Assembly (NCBI GenBank): GCA_022376925.1
Contig: JAIOJX010000025.1
Location: 97,491,608-97,555,607 of the forward strand
Source of the DNA: Tragulus kanchil
Taxonomy: Eukaryota; Chordata; Mammalia; Artiodactyla; Tragulidae
DNA: 64,000 nt
Direction of reading: 5' to 3'
Made by a program: the position numbers and the translations under genes. The stretch's first letter is position 1, and each line of letters starts with the position of its first letter. Under the pieces are notes generated by a model. That model was not told the origin of the DNA and made no database searches. It saw only the letters and a program-made list of their open reading frames with translations. Below, piece by piece: positions 1-64,000 of the stretch.

Positions 1-1993
1 AAGTAAGAAAATGTTAACCAGTTACTTGCCTGACAGGAGCAAGGAATGATTTGGATGACGATAATAATAATGAGATTGATAGAATAGAAGGAATTCTTTT
101 TTAAAAATCCATATACAATTCAAAATTGAAGCTTTTATTTCCATTTTGGAAAGTTTCTTCTAACAGCTGTATAATGTAGGGGAAGAATGCTTGAATAAAG
201 CAGACCAAGTGGAGAAATACAGCAAAAATCCAGATGACAAATAATAGTGAACTGAATGGATGTGATGGTTATTGGAATGGGAAAATGTCAAAGAGATAAA
301 CTTATTAGAACTTTGCAATTGGTAGTGTTTGCGGGGATGAGGAAAAATAAGTTGTCAAAGTAATACATATATTTTTAATTTCAAAACAAGACAAATGGTG
401 GGCAAATTATTCTACTTCTCTGATCTACATGTTCATATGTGAAGTAGAGAGGCATACCTGATGAGCATATTAGAGCATTCCAGTGAAAGAATGGGAAAGC
501 ACCCAGAAATGACAGAAGTAACGCTTATAAGAAGAAAGTTTTCTTATTGAATGCATATAATTTATTGAAAAATAAATGATTATTTTAGCACATAAGAAAT
601 GTGGGAAGGCTTCACAAAATAGCTAACAATATGAACAAAATTCACAAGGGCATGGATGTGTATGATCACCTCCTATTCTTTGTTGGAACCTAAATGACCA
701 GAACATGAAGAGTCAGAATCAATTTTAATTTATGCCTCATTCTTGAGAAAAATAGACAATGATAACTATGCATATTTCTCATGAGACAAGAATTTGAGAA
801 ACTTTGACTCTTTCCCAACAGAATACCATGCTTATATTACCAAATTGGGCAAGGGGATCTCAAACCATGTATGCTCCTAGAAAGACCTTCAATAAATCCC
901 CCAACTGGGAACCACCAAAAAAAATCTCCTTGACCATCGGGAAATGGTCTCTCTGATATTTGCTGTACTCTTAATTTCCTGAACAATATGTCCTTTCTTT
1001 CCATGTGTCTCTTTTGGAAGGTCTTCCTGAGGTTTCCTGTGGTATTGTAATTCCTGTGGATTTTGCACAGTGGTTTTGTGATGTTTAAGACTTCAAGAAA
1101 AGTAAGAAAATGTTAACCAGTTACTTGCCTGACAGGAGCAAGGAATGATTTGGATGACGATAATAATAATGAGATTGATAGAATAGAAGGAATTCTTTTT
1201 TAAAAATCCATATACAATTCAAAATTGAAGCTTTTATTTCCATTTTGGAAAGTTTCTTCTAACAGCTGTATAATGTAGGGGAAGAATGCTTGAATAAAGC
1301 AGACCAAGTGGAGAAATACAGCAAAAATCCAGATGACAAATAATAGTGAACTGAATGGATGTGATGGTTATTGGAATGGGAAAATGTCAAAGAGATAAAC
1401 TTATTAGAACTTTGCAATTGGTAGTGTTTGCGGGGATGAGGAAAAATAAGTTGTCAAAGTAATACATATATTTTTAATTTCAAAACAAGACAAATGGTGG
1501 GCAAATTATTCTACTTCTCTGATCTACATGTTCATATGTGAAGTAGAGAGGCATACCTGATGAGCATATTAGAGCATTCCAGTGAAAGAATGGGAAAGCA
1601 CCCAGAAATGACAGAAGTAACGCTTATAAGAAGAAAGTTTTCTTATTGAATGCATATAATTTATTGAAAAATAAATGATTATTTTAGCACATAAGAAATG
1701 TGGGAAGGCTTCACAAAATAGCTAACAATATGAACAAAATTCACAAGGGCATGGATGTGTATGATCACCTCCTATTCTTTGTTGGAACCTAAATGACCAG
1801 AACATGAAGAGTCAGAATCAATTTTAATTTATGCCTCATTCTTGAGAAAAATAGACAATGATAACTATGCATATTTCTCATGAGACAAGAATTTGAGAAA
1901 CTTTGACTCTTTCCCAACAGAATACCATGCTTATATTACCAAATTGGGCAAGGGGATCTCAAACCATGTATGCTCCTAGAAAGACCTTCAATA
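1..1993 (+). repeat. Direct duplication D1 (period 1099)
   Basis: Bases 1-894 recur at 1100-1993 with no difference that I could find by eye. The two copies are separated by 205 bases present only once (895-1099). Copy 1 begins at the window edge, so it may extend further left. After the shared 'accttcaata' the two copies diverge abruptly. I recognise no repeat family in the unit. Confidence 0.95.
895..1099. other. Single-copy spacer inside D1
   Basis: These 205 bases lie between the two D1 copies and occur once. They look like ordinary genomic sequence rather than low-quality filler. No gene or repeat family is recognised. D1 is the only duplication here with such a long insert between copies. 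Confidence 0.7.
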
Positions 1994-2302
1994 CTCACAA
2001 CTGAACCACCATTCTCTGTGGACAGCATCGGGACTATTCTCATTATTTGCTCTGTGTCTGCAAGATAGAATATAGACAAAACTGAGCAGATCCCAGAAGG
2101 CATTTTTTGACTATGGCACAGCCATCTCCAAACCAATGCCTCTAAACAGCTCTATTGAGAAGAGCTGACTTGCCTAGCTGTTCAGTCACACAGTTCTATT
2201 CCTTAAGAAATGAGTAAATTTCTATTATGTAAAATTAGTGAATGTTAAAGTTCATTTGCTGTAGCAGCTAGTTTTTCTTTTTAATACACTATTGCTGTTA
2301 TT
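1994..2302. other. Unique sequence, nothing recognised
   Basis: AT-rich sequence between D1 and a BovB-derived fragment. Short open frames cross it but show no codon structure or similarity I recognise. Confidence 0.5.
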
Positions 2303-2505
2303 AAGTTGCTAAATAGTGTCTGACTCTATGAGACCCCATGGACTGCAGCACAGCAAGTTCCTCTGTTCTCCCCTCTCTCCTAGAGTCTGCTCGGATTCAT
2401 GTGCATTGAGTCAGTGATGCTATATAACCATCTCATCCTCAACTGCCCTCTTCTCCTTTTGCTTTCAGGCTTTCCCAGCATCAGGGTCTTTTCTAATGAG
2501 TTGAC
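2303..2505 (-). mobile_element. BovB/ART2A-type LINE 3' fragment
   Basis: The stretch reads as a diverged reverse-oriented BovB 3' region: 'gagaccccatggactgcagc', a 'gagtcagtgatgc' block, 'catctcatcctc' and a 'cagcatcagggtcttttc' block occur in BovB order. It is cut short at about 2505, where a Bov-tA begins. BovB is an RTE-clade LINE abundant in ruminants. Confidence 0.75.
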
Positions 2506-2690
2506 TATGCTGTGCTAAGTTGCTTCAATATGAGGCTCCTCTGTCCAATGACTTCTCGAGACAACAATACTGGAGTGGGTTGCCATGTCTTCCTCCAGGG
2601 AGTCCTCCTGACTCAGGGATCAAGCCCCCATCTCTTACGTCTCCTACATAGGCAAGCAGATTCTTTATCACTAGTGCCACATGAGAATCG
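2506..2690 (-). mobile_element. Bov-tA SINE
   Basis: Reverse-oriented tRNA-Glu/BovA composite SINE. It carries the BovA blocks 'ggctcctctgtcc' and 'tactggagtgggttgccatg', then the tRNA-derived part ending in 'gattctttatcactagtgcc', equivalent to the usual 'gagccaccagggaagcc' end. It abuts the BovB fragment directly. Open frames on both strands here are SINE-derived, not genes. Confidence 0.8.
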
Positions 2691-3116
2691 ACTGTACATT
2701 TTACTAATTTATTTATCCCCTTCCTCAACAAGATTCCCCTATCTTAGGATCTCCCTAAGAGTCTGCATCCTTGGTGGTGCTCCTGAATAGCTGAAGGAAA
2801 GCCAAGGGATAACTACTTCTGCACATTTTGCTGTATGGGAAAGATACACTCCTTTTTGTTTCCTATTACTTTGATTTTTCTGTTACTCGAAGAGCATTTC
2901 CAATTGATATAACATTAGTGAAGATAACTGAAGAAATTCAGCCTCAAAAGTGGAGTTCTATATGACAATTCTTGATGAGGTTAAGTGAATATTAGCTCGT
3001 TTTATATGAGGTAAACAAGTACCCATTCTGTTCAAACAGGAAGAACAAGTACAATGGCATCATTGCTTTTGTAGGAAATGTAGGTATGTAATCAAAATAC
3101 CTGTGATATTTGTATC
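2691..3116. other. Unique sequence, nothing recognised
   Basis: AT-rich spacer between two SINEs. I see no gene, RNA or repeat family. Confidence 0.5.
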
Positions 3117-3127
3117 TGGCCAATCTT

Positions 3128-3270
3128 TATTTTTTTTAATTATTTATTTATTTGGCTCCGCTGAATCTTAGTTGCGGATGTGGGATCTGGTTCCCTGACC
3201 AGGGATCAAACCCAGGCCCCTTGCATTGGGAACACAGAGTCTTAACCACTGGACCACCAGGGAAGTCCCC
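3128..3270 (-). mobile_element. CHR-type tRNA-Glu SINE
   Basis: The element starts with a T-rich tail and 'tatttatttatttggctccg', and ends with 'ggaccaccagggaagtcccc', the reverse complement of the tRNA-Glu-derived head of CHR (Cetacea-Hippo-Ruminant) SINEs. The middle is internally deleted. An imperfect 11-bp target-site duplication flanks it: 3117-3127 and 3271-3281, two mismatches. Confidence 0.8.
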
Positions 3271-3281
3271 TGACCAATGTT

Positions 3282-3868
3282 AAGTTACTTGAAAGTCTAC
3301 ATTAAAGAATGTTAAAGCTGGCATTTTATATGATTTGTTTGTTATTAAAAATGCTCTATCACTTCTTTGGTGTGATAGAAATTTTACTTACATAGTGTTT
3401 CTCTTTTTGCAATAACTGAAATGTTGACCAAAAAAAATAAAGTGTGTGTTTAACATATATAACCTAAACATATTTAGCCTTGTTTCTTTGACAGAGACTG
3501 GAAAAGTGATTTAATACTTATATGTGCAAATTTAGAAAGTTGCTTTAAAAAATATATCTTCAGATCAGCTCATTAACATGTTATTAGACTTTTTCTTCTT
3601 GGGAAAAACAAAACAATCAAAGAAAAACTTTAGTTAGTTGATTTTTCTTATTTGGATTCTCTTAAATAAAAATGATACTTTTCAGTAGCAGGCAAATGAA
3701 ACTGAAAAGATTATTACAGAGTAATCTATGAAAATTCCAAAAGAGCTTGGAAGTTTTCTGTATGGTTTCTCCCCAGTGGAAGTGATCACTTGCAGCTAGC
3801 AAAAATTTCAAACAACCAGGATGACTGTACTTTTGAATTGAAATACAGTTGTAGAAATACCTTTATTT
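3282..3868. other. Unique sequence, nothing recognised
   Basis: AT-rich single-copy sequence with no supported gene or repeat. Confidence 0.5.
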
Positions 3869-4072
3869 AAAGTGAAAGTGTTAGTCACTCAGTCATGTCT
3901 GATTCTTTGCGAGTCCATGGACCTCTGTCCATGGCATTCTCCAGGCAAGAATCCTGGAGTGGATTACATATTCTTCTCCAGCGGATCTTCCCAACCTAGG
4001 AATCAAATCTGCATCTCCTACATCTCCAGCATTGCAGGTGGATTCTTTACTGTCTGAGCCACTAGGAAACTC
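3869..4072 (-). mobile_element. Bov-tA SINE
   Basis: Reverse-oriented Bov-tA. It begins 'aaagtgaaagtgttagtcac' with 'cagtcatgtctgattctttg', then 'attctccaggcaagaatcctg', and ends in the tRNA-Glu part 'ctgtctgagccactaggaaa'. Confidence 0.85.
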
Positions 4073-5110
4073 ATAAGATCAATTTACTGTAGAAATGCTT
4101 TATTAATTATTTAACCTATTGGTTAAAATTTTATTCATCAAATTAGCCAATTGTATCAAGCACTCATACTATGAAAACTCTATCTTGCTTTACTCTGAGG
4201 AGAGAATTTAGGGTTTCAGCAAGTATAACAAGTTTGAAGTCAAACATTTCAAAGTCTGAAGTCTATATTGGGTCTTCACCCTTGTGTGACCTCAGGAAAT
4301 TTAATTAAGGCTTTGAGACTCCACTCTTCATCTTGTACTTTATCCCCACATTATAGATTTGAAACAGTGTGTGAAAAATGCCTAGTTCAGTCTGTAGACT
4401 GTGTGTGTTCTTCTTCGAGAGTTAGCATTCATCACATGGGTGATGAGAAAGACCACCACCCTGAAAGAAAGTATGGATAGAACTCTGAGCATGCAGAGAC
4501 AGCTTGGGAATGGGGGCAGGAACAGGGGACATGAAAAAGATGACCTATAAACTGAGCTTTGTAAAAGAATTTTATCTGAACACAGATAAATGTGTTTGCC
4601 ATTGCATCTTAGAAAGTAATCTCTGCTTCTCACTCAGTAAAGAGATGCATCTTTTTCAATATTAACTGCACATCAGCTTTGTCAATGTACTGGGTGATTT
4701 GAGTTCTTCCTTATTATCCCTCATTATTTGCTGTCTTGCCCAATTTAACCTCATCCATATGAAAGCTGGGAAATTGTGTTTAGATTTTTGTTTCCTTGTT
4801 GTTTGGCTTAAGCAGGCTTGAAATTGTTGAATCCTTAATGACCCATCTTCATTATGTGAGGAAATTATATAATGCAGTGTATTAGCATGCATTTAACCTT
4901 AAATTTTAACTCCATTATTTAGTCATTAACCTTATGTTTCATACGACCTTCATTCTTAGGATGATCCAAAGAGGCTCACTCCTGCATTATTGTGGAATAA
5001 ATTAAATAAAATTCAACAAACCTTCCCAAATGCCTATCATGGTCAACCTGGGCACTTTACATATTCATCTTTGTAGCCACGGGCCTTATTATGGTACCTA
5101 GCGTAAATTA
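4073..5110. other. Mostly unrecognised; possible MIR at about 4255-4375
   Basis: The part near 4280-4345 ('gtgtgacctcagg', then a 'gactccactcttcatcttg' block) resembles the MIR core in plus orientation, but it is heavily decayed. The rest is AT-rich sequence without features. Open frames of 70-83 codons on both strands here have no recognisable domain. Confidence 0.4.
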
Positions 5111-5220
5111 GTCAGTCAGTACATATTTTTTAATGAGTATATACTATGGGCTCTGAATGATACAAATATGAATGCAATGCTTTTCTGACACTCAAGGATT
5201 TATAAAAATTATGATGAAGG

Positions 5221-5587
5221 TGTCTAAGTCCATTTAAGCTGCTATGACAAAAACACTATTCTACATATATACGAAAGTCTAACTCTTTGTTATGCCATGG
5301 ACTGTGGAGCCCACCAGGCTCCTCTGTCCATGGGATTCTTCAGACAAAAATACTGGAGTGGGTCACCATGCCCTCCTCCAGGGTATCTTCCTAAATCAGG
5401 GATTGAACTCAGGCCTCCTGCATTTCAGGCAGATTATTTACTGTCTTGGTCACCAGGGAAGTCAAAATACTATTAACTGGGTATTTTGTAAACAATAATT
5501 TTTGTTTCTCATAGTTCTGTAGGCTGGGAAGTCCAAGCTTATGGTGCCAGCAGATTCAGTGGCTTGTGAGAACACTTTCCTCCTTGA
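5221..5587 (-). mobile_element. MLT1 (MaLR) LTR, left part, D2 copy 1
   Basis: Reverse-oriented MLT1 LTR: 'tgtctaagtccatttaagct' at the 3' end of the LTR, then, after a SINE insertion, 'gtttctcatagttctgtagg' and 'ctgggaagtccaag'. MLT1 is a solitary LTR of the old ERVL-MaLR group. No internal retroviral coding sequence is present. It is interrupted by a Bov-tA (5272-5463) and by the truncated ACP1 copy. Confidence 0.8.
5272..5463 (-). mobile_element. Bov-tA SINE in MLT1 (D2 copy 1)
   Basis: Reverse Bov-tA with 'gccatggactgtggagccca', 'ggctcctctgtccatgggat' and the tRNA part 'cttggtcaccagggaagtc'. It sits inside the MLT1 LTR. The flanks 'aaaacactatt' and 'aaaatactatt' look like an 11-bp target-site duplication with one mismatch. 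Confidence 0.85.
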
Positions 5588-5602
5588 CGACCTTTTTCTT
5601 TT

Positions 5603-6242
5603 TTTTGTCTGCATCAAAGACTTTTTATTTATTATTTTGTCAAACACAACAGCTGACTTCCAGCTACAATTATTTTTTCAGATAACAAACAGTGAGTTAA
5701 GAAAGGGCTGTGACCTTGGCTAGGGACTGGTGAGACTGGACTGAAAGCGTGGCCTGGGAGGCGGGGCCGGGGCGGCGGCAGGAGGGACGGGGTCAGCGCG
5801 CCTTCTCCAGGAAGGCGCTACAGCACCGCACGCACTGCTGGTACACCGTCTCAAAGTCAGCATCGTTGCCATAATAGGGCTCTTTGATAAGTTGTTTTTG
5901 TGGATCATAGTTCCCAAGTAATTCGATTGTCGCTCTGCAGTTTTTAACTTGATTACTTTTTCTATTCAAATCTCTCAGATTGCTTTCATCCATACATAGT
6001 ATATAATCAAAAGTAGCAAAGTCTTCCTTGGTAACCTGACTTGCTTTATGGGCTGTGTTAATGCCATAATTTCTTAGGCAGCTCACAGCTCTTGGATCTG
6101 GTGACCGGCCCACATTCCAGTCAGAAACAGCGCCACTGTCAATGATCCAATTTTCTGAAATGTTTCGATCAGTTACAAGTTTCCTGAAAACTGCTTCTGC
6201 GATGGGTGATCGACGGATGTTCCCCAGACACACGAACAACAC
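5603..6242 (-). pseudogene. ACP1: ACP1 retrocopy, 5'-truncated (D2 copy 1)
   Basis: Second, incomplete copy of the ACP1 retrocopy described at 6753-7448, present because of duplication D2. The frame 5793-6242 is identical to the full copy in everything I compared, but it stops at the duplication breakpoint. The first eight codons are missing and no in-frame ATG replaces them. Upstream of the break lies unrelated filler. The 3' UTR and T-tract (poly-A on the gene strand) are kept. If D2 is an assembly artefact this copy does not exist. If D2 is real, it is a dead fragment. Confidence 0.9.
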
Positions 6243-6423
6243 CGGGATTTAAGCCGGTAAATAAAGTCAGTCAGTACATATTTTTAATGATATTACTATG
6301 GGCTCTGAATGATACAAATATGAATGCAATGCTTTTCTGACACTCAAGGATTTATAAAAATTATGATGAAGGTGTCTAAGTCCATTTAAGCTGCTATGAC
6401 AAAAACACTATTCTACATATATA

Positions 6424-6615
6424 CGAAAGTCTAACTCTTTGTTATGCCATGGACTGTGGAGCCCACCAGGCTCCTCTGTCCATGGGATTCTTCAGACAAA
6501 AATACTGGAGTGGGTCACCATGCCCTCCTCCAGGGTATCTTCCTAAATCAGGGATTGAACTCAGGCCTCCTGCATTTCAGGCAGATTATTTACTGTCTTG
6601 GTCACCAGGGAAGTC
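6424..6615 (-). mobile_element. Bov-tA SINE in MLT1 (D2 copy 2)
   Basis: Same SINE insertion as 5272-5463, repeated by duplication D2. It shows no difference from copy 1 that I could see. Confidence 0.85.
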
Positions 6616-6737
6616 AAAATACTATTAACTGGGTATTTTGTAAACAATAATTTTTGTTTCTCATAGTTCTGTAGGCTGGGAAGTCCAAGCTTATGGTGCC
6701 AGCAGATTCAGTGGCTTGTGAGAACACTTTCCTCCTT

Positions 6738-6752
6738 GACGACCTTTTTCTT
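6738..6752. repeat. Left target-site duplication of ACP1 retrocopy
   Basis: The 15 bases 'gacgacctttttctt' recur exactly at 7449-7463. They flank the retrocopy on both sides, with the poly-A (T-run on this strand) directly inside. This is the hallmark of L1-mediated retroposition. On the gene strand the duplication starts with AAGAAAA, close to the preferred L1 endonuclease target. Confidence 0.9.
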
Positions 6753-7448
6753 TTTTGTCTGCATCAAAGACTTTTTATTTATTATTTTGTCAAACACAAC
6801 AGCTGACTTCCAGCTACAATTATTTTTTCAGATAACAAACAGTGAGTTAAGAAAGGGCTGTGACCTTGGCTAGGGACTGGTGAGACTGGACTGAAAGCGT
6901 GGCCTGGGAGGCGGGGCCGGGGCGGCGGCAGGAGGGACGGGGTCAGCGCGCCTTCTCCAGGAAGGCGCTACAGCACCGCACGCACTGCTGGTACACCGTC
7001 TCAAAGTCAGCATCGTTGCCATAATAGGGCTCTTTGATAAGTTGTTTTTGTGGATCATAGTTCCCAAGTAATTCGATTGTCGCTCTGCAGTTTTTAACTT
7101 GATTACTTTTTCTATTCAAATCTCTCAGATTGCTTTCATCCATACATAGTATATAATCAAAAGTAGCAAAGTCTTCCTTGGTAACCTGACTTGCTTTATG
7201 GGCTGTGTTAATGCCATAATTTCTTAGGCAGCTCACAGCTCTTGGATCTGGTGACCGGCCCACATTCCAGTCAGAAACAGCGCCACTGTCAATGATCCAA
7301 TTTTCTGAAATGTTTCGATCAGTTACAAGTTTCCTGAAAACTGCTTCTGCGATGGGTGATCGACGGATGTTCCCCAGACACACGAACAACACTGACTTGG
7401 TCACCTGCTCAGCCATCTTCCAGCGCGGGCAGAGGCGCTCACTGATCC
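6753..7448 (-). pseudogene. ACP1: ACP1 processed retrocopy with intact reading frame
   Basis: Intronless copy of the mRNA for low-molecular-weight protein tyrosine phosphatase, a cytosolic enzyme. CDS 6943-7416 encodes 157 residues (parent 158), starting [16 protein letters not shown], without stop or frameshift. A short 5' UTR (7417-7448) and a 3' UTR with poly-A remnant (6753-6942) are present. The segment after NISENW ([13 protein letters not shown]...) matches the alternative exon of the 'slow' isoform. The P-loop keeps the nucleophile Cys13 and Arg19 (counting Met), but the second active-site Cys (position 18, mature Cys17) is Arg. Near residues 126-132 the parental IIEDPYY reads IKEPYY: one codon is lost and the general acid Asp129 appears changed to Glu. 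Both changes argue against normal activity. The retrocopy lies inside an MLT1 LTR with no evident promoter, so I call it a pseudogene despite the open frame. Confidence 0.92.
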
Positions 7449-7463
7449 GACGACCTTTTTCTT
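7449..7463. repeat. Right target-site duplication of ACP1 retrocopy
   Basis: Exact second copy of the 15-base motif at 6738-6752. MLT1 sequence resumes immediately after it. Confidence 0.9.
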
Positions 7464-7643
7464 ATCGTAACATCACATAGCAAAAAGGCCCAGAGAACAC
7501 TGTGAGGTGTCTTTAATAAAGGTAATAGTCCATCCTCATGACCTAAGCATCTCCCAAAGGCCCCGCCTCTTGACACCATCACATGATATATTAGATTTCA
7601 ATGTATGAATTGGGGGTTGGGCAAATATTCAGTCTGTAGCAGA

Positions 7644-8374
7644 ACGCAATAATAATCTTTATGGCAGTGGTTATATCTGTAGCAAATTTCATAATCTTAG
7701 TGATTTAAAAATGTAGTTTCTTTTATATCACTTATTATATCTTGGTTTTTAAGTAATAGAATTTTCTAATTTAAATTAAAGAATAAATGTCTTATTCCAT
7801 ATAACAAAAAGCCCAGGGAAATGTACTTTAACTCGGACCATTCAAGAGACCAGATTCTTTCTTTATATGCTTAACATTCTTAATGAATTATTTATGTATG
7901 CTGTAGGTCAGCTTTGATTACCCTCATTGGCCCGATACTGTTCCATCGGTTTCAAACATCACATGTATACTGAGAAATAGGCAGAGAAACAAAGTGACTG
8001 TCTTTCCCATATCTCAAACTTTTGATGAACAAACATTTTCTGGAACAAACCTAGTATTTATGCTTCCTTTGTCTATGGACAAAAGTGAGACGTATGCAGG
8101 GTTATATGTTATTTGTCAAGAAGAAAATGGGATTATTTTTCTTAGTATGAATAATTTACTTTTGGTGGAATGGATTTCAAGAAGGCAAAATCTATCACTA
8201 CCATCAAATATGATTTTATTGTTTGAATTTTTAGTTTTATTTTGCAAACCTAGTAACCAGGTTTGAATTAATTTTTTTAAATGTAATATAATGAGATGAA
8301 AAATTTGGTAATGAAAATTTTTTTAAACATTTGTGAAGCCCATTGAAGTCTTTGTTTGTATCTAATAAAAGTTA
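7644..8374. other. Unique sequence, nothing recognised
   Basis: AT-rich single-copy DNA. A 90-codon plus-strand frame at 7994-8266 has no recognisable domain, no clear codon bias and no support as a gene. Confidence 0.5.
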
Positions 8375-10576
8375 ATATTCCTTATTCAGTGGGAAAAAAT
8401 AGGCTTCTTAGGATTGTAAATTTTAGGCAAGCACTAAAAGGTAAAAATTTACATTGAATCTTGTAAATAATTCTAAACAAACTACAGCAGATGGATGATC
8501 TCTAACTCTCTCTTCTAAGAGCTATTTTCCAGAAGAATCCATGGACTCCTTTGTGTATTTTTGTGTACTTTCCATAGGTTCTCCGTCATATATGTATTTG
8601 ATATAATGTTTTATACCATGAAACTACATTTAAACAGAGATGAACCATGCATTTTTAATTGACCCCCAAAGAGACCTGACATCAGTTAGTGTCTAAATAT
8701 AGACTTACTAAGTTCTACCCACATCTCTGGAGCAGGGTCTTGCATGCCAGCCATTTCCTCCCTGTCTCTGTTCCCTTGACACTTTTTATAAAGCTTTAAT
8801 GTTACAAGAATACTCCACAAGACAGTGCAGAGGCAATCATAATTTAGTAGCAGTATTATGACCTTGAAGTACTGTTTAGAATAAATACGTTAATTTCTAT
8901 GAAGAATTTGACCTTTTATGAGGAAAAAGTAGGATACAAAAGTCTCGAATACTTCTTCCTGGATTTTAACGTATTGGCCTATTTTTTGCCAGATGTTTTG
9001 ATTTTAGTAATTTATTTTTGGTTCCACATAAATGACAATATTCCTCTCAAACTGTATAAAGAATGAATATTCATGGAAAAATAGGTCATTAAACATTATA
9101 TTTGGCATTTCTGCTCAGTGCCAAGATGTAGTGATGTGGTGGGAAAGTTCCAAATTATTAATGCATTCATTCCTTTGAATGACTGTAAACTTTTCCTTTT
9201 ATGGATGGAATTTTCCCATCCCAGTTTTATCTTAATTTTTTTCATATACTACGTCTCTATAAAGCACATAATCTACCCAAGACAGCTAATGGTTTAATAC
9301 CCGCCAGATGTTTAAAACCATATAGGAATAAAATAAAGTAGAAAGACAAAATAATTAAACGACTAATATCATGACCATGACACTCATTAGAAGACTTTTG
9401 TATTTCCTGGTAAGTAGCATATGTTTGGGGATAATTTCAGATCACAGAACAAATGTCAGTTTTTGCATATTCAGATATTCCTTATTCAGTGGGAAAAAAT
9501 AGGCTTCTTAGGATTGTAAATTTTAGGCAAGCACTAAAAGGTAAAAATTTACATTGAATCTTGTAAATAATTCTAAACAAACTACAGCAGATGGATGATC
9601 TCTAACTCTCTCTTCTAAGAGCTATTTTCCAGAAGAATCCATGGACTCCTTTGTGTATTTTTGTGTACTTTCCATAGGTTCTCCGTCATATATGTATTTG
9701 ATATAATGTTTTATACCATGAAACTACATTTAAACAGAGATGAACCATGCATTTTTAATTGACCCCCAAAGAGACCTGACATCAGTTAGTGTCTAAATAT
9801 AGACTTACTAAGTTCTACCCACATCTCTGGAGCAGGGTCTTGCATGCCAGCCATTTCCTCCCTGTCTCTGTTCCCTTGACACTTTTTATAAAGCTTTAAT
9901 GTTACAAGAATACTCCACAAGACAGTGCAGAGGCAATCATAATTTAGTAGCAGTATTATGACCTTGAAGTACTGTTTAGAATAAATACGTTAATTTCTAT
10001 GAAGAATTTGACCTTTTATGGGGAAAAAAGTAGGATACAAAAGTCTCGAATACTTCTTCCTGGATTTTAACGTATTGGCCTATTTTTTGCCAGATGTTTT
10101 GATTTTAGTAATTTATTTTTGGTTCCACATAAATGACAATATTCCTCTCAAACTGTATAAAGAATGAATATTCATGGAAAAATAGGTCATTAAACATTAT
10201 ATTTGGCATTTCTGCTCAGTGCCAAGATGTAGTGATGTGGTGGGAAAGTTCCAAATTATTAATGCATTCATTCCTTTGAATGACTGTAAACTTTTCCTTT
10301 TATGGATGGAATTTTCCCATCCCAGTTTTATCTTAATTTTTTTCATATACTACGTCTCTATAAAGCACATAATCTACCCAAGACAGCTAATGGTTTAATA
10401 CCCGCCAGATGTTTAAAACCATATAGGAATAAAATAAAGTAGAAAGACAAAATAATTAAACGACTAATATCATGACCATGACACTCATTAGAAGACTTTT
10501 GTATTTCCTGGTAAGTAGCATATGTTTGGGGATAATTTCAGATCACAGAACAAATGTCAGTTTTTGCATATTCAGA
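8375..10576 (+). repeat. Direct duplication D3 (period 1100-1101)
   Basis: Copy 1 is 8375-9474 and copy 2 is 9475-10576, joined head to tail without filler. The join shares the short motif 'atattc'. I saw only one site of difference, near 8921/10021 (gagg against gggg, with one extra A in the A-run). The unit holds no recognised repeat or gene. Confidence 0.95.
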
Positions 10577-11225
10577 TAAAGTGCATTTAAAATAATTAGG
10601 TGTTTTGATAGAAAAATAAATCTCAAAAATAACACTTCTATGGCCTAGCCTAAATTGTACATGAAGATTATTAATCACCTATCACAATTCCATGTTATTA
10701 TATCAAGAGAATCAAGAGAATAATAATTATATAGAATATTAGACTTGATTAGAAATATATCTGACATTGACAAATTAGTAAGACAAATTTTAAACACTAT
10801 ATGTAGTCAATTCCACTTTAAGATTATAGACATTACCTATAATTTACTTGTAGTAAAGTAGGAGATGACTGTTATTTTGTAGAGGGAAACAGACGATGTA
10901 AATATGTGAGGTGTGACAAGGGAAATAATCAATTTTCCAAAAAGAAATCACAGAGGATGGTCTTATGTTTGTGTCTTCAAACATTCATGTTAGTGTTGCA
11001 GTGTTTAGAAATACTGAATTGTCTGATTGATAGTAATTCAATACATAAGAGGAAGAGGCATATAAATCAATCACTAGTAAGTTCATTTCAGGAGGGACAC
11101 TCCTTCCAAATAACCAGACTAATTCTGTCTGTCAGAGAGTATCCATTCTAGTTTGTAGTTTCATGGAAAACTAGATTATCAGTATTTGGAATGTTTTTTG
11201 AAGAGCATGGGGATTTAAAGCAAAA
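10577..11225. other. Unique sequence, nothing recognised
   Basis: AT-rich. An 81-codon plus-strand frame at 10906-11151 has no recognisable domain. Confidence 0.5.
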
Positions 11226-11348
11226 GCAGCTGGTGAGTTTGGCCAGGATGAGTAGGTACCACTGTAAAGTGACTAGACAGTAAGTCTTTTTCTTCGACAT
11301 GGTATAGTTCTTTGGAAGTTACTTTCTAGATCTTGCAGTCAACCACAT

Positions 11349-11625
11349 TATTATTATTATTATTATTTTTGCCCAATTCTATTGGTCTTTCATTTATTTA
11401 TCATTCATCTTTGTTCTTTGGCCTGTGTGGGACTCCCATTACAGAGGTCTCTCTCGCTGCAGAGTAATGGCTCTGGGCGCATGTGCTCCAGAATGCTCGT
11501 TCGGTAGTTGGACACATAGGTCCAGCTGCTATGCGGCATGTGGAATCTTTCCAGGCCAGGGATTGAACCAGTGCCCCTTGCATTGCAAGGCATTGTCTCT
11601 CCCCACTGGACCACCAGGGAAGCCC
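11349..11625 (-). mobile_element. CHR-type SINE (variant form), D4 copy 1
   Basis: Reverse SINE ending in the tRNA-Glu-derived 'ggaccaccagggaagccc' and beginning with a (TTA)n/T-rich tail. The middle contains 'attggtctttcattt', 'tggctctgggcgcatg' and 'gtagttggacacat', blocks also present in the SINE at 48196-48530 but unlike the usual CHR middle. An 8-9 bp target-site duplication 'aaccacat' is at 11341-11348 and 11626-11633. Confidence 0.8.
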
Positions 11626-11909
11626 AACCACATCTTTTAATTCAGTCTTTGCTAAGATATAAAATTTTAATTTGTCACTTTCAAATTTAAATCCCAGTAT
11701 AGACAAGCCACGTAAATTATTTCTACATCACCTTCAGCAGTGTTCCAGATGTTCCCAACAGTTGTAAGCCACATATTTACAACTTAGCTTATGATCAGAT
11801 TTTTCTGATAATATTCAAAGTCTCAGAGAATCACTTTATTTATTGGCTTGTCTGTTTGTTTACCTATTTCTTATGAAGTACTCACCTCAAGGTCATCACT
11901 TTTTGCTTT

Positions 11910-12307
11910 ATTTTTTTTTAATTTTTATTTTGCTTTTTACTTTTACAGAGTTTTGTTATTTACAGATATGTATGATCCCAGATTAGTCATATGTATAACC
12001 CCCATATCCCACCCCTCCAAGTCATCGCACAACACCCCTGCAGGACACCTTTTTCTCAAAGCACAATGACAATAGCTATTTTTTTCACATATGATAGTAT
12101 AGGTTTTCATGCTACTTCCTTTACGCCTCCTACCCACTGTTCATACCCCACAATGTCCATATGTCTACTGTCCATGTCTGTTTTTCCAACACTTCACTGC
12201 ATGTGTTATCATTACCATCCTACTAGATTCCATATATGTGTGTTAGTATATTGTACTTGTCCATTGTATATATGTACCAGAGCTGCTTTATCCATTCATT
12301 CGTCGAT
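11910..12307 (-). mobile_element. L1 3' tail, extra copy from D4
   Basis: This is the 3' end of the minus-strand L1 (poly-T tail at about 11910, then 3' UTR) repeated by duplication D4. It is cut off at 12307 at the duplication edge. It is not an independent insertion, because the flanks are duplicated too. Confidence 0.85.
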
Positions 12308-12452
12308 TCAAAGTAGGTTTAACAAAAAAGCAGCTGGTGAGTTTGGCAAGGATGAGTAGGTACCACTGTAAAGTGACTAGACAGTAAGTCTTTTTCTTCG
12401 ACATGGTATAGTTCTTTGGAAGTTACTTTCTAGATCTTGCAGTCAACCACAT

Positions 12453-12729
12453 TATTATTATTATTATTATTTTTGCCCAATTCTATTGGTCTTTCATTTA
12501 TTTATCATTCATCTTTGTTCTTTGGCCTGTGTGGGACTCCCATTACAGAGGTCTCTCTCGCTGCAGAGTAATGGCTCTGGGCGCATGTGCTCCAGAATGC
12601 TCGCTCGGTAGTTGGACACATAGGTCCAGCTGCTATGCGGCATGTGGAATCTTTCCAGGCCAGGGATTGAACCAGTGCCCCTTGCATTGCAAGGCATTGT
12701 CTCTCCCCACTGGACCACCAGGGAAGCCC
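12453..12729 (-). mobile_element. CHR-type SINE (variant form), D4 copy 2
   Basis: Second copy of the SINE at 11349-11625, including its target-site duplication, produced by D4. Confidence 0.8.
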
Positions 12730-12999
12730 AACCACATCTTTTAATTCAGTCTTTGCTAAGATATAAAATTTTAATTTGTCACTTTCAAATTTAAATCCCA
12801 GTATAGACAAGCCACGTAAATTATTTCTACATCACCTTCAGCAGTGTTCCAGATGTTCCCAACAGTTGTAAGCCACATATTTACAACTTAGCTTATGATC
12901 AGATTTTTCTGATAATATTCAAAGTCTCAGAGAATCACTTTATTTATTGGCTTGTCTGTTTGTTTACCTATTTCTTATGAAGTACTCACCTCAAGGTCA

Positions 13000-13013
13000 T
13001 CACTTTTTGCTTT
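13000..13013. repeat. Probable L1 target-site duplication, 3' side
   Basis: The motif 'tcactttttgcttt' matches 'tcaccttttccttt' at 22152-22165 with two mismatches. Position and length fit an old L1 insertion. The same motif appears again at 11896-11909 because of D4. Confidence 0.6.
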
Positions 13014-13543
13014 ATTTTTTTTTAATTTTTATTTTGCTTTTTACTTTTACAGAGTTTTGTTATTTACAGATATGTATGATCCCAGATTAGTCATATGTAT
13101 AACCCCCATATCCCACCCCTCCAAGTCATCGCACAACACCCCTGCAGGACACCTTTTTCTCAAAGCACAATGACAATAGCTATTTTTTTCACATATGATA
13201 GTATAGGTTTTCATGCTACTTCCTTTACGCCTCCTACCCACTGTTCATACCCCACAATGTCCATATGTCTACTGTCCATGTCTGTTTTTCCAACACTTCA
13301 CTGCATGTGTTATCATTACCATCCTACTAGATTCCATATATGTGTGTTAGTATATTGTACTTGTCCATTGTATATATGTACCAGAGCTGCTTTATCCATT
13401 CATTCGTCGATGGGCATCTAGGTTGCTTCCATGTTCTAGCTATTGTATAGAGAGCTGCAATGAACATTGGGTACAGGTGCTTCTTTCAGATTTGATTTCA
13501 TCAGGGTATAAGCCTGTCGTATGGTGCTTCTATTTTTAGTTTT

Positions 13544-13954
13544 TTAAGAAATCTCCATACTGTCTCCCAATTCACATTCCCACCAGCAATGCAGGAGTGT
13601 TCCCTTTTCTCCGCACCCTCTCCAGCATTTATTGTCTGTAGATTTGTTGATGATGGCCATTCTGACGGGTGTGAGGTGATGTCTCATTGTAGTTTTGATT
13701 TGCATTTCTCTAATAACAAGCGAGGTTGAGCATTGTTTCATGTGCTTTTGGGCTATCTGTATGTCGTCTTTGGAGAGGTGTCTGTTTAGGTCCTTTTCCC
13801 ATTTTTTGATTGGGTTGTTCATTTTTCCGGTGCTGAGTTGTGTGAATTGCTTGTAGATTTTGGAGATTAATTCTTTGTCTGTTATTTCATTTGCTATGAT
13901 TTTCTCCCATTCTGTTGTCTGTTCAGCGTCTTTGTAGTTTCCTTTATTGTACAA
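13544..13954 (-). pseudogene. L1 ORF2 C-terminal fragment
   Basis: Open fragment of 136 residues from the end of L1 ORF2p. It contains the conserved [14 protein letters not shown] block, the [13 protein letters not shown] block, and the Cys-rich motif [20 protein letters not shown] that binds nucleic acid in L1 ORF2p. It is the true C-terminal end of the element. The upstream part is interrupted by duplication D5. Confidence 0.9.
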
Positions 13955-14203
13955 AAGCTTTTAAGTTTCACTAGGTCCCACATGTTAATTTTTGTTTTTA
14001 GTTCCTCTATTCTAATAGGTGGGTCAGAGAAGACCTTCCTTTGATTTATGTCATTGAGTAAAAGTTTTGCCTATATTCTCCTCTAAGTGTTTTATGGTTT
14101 CTGATCTTATATTTAGGTCTTTAATCCATTTTGAGTTGATCTTTGTGTATGGTGTCAGGGAATGTTCTAACTTCATTTTTTTGCATGTAGCTGTCCAATT
14201 TTC

Positions 14204-14635
14204 TCAGCACCACTTGTTGAAGAGGCTGTCTTTGTCCCATTTTATATTGTCACCTCCGTTGTCCAAAATAAGATACCCATAGGTGCATGGGCTTATCTCT
14301 GGGGTCTCTATCTTGTTCCATTGGTATTTATTGCTGTTTTTGTGCCAGTACCATACTGTCTGGATGACTGTTGCTTTGTAGTAGAGTCTGAAGTTGGGGA
14401 GGCTGATCCCTCCAGCTCCATTCTTCTTCCTCCGGATTGCTTTGGCTATTTGAGTTCTTTTGTGTTTCCATATAAACTGTGTTATTTTTTGGTGTAGTTC
14501 TGTTGGTATTTTGATAGGGATTGCACTGAATCTGTAGACGATATTTGGTAGTATGGTCATTTTCACAATATTGATTCTTCCGACCCAGGAACATGGAATA
14601 TCTCTCCATCTGTTTAAGTCTTTAATGTCTCTCAT
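14204..14635 (-). pseudogene. L1 ORF2 thumb/connector fragment (D5 copy 1)
   Basis: Open 143-residue piece of L1 ORF2p downstream of the reverse transcriptase core, with the conserved [14 protein letters not shown] and [17 protein letters not shown] blocks and ending DSLFNKWC. Repeated at 15265-15696 by D5. Confidence 0.88.
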
Positions 14636-14691
14636 GAGTGTCTTGTAATTTTCTGTGCACAGTTCTTTTGTTTATTTGCGTAGGTTTATTC

Positions 14692-15015
14692 CTAGGTATT
14701 TGATTCTTTTGGTTGCAATGGTGAAGGGGATTGCCTTTTTGATTTTGTTTTCTGATTTTTCATTGTTTGTGTAATAACAAGCGAGGTTGAGCATTGTTTC
14801 ATGTGCTTTTGGGCTATCTGTATGTCGTCTTTGGAGAGGTGTCTGTTTAGGTCCTTTTCCCATTTTTTGATTGGGTTGTTCATTTTTCCGGTGCTGAGTT
14901 GTGTGAATTGCTTGTAGATTTTGGAGATTAATTCTTTGTCTGTTATTTCATTTGCTATGATTTTCTCCCATTCTGTTGTCTGTTCAGCGTCTTTGTAGTT
15001 TCCTTTATTGTACAA
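14692..15015 (-). pseudogene. Chimeric L1 ORF2 frame across D5 junction
   Basis: A 107-codon frame that starts in the ORF2 C-terminal region ([18 protein letters not shown]...) and at the D5 join (about 14772) runs into reverse-transcriptase-proximal sequence (...[12 protein letters not shown]). The order is impossible in a normal L1. It exists only because of the tandem duplication. Confidence 0.8.
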
Positions 15016-15264
15016 AAGCTTTTAAGTTTCACTAGGTCCCACATGTTAATTTTTGTTTTTAGTTCCTCTATTCTAATAGGTGGGTCAGAGAAGACCTTCC
15101 TTTGATTTATGTCATTGAGTAAAAGTTTTGCCTATATTCTCCTCTAAGTGTTTTATGGTTTCTGATCTTATATTTAGGTCTTTAATCCATTTTGAGTTGA
15201 TCTTTGTGTATGGTGTCAGGGAATGTTCTAACTTCATTTTTTTGCATGTAGCTGTCCAATTTTC

Positions 15265-15696
15265 TCAGCACCACTTGTTGAAGAGGCTGTCTTTGTCCCA
15301 TTTTATATTGTCACCTCCGTTGTCCAAAATAAGATACCCATAGGTGCATGGGCTTATCTCTGGGGTCTCTATCTTGTTCCATTGGTATTTATTGCTGTTT
15401 TTGTGCCAGTACCATACTGTCTGGATGACTGTTGCTTTGTAGTAGAGTCTGAAGTTGGGGAGGCTGATCCCTCCAGCTCCATTCTTCTTCCTCCGGATTG
15501 CTTTGGCTATTTGAGTTCTTTTGTGTTTCCATATAAACTGTGTTATTTTTTGGTGTAGTTCTGTTGGTATTTTGATAGGGATTGCACTGAATCTGTAGAC
15601 GATATTTGGTAGTATGGTCATTTTCACAATATTGATTCTTCCGACCCAGGAACATGGAATATCTCTCCATCTGTTTAAGTCTTTAATGTCTCTCAT
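15265..15696 (-). pseudogene. L1 ORF2 thumb/connector fragment (D5 copy 2)
   Basis: Same 143-residue sequence as 14204-14635, in the copy contiguous with the upstream reverse transcriptase. Confidence 0.88.
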
Positions 15697-15732
15697 GAGT
15701 GTCTTGTAATTTTCTGTGCACAGTTCTTTTGT

Positions 15733-16593
15733 TTATTTGCGTAGGTTTATTCCTAGGTATTTGATTCTTTTGGTTGCAATGGTGAAGGGGATTGCCTTTT
15801 TGATTTTGTTTTCTGATTTTTCGTTGTTTGTGTATAGGAATGTCAGTGATTTCTGTGTATTGATTTTGTATCCTGTGACTTTGCTGAATTCATAGATTAG
15901 CTCTAGTAGTTTTGTAATAGTGTCTTTGGGATTTTCTATGTATAATATCATGTTGTCTGTAAACAGAGAGAGTTTAACTTCTTCCTTTCCAATCTGGATT
16001 CCTTTTATTTGTTTTTCTTCTCTTATTGCTGTTGGTAGAACTTCCAAGACTATGTTGAATAGTAGTGGTGAAAGTGGACACCCCTGTCTTGTTCCTGATC
16101 TTTGAGGGAATGCTTTCAGCTTTTCACCATTGAGAATAATGTTTGCCGAGGTCTTCTCATATGTGGCTTTCACTTTGTTGGGATAGAATCTTTCTATACC
16201 CATTTTTTGAGAAGTTTTTATCATAAATGGGTGTTGGATTTTGTCAAAGAGTTTTTCTGCATCTGTTGAGATGATCATGTGATTTTTGTCTCTCAGTTTG
16301 TTGACATGGTGTACCACATTGATTGATTTGTGGATACTGAAGAATCCTTGCAAGCCTGGGATGAACCCAACTTGATCATGATGTATGAGCTTTTTGATGT
16401 GTTGAATTCTGTTTGCTAGAATTTTGTTGAAGATTTTGGCGTCTAAATTCATCGGTGAAATTGGCCTATGATTTTCTTTTTTTGTGTTATCATTGCCTGA
16501 CTTTGGTGTCAGAGTGATGGCGGCCTCATAGAATGTGTTTGGAAGTGTTCCTTCCTGTGCAATTTTTTGGAAGTGTTTTAGAAGGACAGGCAT
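15733..16593 (-). pseudogene. L1 ORF2 reverse transcriptase domain, catalytically damaged
   Basis: Open 286-residue fragment of the L1 reverse transcriptase. In order it shows [50 protein letters not shown] (first catalytic Asp region), [18 protein letters not shown], the catalytic loop, and IKYLGINL. The catalytic loop, FADD in active L1s, reads FTDN here ([16 protein letters not shown]), so the second metal-binding Asp is lost. A break of about 260 bases separates it from the endonuclease frame at 16852-18060. Dead enzyme. Confidence 0.92.
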
Positions 16594-16851
16594 TAGCTCT
16601 TCTTTAAATGTTAGGTAGAATTCGCCTGTGAAACCCTCTGGCCCTGGGCTTTTATTTTTGGGTAGATTTTGATCATAAAGTCAATTTCTGCACTTGTGAT
16701 TGGCTTGTTCATAGTTTCTATTTCTTCCTGGCTCAGTTTTAGGAGATTAACCTTCTCCAAGAAACTGTCCATTTCTTCCAGGTTGTCCAGTTTGTTGCCA
16801 TAGAGCTGTTCATAATAGTCTCTTATAATCCTTTTTCTGCATTATCTGTTG

Positions 16852-18060
16852 TCATCTTTCCTTTATCATTTTGGATTTTGTTGATCTGGTTCTTTTCCTT
16901 TTCTTGATGAGTCTGGCTACTGGTATGTCAATTTTATTAATCTTTTCAAATAACCAGCTTTTTGTTTTATTTATCTTAACTATTGTTTCTTTCATTTGTT
17001 TTTCATTTATTTCTGCTCTGATCTTTAGGATTTCTCTTCTGGCGACTTTGGGATGTTTTTGTTCTTCTGCCTCCAATTGTTTTAAGCATAAGGTTATGTT
17101 GTCTGTTTGAGATTTTCCTAGTTTCTTGAGGTAGGATTGTATTGCTATAAACTTCCCTCTTAGAACTGCTTTTGCAGTATCCCATAGGTTTTGCATGGTC
17201 ATGTGTTCATTGTCATTTTCTTCTAGGAATTTTTTTATTTCTCCTTTGATTTGCTTGGTAATCAGTTGGTTTTTTAGGTATGTGTTGTTTAATCTCCATG
17301 TGTTTGTGTTTTTAGCGTTTTTTTTTTTTTTCCTGTAGTTGATCTCTAGGCTCACTGCATTGTGGTTCGAGAAGATGGTTGATATAATTTCAATTTTCTT
17401 GAATTGACTGAGGTTTGATTTGCAGCCCAAGATGTGGTCTATCCTGCAGAGTGTTCCATGGGCACTTGAGAAGAAAGTGTATTCTGCTTTTGGATAGAAG
17501 GTCCTAAAGATATCCATGAGGTCCATCTCTTCTAGTGTGGCATTTAAGGCTTGCATTTCTTTATTAATTTTCTGTTTTGATGATCTGTCCATTGGTGTGA
17601 GAGGAGTGTTTAAGTCTCCTACTATGATTGTGTTAGTGTCAATGTCTTCTTTTATGTCTGAAAGTGTTTGTCTTATGTATTGGGGTGCTCCTGTGTTGGG
17701 TGCATAGATATTTATGATTGTTATGTCTTCTTCTTGGATCGATCCCTTGATCATGATGTAGTGTCCTGCCTTGTCTCTTCTAATCTTCTTTATTTTGAGA
17801 TCTATTTTGTCTGATATGAGGATTGTTACTCCAGCTTTCTTTTGATTTCCATTTGCATGGAATATCTTTTTCCAGCCTCTCACTTTCAGTCTATGAGTGT
17901 CTCTAGGTCTGAGGTGAGTTTCCTGTAGGCAGCATATGTATGGGTCTTGCTTTTGAATCCATTCAGCCACTCTGTGTCTTTTGGTTGGGGCATATAGTAC
18001 ATTTACATTTAACGTAATTATTGATACTAATGATCCTATTGTCATCTTCTTAGATGTCAT
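16852..18060 (-). pseudogene. L1 ORF2 N-terminus: AP-like endonuclease domain
   Basis: Open 402-residue frame starting at a plausible ORF2 ATG (18060). The endonuclease domain occupies about residues 1-240: CCLQETH (catalytic Glu), GHYIMIKGS, IYAPNTGAPQYI, VGDLNTPL (Asp and Asn of the active site), SSAHGTLCRIDHILG, and SNHNAVSLEI where active L1s have S-D-H. The Asp-to-Asn change next to the catalytic His should impair cleavage. After it come linker blocks (NLWDTAKAVLRGKFIAIQ, KSWLFEKINKID). The frame ends at 16852 before the reverse transcriptase, so ORF2 is broken. Confidence 0.93.
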
Positions 18061-18277
18061 GATTTTTGTTTTGTAGATATTCTTCTTCTTTTATGCTTGT
18101 TGTCTATATAAGTGCTTTAAACACTTGCTGTCAGGCTAGTTTGGCGTTACTAAATTCTTTTAATTTTTGCTTATCTGTAAAGCTTCTGATTCCTCCATCA
18201 ATTTTGAATGAGATCTTTGAAAGGTAGAGTATTCTTGGTTGCAGATTATTCTGTTTCAGTGCTTTAAATATGTCTCG

Positions 18278-18652
18278 TCATTCCCTTCTGGCCTGCGGAG
18301 TTTCTGTTAAAAGATCAGCTGTTACATGTATGGGGTTTCCCTTGTATGTCACTAGTTGCTTTTCCCTTGCTGCTTTGAGAATTCTGTCTTTGTGTTTAAT
18401 CTGTGTTAGCTTCATTAATATATGTCTTGGTGAGTTTATTCTTGGGTTTATTCTGTATGGTACTCTTTGCACTTCTTGGACTTGATTGACCATTTCTATT
18501 CCCATGTTGGGGAAATTTTCAGCTATAATCTCTTCAAAATTTTTCTCATATCCTTTCTTTTCTTCTTCTTCTTCTGGAACCCCTATAATTTGAATATTGG
18601 TGTGTTTGATATTATCCCAGAGGTCTCTGAGGCTATCCTCTGCTCTTTTCAT
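18278..18652 (-). pseudogene. L1 ORF1p RRM and C-terminal domain fragment
   Basis: Open 124-residue piece of ORF1p, the RNA-binding chaperone of L1. It holds the RRM (LRDLWDNIKHTNIQIIGVPE), IIAENFPNMG, the PRHILMKLTQIKHKDRIL block and the C-terminal REKQLVTYKGNPI / TADLLTETPQARRE blocks. A frameshift or stop between 18653 and 18754 separates it from the coiled-coil part upstream. Confidence 0.9.
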
Positions 18653-18753
18653 TCTTTGAGCTAGATTCTGTTTTTCAGCAGTTACTTCTACCTTTCTATC
18701 TCCCAGCTCACTTACCTGGTCTTCTGTCTCAGATACTCTGCTCTTGACTCCTT

Positions 18754-19008
18754 CTACAGTGTTTTAAGTTCAGCAATTGAGTTGTTTGTCTCCGTTTGCT
18801 GTTTTTGAAGTTCTTGTATTTCTTTATTCAGTGTGTTAGTTGCTTCTTGCAATTTCTCTGACATTTTGTTTTCGGTGTTTTGGATCATCTTTACTATCAT
18901 TCTTCTGAATTTGCTTTCAGAAAGCTCAATTAATTTCTCTTCGTTTATTTGAACTTGTGTGTTTGTAGATTGTTCCTTCACTTGTGTGGTATTTTTCTTC
19001 TGTTTCAT
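18754..19008 (-). pseudogene. L1 ORF1p coiled-coil fragment
   Basis: Open 84-residue frame rich in Glu, Lys, Asn and Gln with heptad-like spacing (KLIELSESKFRRMIVKMIQN, TLNKEIQELQKQQ), as expected for the ORF1p trimerisation coiled coil. It lies directly upstream, in L1 sense, of the RRM fragment. Confidence 0.8.
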
Positions 19009-19461
19009 TGGTATTATTATTTTTTTTAACTATCTATGTTTCCTTTTCCCAGACTTTGAGTTGCATCTGTCAGTATCTGTTGTTTGGATGAGGCATCTTA
19101 TTCCTGGTGATGCTGATAGTTGGTTGATGTCTGAACTTGTAGCAAGTGCTTACCTTTGTTGGAGTTCTCTCTGTTTAATGCTCTTTAGTGTTAGGTGTTC
19201 TCTGGTATTGTAGAGTTTTGGAGTCAGTGCTCCCTCCCTAGAGCCCCTGGACTTGTTGCCTGACCAGGGAATGAAGATTTCATGGCTGGTTTGTTATGGC
19301 ATTAAAACATATATATGTAAATGAGAAACAGAAGGTATACCTTTGACAAATGGCAATTAAACTATCATGCCAATACTATCTAGCATAACAAATTATACAC
19401 ACAAACATATACTGCCATAACATAACCCAAACATTACAACAAAAAAATACAGTATAATATG

Positions 19462-19752
19462 TTAGCATGGCGAATAGAGAATTCTGTCTTTGTGTTTAAT
19501 CTGTGTTAGCTTCATTAATATATGTCTTGGTGAGTTTATTCTTGGGTTTATTCTGTATGGTACTCTTTGCACTTCTTGGACTTGATTGACCATTTCTATT
19601 CCCATGTTGGGGAAATTTTCAGCTATAATCTCTTCAAAATTTTTCTCATATCCTTTCTTTTCTTCTTCTTCTTCTGGAACCCCTATAATTTGAATATTGG
19701 TGTGTTTGATATTATCCCAGAGGTCTCTGAGGCTATCCTCTGCTCTTTTCAT
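19462..19752 (-). pseudogene. L1 ORF1p RRM fragment, D6 copy 2 (truncated)
   Basis: Repeat of the 18278-18652 frame. It is cut at the D6 junction after KHKDRIL, where the frame runs into 5' UTR sequence, so the C-terminal domain is missing. Confidence 0.85.
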
Positions 19753-19853
19753 TCTTTGAGCTAGATTCTGTTTTTCAGCAGTTACTTCTACCTTTCTATC
19801 TCCCAGCTCACTTACCTGGTCTTCTGTCTCAGATACTCTGCTCTTGACTCCTT

Positions 19854-20108
19854 CTACAGTGTTTTAAGTTCAGCAATTGAGTTGTTTGTCTCCGTTTGCT
19901 GTTTTTGAAGTTCTTGTATTTCTTTATTCAGTGTGTTAGTTGCTTCTTGCAATTTCTCTGACATTTTGTTTTCGGTGTTTTGGATCATCTTTACTATCAT
20001 TCTTCTGAATTTGCTTTCAGAAAGCTCAATTAATTTCTCTTCGTTTATTTGAACTTGTGTGTTTGTAGATTGTTCCTTCACTTGTGTGGTATTTTTCTTC
20101 TGTTTCAT
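19854..20108 (-). pseudogene. L1 ORF1p coiled-coil fragment, D6 copy 2
   Basis: Same 84-residue sequence as 18754-19008, repeated by D6. Confidence 0.8.
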
Positions 20109-20577
20109 TGGTATTATTATTTTTTTTAACTATCTATGTTTCCTTTTCCCAGACTTTGAGTTGCATCTGTCAGTATCTGTTGTTTGGATGAGGCATCTTA
20201 TTCCTGGTGATGCTGATAGTTGGTTGATGTCTGAACTTGTACGCAAGTGCTTACCTTTGTTGGAGTTCTCTCTGTTTAATGCTCTTTAGTGTTAGGTGTT
20301 CTCTGGTATTGTAGAGTTTTGGAGTCAGTGCTCCCTCCCTAGAGCCCCTGGACTTGTTGCCTGACCAGGGAATGAAGATTTCATGGCTGGTTTGTTATGG
20401 CATTAAAACATATATATGTAAATGAGAAACAGAAGGTATACCTTTGACAAATGGCAATTAAACTATCATGCCAATACTATCTAGCATAACAAATTATACA
20501 CACAAACATATACTGCCATAACATAACCCAAACATTACAACAAAAAAATACAGTATAATATGTTAGCATGGCGAATA

Positions 20578-22151
20578 GAGAAAACCAAGAATAATATCCA
20601 CCAGTTAATAACCAAACTAACTAGAGCACAGATTGAAGAATAATACTAGATCAGGGTCTCATTTGGGGATAAAGCAATGAGCACAGGACAGACTAAGAAA
20701 TATGGTGGGGAAAGGGAAATAAGAAAGGGAGGATGGAAGAGAAACATAGAATAATACTGCAAAGTTAAATATAGGGAGGTAAAGATCTGTATGTATTAGA
20801 GTTTAGTGCTGTAGGAAAGTAACATCAGAGAAAGCAAAGAAATAGTTGTAGTAATAAAATAGAAGTAGTAATACATATAAAAAATTTAAAAATTGAAACA
20901 GAGTTAAGTATATAGAAAAATGTAGAAAAACAAAGCACAGGTAATAAAAACAAATAAAACCCCCACAGAACCATAAAAGGCCAATGTGGAACCAGAAGTT
21001 TATACCAAAATAAAATGTGCAATTTAAAAGGAAAAAAAAAATCATATAAATTTGAATATATTCAGTCTTATTAGTAGTTTCAATAGAATTCAATGGAGGA
21101 AACAGACAAACAAAGAAAAAGAAAAAAAAAAGTGGGGGGGATGTTGAGGGGATTTGGAAAAAAAGGGAAAATAAAAAACAAGTGAAAAACAAAACAAAAC
21201 AATAAAAAAGAATAAGAAATAAAATGAAAATTTAAAAATCCAGCAGTAACTCCAACTCCAGACAAAACGTGAAAATATTGAATGTTTATGTTCTTCTGTC
21301 TCTTGCTGACTATTCAGGAATTATCCGTCTTTTTCTTGCCTCTGGCAGTGGTTCTATCTGAAGACCTCTTTTACTGCTTATTTATTTCCACCTATTCCAG
21401 AACTAAAAGGCTTGCCCAGGCTGGCCCTGGTAGTTTCTTAATCCTTAATCCGGGTACCTTTTTTTTGTGCTGGGTGGCGCTAAATTGCCTCCCTGTAGTT
21501 TGACCAGCAGCCAAACTATAGTCGGGAAAATGGCGTCTCACAAAGGATTTATTCCCGCACACCTTGTAAGAAGCACTTCTACAGTGTCCCCAACCCTGCT
21601 GTAGGCCACCATCAACCCCCGCCACCGCGGGAGACATCAGATTACTCAGAGGTGAGTCTGGCTCAGTCTTATGCAGGATCACTATTCCCCTCTCCCGAAT
21701 CTTGGTGCTCACAGAGTTTCCAGTCCTACTCAGTGGCTCTATGATCAGGTTTGTGGTAACTTCCTTCAAAGGGAATTGAATGTCGTCTTTCCGAAGACTG
21801 CTCAAGGGCACTTCTAGCTTAAGGGGGCACTTGGAACCTCTAAAACAGGTCTGGCTCTGTCTCTTGTGGGGGTCACTGCTCCTTTCTCCCGTCCTGATTT
21901 GCAACAGGCTTTGCGCCTTTGGCCCGCCCAGCCTCTCTGACGGATATGAGGTTTGACTTTTAGAAGGGCAATTGTGCCCCTCCTATCGTCTTGTTGGGGC
22001 TTCTCCATTGCTCTTCCATGTGGGATCTGTTTTTTCTGATCAGATCCAATCTCCTCCTGTCGAATGTTTTTCAGGAACTTGTTGCAATTCAGTCGATTTT
22101 CCAGGCGAGATGAGTGCGCGTCCTTCTACGTGGCCATCTTAGTTCCACCCC
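20578..22151 (-). promoter_or_regulatory. L1 5' UTR / internal promoter region
   Basis: The region upstream of ORF1 in L1 sense. The part 21400-22150 is clearly more GC-rich and CpG-containing than its surroundings, as in L1 internal promoters. The part 20580-21270 is purine-rich on the plus strand. No core promoter motif can be placed by eye. Low-complexity open frames on the minus strand at 20803-21265 are composition artefacts. Confidence 0.65.
21392..21904 (-). other. 170-codon open frame in L1 5' UTR (sense strand)
   Basis: A 170-codon ATG-started frame on the L1 sense strand, upstream of ORF1. It is rich in Ser, Arg, Lys and Pro and has no domain I recognise. The region is GC-rich, where long chance frames are more common, and the element is dead. 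I do not call it a gene. Primate L1 ORF0 is antisense, so this is not its equivalent. Confidence 0.35.
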
Positions 22152-22165
22152 TCACCTTTTCCTTT
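22152..22165. repeat. Probable L1 target-site duplication, 5' side
   Basis: 'tcaccttttccttt', directly outside the L1 5' end, matches 13000-13013 at 12 of 14 bases. Confidence 0.6.
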
Positions 22166-22745
22166 GAAACACCCATTTACTCTTTTTCCTTACTGTATTT
22201 CTCTTTCTATTTCATAAAATTACTGGTGTCATTTAATATCTGCTGCCTAATTACTAGTAACTCAAATGTCACAATTCTGATACTGATGGAGCCAGGATCT
22301 GAAATCATGTTTTCATGACTCAAATGTTTATAAATTAGTTATTAAATAAACAAAAGCAAACAAAGTTGCCCTTAAAGATGTAATTATAAATGAAAGTAAA
22401 TATAATAATTGGTAAAAACGTTGAGTTAAATAAATATTTCTTTAATAAATAAACATAACTAAATAATAAATTCACAATGAAAAGATCACTGGTTGCTTCT
22501 TTTAACTTTCACTGAAAGTCCCAAATGCACAGCAAGTTCAAGGAATAGCATATAAGACTGATAAACTCCAGGAAGTAACAGTACTATTAGCCCTACAACA
22601 ACAGTGTAAATTTGTTCGTCTTTATCTCTCAATGACCTTTTCATCCAACTTTTACTGAATCTATTTCACATGTTTCATTTCAAATCTCATTCTTTCAAAG
22701 TTCCCAGCTCTCTAGATTAACTGATATTCCTGCTCTCTCTTATTG
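22166..22745. other. Unique sequence, nothing recognised
   Basis: AT-rich DNA between the L1 and duplication D7. No gene or repeat is identified. Confidence 0.5.
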
Positions 22746-23189
22746 TCCATACAAGTAAAAACAGCTCACATTTCATCTAAAGCTTTTGCAAGAAATGAAT
22801 TTTTTCTTAGAGTTCTGAAATAATTTCATATTTTTAACTCAAAGAAAGTACACTCTTCATAATCTATGAAGAAAAGAAACAGTCCAGGATACTGGAAGTA
22901 GACAAATAAAATAAGAAAAGAGATGAAGATCAATTCTAAAAACTAAAATGAGAATTTTATTATCAAATCTAGATAAACATGATAATTGTAAATTTCATTT
23001 TATATGTAAATTTATATAACATCATTTATTTTACTTTTACATTTTACATATAAATTTTTAATTCATTAATATTATGTATGAAAGTAAAATATACTCAATT
23101 TGAAAAATATAGTGAAGGGTAAAACTACTAAGCACATGCATATAGACAGGTAATGTATACACATATACACATATGTACATACATCCATT

Positions 23190-23400
23190 GACTTTTCTAG
23201 TGACTCAGATGATAAAGAATCTGCCAACAATGCAGAAGACCCAGGTTCAATCCTTGGGTCCAGAAGATCCCCTGAAGAAGGGCATGGCAACCTACTCCAG
23301 TATTCTTGCCTGGAGAATCCCATGGACAGAGGAGCCTGGTGAGCTATAGTCCATGTGCTCGCATAGAGTTAGATAAGACTGAATAGACTTAGCATGCACT
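23190..23400 (+). mobile_element. Bov-tA SINE (D7 copy 1)
   Basis: Forward Bov-tA: tRNA-Glu-derived 'gactcagatgataaagaatc', 'gacccaggttcaatccttgg', then BovA blocks 'tactccagtattcttgcctg' and 'cccatggacagaggagcctg'. Flanked by 'tacatacat' at 23176-23184 and 23401-23409, a likely target-site duplication. Confidence 0.9.
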
Positions 23401-23533
23401 TACATACATAAAAGAAAAGGAATATAAAAACCCTATCTCACTGCTGTAAGTTTCTCCAGAATCATCTTTTCACTGCTCTACCTTGCAGAGAGATTTTTCT
23501 AGACCACTGATTTTGGGCTTTATGACCATGTTT

Positions 23534-23844
23534 CAGTTCAGTTCAGTCACTCAGTTGTATTTGACTCTTTGAGACCCCATGGACTGTAGCACACCAGGCT
23601 TCCCTGTCCTTCACCATCTCCAGGAACTTGCTCAAACTCATGTCCCTTGAGTCATGATGCCATTCAACTGTCTTGTCCTCTGTTGTCCCCTTCTCTGTCT
23701 GCCTTCTGTTTTTCCCAACATGAGGATCTTTTCCAGTGAGACATCCCTTTGCATCAGAAGGCCCAAGTATTGGAGTTTCAGCTTCAACATCAGTCCTTCC
23801 AATGAATATTCAATGTTGAATTCCTTTAAAATTGACTGGTTTGA
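23534..23844 (-). mobile_element. BovB LINE 3' fragment (first of three)
   Basis: Reverse BovB 3' region beginning 'cagttcagttcagtcactca' and including 'ccttccaatgaatattc' and 'attgactggtttgat'. It stops at the D7 junction, so the truncation is due to the duplication, not to retroposition. Confidence 0.9.
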
Positions 23845-24287
23845 TCCATACAAGTAAAACAGCTCACATTTCATCTAAAGCTTTTGCAAGAAATGAATTT
23901 TTTCTTAGAGTTCTGAAATAATTTCATATTTTTAACTCAAAGAAAGTACACTCTTCATAATCTATGAAGAAAAGAAACAGTCCAGGATACTGGAAGTAGA
24001 CAAATAAAATAAGAAAAGAGATGAAGATCAATTCTAAAAACTAAAATGAGAATTTTATTATCAAATCTAGATAAACATGATAATTGTAAATTTCATTTTA
24101 TATGTAAATTTATATAACATCATTTATTTTACTTTTACATTTTACATATAAATTTTTAATTCATTAATATTATGTATGAAAGTAAAATATACTCAATTTG
24201 AAAAATATAGTGAAGGGTAAAACTACTAAGCACATGCATATAGACAGGTAATGTATACACATATACACATATGTACATACATCCATT

Positions 24288-24498
24288 GACTTTTCTAGTG
24301 ACTCAGATGATAAAGAATCTGCCAACAATGCAGAAGACCCAGGTTCAATCCTTGGGTCCAGAAGATCCCCTGAAGAAGGGCATGGCAACCTACTCCAGTA
24401 TTCTTGCCTGGAGAATCCCATGGACAGAGGAGCCTGGTGAGCTATAGTCCATGTGCTCGCATAGAGTTAGATAAGACTGAATAGACTTAGCATGCACT
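24288..24498 (+). mobile_element. Bov-tA SINE (D7 copy 2)
   Basis: Second copy of the SINE at 23190-23400, with the same flanking 'tacatacat' motifs. Confidence 0.9.
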
Positions 24499-24631
24499 TA
24501 CATACATAAAAGAAAAGGAATATAAAAACCCTATCTCACTGCTGTAAGTTTCTCCAGAATCATCTTTTCACTGCTCTACCTTGCAGAGAGATTTTTCTAG
24601 ACCACTGATTTTGGGCTTTATGACCATGTTT

Positions 24632-25585
24632 CAGTTCAGTTCAGTCACTCAGTTGTATTTGACTCTTTGAGACCCCATGGACTGTAGCACACCAGGCTTC
24701 CCTGTCCTTCACCATCTCCAGGAACTTGCTCAAACTCATGTCCCTTGAGTCATGATGCCATTCAACTGTCTTGTCCTCTGTTGTCCCCTTCTCTGTCTGC
24801 CTTCTGTTTTTCCCAACATGAGGATCTTTTCCAGTGAGACATCCCTTTGCATCAGAAGGCCCAAGTATTGGAGTTTCAGCTTCAACATCAGTCCTTCCAA
24901 TGAATATTCAATGTTGAATTCCTTTAAAATTGACTGGTTTGATCTTCTTGTAGTCGAAAGGACTCTCAAGAGTCATCTTCAACATCACAATTTGAAGACA
25001 TCAGTTCTTCAGTGTTCGGGCTTCTTTGTGACCAGCTCTCACATCCATGCATGTCTACTGGAAAAAACCCTAGCTTTGACTATACATACCTTTATTGGCA
25101 AAGTGATGTCTCTGCTTTTTAATACACTGTCTAGATTTGTGATTGTTTTCCTCCAAGGAGCAAGCATCTTTTAATTTTATGGCTGCAGTCACCACCTGCA
25201 GTGATTTTGGAGCCCAAGAAATTAAAGTCTGTCACTATTTCCATTATTTGCCCATCTGTTTGCCATGACATGATGGGACCAGATGCCATGATCTTTGTTT
25301 TTTGAATGTTGAGTTTTAAGCCAGCTTTTTCACTCTCCTCTTTCACCTTCATCAAAAGGCTCTTTAGTTCTCTTCACTTTCTACTGTAAGAGTGGTATCA
25401 TCTGCATACCTGAGGTTATTGATATTTCTCCCAGCAGTCTTGATTTCAGCTTGTGCTCCATTCAGCCCAGCATTTCACATGATGTACTCTGGGTATAAGT
25501 TAAATAAGTAGGTAATAATATACAGCCTTGATGTACTCCTTTCCCAGTTTGGAACTAGTCCATTTTTCCATGTCTGGTACTAACC
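24632..25585 (-). mobile_element. BovB (RTE-clade) LINE fragment (second)
   Basis: About 950 bases of BovB in reverse orientation, 5'-truncated. Known BovB blocks appear in order, from 'cagttcagttcagtcactca' through 'ttggcaaagtgatgtctctg', 'atggctgcagtcaccacctg', 'ctgaggttattgatatttct' and 'atacagccttgatgtactcc'. BovB is established as horizontally transferred between squamates and ruminants, and this copy is degenerate. Confidence 0.92.
25131..25355 (-). pseudogene. BovB reverse transcriptase fragment
   Basis: A 74-residue open piece of the RTE-type reverse transcriptase region, with GLKLNIQKTKIMASG and VTDFNFLGSKITAGGDCSHKIK, the conserved block following the catalytic core in RTE elements. 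The catalytic loop itself is not included. Repeated identically at 26227-26451 by D8. Confidence 0.85.
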
Positions 25586-25756
25586 AATTTTAATCATCGA
25601 AATATTAATGGCTTAATTATGGCATTCAGACAGAAAATTCTAGAAGCAGTTCAAGTTTTTGCCAGTCTTGCATCCTTGGAAGGCATGTTGGGTTCTATCA
25701 TTGGAATCATGTTGGCCCTCTTGTGTTGAACAATAAAAATTCTATGCCATTTGTTT

Positions 25757-26681
25757 CAGTTCAGTTCAGTCACCCCCATGCTAGCACACCAGGCTTCCCT
25801 GTCCTTCACCATCTCCAGGAACTTGCTCAAACTCATGTCCCTTGAGTCATGATGCCATTCAACTGTCTTGTCCTCTGTTGTCCCCTTCTCTGTCTGCCTT
25901 CTGTTTTTCCCAACATGAGGATCTTTTCCAGTGAGACATCCCTTTGCATCAGAAGGCCCAAGTATTGGAGTTTCAGCTTCAACATCAGTCCTTCCAATGA
26001 ATATTCAATGTTGAATTCCTTTAAAATTGACTGGTTTGATCTTCTTGTAGTCGAAAGGACTCTCAAGAGTCATCTTCAACATCACAATTTGAAGACATCA
26101 GTTCTTCAGTGTTCGGGCTTCTTTGTGACCAGCTCTCACATCCATGCATGTCTACTGGAAAAACCATAGCTTTGACTATACATACCTTTATTGGCAAAGT
26201 GATGTCTCTGCTTTTTAATACACTGTCTAGATTTGTGATTGTTTTCCTCCAAGGAGCAAGCATCTTTTAATTTTATGGCTGCAGTCACCACCTGCAGTGA
26301 TTTTGGAGCCCAAGAAATTAAAGTCTGTCACTATTTCCATTATTTGCCCATCTGTTTGCCATGACATGATGGGACCAGATGCCATGATCTTTGTTTTTTG
26401 AATGTTGAGTTTTAAGCCAGCTTTTTCACTCTCCTCTTTCACCTTCATCAAAAGGCTCTTTAGTTCTCTTCACTTTCTACTGTAAGAGTGGTATCATCTG
26501 CATACCTGAGGTTATTGATATTTCTCCCAGCAGTCTTGATTTCAGCTTGTGCTCCATTCAGCCCAGCATTTCACATGATGTACTCTGGGTATAAGTTAAA
26601 TAAGTAGGTAATAATATACAGCCTTGATGTACTCCTTTCCCAGTTTGGAACTAGTCCATTTTTCCATGTCTGGTACTAACC
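25757..26681 (-). mobile_element. BovB LINE fragment (third, from D8)
   Basis: Copy of 24632-25585 made by duplication D8, lacking about 27 bases near its left end. Includes the reverse transcriptase fragment at 26227-26451. Confidence 0.9.
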
Positions 26682-26822
26682 AATTTTAATCATCGAAATA
26701 TTAATGGCTTAATTATGGCATTCAGACAGAAAATTCTAGAAGCAGTTCAAGTTTTTGCCAGTCTTGCATCCTTGGAAGGCATGTTGGGTTCTATCATTGG
26801 AATCATGTTGCCCTCTTGTGTT

Positions 26823-27270
26823 ACTGCCCTCAAATAAAGAAAACCCAGAAAGGACTCTTTCAGAGGTGATCTAAATCTGAGCTGCAAACTAAATCCAAGT
26901 TTGAAGGAGGCCCAATAAGACCAGCAGAACCAAGGATCCTTGGGTTTCTCTGAGGTATAACACTAGACCTCTATGTAGTATGAGTGAGAAATACATAATT
27001 ATGGTTGTAAGCTAATGATATTCATGTTTTCTTTTGTTACACATATGCTAGTAAATGCTGATGCATTTTATCCCATCTTTATGCTCCTACATCAAGTAGA
27101 TAAAGTAGGAAAGAATCACTGTAAAATATTTTATTTTTATGCATTTTATTGCTTAGAGCTTTTATTGCATAGCTGAGATAATATTGTGAAATACAATTTT
27201 TGAATGTGACATTTTTATTTAACATTGTCCATGATATGGTATTTCATAAAGGGAATTTGTAAAGGGTGAA
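26823..27270. other. Unique sequence, nothing recognised
   Basis: AT-rich single-copy DNA after D8. Confidence 0.5.
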
Positions 27271-27284
27271 TACTATTCAATTGT

Positions 27285-27419
27285 TTATTTATTTATTTAT
27301 TTATTTTTTATTCTGCATTTTTGCTTTTGCAGAGTTTTATTGTTTACAGATATGCATAATCCCAGATTAGTCATATACATATCCCATTCCCCCCATCCCA
27401 TCCATCCTGGCCATCATAA
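27285..27419 (-). mobile_element. 5'-truncated L1 3' end
   Basis: A (ttta)n/T-rich tail, then 'gcagagttttattgtttaca' and 'aatcccagattagtcatata', closely matching the tail of the large L1 (13030-13100). Imperfect 14-bp flanks at 27271-27284 and 27420-27433 (11 of 14 match) look like a target-site duplication. This is an independent, short L1 insertion of the same subfamily. Confidence 0.85.
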
Positions 27420-27433
27420 TACTTACCAATTGT

Positions 27434-28081
27434 ATCAAGACCCATCATTCCCTTTAATTAGACCACTAGCTTGTTTCCACTTATAAATAACATTGGAATG
27501 ATCATTCTTGATCTTACATTTTTATTTTTATTACAGGTAGCAAGAACATAAGAGGTTCCTAAAATGTAATTCATTTGTCAAAGCAAGTACATATGTCAAG
27601 TTAAGCCTAATGATGCAAATTTTTTTGTTATCTAGAAATTTTAAACCAGTCTACTCTTATAACGAGTCTATGAAATTTCAGTTTGTTGTACTCTCATCAC
27701 TGTTAGAACTAAAATATTTAAACATATCCTAATTTTAGAGGCATGAATGGCATCTTCTTTTAATTGCAATGGGAGCTTAATTTTGAAGTATTGAGTTATA
27801 AGCATTAAAGGGGAAGTATCACTCATAAGAGTTAGACTCATATTATAGTGAATAGTTTATGTTACACCAATATAAGTGACACAAACATCATTTAATTTGA
27901 AGGACAGCATAACAGACGTGTATAGAAGGGATTTCTGGAGACAATGATCGGCATTTTTAAAAATCATTTTACAAGGATCTTTGTGAATGAAACTGAGAGG
28001 ACATATACTTAAGAATATTAGAAATCGTTAAGTTTGTAATAGGTTGTTGGTTCAGATGTGGTTCTACCAACAAATAGAGGA
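27434..28081. other. Unique sequence, nothing recognised
   Basis: AT-rich, no supported gene or repeat. Confidence 0.5.
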
Positions 28082-30223
28082 ATTTAAAGAATCTGTTTTG
28101 AGGTGTTACAATGATTTAAAGATGCCACAAACATTTAGTGGGGGGAGGGGCAGGGATGACATATCGCTTTTTTACATACGATGGCTCTTCACAAACAGAG
28201 GTTGCTCCAAATGCTGGGCACAATTATCTTGACATTCATTGGACTTCAGGGTATGAATATTGGATCAATAGCAGCATAGATCATCTCTACAACTTCTGTG
28301 ATAAGATTTTTTTTCTTGACTCACGTCTGTTTCCCTCTCTCTCTTTCTATCTCTCCCTCTGTGATACACAAACATATGCAAATATTTATTCATGACTTTT
28401 ATGTGTTGTGGGCAAGAGGAAAGAACTTCTAAGTAAAGAGAAGTCATCAGGAAAATGAAGGAGATGCTGGATCATGCAAAGATAATCTTGGATACAGTAG
28501 TACAACCAGAGCTGTCCTTCACATGTGAGTCACTCTTTGTGTGACTTTGCCACTCCATGATTATAAAAGTGTTATATAGGACTTATAAAAATATTCCTTT
28601 TATTTTTCCAACATTTTAGATTGTTTTAAAAAGAAATTCATTCTTTACCCCATCTCTCACTGACAAATCACTTATTTTTCCTTAAAACAACTCCAAATTC
28701 TAGTCATCGACACCTAGCACATGCTAAGTGCCATTTGTCATAAATACAAACTAATTTCTATGCTGCATCCCCTAATAACTCTGTGGACCGTGGTGTCATT
28801 CAGAACTGTAAGAAGGAAAGAGATACCAATGTGCTCACAAATTCAGATTTCTTATATTTTAGACAAATGGCTGGCAAAGCTTTTCTGTAAAGGGCCAAAA
28901 AATACATGTTTTGCATTTGTGGTGCCATGACTACTAAACTCTACTATCACAGCATAAAAGCAGCCTAAGATAATACAGTATTGAATGGACATGGATGCAT
29001 TCTAAAGAGATATTTATAATTGAGAATGAGATAATGAATTTCCTGAAATTTCCTGAACTATATTGTGAGCAGTAAATAAACCTGTTATTGTGCTAAGACA
29101 CTGAATGTACAATATATTATTGTAGAATAATTAATATTGAATGCATAATATTATTTAAAGAATCTGTTTTGGGGTGTTACAATGATTTAAAGATGCCACA
29201 AACATTTAGTGGGGGGAGGGGCAGGGATGACATATCGCTTTTTTACATACGATGGCTCTTCACAAACAGAGGTTGCTCCAAATGCTGGGCACAATTATCT
29301 TGACATTCATTGGACTTCAGGGTATGAATATTGGATCAATAGCAGCATAGATCATCTCTACAACTTCTGTGATAAGATTTTTTTTCTTGACTCACGTCTG
29401 TTTCCCTCTCTCTCTTTCTATCTCTCCCTCTGTGATACACAAACATATGCAAATATTTATTCATGACTTTTATGTGTTGTGGGCAAGAGGAAAGAACTTC
29501 TAAGTAAAGAGAAGTCATCAGGAAAATGAAGGAGATGCTGGATCATGCAAAGATAATCTTGGATACAGTAGTACAACCAGAGCTGTCCTTCACATGTGAG
29601 TCACTCTTTGTGTGACTTTGCCACTCCATGATTATAAAAGTGTTATATAGGACTTATAAAAATATTCCTTTTATTTTTCCAACATTTTAGATTGTTTTAA
29701 AAAGAAATTCATTCTTTACCCCATCTCTCACTGACAAATCACTTATTTTTCCTTAAAACAACTCCAAATTCTAGTCATCGACACCTAGCACATGCTAAGT
29801 GCCATTTGTCATAAATACAAACTAATTTCTATGCTGCATCCCCTAATAACTCTGTGGACCGTGGTGTCATTCAGAACTGTAAGAAGGAAAGAGATACCAA
29901 TGTGCTCACAAATTCAGATTTCTTATATTTTAGACAAATGGCTGGCAAAGCTTTTCTGTAAAGGGCCAAAAAATACATGTTTTGCATTTGTGGTGCCATG
30001 ACTACTAAACTCTACTATCACAGCATAAAAGCAGCCTAAGATAATACAGTATTGAATGGACATGGATGCATTCTAAAGAGATATTTATAATTGAGAATGA
30101 GATAATGAATTTCCTGAAATTTCCTGAACTATATTGTGAGCAGTAAATAAACCTGTTATTGTGCTAAGACACTGAATGTACAATATATTATTGTAGAATA
30201 ATTAATATTGAATGCATAATATT
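28082..30223 (+). repeat. Direct duplication D9 (period 1071)
   Basis: Copy 1 is 28082-29152 and copy 2 is 29153-30223, joined without filler. The only difference I see is ttgagg against ttgggg near 28100/29171. The unit includes a pyrimidine-rich (ct)n stretch near 28330 and a MER-like element. Open frames of 60-85 codons appear in identical pairs because of the duplication and show no known domain. Confidence 0.95.
28860..28995 (+). mobile_element. Old MER-like DNA-transposon fragment (D9 copy 1)
   Basis: The blocks 'cttttctgtaaagggcca', 'ttttgcatttgtggtgccat', 'actactaaactctactat' and 'aaaagcagcctaagataata' follow the order of a common old nonautonomous mammalian repeat ('tctgtaaagggccagatag' family). 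I am not certain of the family name. Repeated at 29931-30066. Confidence 0.65.
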
Positions 30224-30639
30224 ATTTTTACAGTAGGTAAGACGACCACTTTTAAGGCTGAAAAACTGGAATAATAGGACTGTGTTCTCTGAAAAGGGAG
30301 AAGGAATAAAAAAGACTTAAATCTTTGAGAGAATACCTAAGACATTGTTCAATATCTCCTGGATAATCTGACTGATATTGATCAGTGACTGTGTGAAAGC
30401 AAAATTTCAGAGACTTGGGGGAAAAACACCTACAAAGAGCAGAAAAAATATTCTGGTGCCATGATATGACTTGGGAAAATTTGCATTTTCATCAATGTAG
30501 TGGAAAGATCTAATAATAAATGAGATATGGGCTAAAATTCTCACAAGGGTATTGCTTTAGTCAGTAAGTTAACTCAGCTCTAGAATAAAAGCTGCCATAG
30601 ACTCAATCTGAAGATCTTGAAATAGTCAAACAAATTCCA
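30224..30639. other. Nothing clearly recognised
   Basis: AT-rich sequence leading into decayed L1M. It may already be part of that element. Confidence 0.4.
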
Positions 30640-31850
30640 AGAAACTTAACTCTGTACAAACACAAAATAATTTAAAGGAATAAGAAACACCCATCAAACA
30701 ACAGCATAAAAGTTTGCAATGTCAGCAAACAATAAAAAATATCAGGTACACAAAGAAGTAGGATGATATGACCCATTTAACAGGAAAAGCAACAGTCAAT
30801 AGAAGCAAATCCAGAAGTAAGTGTTGAAACTAGAAGATATAGACACTATGACAGCTATTATTAAAATGCTGCCTATGTTTTAATAAGGTGAAGTAAAACA
30901 GGTCATTATAAGGAGATAAATAGAAGATATAAAAATAATTCAGTGAAAAAACTCTAGAGATAAAAAATAAAACACCAGAAATAATAAAATACTGGATGTG
31001 ATTGATCATAAATTAGATATGGCAGAAAAATGTCACTTAACTTGAAAAATAGCAATATAAACCATACAAACTGAAACAGAGGAAACAAGTTAAAAATCCT
31101 GAATTTTAGCAAGTTTTGGAATAATAGCTAGAGTATTTGGAGGTCAAGAGGTTGGGAATGATATACAGTATAAATGTTCTTTATATCCAAAGGCAGATCA
31201 AAATGAATTGCTGAAAATAAGTTACAGAGAATTTCTATAGATATACATAGCTTAAAAGAAAAAATACAAAAAAAGATATAACACTCAAATAATAATAAGA
31301 ACATATGACTGACTGAAATGATTATATTAATTAATAAGAACTAAATTTCAGAATAAACAATACTTCCATGGATAAAGAGAAACATTTATGATGATAAATA
31401 GGTTATTTTATTAAGAGTATATAACAACTGTAAATGTGTTTGCTTCAAGTGACATGACAGAACTTGAGTGAAAAACCTGAGAAATAGATAAAATCCAAAA
31501 GATATGGCTGAGGAATATATGGGAAATCTGTAAAAATATTACAGATTTGAACAAAACTATTAAATAACTGAACCTATTTAACATTTAAAATGCACTCCAC
31601 CCAACAACAGAATACATATTCTTCTGAAATATACATGACATATTCAATGGAGAGACCATATTGTGAGCCAAAATCAAGTCTGAATACATTTAAAATTCTC
31701 TTTCCACAAAGGATTCATTAGAAATCAGTAGCAGGAATATATCTGGAAAATATATCTGTTAAATATTTGGAATTTAACAATAGAATGCTAAATAGCCTAT
31801 GAGTCAAAAAAGATATCTCGAAGGAAATTAGAGTGAAGAGATAGCAAAGC
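30640..31850 (+). mobile_element. Decayed L1M-type LINE, plus strand
   Basis: Order and wording follow an old L1. The stretch 30750-31000 resembles the L1M 5' UTR/ORF1 region ('gatatgacccatttaacagg', 'gaagcaaatccagaagtaag', 'gacagctattattaaaatg'). The stretch 31560-31830 resembles the ORF2 endonuclease end ('actccacccaacaacagaat', 'acatattcttctgaaatata', 'ggaatttaacaatagaatgc'). No long frame remains. Part of it is repeated by D10 and D11. Confidence 0.7.
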
Positions 31851-33307
31851 TGTCTGGAGTTTCAAGGATAGGTGTGCATCTTGACCCTAAACTATTCAGA
31901 TTATATAATCTGATTGACCTCAATTTTACCCAAAAAACATTACATGAAGAAAACTTACCCAGTCAGAGACATTGACAGCTCTGTTGCTAGCAAGAGGAGA
32001 AAGGTCTTTCCCTTCCTTTATAGTTGCCAATAGATAGGACTCACTCTCCACATTACTATTGCGCTCATGTTATGTTAAGAAGAAAGCTGCCTGAAAATAA
32101 ACCATCTCAGGAAATGAGGTCCAAGAGATAGAAGAAAAAATAAAGTGTTAAGCTAATGTGATTGATCATAAATTAGATATGGCAGAAAAATGTCACTTAA
32201 CTTGAAAAATAGCAATATAAACCATACAAACTGAAACAGAGGAAACAAGTTAAAAATCCTGAATTTTAGCAAGTTTTGGAATAATAGCTAGAGTATTTGG
32301 AGGTCAAGAGGTTGGGAATGATATACAGTATAAATGTTCTTTATATCCAAAGGCAGATCAAAATGAATTGCTGAAAATAAGTTACAGAGAATTTCTATAG
32401 ATATACATAGCTTAAAAGAAAAAATACAAAAAAAGATATAACACTCAAATAATAATAAGAACATATGACTGACTGAAATGATTATATTAATTAATAAGAA
32501 CTAAATTTCAGAATAAACAATACTTCCATGGATAAAGAGAAACATTTATGATGATAAATAGGTTATTTTATTAAGAGTATATAACAACTGTAAATGTGTT
32601 TGCTTCAAGTGACATGACAGAACTTGAGTGAAAAACCTGAGAAATAGATAAAATCCAAAAGATATGGCTGAGGAATATATGGGAAATCTGTAAAAATATT
32701 ACAGATTTGAACAAAACTATTAAATAACTGAACCTATTTAACATTTAAAATGCACTCCACCCAACAACAGAATACATATTCTTCTGAAATATACATGACA
32801 TATTCAATGGAGAGACCATATTGTGAGCCAAAATCAAGTCTGAATACATTTAAAATTCTCTTTCCACAAAGGATTCATTAGAAATCAGTAGCAGGAATAT
32901 ATCTGGAAAATATATCTGTTAAATATTTGGAATTTAACAATAGAATGCTAAATAGCCTATGAGTCAAAAAAGATATCTCAAGGAAATTAGAGTGAAGAGA
33001 TAGCAAAGCTGTCTGGAGTTTCAAGGATAGGTGTGCATCTTGACCCTAAACTATTCAGATTATATAATCTGATTGACCTCAATTTTACCCAAAAAACATT
33101 ACATGAAGAAAACTTACCCAGTCAGAGACATTGACAGCTCTGTTGCTAGCAAGAGGAGAAAGGTCTTTCCCTTCCTTTATAGTTGCCAATAGATAGGACT
33201 CACTCTCCACATTACTATTGCGCTCATGTTATGTTAAGAAGAAAGCTGCCTGAAAATAAACCATCTCAGGAAATGAGGTCCAAGAGATAGAAGAAAAAAA
33301 TAAAGTG
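30996..33307 (+). repeat. Direct duplication D10 (period 1160)
   Basis: Copy 1 is 30996-32147 and copy 2 is 32156-33307, with 8 unmatched bases between. Differences are single-base indels (for example atctcgaag against atctcaag near 31815/32976, and one extra A near 33295). It overlaps D11. Confidence 0.95.
32160..33010 (+). mobile_element. Decayed L1M, D10 second copy
   Basis: Second copy of the L1M segment 31000-31850. A third copy of its last part is at 34018-34090 through D11. Confidence 0.65.
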
Positions 33308-35114
33308 AGCACTGATGATTTTGTCTGAGCTACCAAATTCAGCAGAATCTGAAACTAGAATTAGTTTTTATCTTGGCCGTTACAGAAATCAACAAAATTT
33401 AGTTTTTGTTTAAACCAGTAAGAGTTGGAATTTTCGCTCTTGCCTCAGAAAAGGTCTGAATGGAATATATTCATCAAGCCAATTCTCTTTTGTGGCTTTT
33501 TCTATGGATTTATTTCTTGGCATTATTTTTGAAAAACATGCAGGATAATTATACTAAGATTCAAAATTCAAATGGGATCAGTTGTCAACTTATTTTCTTT
33601 GACCTGCATCTAAGGTCTCTTGTTAGATACATGGAGAGATTGGCAGCCAGCAGAGATGAGCAAGAGGCTAATTTATTCATCATTGGCCAGAATTCTGTGG
33701 TTCAGAGCTAAATATCTCTGGAAACTGAGCTCTGCTGCAAAAGCAATTGTCATTTGTTTCTTATTAGATACATTTTCCCATCATATTATCTTTGTGGCAG
33801 AACAACAGTCAAGTGTTCCCAATGAGTGGCCACTAGGTTTTACTTTTTAATTCTTTTATGGGTTTAAATAGAATCCCTTTTTTAACTACAGGATATTTTC
33901 TTTAATCTATTTGATTAAGCAAGCCAGGAATTGGAAAGATAATGTTTCCTAACTTCCTTTCTGATGAATAATAAATGTCACTAAGGAATTAGGGAAATAG
34001 TTTCCTGGGCCATCTGCTTTGGAATTTAACAATAGAATGCTAAATAGCCTATGAGTCAAAAGATATCTCAAGGAAATTAGAGTGAAGAGATAGCAAAGCT
34101 GTCTGGAGTTTCAAGGATAGGTGTGCATCTTGACCCTAAACTATTCAGATTATATAATCTGATTGACCTCAATTTTACCCAAAAAACATTACATGAAGAA
34201 AACTTACCCAGTCAGAGACATTGACAGCTCTGTTGCTAGCAAGAGGAGAAAGGTCTTTCCCTTCCTTTATAGTTGCCAATAGATAGGACTCACTCTCCAC
34301 ATTACTATTGCGCTCATGTTATGTTAAGAAGAAAGCTGCCTGAAAATAAACCATCTCAGGAAATGAGGTCCAAGAGATAGAAGAAAAAAATAAAGTGAGC
34401 ACTGATGATTTTGTCTGAGCTACCAAATTCAGCAGAATCTGAAACTAGAATTAGTTTTTATCTTGGCCGTTACAGAAATCAACAAAATTTAGTTTTTGTT
34501 TAAACCAGTAAGAGTTGGAATTTTCGCTCTTGCCTCAGAAAAGGTCTGAATGGAATATATTCATCAAGCCAATTCTCTTTTGTGGCTTTTTCTATGGATT
34601 TATTTCTTGGCATTATTTTTGAAAAACATGCAGGATAATTATACTAAGATTCAAAATTCAAATGGGATCAGTTGTCAACTTATTTTCTTTGACCTGCATC
34701 TAAGGTCTCTTGTTAGATACATGGAGAGATTGGCAGCCAGCAGAGATGAGCAAGAGGCTAATTTATTCATCATTGGCCAGAATTCTGTGGTTCAGAGCTA
34801 AATATCTCTGGAAACTGAGCTCTGCTGCAAAAGCAATTGTCATTTGTTTCTTATTAGATACATTTTCCCATCATATTATCTTTGTGGCAGAACAACAGTC
34901 AAGTGTTCCCAATGAGTGGCCACTAGGTTTTACTTTTTAATTCTTTTATGGGTTTAAATAGAATCCCTTTTTTAACTACAGGATATTTTCTTTAATCTAT
35001 TTGATTAAGCAAGCCAGGAATTGGAAAGATAATGTTTCCTAACTTCCTTTCTGATGAATAATAAATGTCACTAAGGAATTAGATAGTAGGAGGTAGTTTC
35101 CTGGGCCATCTGCT
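32926..35114 (+). repeat. Direct duplication D11 (period about 1091)
   Basis: Copy 1 is 32926-34017 and copy 2 is 34018-35114, joined without filler. Edge differences occur near the end of copy 1 (ttagggaaatag against ttagatagtaggaggtag, near 33992/35083). Paired open frames of 83 and 76 codons (33460-33850 and 34550-34940) are identical and unrecognised. Confidence 0.94.
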
Positions 35115-37203
35115 GCATATGAGAACAGAAGAAAGATATTAAACTTTAAATTAGGTATTGCTTCATAGAATCTAAAAGATGAAAGAAAATACACACTAAA
35201 CTGGAAGATAATCATCAATTTCTGTCCATCAACTTACTTCTTTGAAAGTGTAAAATAAAACATAATTATCTCTTTTACTCCCTAGTCAACATATTTTATA
35301 TTGAGTTGAATATAGAAAATCAGTAATTAGCATGAATCTTCTTCAGTTTACTGTATTTTCAGATTTCTACAAGTGAATGGGCCATGCTTTTTTATAATAT
35401 ACAACCAATAAACATCTAAGAAAAAAGACTATTTTTTAACATATGTAACAAACTAAAGAAACAGAGTCTCTTTTCCATGACAACCATATCATAGATCAAA
35501 GGAGAGAAACAGAACATTTGTGGATCAGTACATTTACTTTAGAAATTGCTCACCAAATTTTGATTGCCTAGCATAACAGTTAACTGTGATGAAGAAATGA
35601 GCTCTCTGTTACTTCACTTTTCTATAAAACTATTCACAAGGAAAGTAATGTATATTTATATATCTAGATTTCTGCTATTTTGATATGATTTATGTTTAAA
35701 CAAGGTTTAAGGGAAATTGATTTTTATATAAAGAATATAAATACTGGAAATTATGCTAGGGAAATAATTTCAGTGTCGTCATTAACAGCATAGCTACAAA
35801 GTCAAGTAAAGCAACTAGATAAAGATGGTACAGACACTTGGGCAGATTATCTAAATTTTTTAAATTCTGAGTTTTTCATCTACAAAATGTATAAATGTTT
35901 TATAATTTCATCTAAAATGTAAATTACAGAAAAGGCTGTAAAATGCAACATATTAATCAAGTACAGGATGTGAAAAAGCAATTCACAGGGAAAGGAATAT
36001 ACATAATAAACATGTTAAAGTCTTAACTCTACTATTGATTAAATAAAAACACATTCACCACCTCTCACATGTTACACTTGGGTAAAAGAAAGGTTCAAAG
36101 ACTTAGAATTAAGCAAGCCAGGAATAAGTTTTTCCTATTTTTGATGAATAATAAATGTCACTAAGGAATTAGATAGTAGGAGGTAGTTTCCTGGGCCATC
36201 TGCTGCATATGAGAACAGAAGAAAGATATTAAACTTTAAATTAGGTATTGCTTCATAGAATCTAAAAGATGAAAGAAAATACACACTAAACTGGAAGATA
36301 ATCATCAATTTCTGTCCATCAACTTACTTCTTTGAAAGTGTAAAATAAAACATAATTATCTCTTTTACTCCCTAGTCAACATATTTTATATTGAGTTGAA
36401 TATAGAAAATCAGTAATTAGCATGAATCTTCTTCAGTTTACTGTATTTTCAGATTTCTACAAGTGAATGGGCCATGCTTTTTTATAATATACAACCAATA
36501 AACATCTAAGAAAAAAGACTATTTTTTAACATATGTAACAAACTAAAGAAACAGAGTCTCTTTTCCATGACAACCATATCATAGATCAAAGGAGAGAAAC
36601 AGAACATTTGTGGATCAGTACATTTACTTTAGAAATTGCTCACCAAATTTTGATTGCCTAGCATAACAGTTAACTGTGATGAAGAAATGAGCTCTCTGTT
36701 ACTTCACTTTTCTATAAAACTATTCACAAGGAAAGTAATGTATATTTTTTTATCTAGTTTTTTGCTATTTTGATATGATTTATGTTTAAAAAAGGGTTTT
36801 AAAGGGGAAATTGATTTTTATATAAAGAATATAAATACTGGAAATTATGCTAGGGAAATAATTTCAGTGTCGTCATTAACAGCATAGCTACAAAGTCAAG
36901 TAAAGCAACTAGATAAAGATGGTACAGACACTTGGGCAGATTATCTAAATTTTTTAAATTCTGAGTTTTTCATCTACAAAATGTATAAATGTTTTATAAT
37001 TTCATCTAAAATGTAAATTACAGAAAAGGCTGTAAAATGCAACATATTAATCAAGTACAGGATGTGAAAAAGCAATTCACAGGGAAAGGAATATACATAA
37101 TAAACATGTTAAAGTCTTAACTCTACTATTGATTAAATAAAAACACATTCACCACCTCTCACATGTTACACTTGGGTAAAAGAAAGGTTCAAAGACTTAG
37201 AAT
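35004..37203 (+). repeat. Direct duplication D12 (period about 1090-1104)
   Basis: Copy 1 is 35004-36107 and copy 2 is 36108-37203. Near the start of copy 2 about 14 bases are missing and neighbouring bases differ (35020-35050 against 36124-36140). A second cluster of differences is at 36747-36810 of copy 2, mostly lengthened T, A and G runs. It overlaps both D11 and D13. Confidence 0.93.
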
Positions 37204-37239
37204 ACCCAGAGTTAGTAGAGCATAAGGGAAAGGAAAATA

Positions 37240-37680
37240 CTTCTCACACACTGTTGCCGGATCTATAATTGGAACAACATTTTGGGGCAGCATTAGGAAG
37301 TGCCTGAAATTTTGAGATGTATATACTCTTTCAGATATCTATTTCATCATTAGAAATTAATCCTACTGAGATATTAATAGAGGTCTATAGCCATTTATAT
37401 TAAAGGACTTCTATTGCTGGACTATTTGTAATAGTAAAAAATTGTTCCAACTTAAGTATCCACAAACAGATGGAAGGGAAAAGTACGCTGTGAAATATTT
37501 GTCTTTTTAAGACAAGCAAAATTTCTGTGTATACAATAACATGGAATGATGACAGTGAGATATTGTTTCATGAAAAAAAGGGAAAAACTATGTAATATGA
37601 TGTATTTATAATCACAGATATACACTTGAAACAGTTTAGATTACTATTAAAATGTTAACTCTAGATTAATTAAAATATAA
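37240..37680 (+). mobile_element. Old L1M 3' UTR fragment (D13 copy 1)
   Basis: The blocks 'ttctcacacactgttgccgg', 'ggactatttgtaatagtaaa', 'ttaagtatccacaaacagat', 'aataacatggaatgatgaca' and 'gtgagatattgtttcatgaa' follow the order of the 3' UTR of old mammalian L1s. It may be the tail of the same L1M that starts near 30640. Repeated at 38367-38808. Confidence 0.6.
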
Positions 37681-37966
37681 ACTATTCAACAATATTCCCA
37701 ATATAACACTCTGTTAAATAATTATTATTTCTGCAAATATTTATCTAACATTTTCAGTCAACAGGCATAAATACCCAGAAGAACTACAGTTATCTAACCT
37801 AGAAATGAAAACTTAAAATAGGAACAATTGCACCTGAGATATGGTTGCCAAGGGGATCCTTCCAGAGATGTAATTGAATTATTTTCAAAAGGAGGTAAAA
37901 TATTAAGAGACAAATGTCAGTCTTTTGTTTCTCCTCTTGTGGATACAAAAGTTATTAAAATGCATT

Positions 37967-37992
37967 TTTTTTTCTTTTTTTTTTTTTTTTTT
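37967..37992 (+). repeat. T-tract at D13 junction
   Basis: A run of 25 T interrupted once by C lies exactly where copy 1 of D13 ends and copy 2 begins. The homologous place at the end of copy 2 (39090-39112) is a short mixed T/C stretch instead. It creates a spurious Lys-rich frame on the minus strand (37903-38100). Confidence 0.8.
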
Positions 37993-39096
37993 CAGTGTCG
38001 TCATTAACAGCATAGCTACAAAGTCAAGTAAAGCAACTAGATAAAGATGGTACAGACACGTGGGCAGATTATCTAAATTTTTTAAATTCTGAGTTTTCAT
38101 CTACAAAATGTATAAATGTTTTATAATTTCATCTAAAATGTAAATTACAGAAAAGGCTGTAAAATGCAACATATTAATCAAGTACAGGATGTGAAAAAGC
38201 AATTCACAGGGAAAGGAATATACATAATAAACATGTTAAAGTCTTAACTCTACTATTGATTAAATAAAAACACATTCACCACCTCTCACATGTTACACTT
38301 GGGTAAAAGAAAGGTTCAAAGACTTAGAATACCCAGAGTTAGTAGAGCATAAGGGAAAGGAAAATACTTCTCACACACTGTTGCCGGATCTATAATTGGA
38401 ACAACATTTTGGGGCAGCATTAGGAAGTGCCTGAAATTTTGAGATGTATATACTCTTTCAGATATCTATTTCATCATTAGAAATTAATCCTACTGAGATA
38501 TTAATAGAGGTCTATAGCCATTTATATTAAAGGACTTCTATTGCTGGACTATTTGTAATAGTAAAAAATTGTTCCAACTTAAGTATCCACAAACAGATGG
38601 AAGGGAAAAGTACGCTGTGAAATATTTGTCTTTTTAAGACAAGCAAAATTTCTGTGTATACAATAACATGGAATGATGACAGTGAGATATTGTTTCATGA
38701 AAAAAAGGGAAAAACTATGTAATATGATGTATTTATAATCACAGATATACACTTGAAACAGTTTAGATTACTATTAAAATGTTAACTCTAGATTAATTAA
38801 AATATAAACTATTCAACAATATTCCCAATATAACACTCTGTTAAATAATTATTATTTCTGCAAATATTTATCTAACATTTTCAGTCAACAGGCATAAATA
38901 CCCAGAAGAACTACAGTTATCTAACCTAGAAATGAAAACTTAAAATAGGAACAATTGCACCTGAGATATGGTTGCCAAGGGGATCCTTCCAGAGATGTAA
39001 TTGAATTATTTTCAAAAGGAGGTAAAATATTAAGAGACAAATGTCAGTCTTTTGTTTCTCCTCTTGTGGATACAAAAGTATTAAAATGCATCTTTC

Positions 39097-39591
39097 TCTT
39101 TTCTCTTTTTTGAAAAATAGTGCTTATCCAGGCTCTAGTTTTCTACTATATTTTGAGTTCTTTGTTTTTTATTGATTTACTTTTGTTTAATGTGAATGGT
39201 TTCATGAGTGTGACAGAAATGCTAGACTTTAGAAAATAGGGTGCCTGAAATTCAGGTCAGATATGATGGTCATGGATAAGGTTAGAAGCTGAAGAAGCCA
39301 GTGGAACAGAAAATGTCTTAACATCTTAATCCCATTCCATGATATTTGGAAGACTGAGAAGTTAAGGGATCCTCATGGATTAGTCATATGTGTGTTAGTC
39401 ATGTTGTACTGGTATCAACTCCTCATAGTAAAAGAACATCATCTGGGGATGACTGCATGTTTGCTTTGAGACTTAAATCTTTAGGTCCCATATTCAGTGG
39501 GTCTAGATGGCTCTATGGTGGCTTGATACATCACAGTCTTCTGCTAACTGAAGAGTCTACAAGGGCCTTGTGAATAAAATGTAGTGAGAAC
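39097..39591. other. Unique sequence, nothing recognised
   Basis: No supported gene or repeat. A 61-codon plus-strand frame here is unremarkable. Confidence 0.5.
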
Positions 39592-41975
39592 AAGAAACTC
39601 TTTCTTAGTATCTCTGGACTTTATATGTTCAGTATATCTAATATAATATCATGAGAAAAAAGAAGAGATTGCTCTTACACAATACTATTATACTGGAAAA
39701 TTTGCCAGCCAAAGATTGAGTTTAAAATAAAATTTGATATCTAAAAATAATGAAATATGGTTTGTCTAACTAGAGTTTCCACATACATAAATTTCCTGGT
39801 TGTAACTCAAATAACATTATGCAATTTAACACTAAGCAAGTGGTTAACAAATATAGATGGGTCATAATTATAAAGTTTTAGCATTTTAGAATTGGAGGCA
39901 ACCTCTTGAAAATTTATTTACCTTAAATAAAACAGAGATAAACTGAGGTCCAGAGATGTTACAGACTTTTCTCTGGGACATGTAATCTTCTTAGGCTCTT
40001 TATAAGACATTATATAAAATAAGAGATAATCTGTCTACATGGAATTTGTTAGCTCCAGTCAGAATTTCATGGTCAGTTGGTTATTTGAATTATTTCCCCA
40101 CATTTGTGATCCAGACCAATGGCAGATATTGAGCATAAACTGTTCATACTATGAATATGTCCAGTTAAATGGATTACTGAGTTCTGTGCATTCATGTTGA
40201 CTATTGAATCTAAGACTTGCAATCCTATTTAATATTTTAAATAACTTTTTCCATAACCAACATGAAATACTTAAAAGTTTATTGTTTAGTTTCCTGTTTA
40301 TTGACATTTCCTAGAAAAGTTCATTGGATTTGCAAGGATGTTTGCTTGTTTGGGTCCCATTTAGAAGTGTATCAACAACTTACTAAAATATATTACTATA
40401 TATATAATGTATGATGTTGTGAATGTTAGAGCTGGAATGAAAAGCTAAAGTGTCTGGGTAATAAAATCAAGATATGAAAATATCTCACCAATTTGAAATG
40501 GTAACTACTTGTTAATTTGAGAGATGGAAATTAGTGGATACAGATACAGTTAGGCTAAATAAATTAACCCTTAAACTACAGTTTAGTAAGTATATGGGAA
40601 AAGTTGCTTAATAGCAATTCAGATAAATATAACCTAGATTCTACTTGATTGAAACTCCATATATACACAATATAACATGAATAGGAAAGTGCCCAATTGC
40701 AGGTCATTTTAGTTTGTAGTGATATGATAATGATAGTTAATAGTGATCTGATCAGTTTTAATATATTCTCACACTTTGGAAAAAAAATAAGAAACTCTTT
40801 CTTAGTATCTCTGGACTTTATATGTTCAGTATATCTAATATAATATCATGAGAAAAGAAGAGATTGCTCTTACACAATACTATTATACTGGAAAATTTGC
40901 CAGCCAAAGATTGAGTTTAAAATAAAATTTGATATCTAAAAATAATGAAATATGGTTTGTCTAACTAGAGTTTCCACATACATAAATTTCCTGGTTGTAA
41001 CTCAAATAACATTATGCAATTTAACACTAAGCAAGTGGTTAACAAATATAGATGGGTCATAATTATAAAGTTTTAGCATTTTAGAATTGAGGCAACCTCT
41101 TGAAAATTTATTTACCTTAAATAAAACAGAGATAAACTGAGGTCCAGAGATGTTACAGACTTTTCTCTGGGACATGTAATCTTCTTAGGCTCTTTATAAG
41201 ACATTATATAAAATAAGAGATAATCTGTCTACATGGAATTTGTTAGCTCCAGTCAGAATTTCATGGTCAGTTGGTTATTTGAATTATTTCCCACATTTGT
41301 GATCCAGACCAATGGCAGATATTGAGCATAAACTGTTCATACTATGAATATGTCCAGTTAAATGGATTACTGAGTTCTGTGCATTCATGTTGACTATTGA
41401 ATCTAAGACTTGCAATCCTATTTAATATTTTAAATAACTTTTTCCATAACCAACATGAAATACTTAAAAGTTTATTGTTTAGTTTCCTGTTTATTGACAT
41501 TTCCTAGAAAAGTTCATTGGATTTGCAAGGATGTTTGCTTGTTTGGGTCCCATTTAGAAGTGTATCAACAACTTACTAAAATATATTACTATATATATAA
41601 TGTATGATGTTGTGAATGTTAGAGCTGGAATGAAAAGCTAAAGTGTCTGGGTAATAAAATCAAGATATGAAAATATCTCACCAATTTGAAATGGTAACTA
41701 CTTGTTAATTTGAGAGATGGAAATTAGTGGATACAGATACAGTTAGGCTAAATAAATTAACCCTTAAACTACAGTTTAGTAAGTATATGGGAAAAGTTGC
41801 TTAATAGCAATTCAGATAAATATAACCTAGATTCTACTTGATTGAAACTCCATATATACACAATATAACATGAATAGGAAAGTGCCCAATTGCAGGTCAT
41901 TTTAGTTTGTAGTGATATGATAATGATAGTTAATAGTGATCTGATCAGTTTTAATATATTCTCACACTTTGAAAA
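39592..41975 (+). repeat. Direct duplication D14 (period about 1190-1197)
   Basis: Copy 1 is 39592-40788 and copy 2 is 40789-41975, joined in an A-run. Several one- or two-base losses in copy 2 (gaaaaaag against gaaaag near 39657/40855, attggagg against attgagg, ccccac against cccac) make it slightly shorter. Near 39920-39985 a weak reverse MIR core ('gataaactgaggtccagag') may be present. Confidence 0.95.
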
Positions 41976-42372
41976 AAGACCCACAAAGAAGAAAGCATAA
42001 GACTGGCCTTAGCTACCCTTAAGACATTTTTATTTCTTAAAAAATCTTTTATTTCTTCTTTTCAGAGAAGCTATTCATTGCTTCATCTTAAAAAAAGATA
42101 GAACTTTGGTTTTTGAACCAGTAATGTAGTGATTAGGACAATACAGAAGATTAGCATACTCTCAACTTAGTAGAAGATCTGGTCACCCTCCCCATAATGG
42201 TCAATCAATGACTGACTATGAGGTACTGAGTCAAAATAAACTTCAAGTCCAAGTCTAGTTGCTGAGTCAAAGTGAACTTTCTTGAACAACATCTTTGTGT
42301 CTATTTTCAACACAAAAGAAGTATCTCTGTAGAAGTAATCCGAAAAAGGTGGACCATGGCATTTCAGATATA
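41976..42372. other. Unique sequence, nothing recognised
   Basis: AT-rich DNA before the Tigger remnant. A 77-codon minus-strand frame crosses into the transposon end and is not a gene. Confidence 0.5.
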
Positions 42373-42820
42373 AAGGCACACCTTGGAGATAAGGGCACAA
42401 TTCCAGACCACCACAATAAAGTGAGTCACAGGAATTTGTTGGTTTCCTAGGACATTATGTTTACACAGTACTATAGTGTATTTATTGTATGCAATATCAT
42501 TGTCTAAAAAAAGTGTGTATCTTAATTGAAAATACTTTATTGCTAAAAAATAGTGTCACCTGGACACAGAGTCATAATCTTTTGGCAATAATAACGTCAA
42601 TTATCACTGATCAAAGATAATCACAACACATGTAATAATTATGAAAAGTTTGAAATAAATGTAAGTATTACCTAAATGTGATGAAGACAGGAAATGAACA
42701 TAAGTTACTAGAAAAATGGCACCAATAGACTTTCTTGATGCAGATTTAACATAAGCGTTTTACAAAAAATTTGTACAGAATTCATTGTCTGCAAAGTGCA
42801 ATAAACCAAGATCTACTTGT
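42373..42820 (+). mobile_element. Tigger1 (pogo-type) DNA transposon, internally deleted
   Basis: The left end 'ggcacaccttggagataagg', 'ttccagaccaccacaataaa' and 'atactttattgctaaaaaat' matches the Tigger1 left terminus. The right end keeps 'aaaaatggcaccaatagac', 'gtctgcaaagtgcaataaac' and a degenerate inverted terminal repeat ending near 42820. Both ends are joined after loss of the transposase gene, leaving about 450 bases. Confidence 0.85.
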
Positions 42821-42890
42821 CCCAAGGTTATATAGCCAATAAGTGCAAAACCTGAAATGTGGACACATCTGAAGATACTCCTTTTTTTTT
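42821..42890 (-). mobile_element. MIR fragment
   Basis: 'cccaaggttatatagccaat' followed by 'aagtgcaaaacctgaaatgt' matches the reverse MIR core after the usual 'cccaaggtcacacagctagt'. Short and diverged. It abuts the Tigger1 end. Confidence 0.5.
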
Positions 42891-43077
42891 ATTATAGCTT
42901 ACCTACTAACAACATACATAGGAGAACTAAATCTTTGTTCTTCCTAAAGAACTATGTGTAGTTCATTGTGGATAGGAAAGATTTTACAAATATTTATTTG
43001 AAGAAATATGAGATACTGATTTGTAGTTTGTAAAGTATTAGTTTCATTTGATGGCCATGATTCTGAGACGTAGTCTT

Positions 43078-43205
43078 GGAAGATATTATTAGTATTATTT
43101 TAAAATAAAGAGGTCAATGTTCAGAGAGGTAAGATTATTTGACCATATCATTAGAATATTTATGCAAATTTGAGATAAGATCTATGTCTTCAGACTTCAG
43201 TTGAG
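43078..43205 (-). mobile_element. MIR SINE
   Basis: Reverse MIR: 'attattagtattattttaaa', 'gttcagagaggtaagattat', 'ttgaccatatcattagaata', 'gataagatctatgtcttcag', in the expected order of the MIR core. Confidence 0.7.
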
Positions 43206-43238
43206 TCCTCTTAGGAATGTTTATCAAATTTGAAACAA

Positions 43239-45391
43239 AAACAAAGACCATGTTGATTAATTCATTCAGGCAGATTTGTCTGTTTGTTTTTAATTTTTAA
43301 ATTGAGTTCAAAAAATAAAATAGAAATATTCCCAGTCTACTCTGTTCAATGATGTGTGCCCCCAACATGGAACAGTAGAAATAGAACAGGGTAGGTCAGA
43401 TGATTAAAAGGTAAGTGTAAATACAGGTTCTTGCTTTGCCTTACCTACCTGTAGTTTGGAGCCAATTGCTTAACTTCTATGAATCTCATTTTCCTTGTGT
43501 CTAGAATGGAGACAATATTTTACAAATTTTAAAGTATCCAATCACTGTGGTTATCACATAATACTTTTAGATTCTCCTTAGCTATATGTTCTGTTTCTGA
43601 AATTAGTTTATATAAGGAATCTACACCAAAATTTCTTCAAATTGGATCATCAGCATGAGCCTAGCAAAGTAAATATACTTGAAAATAGCTTTGTTACCTC
43701 TGGAGTTCAATTTAAATTGCCCTCTCTGCAATTACAGACCTGCAGTTCTTTGTAGTTATACTTTCTTGAACCTACCATCAATTACATTTATCCTATGTCT
43801 AAAATAGCCTGAAAGCAATATCAGATGGGATCTCTGCTTACTGGATTTATGATAAGATTAGAAACAGAGAAAACAAAGAAACCTGAAAAAAAAGAACAGA
43901 GAATGTGATAGCATCAGAGTGGGCTGAGACAAATCAATGAAACTGCTAAAGGAAAACAGGAAGAAATCAAGCAGCATCACTGGGAAAACAGAAATAAATG
44001 AAGTAGGAATTTAAATTCAAGTGGCAGGATTTTTTAATAAGTATTCATTTCTGAACATTATAAATTGCTCACAGAGTAGTTTCTTTACCTAGAGAAGGAA
44101 GTCATTTTTTCCTAAAAATAATTGGCTAAAAAAGGCATCTGGTATATTGGGTCTCCCATAATTAAGGAAATATTTATTGTGCATTCTTTCTGTGCTATGC
44201 ACAGTGTCCATAATTGAATATTACTGTATTAGTAATTGAGACCTGTAGTTAAAGGTGCCCCATGTCTTAAGGTTTGTTAAAGAATCAGTATACAACTAAA
44301 CATAATTGACATGAAACAAAGACCATGTTGATTAATTCATTCAGGCAGATTTGTCTGTTTGTTTTTAATTTTTAAATTGAGTTCAAAAAATAAAATAGAA
44401 ATATTCCCAGTCTACTCTGTTCAATGATGTGTGCCCCCAACATGGAACAGTAGAAATAGAACAGGGTAGGTCAGATGATTAAAAGGTAAGTGTAAATACA
44501 GGTTCTTGCTTTGCCTTACCTACCTGTAGTTTGGAGCCAATTGCTTAACTTCTATGAATCTCATTTTCCTTGTGTCTAGAATGGAGACAATATTTTACAA
44601 ATTTTAAAGTATCCAATCACTGTGGTTATCACATAATACTTTTAGATTCTCCTTAGCTATATGTTCTGTTTCTGAAATTAGTTTATATAAGGAATCTACA
44701 CCAAAATTTCTTCAAATTGGATCATCAGCATGAGCCTAGCAAAGTAAATATACTTGAAAATAGCTTTGTTACCTCTGGAGTTCAATTTAAATTGCCCTCT
44801 CTGCAATTACAGACCTGCAGTTCTTTGTAGTTATACTTTCTTGAACCTACCATCAATTACATTTATCCTATGTCTAAAATAGCCTGAAAGCAATATCAGA
44901 TGGGATCTCTGCTTACTGGATTTATGATAAGATTAGAAACAGAGAAACAAAGAAACCTGAAAAAAAAGAACAGAGAATGTGATAGCATCAGAGTGGGCTG
45001 AGACAAATCAATGAAACTGCTAAAGGAAAACAGGAAGAAATCAAGCAGCATCACTGGGAAAACAGAAATAAATGAAGTAGGAATTTAAATTCAAGTGGCA
45101 GGATTTTTTAATAAGTATTCATTTCTGAACATTATAAATTGCTCACAGAGTAGTTTCTTTACCTAGAGAAGGAAGTCATTTTTTCCTAAAAATAATTGGC
45201 TAAAAAAGGCATCTGGTATATTGGGTCTCCCATAATTAAGGAAATATTTATTGTGCATTCTTTCTGTGCTATGCACAGTGTCCATAATTGAATATTACTG
45301 TATTAGTAATTGAGACCTGTAGTTAAAGGTGCCCCATGTCTTAAGGTTTGTTAAAGAATCAGTATACAACTAAACATAATTGACATGAAAC
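43239..45391 (+). repeat. Direct duplication D15 (period 1075)
   Basis: Copy 1 is 43239-44313 and copy 2 is 44314-45391, joined at a shared 'gaaaca' type motif without filler. The copies are almost identical (one A lost in gaaaacaaag near 43871/44946). Confidence 0.95.
43385..43540 (+). mobile_element. MIR SINE (D15 copy 1)
   Basis: Forward MIR: 'aatacaggttcttgctttgc', 'ccaattgcttaacttctatg', 'aatctcattttccttgtg' and 'gaatggagacaatatttt' follow the MIR core. Repeated at 44460-44615 by D15. Confidence 0.7.
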
Positions 45392-47752
45392 ATACTGAAA
45401 TGATTTAACAGTTTTTCTGGAGACATTTCAGAGTTCTTTCATTGTTTAAGTGGTACAGTGGGGACACAAAGTTAAAGTGCTTTTGTGTTTTGAGTTGTCC
45501 AGAATTTAGAATGGACTGAAACAGATAAAAGGCAACAATGACAAAATAACTTTGTGGCAGCTGCTTTATGGATGAGAAAAATGCAGTGAGCTATGTCGGT
45601 CCAGAAAGGAAGAGCAATCAATTCTTCAGAGAAACTTTAAAGGAGAGAGGATGTTTGAGTTGGGTCTTGAAGGATAAATATGAGTTCAACAGTTTTTACT
45701 TGAGTGCAGAGAGATATAACTCTAGTCAGTGAGAATCTTACTGAAATACAAGGCCACCAAAACTAGCATTCAGCATCACAAAAATTGCAGAATAATACAT
45801 AGATTCTATATCATATACTAAAATCATTGTTGTGGGGATGAATGCCTAATATAATCTTGTTCTCCATTTACTGTTACTTTATTTTTCTTGGAAAAATTCT
45901 GTTATTCAAGAATTAACTTGCCTTCCATTGAATATGTTCTCTGGCCCTGTCCACAAAACTGGATTAGGTACTTCTCTTCTGAGCTTTGTTAAGCATTCCA
46001 TTCAGCCTCAATGACAGGAGGCAAATAGGAGTGGGGAATGGGGAGGAGGGGAAGTGCTATTACAGCACTTGTCAGGCCAGTCGACGTAATAGATGTGTGT
46101 GTGTTGCCCCACCAGGCCATGGGTTCCAGGTCTGATCAATGTGCCTGTCACATGGCAGGTGGTCCATAAAAGTTGAATGAGTTCAATAATGAATGAAAAA
46201 AAAATATGTATTCAACTCAATTGAGATTTTCAGTTGTTTTATTTTGTAGTGAGAGTTGAATACATATTCAAACAAAGGTTCCCTGTTGCCTTGGAAATTG
46301 AAGCAAATTGCTTAGCCCAGTATTTCCTCACTCACAGTCTCTTCTTAATCTGTGTTTCCATCCCTGTGCCACTGATGTGAAAAACTTTATGTACTATCTT
46401 CCTTACCTTGCCATGGACTTGCCATGCCTCCCACTTTTACTGTTTCCTTGTCTCTGTTCAATGTCCTACAAGTGTTTAGTAAGCACTGACTCTTATTTGG
46501 AAGATAGATTCTAATTTTATCCTAGTCAGTAATTCCTATACAACCTAGAACATCCTGCTTGATTAATTTGGGGGTGCCTATTTGGTTATTACTAAGTAGT
46601 TATTTGATGCTGTAAGTGCTAAGTCTTCTCAAACACTAAGACCTTAGTCAAAACAATCTCTGACACTTTTCCTTGCTTTCAATTTTCTTTCCAGCATGCA
46701 TCGCTACCTGGTGACTTAGAAACTAGAACAGTGCCTAGCACAGAATATAGGCTCAGAATATATTTGCTGAGTGAATAAATGGTTAAGTGAGTTATTCCAT
46801 GTTTATTTCATAATGTAACACTGCAGTCCTTCAGAGTCTAATCAGTACACCATTGTGTCTGCACCATGCTTGACTCAGAGAACTGTGGAATTTCCAGGAA
46901 TATTTTTGGGTGGCGAAAGAAAAGAGAATATGTCCCTTCAAAGTGCAGGTCTAGTACACTGATTATTTTGAAAGAATCAGCAGGAAATAAAGTTCTCATG
47001 TGAAAAGTACCCTTCCTTTGTCAGAAGGTTAGAGGGATATTCTTCTCATCAGAGATGGGGAATTTAGGGTTAAGAAGACTGTGTAAACAAACCTTATTGC
47101 ATCTTAACCAATTTGTTACCCTGAGCTCAAATGATTTGTCATGTCAGTTCTTCACAAAATCATAGTATCTTTGTCTAAATGATATAAAAATTACCTGCTT
47201 TGGTCACTTCTTAGAGTCTCATATCTTTGAGACTCTCATATATATGAAATGAAATGTACTTTTCTCATGTTAATCCATCATGTCAATTTGCTTATTAGAA
47301 TAGCCAAAGAACCTTAAAGGGAAGAAAGGGAAACTTTTTCTCTCCTACAGCAGTAAATGCATGGATAATGTTTGAATATATGATTCTCATTTAAAAGTGT
47401 AGAAACCATAGCACAGAGGGAAGTCCAGACTTATTCATTGCTGTATTAAAATCATGGATTAAATAGATTTCTGAAAAGAGTATTAAGCATGTTTTTGAAT
47501 AATTGTACTTAATGTGAACAAAAGATGTAATTAAGACACTACTTTATAGTATTAGAAAAAGGACACAGTTTCACACCTTTCCTGTAGAAAGGCAATAGAA
47601 TGCCTTCAACACTCATTATTAATATATTCACATATCTGTACATTTAATAGTAGGATTAAGGTTTTTTATAAAATTAACTTAGAAGAAAATTAGACTACAA
47701 GAGTATAAAGAAATTTCTGATAGTTCCTTTATTGCGGTAGAAAAATGAAAAG
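45392..47752. other. Mostly unrecognised, with L2-like pieces
   Basis: At 45640-45690 'gagttgggtcttgaaggata' resembles an L2/MIR-age repeat. At 46130-46200 'gtgcctgtcacatggcaggt' with 'gttgaatgagttcaataatg', and at 46715-46790 'aacagtgcctagcacagaat' with 'tttgctgagtgaataaatgg', both resemble the 3' end of L2 in plus orientation. A 68-codon frame at 46308-46514 has no recognised domain. Confidence 0.5.
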
Positions 47753-48195
47753 AAAGCCCAACAATGCCCTAAAGTCCAACCAGACTGTATTACCTCTTGC
47801 TCTCAGAGGTCACCTTCATGTCTCTGCAGATGTAGTCACTCCGTCAGGAATTCTTTATGTTCCTCTACATTCACTTTCAAATACTATACCCATCCTGCAG
47901 AGCATCTTTCAGATGGCTTCTCTCTGTGAAGATGTGATTGTATCTTCTTTTAACCCAGTAACACTCTGTGGACATCACTCCTATTTCACATCTGACTATT
48001 TTAGAACCGTCACTATGAATGGATCCTAGTCTATTTGCTTGTAAGACTCTTGAGAGCAGTTGTTCCTTTACTCATCTTTGCTTCCCAGCAGAGTGTATTG
48101 TACACAAATGACACCAATATTGTACACAGACATTCAGTTCTAAAATATGAAATGGACACTTCAGTTTCCCCTTAGGGCTGACCTACTCCATTTTA

Positions 48196-48530
48196 TTATT
48201 ATTTTTTAAAGATTTATTTATTCATTTTTATTTTGGGGTGGGGGTCGGGTTGGGAAGGAGGGGAGCGGGCAGGCCACTTCTATTGGTCTTTCATTTCTCT
48301 GTTTTCATTCATCTTTGTTCTTTGACTCCTGCAGGCCTCCCATCATGGTGGCATCTGTCGTTGCACAGCACTGGCTCTGGGCGCATGCGCTCCAGAGCTC
48401 CGGCTCGGTGATTGGACACATCAGTCCAGCCGCTCCGCGGCATGTGGGATCTTCCCAGGCCAGGGATCGAAGTGGCGCCCCTTACACTGCAAGGCGGTGT
48501 CCTTATCCACTGGACCATCAGGGGAAGCCC
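48196..48530 (-). mobile_element. CHR-type SINE (variant form), D16 copy 1
   Basis: Reverse tRNA-Glu-derived SINE ending 'actggaccatcaggggaag'. It shares 'ctattggtctttcattt', 'ttcattcatctttgttcttt', 'tggctctgggcgcatg' and 'gattggacacat' blocks with the SINE at 11349-11625, so both belong to one variant. It carries a G-rich stretch at 48235-48269. A 16-bp target-site duplication with one mismatch is at 48180-48195 and 48531-48546. Open frames of 81-109 codons here are SINE-derived. Confidence 0.85.
48235..48269 (+). other. G-rich tract with quadruplex potential
   Basis: Six G-runs of three or more bases within 35 bases (GGGG T GGGGG TC GGG TT GGG, then GGGG and GGG after short loops). This fits the standard G-quadruplex pattern on the plus strand. 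It lies inside the CHR SINE and is repeated at 49311-49345. Confidence 0.75.
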
Positions 48531-49271
48531 GACCTGCTCCATTTTAGAGGACAAGGGAGGCTCTGGCCTCCTAGGTCTTCACATTTATCTATACTTTTAT
48601 CGAAACACTCTGTTATTCCAATTTGTCTTTATATCAGTTATTAGTGGCCATAATCAGGAAGAATGGACTAAGAGGGAACACAAAAGTTTTCAACTTTCTA
48701 GTTTGGCTCCTTATTCATCCTTTGCCTGAGTGTCTGCATATACAATTTCAAGGTCCAAGGTAGAGTGGAATACTATCAGGGGGCATTTTCCAGGCCACAC
48801 CCTTAGTAACTATGGTAGCATTGTACTATCTTACAGAAAAGCCCAAATGGCCAACCCTTAGTACAGCTGTATTACCTCTTGCTCTCAGAGGTCACCTTCA
48901 TGTCTCAGATGGCACTCCGTCAGGAATTCCTTCTGTTCCTCTACATTCACTTTCAAATACTATACCCATCCTGCAGAGCATCTTTCAGATGGCTTCTCTC
49001 TGTGAAGATGTGATTGTATCTTCTTTTAACCCAGTAACACTCTGTGGACATCACTCCTATTTCACATCTGACTATTTTAGAACCGTCACTATGAATGGAT
49101 CCTAGTCTATTTGCTTGTAAGACTCTTGAGAGCAGTTGTTCCTTTACTCATCTTTGCTTCCCAGCAGAGTGTATTGTACACAAATGACACCAATATTGTA
49201 CACAGACATTCAGTTCTAAAATATGAAATGGACACTTCAGTTTCCCCTTAGGGCTGACCTACTCCATTTTA

Positions 49272-49606
49272 TTATTATTTTTTAAAGATTTATTTATTCA
49301 TTTTTATTTTGGGGTGGGGGTCGGGTTGGGAAGGAGGGGAGCGGGCAGGCCACTTCTATTGGTCTTTCATTTCTCTGTTTTCATTCATCTTTGTTCTTTG
49401 ACTCCTGCAGGCCTCCCATCATGGTGGCATCTGTCGTTGCACAGCACTGGCTCTGGGCGCATGCGCTCCAGAGCTCCGGCTCGGTGATTGGACACATCAG
49501 TCCAGCCGCTCCGCGGCATGTGGGATCTTCCCAGGCCAGGGATCGAAGTGGCGCCCCTTACACTGCAAGGCGGTGTCCTTATCCACTGGACCATCAGGGG
49601 AAGCCC
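49272..49606 (-). mobile_element. CHR-type SINE (variant form), D16 copy 2
   Basis: Second copy of 48196-48530, including G-rich tract and target-site duplication. Confidence 0.85.
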
Positions 49607-49925
49607 GACCTGCTCCATTTTAGAGGACAAGGGAGGCTCTGGCCTCCTAGGTCTTCACATTTATCTATACTTTTATCGAAACACTCTGTTATTCCAATTT
49701 GTCTTTATATCAGTTATTAGTGGCCATAATCAGGAAGAATGGACTAAGAGGGAACACAAAAGTTTTCAACTTTCTAGTTTGGCTCCTTATTCATCCTTTG
49801 CCTGAGTGTCTGCATATACAATTTCAAGGTCCAAGGTAGAGTGGAATACTATCAGGGGGCATTTTCCAGGCCACACCCTTAGTAACTATGGTAGCATTGT
49901 ACTATCTTACAGAAAAGCCCAAATG

Positions 49926-51639
49926 AATTTTTTAGCCAACCCAGTTTATAGGTAGACCAGCTGGTTGGACTATATCATATAAATGAGCCAAATATGGCCT
50001 TCATGTATTAGACCATCAGTGTTATTTCTTTACTGCAGACTGAGACTGGTGTTATTTCTACACTGTGGACTCAGATGCATGAGGGCTCCAAAGTGAAATT
50101 TTTACACATCCAACTATTTTTGAAATAACCCAACAAATGGATTTTTAGACACTTAAAGCTTATCTCCTTTGCATAACCAGTGAAACCTCACCTCACATGT
50201 ACTGTCCATAGCTAAGAGTGAGTCTTGGTTATAAGATTCCCAAGCTGTCTTTCTGAGGTCTTTGACCAGAGAGGCCCACCTGTTGCCAGACAACATCCTC
50301 TAGATATGGGATCCTTCTGGATCCTTCTGTCTCCCAGGCGATCCCTTGTTCTTCCTCTCTGAATGGCGGCCCCCTAGGGACTCCACTTCCCATGCAGCCC
50401 TGTCCAGGGATTACCCAGAAAAGCCTGTTGAGTTAACACCTATCTTGGGCATATGTTTTCCTATATCAGTTCCAAATACCTTGAAGAGACTATCATCAAA
50501 TGTCTTTTCTCAGAGGAAAAAAAATGTAATATAGATGCATTTGTATATCTATAGATATTTATAGCTTATATAAACATAGATTTCTTTTTTATGTTACTTT
50601 CCTTTGTTTTTCATTTTAACTCACACTTTTGTTCTCTTACCCTTTCTCCTTTTAAACAGTCTCATGGGTTTTTCTTTCATCTATTGACATATTCTGTTGA
50701 GAAACAGATTGTTAAACAAGCACAGGTTATGTAATACACAAATACCAAAAAATAAGCACAAGAAAATCACGCTGGAGTGTGAGCATGGTGTTCAAACACG
50801 TATCCATAAGTTACTCAGCAAGAAAATTTGTGGAGCAAACTTTCTGTGACCTGTGGCTCGGCCATAGAATCTTTATTTACTGTGGAGAGATTATGGTTAT
50901 TAAACTTATTAAGTTTTTCCTTCTTTATTTAAACTTCAGCCTTGATAAAGAAGCACTAGCTCACACAGGCTTGCTCTCTGGCATGGTTTGCAGGCTCCAG
51001 GTCTGGTTATTTCACGTGTTCCTCAGATACCACTGAACCCTTCCATGGCTTTCAATCACAATTAGCTTTAATAACTCCTTGACCTCTCCCTGTGTTCCTC
51101 TTCTCCAGCTGTGATTGAATGTGGGCTTCCCCACAGCCCAGCCCCCCATTGCATCATGGAAGGAAGCTCTTGACTTTCATCTAGCCTGATTATGCAGGTA
51201 TGAATTTCCCATGGCAGCTGGTTGAGATCTCTGTGGCAGCTTGCCTCCCCCTGGCATGTAAGCTCTGTCACCAAAAGGCACTTTTAAGTCTTTCTTTGCT
51301 ACACATCCTTTTTAGCTCCTTGCTAGACAAAACAATTCTTAGAGAGAGAGAGGAAAAAAAGAAGATAGTGAAGCGGGGTGGGATGTGGGGAGCCACAAAG
51401 GAATTAGAGGGGAGGCACAGGAAGAAGAATGGGCAATAACTTCCTTTTTCCCACAGTGACCTGATTTATCCTGTTCCTACTGCATGGTTAAAGCGCACTT
51501 GCAAGAGTTTTCTGAAGAAAGAAACAGACATTTATCAGACTTCTGTGTAAATAAGCAGTTGTCTTGAATGCTTATTTCCCTGATGCTCTAGCAAACATTT
51601 AAACTCCTTCAGTTTGTTAAAAATTGACAACAAATTAAT
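49926..51639. other. Unique sequence, nothing clearly recognised
   Basis: Somewhat less AT-rich around 50220-50440 and 51030-51440. Open frames up to 85 codons (for example 50779-51036) have no recognisable domain. A purine-rich stretch lies at 51340-51430. No repeat family is assigned. Confidence 0.45.
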
Positions 51640-51770
51640 TTGACAGTCACTGTTATTTTCCTACTTTACCAAAGAGTAAATTGTATAAAGTTACACCTCC
51701 TAATTAGTAAAGATGGGTCCTTGAACTGTACTTCTAACACTTACAGCACACTTCTACCCATATCCACATG
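51640..51770 (-). mobile_element. MIR SINE
   Basis: Reverse MIR: 'cactgttattttcctacttt', 'accaaagagtaaattgtata', 'aagttacacctcctaattag', 'taaagatgggtccttgaact'. Duplication D17 starts inside it, so its right part recurs at 52773-52855. Confidence 0.65.
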
Positions 51771-52211
51771 TTTATTCAACTTCATAGTAAATTTGAAATA
51801 AGTGTTATAACTTTTTTAGATGAAGATGCTGAGGTTACGGAAATTTGCTACTTATTCCTGTATATGTATATATGAACTTGCTATCCCTTCAAAGAAATTG
51901 TGGTGTCCTATAGAAAAACCACAAGCAGTAAATTAGGTCCTCAAGATTTAGAAAGTTGCTCCAAATTTTGGCAGCTAGTAAGATGATGAAAAGGGTAAGT
52001 ACAAATATGTGTAGTTCCCAAACCTTCTCACCTTCCAGTTAAGCTTAGTGGCTTCTCAAAGTAGCCTAGACAAGGACAGCAAGGCAGTGCCATTCTATTA
52101 GGATATTTCTAGGTGAAATTTTGGTTAGATGTTATTGATTTGTAATTGTTTTCACTTAAGTTGGTCATATTTGCTAGAGATCGCAAAGATATTTGAGTCC
52201 CTAGCACAGAT

Positions 52212-52404
52212 ATGGGATTCCTTGGTGGCTCAGACAACAAAGTGTCTGCAATGCAAGAGACCCAGGTGTGACCTCTGGGCGGGGAAGGTCCCCTAGAGTA
52301 GGAAATGACAAGCTGCTTCAGTATTCTTACCTGGAGAATCCCATGGGCTATAGTCAAGTTCATGGGAATACAAATGGTCAAACATGACTGAGCAACTAAC
52401 ATGC
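52212..52404 (+). mobile_element. Bov-tA SINE (D17 copy 1)
   Basis: Forward Bov-tA beginning 'gggattccttggtggctcag', with 'caatgcaagagacccaggtg', 'tcagtattcttacctggaga' and 'atgactgagcaactaacatg'. Flanked by the exact 9-bp duplication 'agcacagat' at 52203-52211 and 52405-52413. Repeated at 53297-53488. Confidence 0.9.
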
Positions 52405-52473
52405 AGCACAGATTTAGGCACATACATGACAGAAAGTAAATGGAAAATTTGACAAATCACATCCTATTATACT

Positions 52474-52498
52474 AAAAAAAAAAAAAAAAAAAAAAAAA
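52474..52498 (+). repeat. A25 homopolymer (D17 copy 1)
   Basis: Uninterrupted run of 25 A, with an identical run of 25 A at 53558-53582 in D17 copy 2. It is not next to a recognised retroelement end. Confidence 0.9.
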
Positions 52499-53296
52499 CA
52501 GGGGAAAGAAGCCTTCATTTTACTGCTCGTCAAAATAAGTCTTCATTCAAAGGATCAGGCAGAAGAGTTATAAGTCAGAATCCTTAAGTTTTACATTATT
52601 ATTCTGGATATTGACTTTCTGATGACCAATATGAGGAAACTCACCATTTAACCACAGAAAGGAAATAATACAGCCTGGAGCAATGCCAGTGTGAGAGGGA
52701 AGGGACAAAAGGAAGTCTTCTGAGTTAGAAGGACAATCTGCTAAAAGCCACATTCGGTTAACATTTTTGGGCAAGTTACACCTCCTAATTAGTAAAGATG
52801 GGTCCTTGAACTGTACTTCTAACACTTACAGCACACTTCTACCCATATCCACATGTTTATTCAACTTCATAGTAAATTTGAAATAAGTGTTATAACTTTT
52901 TTAGATGAAGATGCTGAGGTTACGGAAATTTGCTACTTATTCCTGTATATGTATATATGAACTTGCTATCCCTTCAAAGAAATTGTGGTGTCCTATAGAA
53001 AAACCACAAGCAGTAAATTAGGTCCTCAAGATTTAGAAAGTTGCTCCAAATTTTGGCAGCTAGTAAGATGATGAAAAGGGTAAGTACAAATATGTGTAGT
53101 TCCCAAACCTTCTCACCTTCCAGTTAAGCTTAGTGGCTTCTCAAAGTAGCCTAGACAAGGACAGCAAGGCAGTGCCATTCTATTAGGATATTTCTAGGTG
53201 AAATTTTGGTTAGATGTTATTGATTTGTAATTGTTTTCACTTAAGTTGGTCATATTTGCTAGAGATCGCAAAGATATTTGAGTCCCTAGCACAGAT

Positions 53297-53488
53297 ATGG
53301 GATTCCTTGGTGGCTCAGACAACAAAGTGTCTGCAATGCAAGAGACCCAGGTGTGACCTCTGGGCGGGGAAGGTCCCTAGAGTAGGAAATGACAAGCTGC
53401 TTCAGTATTCTTACCTGGAGAATCCCATGGGCTATAGTCAAGTTCATGGGAATACAAATGGTCAAACATGACTGAGCAACTAACATGC
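53297..53488 (+). mobile_element. Bov-tA SINE (D17 copy 2)
   Basis: Second copy of 52212-52404, one C shorter, with the same flanking 'agcacagat' motifs. Confidence 0.9.
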
Positions 53489-53666
53489 AGCACAGATTTA
53501 GGCACATACATGACAGAAAGTAAATGGAAAATTTGACAAATCACATCCTATTATACTAAAAAAAAAAAAAAAAAAAAAAAAACAGGGGAAAGAAGCCTTC
53601 ATTTTACTGCTCGTCAAAATAAGTCTTCATTCAAAGGATCAGGCAGAAGAGTTATAAGTCAGAATC

Positions 53667-55816
53667 CTTAAGTTTTACATTATTATTCTGGATATTGACT
53701 TTCTGATGACCAATATGAGGAAACTCACCATTTAACCACAGAAAGGAAATAATACAGCCTGGAGCAATGCCAGTGTGAGAGGGAAGGGACAAAAGGAAGT
53801 CTTCTGAGTTAGAAGGACAATCTGCTAAAAGCCACATTCGGGTTAACATGTGGTGATGTTATTGGGGCATTTGATATATAGTTAATTAGGCTTTGCTTTA
53901 CTGTAACCTTTTTGAATTCCCATTTCCCACCAAGTTGGCTTGTGTGTGACTGAAATTTGACACCATGTTCACCATTCCAGTAGTTGTATTTCTTGTTTTA
54001 TGTTTTAATAGACAAATCTAATCCAGTATTTTAAAGCATTTATTTGCAGAGTTCCCCAAAAAAATTCCTTTACCTTCCCTCTATGAACCCATATTCATGT
54101 CAATATCGTATACATTATCTTGGATTTTGACATACCTTTGTTCCCTACTAGATAATGAAATTATTAAAAGGAACTCTATTATTATAGAGTTTTTGCACTT
54201 TTGCACTTTTTAGCTTTGTTTAAAGTAAGTTGTCAATAAAAATTAACTTATGATTGAAATTTTAAAATGCAGTCATCTAAGCCTCCAGCTTTGTTTATAC
54301 TGAGTCCATTGTGGAATTGGATATTGGGAAGGAGTCCTTTAAAAAAAGAAAGCGAACTTTATAAATATATGGTGGTGGTAGAAGTATTCTAACTTCTTTC
54401 AGTTAAAATATTATTACTTGGATCGGGCACGCATTGTGTTGGAAAGGGATTGAGTGACTTGTTGGTTACATGGTTTGTAAGATTTAGGGAAGGGAAGGAG
54501 TAGGAGCTATTTGATATCTTCTGCCTGCCTTTGGTGTCTACTCTGTGCTCCAGGAGATTGGTGTATTCTTTATTGGTCTCTGCCTTCCATTTTGGTGTAG
54601 TCTATGCAAACACAGGCAGGTATCAGAAGGAGGGAGGCAATGAAGTATGGGAATCTACTACACTGGCTTTCTTCCTCTTTGGTCATCACAATTGAAATGT
54701 TCTTCTGCCATAAGTCATAATTCCTATGTACCTCACAATTCTTAAGTTTTACATTATTATTCTGGATATTGACTTTCTGATGACCAATATGAGGAAACTC
54801 ACCATTTAACCACAGAAAGGAAATAATACAGCCTGGAGCAATGCCAGTGTGAGAGGGAAGGGACAAAAGGAAGTCTTCTGAGTTAGAAGGACAATCTGCT
54901 AAAAGCCACATTCGGGTTAACATGTGGTGATGTTATTGGGGCATTTGATATATAGTTAATTAGGCTTTGCTTTACTGTAACCTTTTTGAATTCCCATTTC
55001 CCACCAAGTTGGCTTGTGTGTGACTGAAATTTGACACCATGTTCACCATTCCAGTAGTTGTATTTCTTGTTTTATGTTTTAATAGACAAATCTAATCCAG
55101 TATTTTAAAGCATTTATTTGCAGAGTTCCCCAAAAAAATTCCTTTACCTTCCCTCTATGAACCCATATTCATGTCAATATCGTATACATTATCTTGGATT
55201 TTGACATACCTTTGTTCCCTACTAGATAATGAAATTATTAAAAGGAACTCTATTATTATAGAGTTTTTGCACTTTTGCACTTTTTAGCTTTGTTTAAAGT
55301 AAGTTGTCAATAAAAATTAACTTATGATTGAAATTTTAAAATGCAGTCATCTAAGCCTCCAGCTTTGTTTATACTGAGTCCATTGTGGAATTGGATATTG
55401 GGAAGGAGTCCTTTAAAAATATAAAGCTAACTTTATAAATATATGGTGGTGGTAGAAGTATTCTAACTTCTTTCAGTTAAAATATTATTACTTGGATCGG
55501 GCACGCATTGTGTTGGAAAGGGATTGAGTGACTTGTTGGTTACATGGTTTGTAAGATTTAGGGAAGGGAAGGAGTAGGAGCTATTTGATATCTTCTGCCT
55601 GCCTTTGGTGTCTACTCTGTGCTCCAGGAGATTGGTGTATTCTTTATTGGTCTCTGCCTTCCATTTTGGTGTAGTCTATGCAAACACAGGCAGGTATCAG
55701 AAGGAGGGAGGCAATGAAGTATGGGAATCTACTACACTGGCTTTCTTCCTCTTTGGTCATCACAATTGAAATGTTCTTCTGCCATAAGTCATAATTCCTA
55801 TGTACCTCACAATTCT
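53667..55816 (+). repeat. Direct duplication D18 (period 1074)
   Basis: Copy 1 is 53667-54740 and copy 2 is 54741-55816, joined at a shared 'ctt' without filler. One small block differs (aaaaaaagaaagcgaac against aaaaatataaagctaac, near 54340/55415). It overlaps D17, so the segment 52583-52763 occurs three times. No repeat family is recognised in the unit. Confidence 0.95.
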
Positions 55817-56696
55817 TCTTTTCTCTTCCCAGGTTCTGTAACCACACCAATTCCACTTATTTCTTCAGACACAAAAGTTGGAAATTTTCCCAGCTATCAT
55901 CAGCTATAAGAGTACTGCATTGATATGCATTATATTCTCTAAGTCCTCCACAAATTTGAATACTGTCTCTTTTTCAAACTCATCTCAATTATAATTATGT
56001 ACTGCAGGAATGCTGTTTCTGGTTGACAGTGAAGATATTGACAGTATTATATGTTACCATTGGTTACTATTTACAGAACACCTCCATATGGGAGACATCT
56101 CGAGGTAACAGGAAAATAGAAAAAGCAAAGTCTGTATCATTAGGTCCTTAACTCATTAGCTTTTTCCATGTGACCTCAAATAATCACTTCCATTTTTTGC
56201 CCCTGTGTTGCACTGATGTGATTTGAATTTTCACTGTATTAGGCAAAGGGCTATGTGTGGTTATGTGGATGTAGCCACAAATCTCAATAAGAGGAAATGG
56301 AGAAACCAAAGTGTGGTAGAAGTTAAAATACTAATGCTACCATACATTTATAAAATCAGCTGCACATTTTTAAAGGACTTGCCACAATTTCCAATACCAT
56401 AACGGACTCGCTGTAAACAAAGATGAGGCACAGATGATTGCACTCTAGTATTTCATTCAATTCTCAAAATCGTGGAAACAAAATTTTAGTTCTTCTTTCT
56501 TAGATGTCTTTCTTGGATCTGTTCTAGTGTGTTATGAGTGTGAATTGCAGAATGCATTTGAGGAATGCTTCCTGAATTTGTAGAATTTTTCCTTGGGAAA
56601 ACAAGTGGGGATACTTTGATTAAATGCAGGTGGAACATACTTTGTTTATTTGTTTTGAAGTGTGAGGGAAAACCTTGACTAACAGAAAAGTAATTA
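55817..56696. other. Unique sequence, nothing recognised
   Basis: AT-rich single-copy DNA with no supported gene or repeat. Confidence 0.5.
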
Positions 56697-56709
56697 TGCA
56701 TTCTATTGG

Positions 56710-56930
56710 TTGTTTAGTCACACAGTTGTGTCTGACTCAGTTGTGTCCAACTGTTTGTGACCCCATGGACTGTAGCCTGCCAACTCCTTTGTCCATGGAA
56801 TTCTCCAGGGAAGAATATTGGAGTGGGTAGCTATTCTCTTCTCCAGGGGATCTTCCTGACCCAAGGATTGAACCCAGGCCTCCCACATTGCAGGCAGATT
56901 TTTTACTATCTGAACCATCAGGGAAGCCCC
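56710..56930 (-). mobile_element. Bov-tA SINE
   Basis: Well preserved reverse Bov-tA with 'gaccccatggactgtagcct', 'aattctccagggaagaat', 'ggagtgggtagctattctct' and the tRNA part 'tgaaccatcagggaagcccc'. A 13-bp target-site duplication with one mismatch is at 56697-56709 and 56931-56943. Open frames on both strands are SINE-derived. Confidence 0.93.
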
Positions 56931-56943
56931 TGCATTATATTGG

Positions 56944-59021
56944 AGTACATACTAAACTGCCTTTAATATTTATTAAATTGTTCTTTTCCCAAATATATGA
57001 AAAAAAAAATTTTCTAATAGTGAAACAGACTGTGAACTAGCGTTTATGCCAGAAGGACTTGACCTTTATTTAGTTAACTAAGCTATGTATCTTGCTACTG
57101 ATACACAACCAATTTTCTTATTTCTAGTTCCACATATTCTACATCCCTCTATTTGATACTATAAAATTTTACATTGTATTTTACTGAATGTACTTATGAG
57201 GTTGTGAAAGATTTAATATTTAGGCTATAAACAGCAAAGTTAAATAATAGTTAATTTACTTCTGTTTCTCAATTGTTTATTAGTTCAAGTAGAAATGATA
57301 CACGTCTTTGACTTCTATTAATAACATGAATATGAAAATGCTATAATTCTTCAGATCATTAAAGTCAATAATCATTTACTAGCTATTTTAGCAGCATTTA
57401 CTCAGAAAACATATTTTGCCAAACACCACCTAAGAAAACAGGGATTGGAACCTAAAAGTACTTGCAGTTTGATGAAAACAATAGATATATAACTAGATAA
57501 TGTAATATGAAGAACTGCCAGTTGAATATATACACTTACATATGATTATATGGATATAAAATCACAAAGGTAAGAGCAAGGCATATTAGTCAAAATAAAT
57601 TAGGCTGTCCCTAAAATCAATGTGCTATAACATTAATGGTATTTTATTTCTGTCTCTCATTCTCTGTGTTAAAGGCAGGCAGATAGGTTGATATAGGCAT
57701 TAACAGACACCCAAGGATTGAGCCAACAAAGGGTTGATCTTGACACATGCTTTAAATCAACAATCACAGAGCATTCACAAAAAATCACACACTGAATCTT
57801 AAAGCTTCTTCCTGGAAATAACCTTTTCACTTACATTTTTGTTTCACTGATTCAAATAATCATATAACCACACTCATCTTCAGAGGAAGTGAAGAAGCCA
57901 ACATGTTCAGAAAAGGAGGAGAACTAAAATAGTTGTTAAGAGCTCAAATGATTGGTGCAAATTTAAATTGTTGAATTTGAATATGTAACTCAGAGACTAT
58001 TTCACAGAAAAGGTAATACTTGAAGTAACTCATGAAATAGGAGAAACATATTTCTTTCAGCAGATTAGTTATTTCAAAGAAATTTGTACCCTGGTCATTT
58101 TCATGCAAGGACTTGTGGTAATAAACAAGGATTTGTGTTTCTGAATATTAGCCAAAATTTTTCCATACAAGCTACAGCCATGTAATGATTTGGTATTTTT
58201 TTTTAAAAAAGCCTAAAATATCTCATCAATGTTTTTTTAAAATGGTCTATGTCCTCTGTAATATACTCAAACTGATACCAATGTTTTTACAAGTTTACGA
58301 GTGTGCTTGAGATTATTTTTGAATGCTATATAGTTTTTCTCATGCTAAACATTTCCTTCTAGTTGTGATATGTCATTTTCAAAGCGAAACTAGATGATAC
58401 AAGCTTGATTTATTTATTAAATGACCTTTGTTAGTTTTTTGATGTCCCAATATACTGGAAGCTCTTTATAAAGAAAGGATAAAAATAAATGCACAAAATA
58501 TTTTTTCTTGCATACCAGAAAAAGCTGTTGTGTTATTGTTGAATAAAATTTGAACTGAATAAAGTAGATACATTTTTTGCAAAACTCAGAAAATGACAGT
58601 GCTATAGCATATACTTGTCCTGGGATATTCGATTTGCCAGTTTTAGAACAGTCATTAGAAGACAATGCTCTATCTGGGAGAATTCATCTGTGGATGAAAC
58701 TATAACATATTTGATATATTTTTAAAATAGGTTCAAAATAAGTTTCAAGTATAACAGTGGAACATTAGGAAGCCTTCCAAACTATAAGTCCTTGAGAAGA
58801 GAGTTGTAGTCTTATTTTTATTTTCCTTTGAAAGATATTGTTGGAAGGTGGGATTCTTCAGTAAAATATCTATAGTTTTCTTTAAAAGCTATTTTATAAA
58901 AATTTTTCCCAACTATCTAGAAAATGTTGCCAACATCCTACCAGTCTTTCCAAAGGAGTCAAGTTGATTTCCATCTTCAACTGCAAATAAAGCTTCTTTT
59001 TTTATGAAATTCTCTCTTCTC
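56944..59021. other. Unique sequence, nothing recognised
   Basis: About 2 kb of AT-rich DNA. The longest frame is 82 codons (58417-58665, minus) without a recognisable domain. No repeat family is assigned. Confidence 0.5.
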
Positions 59022-59344
59022 ACTTTATTGCCTATTTCAATGTTTATTTCTCATTTCCTCCAACTACCTGCTTTTCTTCTCTATAGTCAGACAACAATTT
59101 CCTGCCTGAATGTCCAGAGTTTTATTTTGTATTTTCAATTCTATCTTCTGGGTTTAAAATAGTTTCTTCTGTATGTTTCATTGAAATGCTACCAGTTTCT
59201 CTTCCAAATTCCTTATACAGAAGAAATCAGAAATTCCAAGACACTGGCTTCTGGGTGCATTCAGAATATGCATTCACAGTTCTTGGAATGTTCACAAATA
59301 TGTATTGTTATATATGTTGCACAAAAGAGGAAATTAAGGTTGAG

Positions 59345-59527
59345 AGGTAATTATTATAATAGCAATAATTATAATAGTTAATGTATTTTTATCTTCTAGG
59401 AACTGTGATTTGTCTGTTGTAGGACTTATTTAATCCATACAATAATTCTAAAAGGTGGATAGCATTGTCTCTATTTCATAGGAGAAAATGAAACTCAAAA
59501 GTATTAAATAATTGGCCTATTGAGTAC
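59345..59527 (-). mobile_element. MIR SINE (D19 copy 1)
   Basis: Reverse MIR over most of its length: 'aataattataatagttaatg', 'acttatttaatccatacaat', 'aattctaaaaggtggatagc', 'ctctatttcataggagaaaa', 'tgaaactcaaaagtatt'. Repeated at 60464-60646. Confidence 0.8.
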
Positions 59528-59697
59528 GGACCTTTAACTCTCATTTTGTAAAGAGATCCCCTAAATGGTATTTACAACATAAGTCATAGGACAATTGACA
59601 CAATTTCTGTGATTAACCCCAGCTCTCATGTAAAACTCATTTCTACCAAAATATCACATAAGGTATGTTGATTTTTCCCAAGGTTAAAAAAAAAAAG

Positions 59698-60100
59698 TTC
59701 TTTGGTCTGTGCTGGCCTGCTTAAACAAAATACCACAGAATGTGTAATTTATAAATAGCAGAAGTTTATTGTTCACGGTTTGGGAGGCTGAAAGTCCAAG
59801 TTCAAGATGCTGGCTGGCATGGTCCTGTCATGGTAAAGGCCCTCTTCTTGAATCATAACCAATGCCTTCTCTCCGTCCACCTTACATGGTGACAGGGACC
59901 GCGATCTCTCTGGAGCCTCCTTTATAACAGCACTCATCCCATTCAGCAAGGAGCAACTGGGGACACTAGCACACATGCACGAAGGCTTTGGTCACATGAA
60001 CTAGGAATCTCCCGAAGTTTCCACCTCCTAATGCTATCATCCTTAGAGGCTATCACTTTAACATGTAACTTTTGGGGGCACAAACATTCAGATCATAGCA
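59698..60100 (-). mobile_element. MLT1 (MaLR) LTR (D19 copy 1)
   Basis: Nearly complete reverse MLT1 LTR: 'aaacaaaataccacagaatg', 'agaagtttattgttcacggt', 'gggaggctgaaagtccaag', 'ctctctggagcctcctttat', 'tttccacctcctaatgctat', terminal 'cagatcatagca'. It is a solitary LTR of the old ERVL-MaLR group, with no internal coding region. Repeated at 60817-61219. Confidence 0.88.
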
Positions 60101-60816
60101 TGTGATAATGTCAATACAGAGTCTACTAGCTGGTATTCTTACTTTATTGCCTATTTCAATGTTTATTTCTCATTTCCTCCAACTACCTGCTTTTCTTCTC
60201 TATAGTCAGACAACAATTTCCTGCCTGAATGTCCAGAGTTTTATTTTGTATTTTCAATTCTATCTTCTGGGTTTAAAATAGTTTCTTCTGTATGTTTCAT
60301 TGAAATGCTACCAGTTTCTCTTCCAAATTCCTTATACAGAAGAAATCAGAAATTCCAAGACACTGGCTTCTGGGTGCATTCAGAATATGCATTCACAGTT
60401 CTTGGAATGTTCACAAATATGTATTGTTATATATGTTGCACAAAAGAGGAAATTAAGGTTGAGAGGTAATTATTATAATAGCAATAATTATAATAGTTAA
60501 TGTATTTTTATCTTCTAGGAACTGTGATTTGTCTGTTGTAGGACTTATTTAATCCATACAATAATTCTAAAAGGTGGATAGCATTGTCTCTATTTCATAG
60601 GAGAAAATGAAACTCAAAAGTATTAAATAATTGGCCTATTGAGTACGGACCTTTAACTCTCATTTTGTAAAGAGATCCCCTAAATGGTATTTACAACATA
60701 AGTCATAGGACAATTGACACAATTTCTGTGATTAACCCCAGCTCTCATGTAAAACTCATTTCTACCAAAATATCACATAAGGTATGTTGATTTTTCCCAA
60801 GGTTAAAAAAAAAAAG

Positions 60817-61219
60817 TTCTTTGGTCTGTGCTGGCCTGCTTAAACAAAATACCACAGAATGTGTAATTTATAAATAGCAGAAGTTTATTGTTCACGGTTT
60901 GGGAGGCTGAAAGTCCAAGTTCAAGATGCTGGCTGGCATGGTCCTGTCATGGTAAAGGCCCTCTTCTTGAATCATAACCAATGCCTTCTCTCCGTCCACC
61001 TTACATGGTGACAGGGACCGCGATCTCTCTGGAGCCTCCTTTATAACAGCACTCATCCCATTCAGCAAGGAGCAACTGGGGACACTAGCACACATGCACG
61101 AAGGCTTTGGTCACATGAACTAGGAATCTCCCGAAGTTTCCACCTCCTAATGCTATCATCCTTAGAGGCTATCACTTTAACATGTAACTTTTGGGGGCAC
61201 AAACATTCAGATCATAGCA
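60817..61219 (-). mobile_element. MLT1 (MaLR) LTR (D19 copy 2)
   Basis: Second copy of 59698-60100 created by D19. Frames of 67 codons within both copies are chance. Confidence 0.88.
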
Positions 61220-61260
61220 TGTGATAATGTCAATACAGAGTCTACTAGCTGGTATTCTTA

Positions 61261-62384
61261 CTTTGGTTCAATTGCTTTTAGCACATTGCAATGCATCATA
61301 ATTACAATTGGTTAAAACTTTACCACATATATTATTTTAAATACTATTCTAAGAATAATCTAATTTGTTATGATACAGGAAATGACTATAAAAGGATGTT
61401 TAGAAACTTAAAAATTGTTATTTAACTTGTGGCCAGATCTTTTGAGAATTATCCACCTTCAAGATAAAGTATGCCAGTTTTTTTCCACTTGCCACAACTG
61501 GGTGAATTTGCTGAACTTTGTATGGCATTGTAGATATTAATTGCACCCATACCTTTTCCTCTTTAAGTCTACATGACTTCTACTCTGGATGGAGTATATT
61601 TTCCAGTGCCATGCGTGATGCCAAACTTGGCCGTATGATTTTCTTTGCTTAAAGTAATCTTAGTAAGCATGCTAAAACATGTGGGTATGGTTTGCCCTGC
61701 TCTCTTGAGCACCTATGTTTTGCTATAAGAATGTGCTATGAATAACGCCTGAGTAAAAAATAATCATCATTTAAAAATACGCACAACAGAGTAGAGCCTA
61801 ACCTACAGTTCAGAGCCAAGATTAGTTGATTCCCAATAGACCACAGACTCTATAAATATTTGAGACTATTAAGCAGCAAAAATAATACTTCAGATGGTCA
61901 ATGGTATGCTAAAATGCAGGTATAAACAAGTAAAATCAGTCCCTTTAAGAAAAATGAGTAGCCACATTTTAGGATGTTATTCTTTAGAAGACTTGTGGTA
62001 TTTGCTGTTATACTCTGCCAAGTTAAACCAGGGATTCCAGCTCATACTGTTATCATCACTTTCATGGACACTGATTCAGAATTTGACAATGTTTTTATAA
62101 TTAACTTAATATGTTAACTATTCATGAAATATTTCATTTCTGTGAATTTTAGTCAGCTCACACAGTGGACTCACAATCTTTTCCCCTTCTCATCTATAAT
62201 GTCTTTAAAACTTAAATAACTTATGTTATTTAAATAACTTATGTTAAGTTATAACTTGGAATAACTAATTCCAAGTACCCAATCAGATAAAATTTCAGTG
62301 ATAGCATTGCATTTGTCTTGTCCTCTGTTTATGTTAACCTTCTTTTAATCCAACAATCATATTGGAAACATGCATAATATACAG
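61261..62384. other. Unique sequence, nothing recognised
   Basis: AT-rich DNA. A short local direct repeat of 'ttaaataacttatgtta' lies at 62213-62246. No gene is supported. Confidence 0.5.
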
Positions 62385-62562
62385 GTTATGAATGTGGACT
62401 CTGTAATTAGACTGAATTCAATGACAATTAGTTAATCTTCTTAAACTTCAAATGCCTACTTTTGAGAGGACTAATATTAATACCTGCCTTTACAGTTGTT
62501 GCCAGTGGTAAACCAGTAAGTGCAATTCTTAGCACCATGGTTGACACATAGTAAGTACTCAG
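62385..62562 (+). mobile_element. MIR SINE
   Basis: Forward MIR: 'aatgtggactctgtaattag', 'aatcttcttaaacttcaaat', 'actaatattaatacctgcct', 'ttcttagcaccatggttgac', 'acatagtaagtactcagtg' follow the consensus order from the tRNA-related head to the 3' end. Confidence 0.75.
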
Positions 62563-64000
62563 TGGGCAGTGTGGAGCACTTTCCGAAAGGAAATTATAAG
62601 GCAAAGTACTGCCATTTTCCTTTATCATACAAGGGCCATCACAATATGATCCAAAACTGCCTTGAGAAACCTATGCTATTAGATACCCTCCTTGAACACT
62701 AAATGCCATTCATACAATTCTTCCTTGCTTTAGTATATGCTTTTTTTTTTTTGCCTATATCTTTATTCTTTTCTTTTGTTCTCTAGCAGCCTAATTCCTC
62801 TGTTTAAAGACAGTTCATATGTCTCGTTCTCTAAGAGAACCTCTGTGATATATTTATGATGAAATTAGAAATTTCATCTTCATTATCCTATATTTTTTTA
62901 CTATAGTTTTAACTCTATGTGAACTATCCATCATGTGGTCAACTGAAAGAGTGTTTGGGGTCATTTTTATTCATCTACATAATACTGAATCCTGTGGCCA
63001 TACTCAGTATGTGTTTATTAAATTAATGAATACAGGTATTCAAAAATGAATGAGAATAATTTTTCACTTTGTGAAACATGTTGCCATGTGAAGACTCTCT
63101 ATGCATTTGTATTTCCTGGCAAAAGGATTAAATACAGAATCTTCCATGAATTTAATTTTCCATGTGATCACAGGACCTTAGATCTGTGAATATCATAGAA
63201 ACCATCCAAATATTCCTTTCTATAATTTAAATGAGTTCATCATTATATAATCCCATCATTATATAATCTTAATATGTTAGATCTTGTTATTTTATTCAAA
63301 ATGACTCAGTTTTTCATATTGGACATCTCAGGTAAATATTGAACATTTTAAGAGTTTCTTTGAATTTTACTTTTCTTGCTATACTCTCCAAATTGAATAT
63401 TCTCTGTGTAAATTTGGAGAGCACAGTTGGATGTCTCTATGAAATCTTGAATAATTTTGATTCTAATTTAACTGTGATAGACTAACTTCAGCATCTTGAT
63501 TAGCCTCAATATTTTTACTGTTCAGTCAGGCATTTTTGTCAATAAGTTGAAGATTACAAAATACAGAAATGAACACCTGCTATAATTTCCATCTTCACTA
63601 CTTAAAAAAAAAAAGTCTCAATTCCAGAAGAAAATAAGAAAACCCTCAAGGATTAGATGCTTTACCATTTTGTCTTATATTTCATCTATGTCTGTAATTT
63701 AAGCATGTCTGTAGATTTTAGTTATAGTAATGATCTCAAACTGGGTACTCATTCTGTGTGAGGCATTGCATAAACTTTAGATCATTGAATTCAAATAACT
63801 CATTGAATTCTAAGTTGATGCTAAGAAGCAGCAACCATTATCTTCATCATATATAGACACATATATGGACAGGTAGATAGATAAATAGATATGAAGTCTC
63901 AGATAACTTCATTTGGCTTCAGGTGTATATTTAAAGAGAAGCCAAACCTGGCTCTGCATTCAGTTTTAAAAATTTCCAAATCCCTTTATCTTTCTATGCA
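62563..64000. other. Mostly unrecognised; possible MIR at 63750-63860
   Basis: At 63755-63845 'ctgtgtgaggcattgcataa' and 'attcaaataactcattgaat' resemble a reverse MIR. A short gata-type repeat lies near 63875-63890 and a T11 run near 62742. No gene is supported. Confidence 0.45.

What the first reader, a model, noticed from the sequence alone, without database searches (positions are those of the whole stretch)
1..61260. Nineteen tandem duplications of one size (about 1.06-1.20 kb) across unrelated DNA
By direct reading I find 19 head-to-tail duplications with copy joins near 1100, 6254, 9475, 12320, 14772, 19477, 23845, 25740, 29153, 32152, 34018, 36108, 37991, 40789, 44314, 48838, 52768, 54741 and 60141. 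Periods range from 1061 to about 1197, most between 1070 and 1130. Units include young L1, old L1M, BovB, SINEs, LTRs and plain DNA, so no element family drives them. Copies are nearly identical, so all events look equally recent. About 20 kb of 64 kb is second-copy sequence. Join spacing is irregular (1.9-5.4 kb). The simplest explanation is an assembly fault: overlapping contig ends or gap-fill patches kept twice, or two haplotypes laid in tandem. If real, it would be an undescribed burst of short templated duplications.
Basis: partly seen in the sequence, partly recalled or inferred. Interest (0 to 1): 0.85.

Follow-up and report, generated by a model that had tools for sequence, protein, structure and literature searches.

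The report
Assembler kept 1-kb overlaps twice
The nineteen 1.1-kb tandem duplications are really in the sequence file, but the same thing turns up wherever the assembly was sampled, so it is almost certainly a genome-assembly fault that pads the sequence by roughly half again and not something the animal's DNA does.

Summary
Observation confirmed: all 19 head-to-tail duplications are present (periods 1061-1197, 20,335 second-copy bases). The pattern is not local: 16 of 16 ten-kb stretches taken blind from 9 contigs of the same assembly show it (51 joins, 33.8% second-copy sequence). Forkhead exons and SINE-like matches elsewhere are also doubled at 1061-1187 bases (9 pairs in each search). Over 70 joins the period is 1110 +/- 39, never below 1024; 53 measured join spacings are never below 1721. 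At many joins the copy ends run on as a diverged version of the other copy's surroundings. The best explanation is a long-read assembler of the wtdbg type, whose graph nodes are 1024-base read segments (PMC10989838, passage): neighbouring edges share one node, and here the shared node was written twice. The program name is inferred; the artefact itself is near certain. The assembly (3.17 Gb, 32 contigs) is inflated; at the sampled rate about 2.1 Gb would remain. Not a biological feature.

The parts
1..1993 (.). join 1: copies 1-894 (clipped by window start) and 1100-1993, period 1099; 205 bases between that do not pair as one fringe
5142..7392 (.). join 2: copies 5142-6242 and 6294-7392, period 1150-1152; diverged second-copy head 6243-6293
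8375..10578 (.). join 3: copies 8375-9477 and 9475-10578, period 1100-1101; 3 bases shared at join
11245..13411 (.). join 4: copies 11245-12307 and 12349-13411, period 1104; diverged second-copy head
13711..15822 (.). join 5: copies 13711-14761 and 14772-15822, period 1061
18377..20582 (.). join 6: copies 18377-19481 and 19477-20582, period 1100-1101; 5 bases shared
22758..24944 (.). join 7: copies 22758-23846 and 23856-24944, period 1098; overlaps join 8 by 260 bases, giving a triplicated stretch
24685..26810 (.). join 8: copies 24685-25714 and 25782-26810, period 1096-1097; diverged tail and head
28102..30227 (.). join 9: copies 28102-29156 and 29173-30227, period 1071
30996..33299 (.). join 10: copies 30996-32140 and 32156-33299, period 1159-1160; overlaps join 11 by 332 bases
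32968..35082 (.). join 11: copies 32968-33992 and 34058-35082, period 1090; diverged tail; overlaps join 12 by 31 bases
35052..37203 (.). join 12: copies 35052-36109 and 36142-37203, period 1090-1094; diverged head with deletions
36862..39079 (.). join 13: copies 36862-37952 and 37990-39079, period 1127-1128; overlaps join 12 by 342 bases
39592..41971 (.). join 14: copies 39592-40778 and 40789-41971, period 1193-1197
43239..45392 (.). join 15: copies 43239-44318 and 44314-45392, period 1074-1075; 5 bases shared
47858..49925 (.). join 16: copies 47858-48849 and 48934-49925, period 1076; 84 bases of diverged second-copy head
51688..53841 (.). join 17: copies 51688-52757 and 52773-53841, period 1084-1085; overlaps join 18 by 175 bases
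53667..55817 (.). join 18: copies 53667-54743 and 54741-55817, period 1074; 3 bases shared
59022..61264 (.). join 19: copies 59022-60145 and 60141-61264, period 1119, identical copies; 5 bases shared

Best explanation
Assembly artefact. A long-read assembler of the wtdbg/wtdbg2 type built contigs as chains of edges between nodes, each node being a 1024-base read segment. A separate consensus was made for each edge, and two neighbouring edges both include their shared node. The step that should align the two consensus ends and keep the node once failed, or was skipped, so the node was written twice. Later polishing (inferred) made the two copies nearly identical except at the joint, where poor consensus ends remain. 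Shown: the duplications, their presence wherever sampled, the size floor, the spacing floor, the diverged ends and the indel-rich differences. Inferred: the program, the failed joint step, the polishing, and that the joint side of each diverged end is the corrupt one. The artefact as such I hold at about 0.99; the figure below is for the wtdbg-type cause.
For: (1) Not local: 16 of 16 ten-kb stretches chosen blind on 9 contigs, GC 0.31-0.62, hold 1-4 such duplications. (2) Two searches show doubling at other places: 9 pairs 1061-1149 apart among 51 Forkhead-domain rows (17 rows), and 9 pairs 1070-1187 apart among the 40 DNA rows of 200 bits or more (18 rows; 7 weaker rows left out; 40 of 23,225 candidates were scored). 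In these rows no same-strand pair under 5 kb lies at any other distance except one double step of 2200 (Forkhead pairs had to share 20 profile positions). (3) 70 periods: mean 1110, sd 39, minimum exactly 1024, none below, one above 1200. wtdbg2 chops reads into 1024-bp segments that become vertices (PMC10989838, passage). (4) 53 join spacings: none below 1721, 19 of 53 within 1721-2110; an exponential law with the same mean would give no shorter value with probability about 2e-14. Nodes with limited overlap predict such a floor. (5) 38 of 70 join fringes could be analysed: 67.5% identity to the surroundings of the other copy, score 0.36 per base against 0.13 for random targets, 31 of 38 above their control. 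(6) Copy interiors, 30 bases trimmed at each end: 120 events in 68,268 columns over 68 pairs, 87 of them indels, 53 in homopolymers.
Against: No raw reads, assembler name or log could be seen. That wtdbg-type edges get separate consensus sequences sharing a node is recalled, not from a call. Fringe errors are not clearly deletion-biased (129 deletions, 113 insertions, 104 substitutions), so the idea that Nanopore deletions stretch 1024 raw bases to about 1110 is not confirmed; the first count (118 deletions, 51 insertions) looked more biased but included join 1, whose gap does not align as one fringe. Overlap between neighbouring units reaches 437 bases, more than the 256-base default I recall for wtdbg2. 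7 of 38 fringes do not beat their control. In the window alone, indels are only 13 of 25 copy differences. Inspector's paper reports more collapses, not expansions, for wtdbg2 on Nanopore reads (PMC8590762, passage). Removing second copies leaves about 2.1 Gb, low for a ruminant as I recall. The five gapless joins of the window share 3-5 bases, more than blunt joins would (P of 3 or more 0.07, of 5 or more 0.009 each); of the 13 gapless joins in the samples only 4 share 3 or more (gaps). I read this as the joiner settling on a short chance overlap, which is untested. The spacing figures are rough: joins are placed at the middle of the gap, 10-kb samples cut off long spacings, and the script could merge two joins closer than about 1.26 kb.
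Confidence: 0.8

Rival explanations
1. A different assembly fault: another program or a post-processing step (contig stitching, chunk-wise polishing, gap filling) kept about 1-kb overlaps twice.
For: The finding in 16 of 16 samples fits any systematic software fault. Unit overlaps up to 437 bases do not match the wtdbg2 default that I recall.
Against: Chunk-wise polishing would be expected to give regular spacing; spacing here is irregular, 1721-5401. Gap filling would not recur about every 3 kb. Read-overlap assemblers would be expected to give a broad overlap-length distribution, not sd 39 with a floor at 1024 = 2^10 (these expectations are from general knowledge).
Confidence: 0.18
2. Two haplotypes, or overlapping contig ends, laid in tandem (false haplotypic duplication).
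For: Copies are similar but often not identical: 51 of 68 pairs show at least one difference, and in the window 12 of 25 differences are substitutions.
Against: Haplotypic duplications have variable length, usually far above 1 kb (recalled). Here the length is fixed, and over all 68 pairs 87 of 120 differences are indels.
Confidence: 0.01
3. A real genome-wide burst of templated 1.1-kb tandem duplications.
For: The copies exist in the deposited sequence, and the five gapless joins of the window carry 3-5 bases of microhomology.
Against: It would need roughly one event per 3.1 kb over 3.17 Gb (0.323 joins per kb in the samples), all of one size and age, also doubling Forkhead exons in the same way. 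It does not explain why near-identity stops sharply and runs on as a strongly diverged fringe at the joint.
Confidence: 0.005

Closest known systems
wtdbg2 fuzzy-Bruijn-graph contig layout (Ruan and Li 2020; paper not held; described in PMC10989838, passage seen)
   Same: Unit of 1024 bases of read; contigs as chains of units. The minimum period seen here is 1024.
   Different: In a sound wtdbg2 assembly the shared node is kept once (recalled). Here it is present twice at joint after joint. Overlap of neighbouring units (up to 437) exceeds the default I recall.
'Expansion' structural errors in long-read assemblies (Inspector, PMC8590762, passages seen)
   Same: Sequence present more often in the assembly than in the genome.
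   Different: Its table lists 5-2527 structural errors of all types per HG002 assembly (2226 for wtdbg2 on Nanopore reads), 84.8% shorter than 500 bp. Here the sampled rate is one per about 3 kb, at one size, independent of content.
Segmental duplications of the cattle genome (PMC2796684, search listing only)
   Same: 1 kb or longer, high identity.
   Different: The listing gives 3.1% of the cattle genome as recently duplicated; here one third of sampled sequence is second-copy, at one size.

Membership tests
Assembly joint duplication (wtdbg-type node kept twice) | Occurs across the assembly, independent of sequence content | tested here: met
   16 of 16 blind samples on 9 contigs, GC 0.31-0.62; pairs on C17, C26, C30 and C31 as well; C23, C27 and C32 not shown
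Assembly joint duplication (wtdbg-type node kept twice) | Duplicated unit is about one node (1024 read bases) | tested here: met
   70 periods, minimum 1024, mean 1110, one above 1200; node size from PMC10989838. That 1024 read bases become about 1110 is assumed
Assembly joint duplication (wtdbg-type node kept twice) | Minimum spacing because nodes may overlap only in part | tested here: met
   53 spacings, none below 1721, pile-up just above; joins closer than about 1.26 kb could have been merged by the script
Assembly joint duplication (wtdbg-type node kept twice) | Maximum node overlap of 256 read bases (recalled default) | tested here: not met
   21 positive overlaps, up to 437 bases; the setting used is unknown
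Assembly joint duplication (wtdbg-type node kept twice) | Low-quality consensus at the joint-side ends of the copies | tested here: inconclusive
   38 fringes, 67.5% identity, 31 of 38 above control show divergence at the joints; the comparison cannot say which side is corrupt
Assembly joint duplication (wtdbg-type node kept twice) | Deletion-biased errors, as expected if the reads were Nanopore | tested here: inconclusive
   129 deletions, 113 insertions, 104 substitutions
Assembly joint duplication (wtdbg-type node kept twice) | No raw read contains both copies | not testable with these tools
   No reads held
Real tandem duplication burst | Restricted to particular loci, elements or sequence contexts | tested here: not met
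   Present in every stretch sampled, and in Forkhead exons and SINE-like matches
False haplotypic duplication | SNP-dominated differences and variable length | tested here: not met
   87 of 120 events are indels over 68 pairs, though 12 of 25 in the window are substitutions; period sd 39

The most novel reading that the evidence does not exclude
A mammalian genome in which about a third of the sequence consists of real, equally recent, 1.1-kb tandem duplications made by a microhomology-guided templated process with a fixed tract length.
Probability: 0.004. Interest if true: 0.97.

Novelty: not a real feature. Interest (0 to 1): 0.12.

Why it matters
A chromosome-scale assembly padded by about half again (second copies are about a third of the sampled sequence) will mislead gene models (doubled exons, as seen for Forkhead genes), copy-number and segmental-duplication catalogues, repeat statistics and genome-size comparisons. 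The signature is cheap to screen for: near-exact self-matches at 1.02-1.26 kb, about one per 3 kb.

Tried and rejected
Deletion bias of the fringes as proof of Nanopore reads: suggested (118 deletions, 51 insertions), not upheld in the larger set (129, 113), so dropped.

Quarter-node (256-base bin) periodicity in the node-to-node advance: not seen; mean distance to the nearest quarter 0.31 against 0.25 by chance.

No title or abstract start in the listings pointed to this assembly or this exact fault, but most listed papers were not opened; I saw passages of four. The wtdbg2 paper itself is not held. I therefore make no claim that the fault is unreported.

Rows left out of counts: 13 of 70 joins were skipped for the fringe count (fringe over 110 bases, too close to an end of the stretch, or N in the way), 19 had no gap to analyse, and 2 of 70 pairs were left out of the interior count. 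In one search, 7 weak rows of the 47 DNA rows were left out. Four of the 16 samples hold N (64-1428 bases); N is taken out of the denominator but not out of the second-copy ranges, so the 33.8% may be slightly high.

Comparison with single-copy orthologues in cattle, sheep or goat was not made: the tools offer no eukaryote collection.
Full report
OBSERVATION. Pairwise alignment gives copies of about 0.89-1.19 kb with 0-7 difference events each: 25 events in all, 13 indels and 12 substitutions, and 7 of 19 pairs without any (my count). Periods are 1061-1197 (mean 1104, sd 34), second-copy sequence is 20,335 bases, and join spacing is 1866-5400. The repeats counted in the window lie at these distances or at sums of two of them, apart from 2 words at distance 1. 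Chance plays no part.

IS IT LOCAL? No. The whole assembly is held as G000: 32 contigs, 3,167,203,957 bases, 16 contigs above 50 Mb. The window is C8:97491608-97555607 on the plus strand. I took 16 ten-kb stretches blind, at round coordinates on contigs C1-C8 and C15. All 16 contain such duplications: 51 joins in 157,850 readable bases, 33.8% second-copy sequence, GC from 0.31 to 0.62. The weakest stretch, L002, holds one join (11% second copy); the strongest, L011, holds four (45%).

TWO FURTHER LOOKS. Searching the assembly with window 2001-5100, which lies between joins 1 and 2, gave one full-length place (the window itself) and many partial, repeat-derived matches; 40 of 23,225 candidates were scored. 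Among the 40 rows of 200 bits or more, 18 form 9 same-strand pairs 1070-1187 bases apart on C2, C3, C7, C8, C17, C26, C30 and C31. Searching with the Forkhead family (PF00250) gave 51 rows, 17 of which form 9 pairs 1061-1149 apart, including one exon present three times on C4. In these rows no same-strand pair under 5 kb lies at another distance, except the 2200-base double step of the triple (Forkhead rows had to share at least 20 profile positions to count). That exons of transcription-factor genes are doubled like repeats and plain DNA speaks against any role of sequence content. With the samples, 13 of the 16 large contigs are shown to be affected; C23, C27 and C32 were not sampled and showed no pair in these two searches.

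SIZE AND SPACING. Over the 70 joins of the window and the samples, the period is 1110 +/- 39, never below 1024 (the minimum is exactly 1024), with one above 1200. A value just above 2^10 points to a software constant. A review describes wtdbg2 as chopping reads into 1024-bp segments that become graph vertices (PMC10989838, passage seen; the wtdbg2 paper is not held). That edges between nodes get separate consensus sequences which share a node is recalled, not seen in a call. Such a scheme predicts duplications one node long and a minimum distance between joints set by the permitted node overlap. The 53 spacings never fall below 1721, and 19 lie within 1721-2110, whereas an exponential law of the same mean would almost surely give shorter ones. 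This is rough: joins are placed mid-gap, short samples cut off long spacings, and the script could merge joins closer than about 1.26 kb. Against the exact default: unit overlaps reach 437 bases, above the 256 that I recall, so the program name stays an inference.

THE JOINTS. At many joins the end of copy 1 or the start of copy 2 runs on as a diverged version of the sequence beyond the other copy. In 38 analysable fringes of 70 joins the identity is 67.5% and the score per base 0.36 against 0.13 for random targets; 31 of 38 beat their control and 7 do not. The comparison shows that the two sides differ, not which is corrupt; that it is the joint side is my inference. Copy interiors are almost the same: 120 difference events in 68,268 columns over 68 pairs (30 bases trimmed at each end), 17 pairs identical, 87 events indels and 53 of these in homopolymers. 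Near-identity that stops sharply and gives way to strong divergence at the joint is how the ends of separately computed consensus sequences would look when polishing cannot reach them (inference). The fringe errors do not show a clear deletion bias (129 deletions, 113 insertions, 104 substitutions), so the read technology is left open. Inspector's paper relates more collapses in Nanopore assemblies to a higher deletion rate, in contrast to insertions in PacBio reads (PMC8590762, passage); it reports more collapses, not expansions, for wtdbg2 there. The five gapless joins in the window share 3, 5, 5, 3 and 5 bases, more than blunt joins would; among 13 gapless joins in the samples 4 share 3 or more (gaps). 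A joiner that settles for a chance overlap would do this, but I did not test it.

CONCLUSION. The duplications are an assembly artefact found wherever the assembly was sampled. The most likely cause is a wtdbg-type assembly in which the node shared by neighbouring edges was written twice. Removing second copies at the sampled rate would leave about 2.1 Gb; this is a rough figure from 16 stretches, and the held assembly may be incomplete. On re-checking I set the confidence of the best explanation to 0.8 (first written as 0.95), because its statement names the wtdbg-type cause; the artefact as such stays at about 0.99.

Noticed in passing
window 15733-18060, minus strand: Two ORFs carry an endonuclease domain (PF03372, 402 aa, 16852-18060) and then a reverse transcriptase domain (PF00078, 286 aa, 15733-16593), the order expected of a LINE (recalled; L1 or BovB not resolved); the last codons of the second lie in the second copy of join 5.
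   Followed up: partly
window 23563, 24661, 56749: A head motif that I recall from ruminant SINEs occurs here with 1-3 mismatches, consistent with a ruminant source; the first two lie 1098 apart, the two copies of join 7.
   Followed up: partly
G000 contigs: 16 contigs of 73-297 Mb plus small ones, some of exactly round length (C14 200000, C16 242000, C25 225000 bases), which may reflect cuts at fixed resolution during scaffolding.
   Followed up: no
G000:C4:69584105-69586538: A Forkhead domain appears three times at steps of 1061 and 1139 bases; gene models here are likely to be wrong.
   Followed up: partly
window joins 3, 6, 15, 18, 19: These five gapless joins share 3-5 bases, more than blunt joins would give; in the samples 4 of 13 gapless joins do so.
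   Followed up: partly
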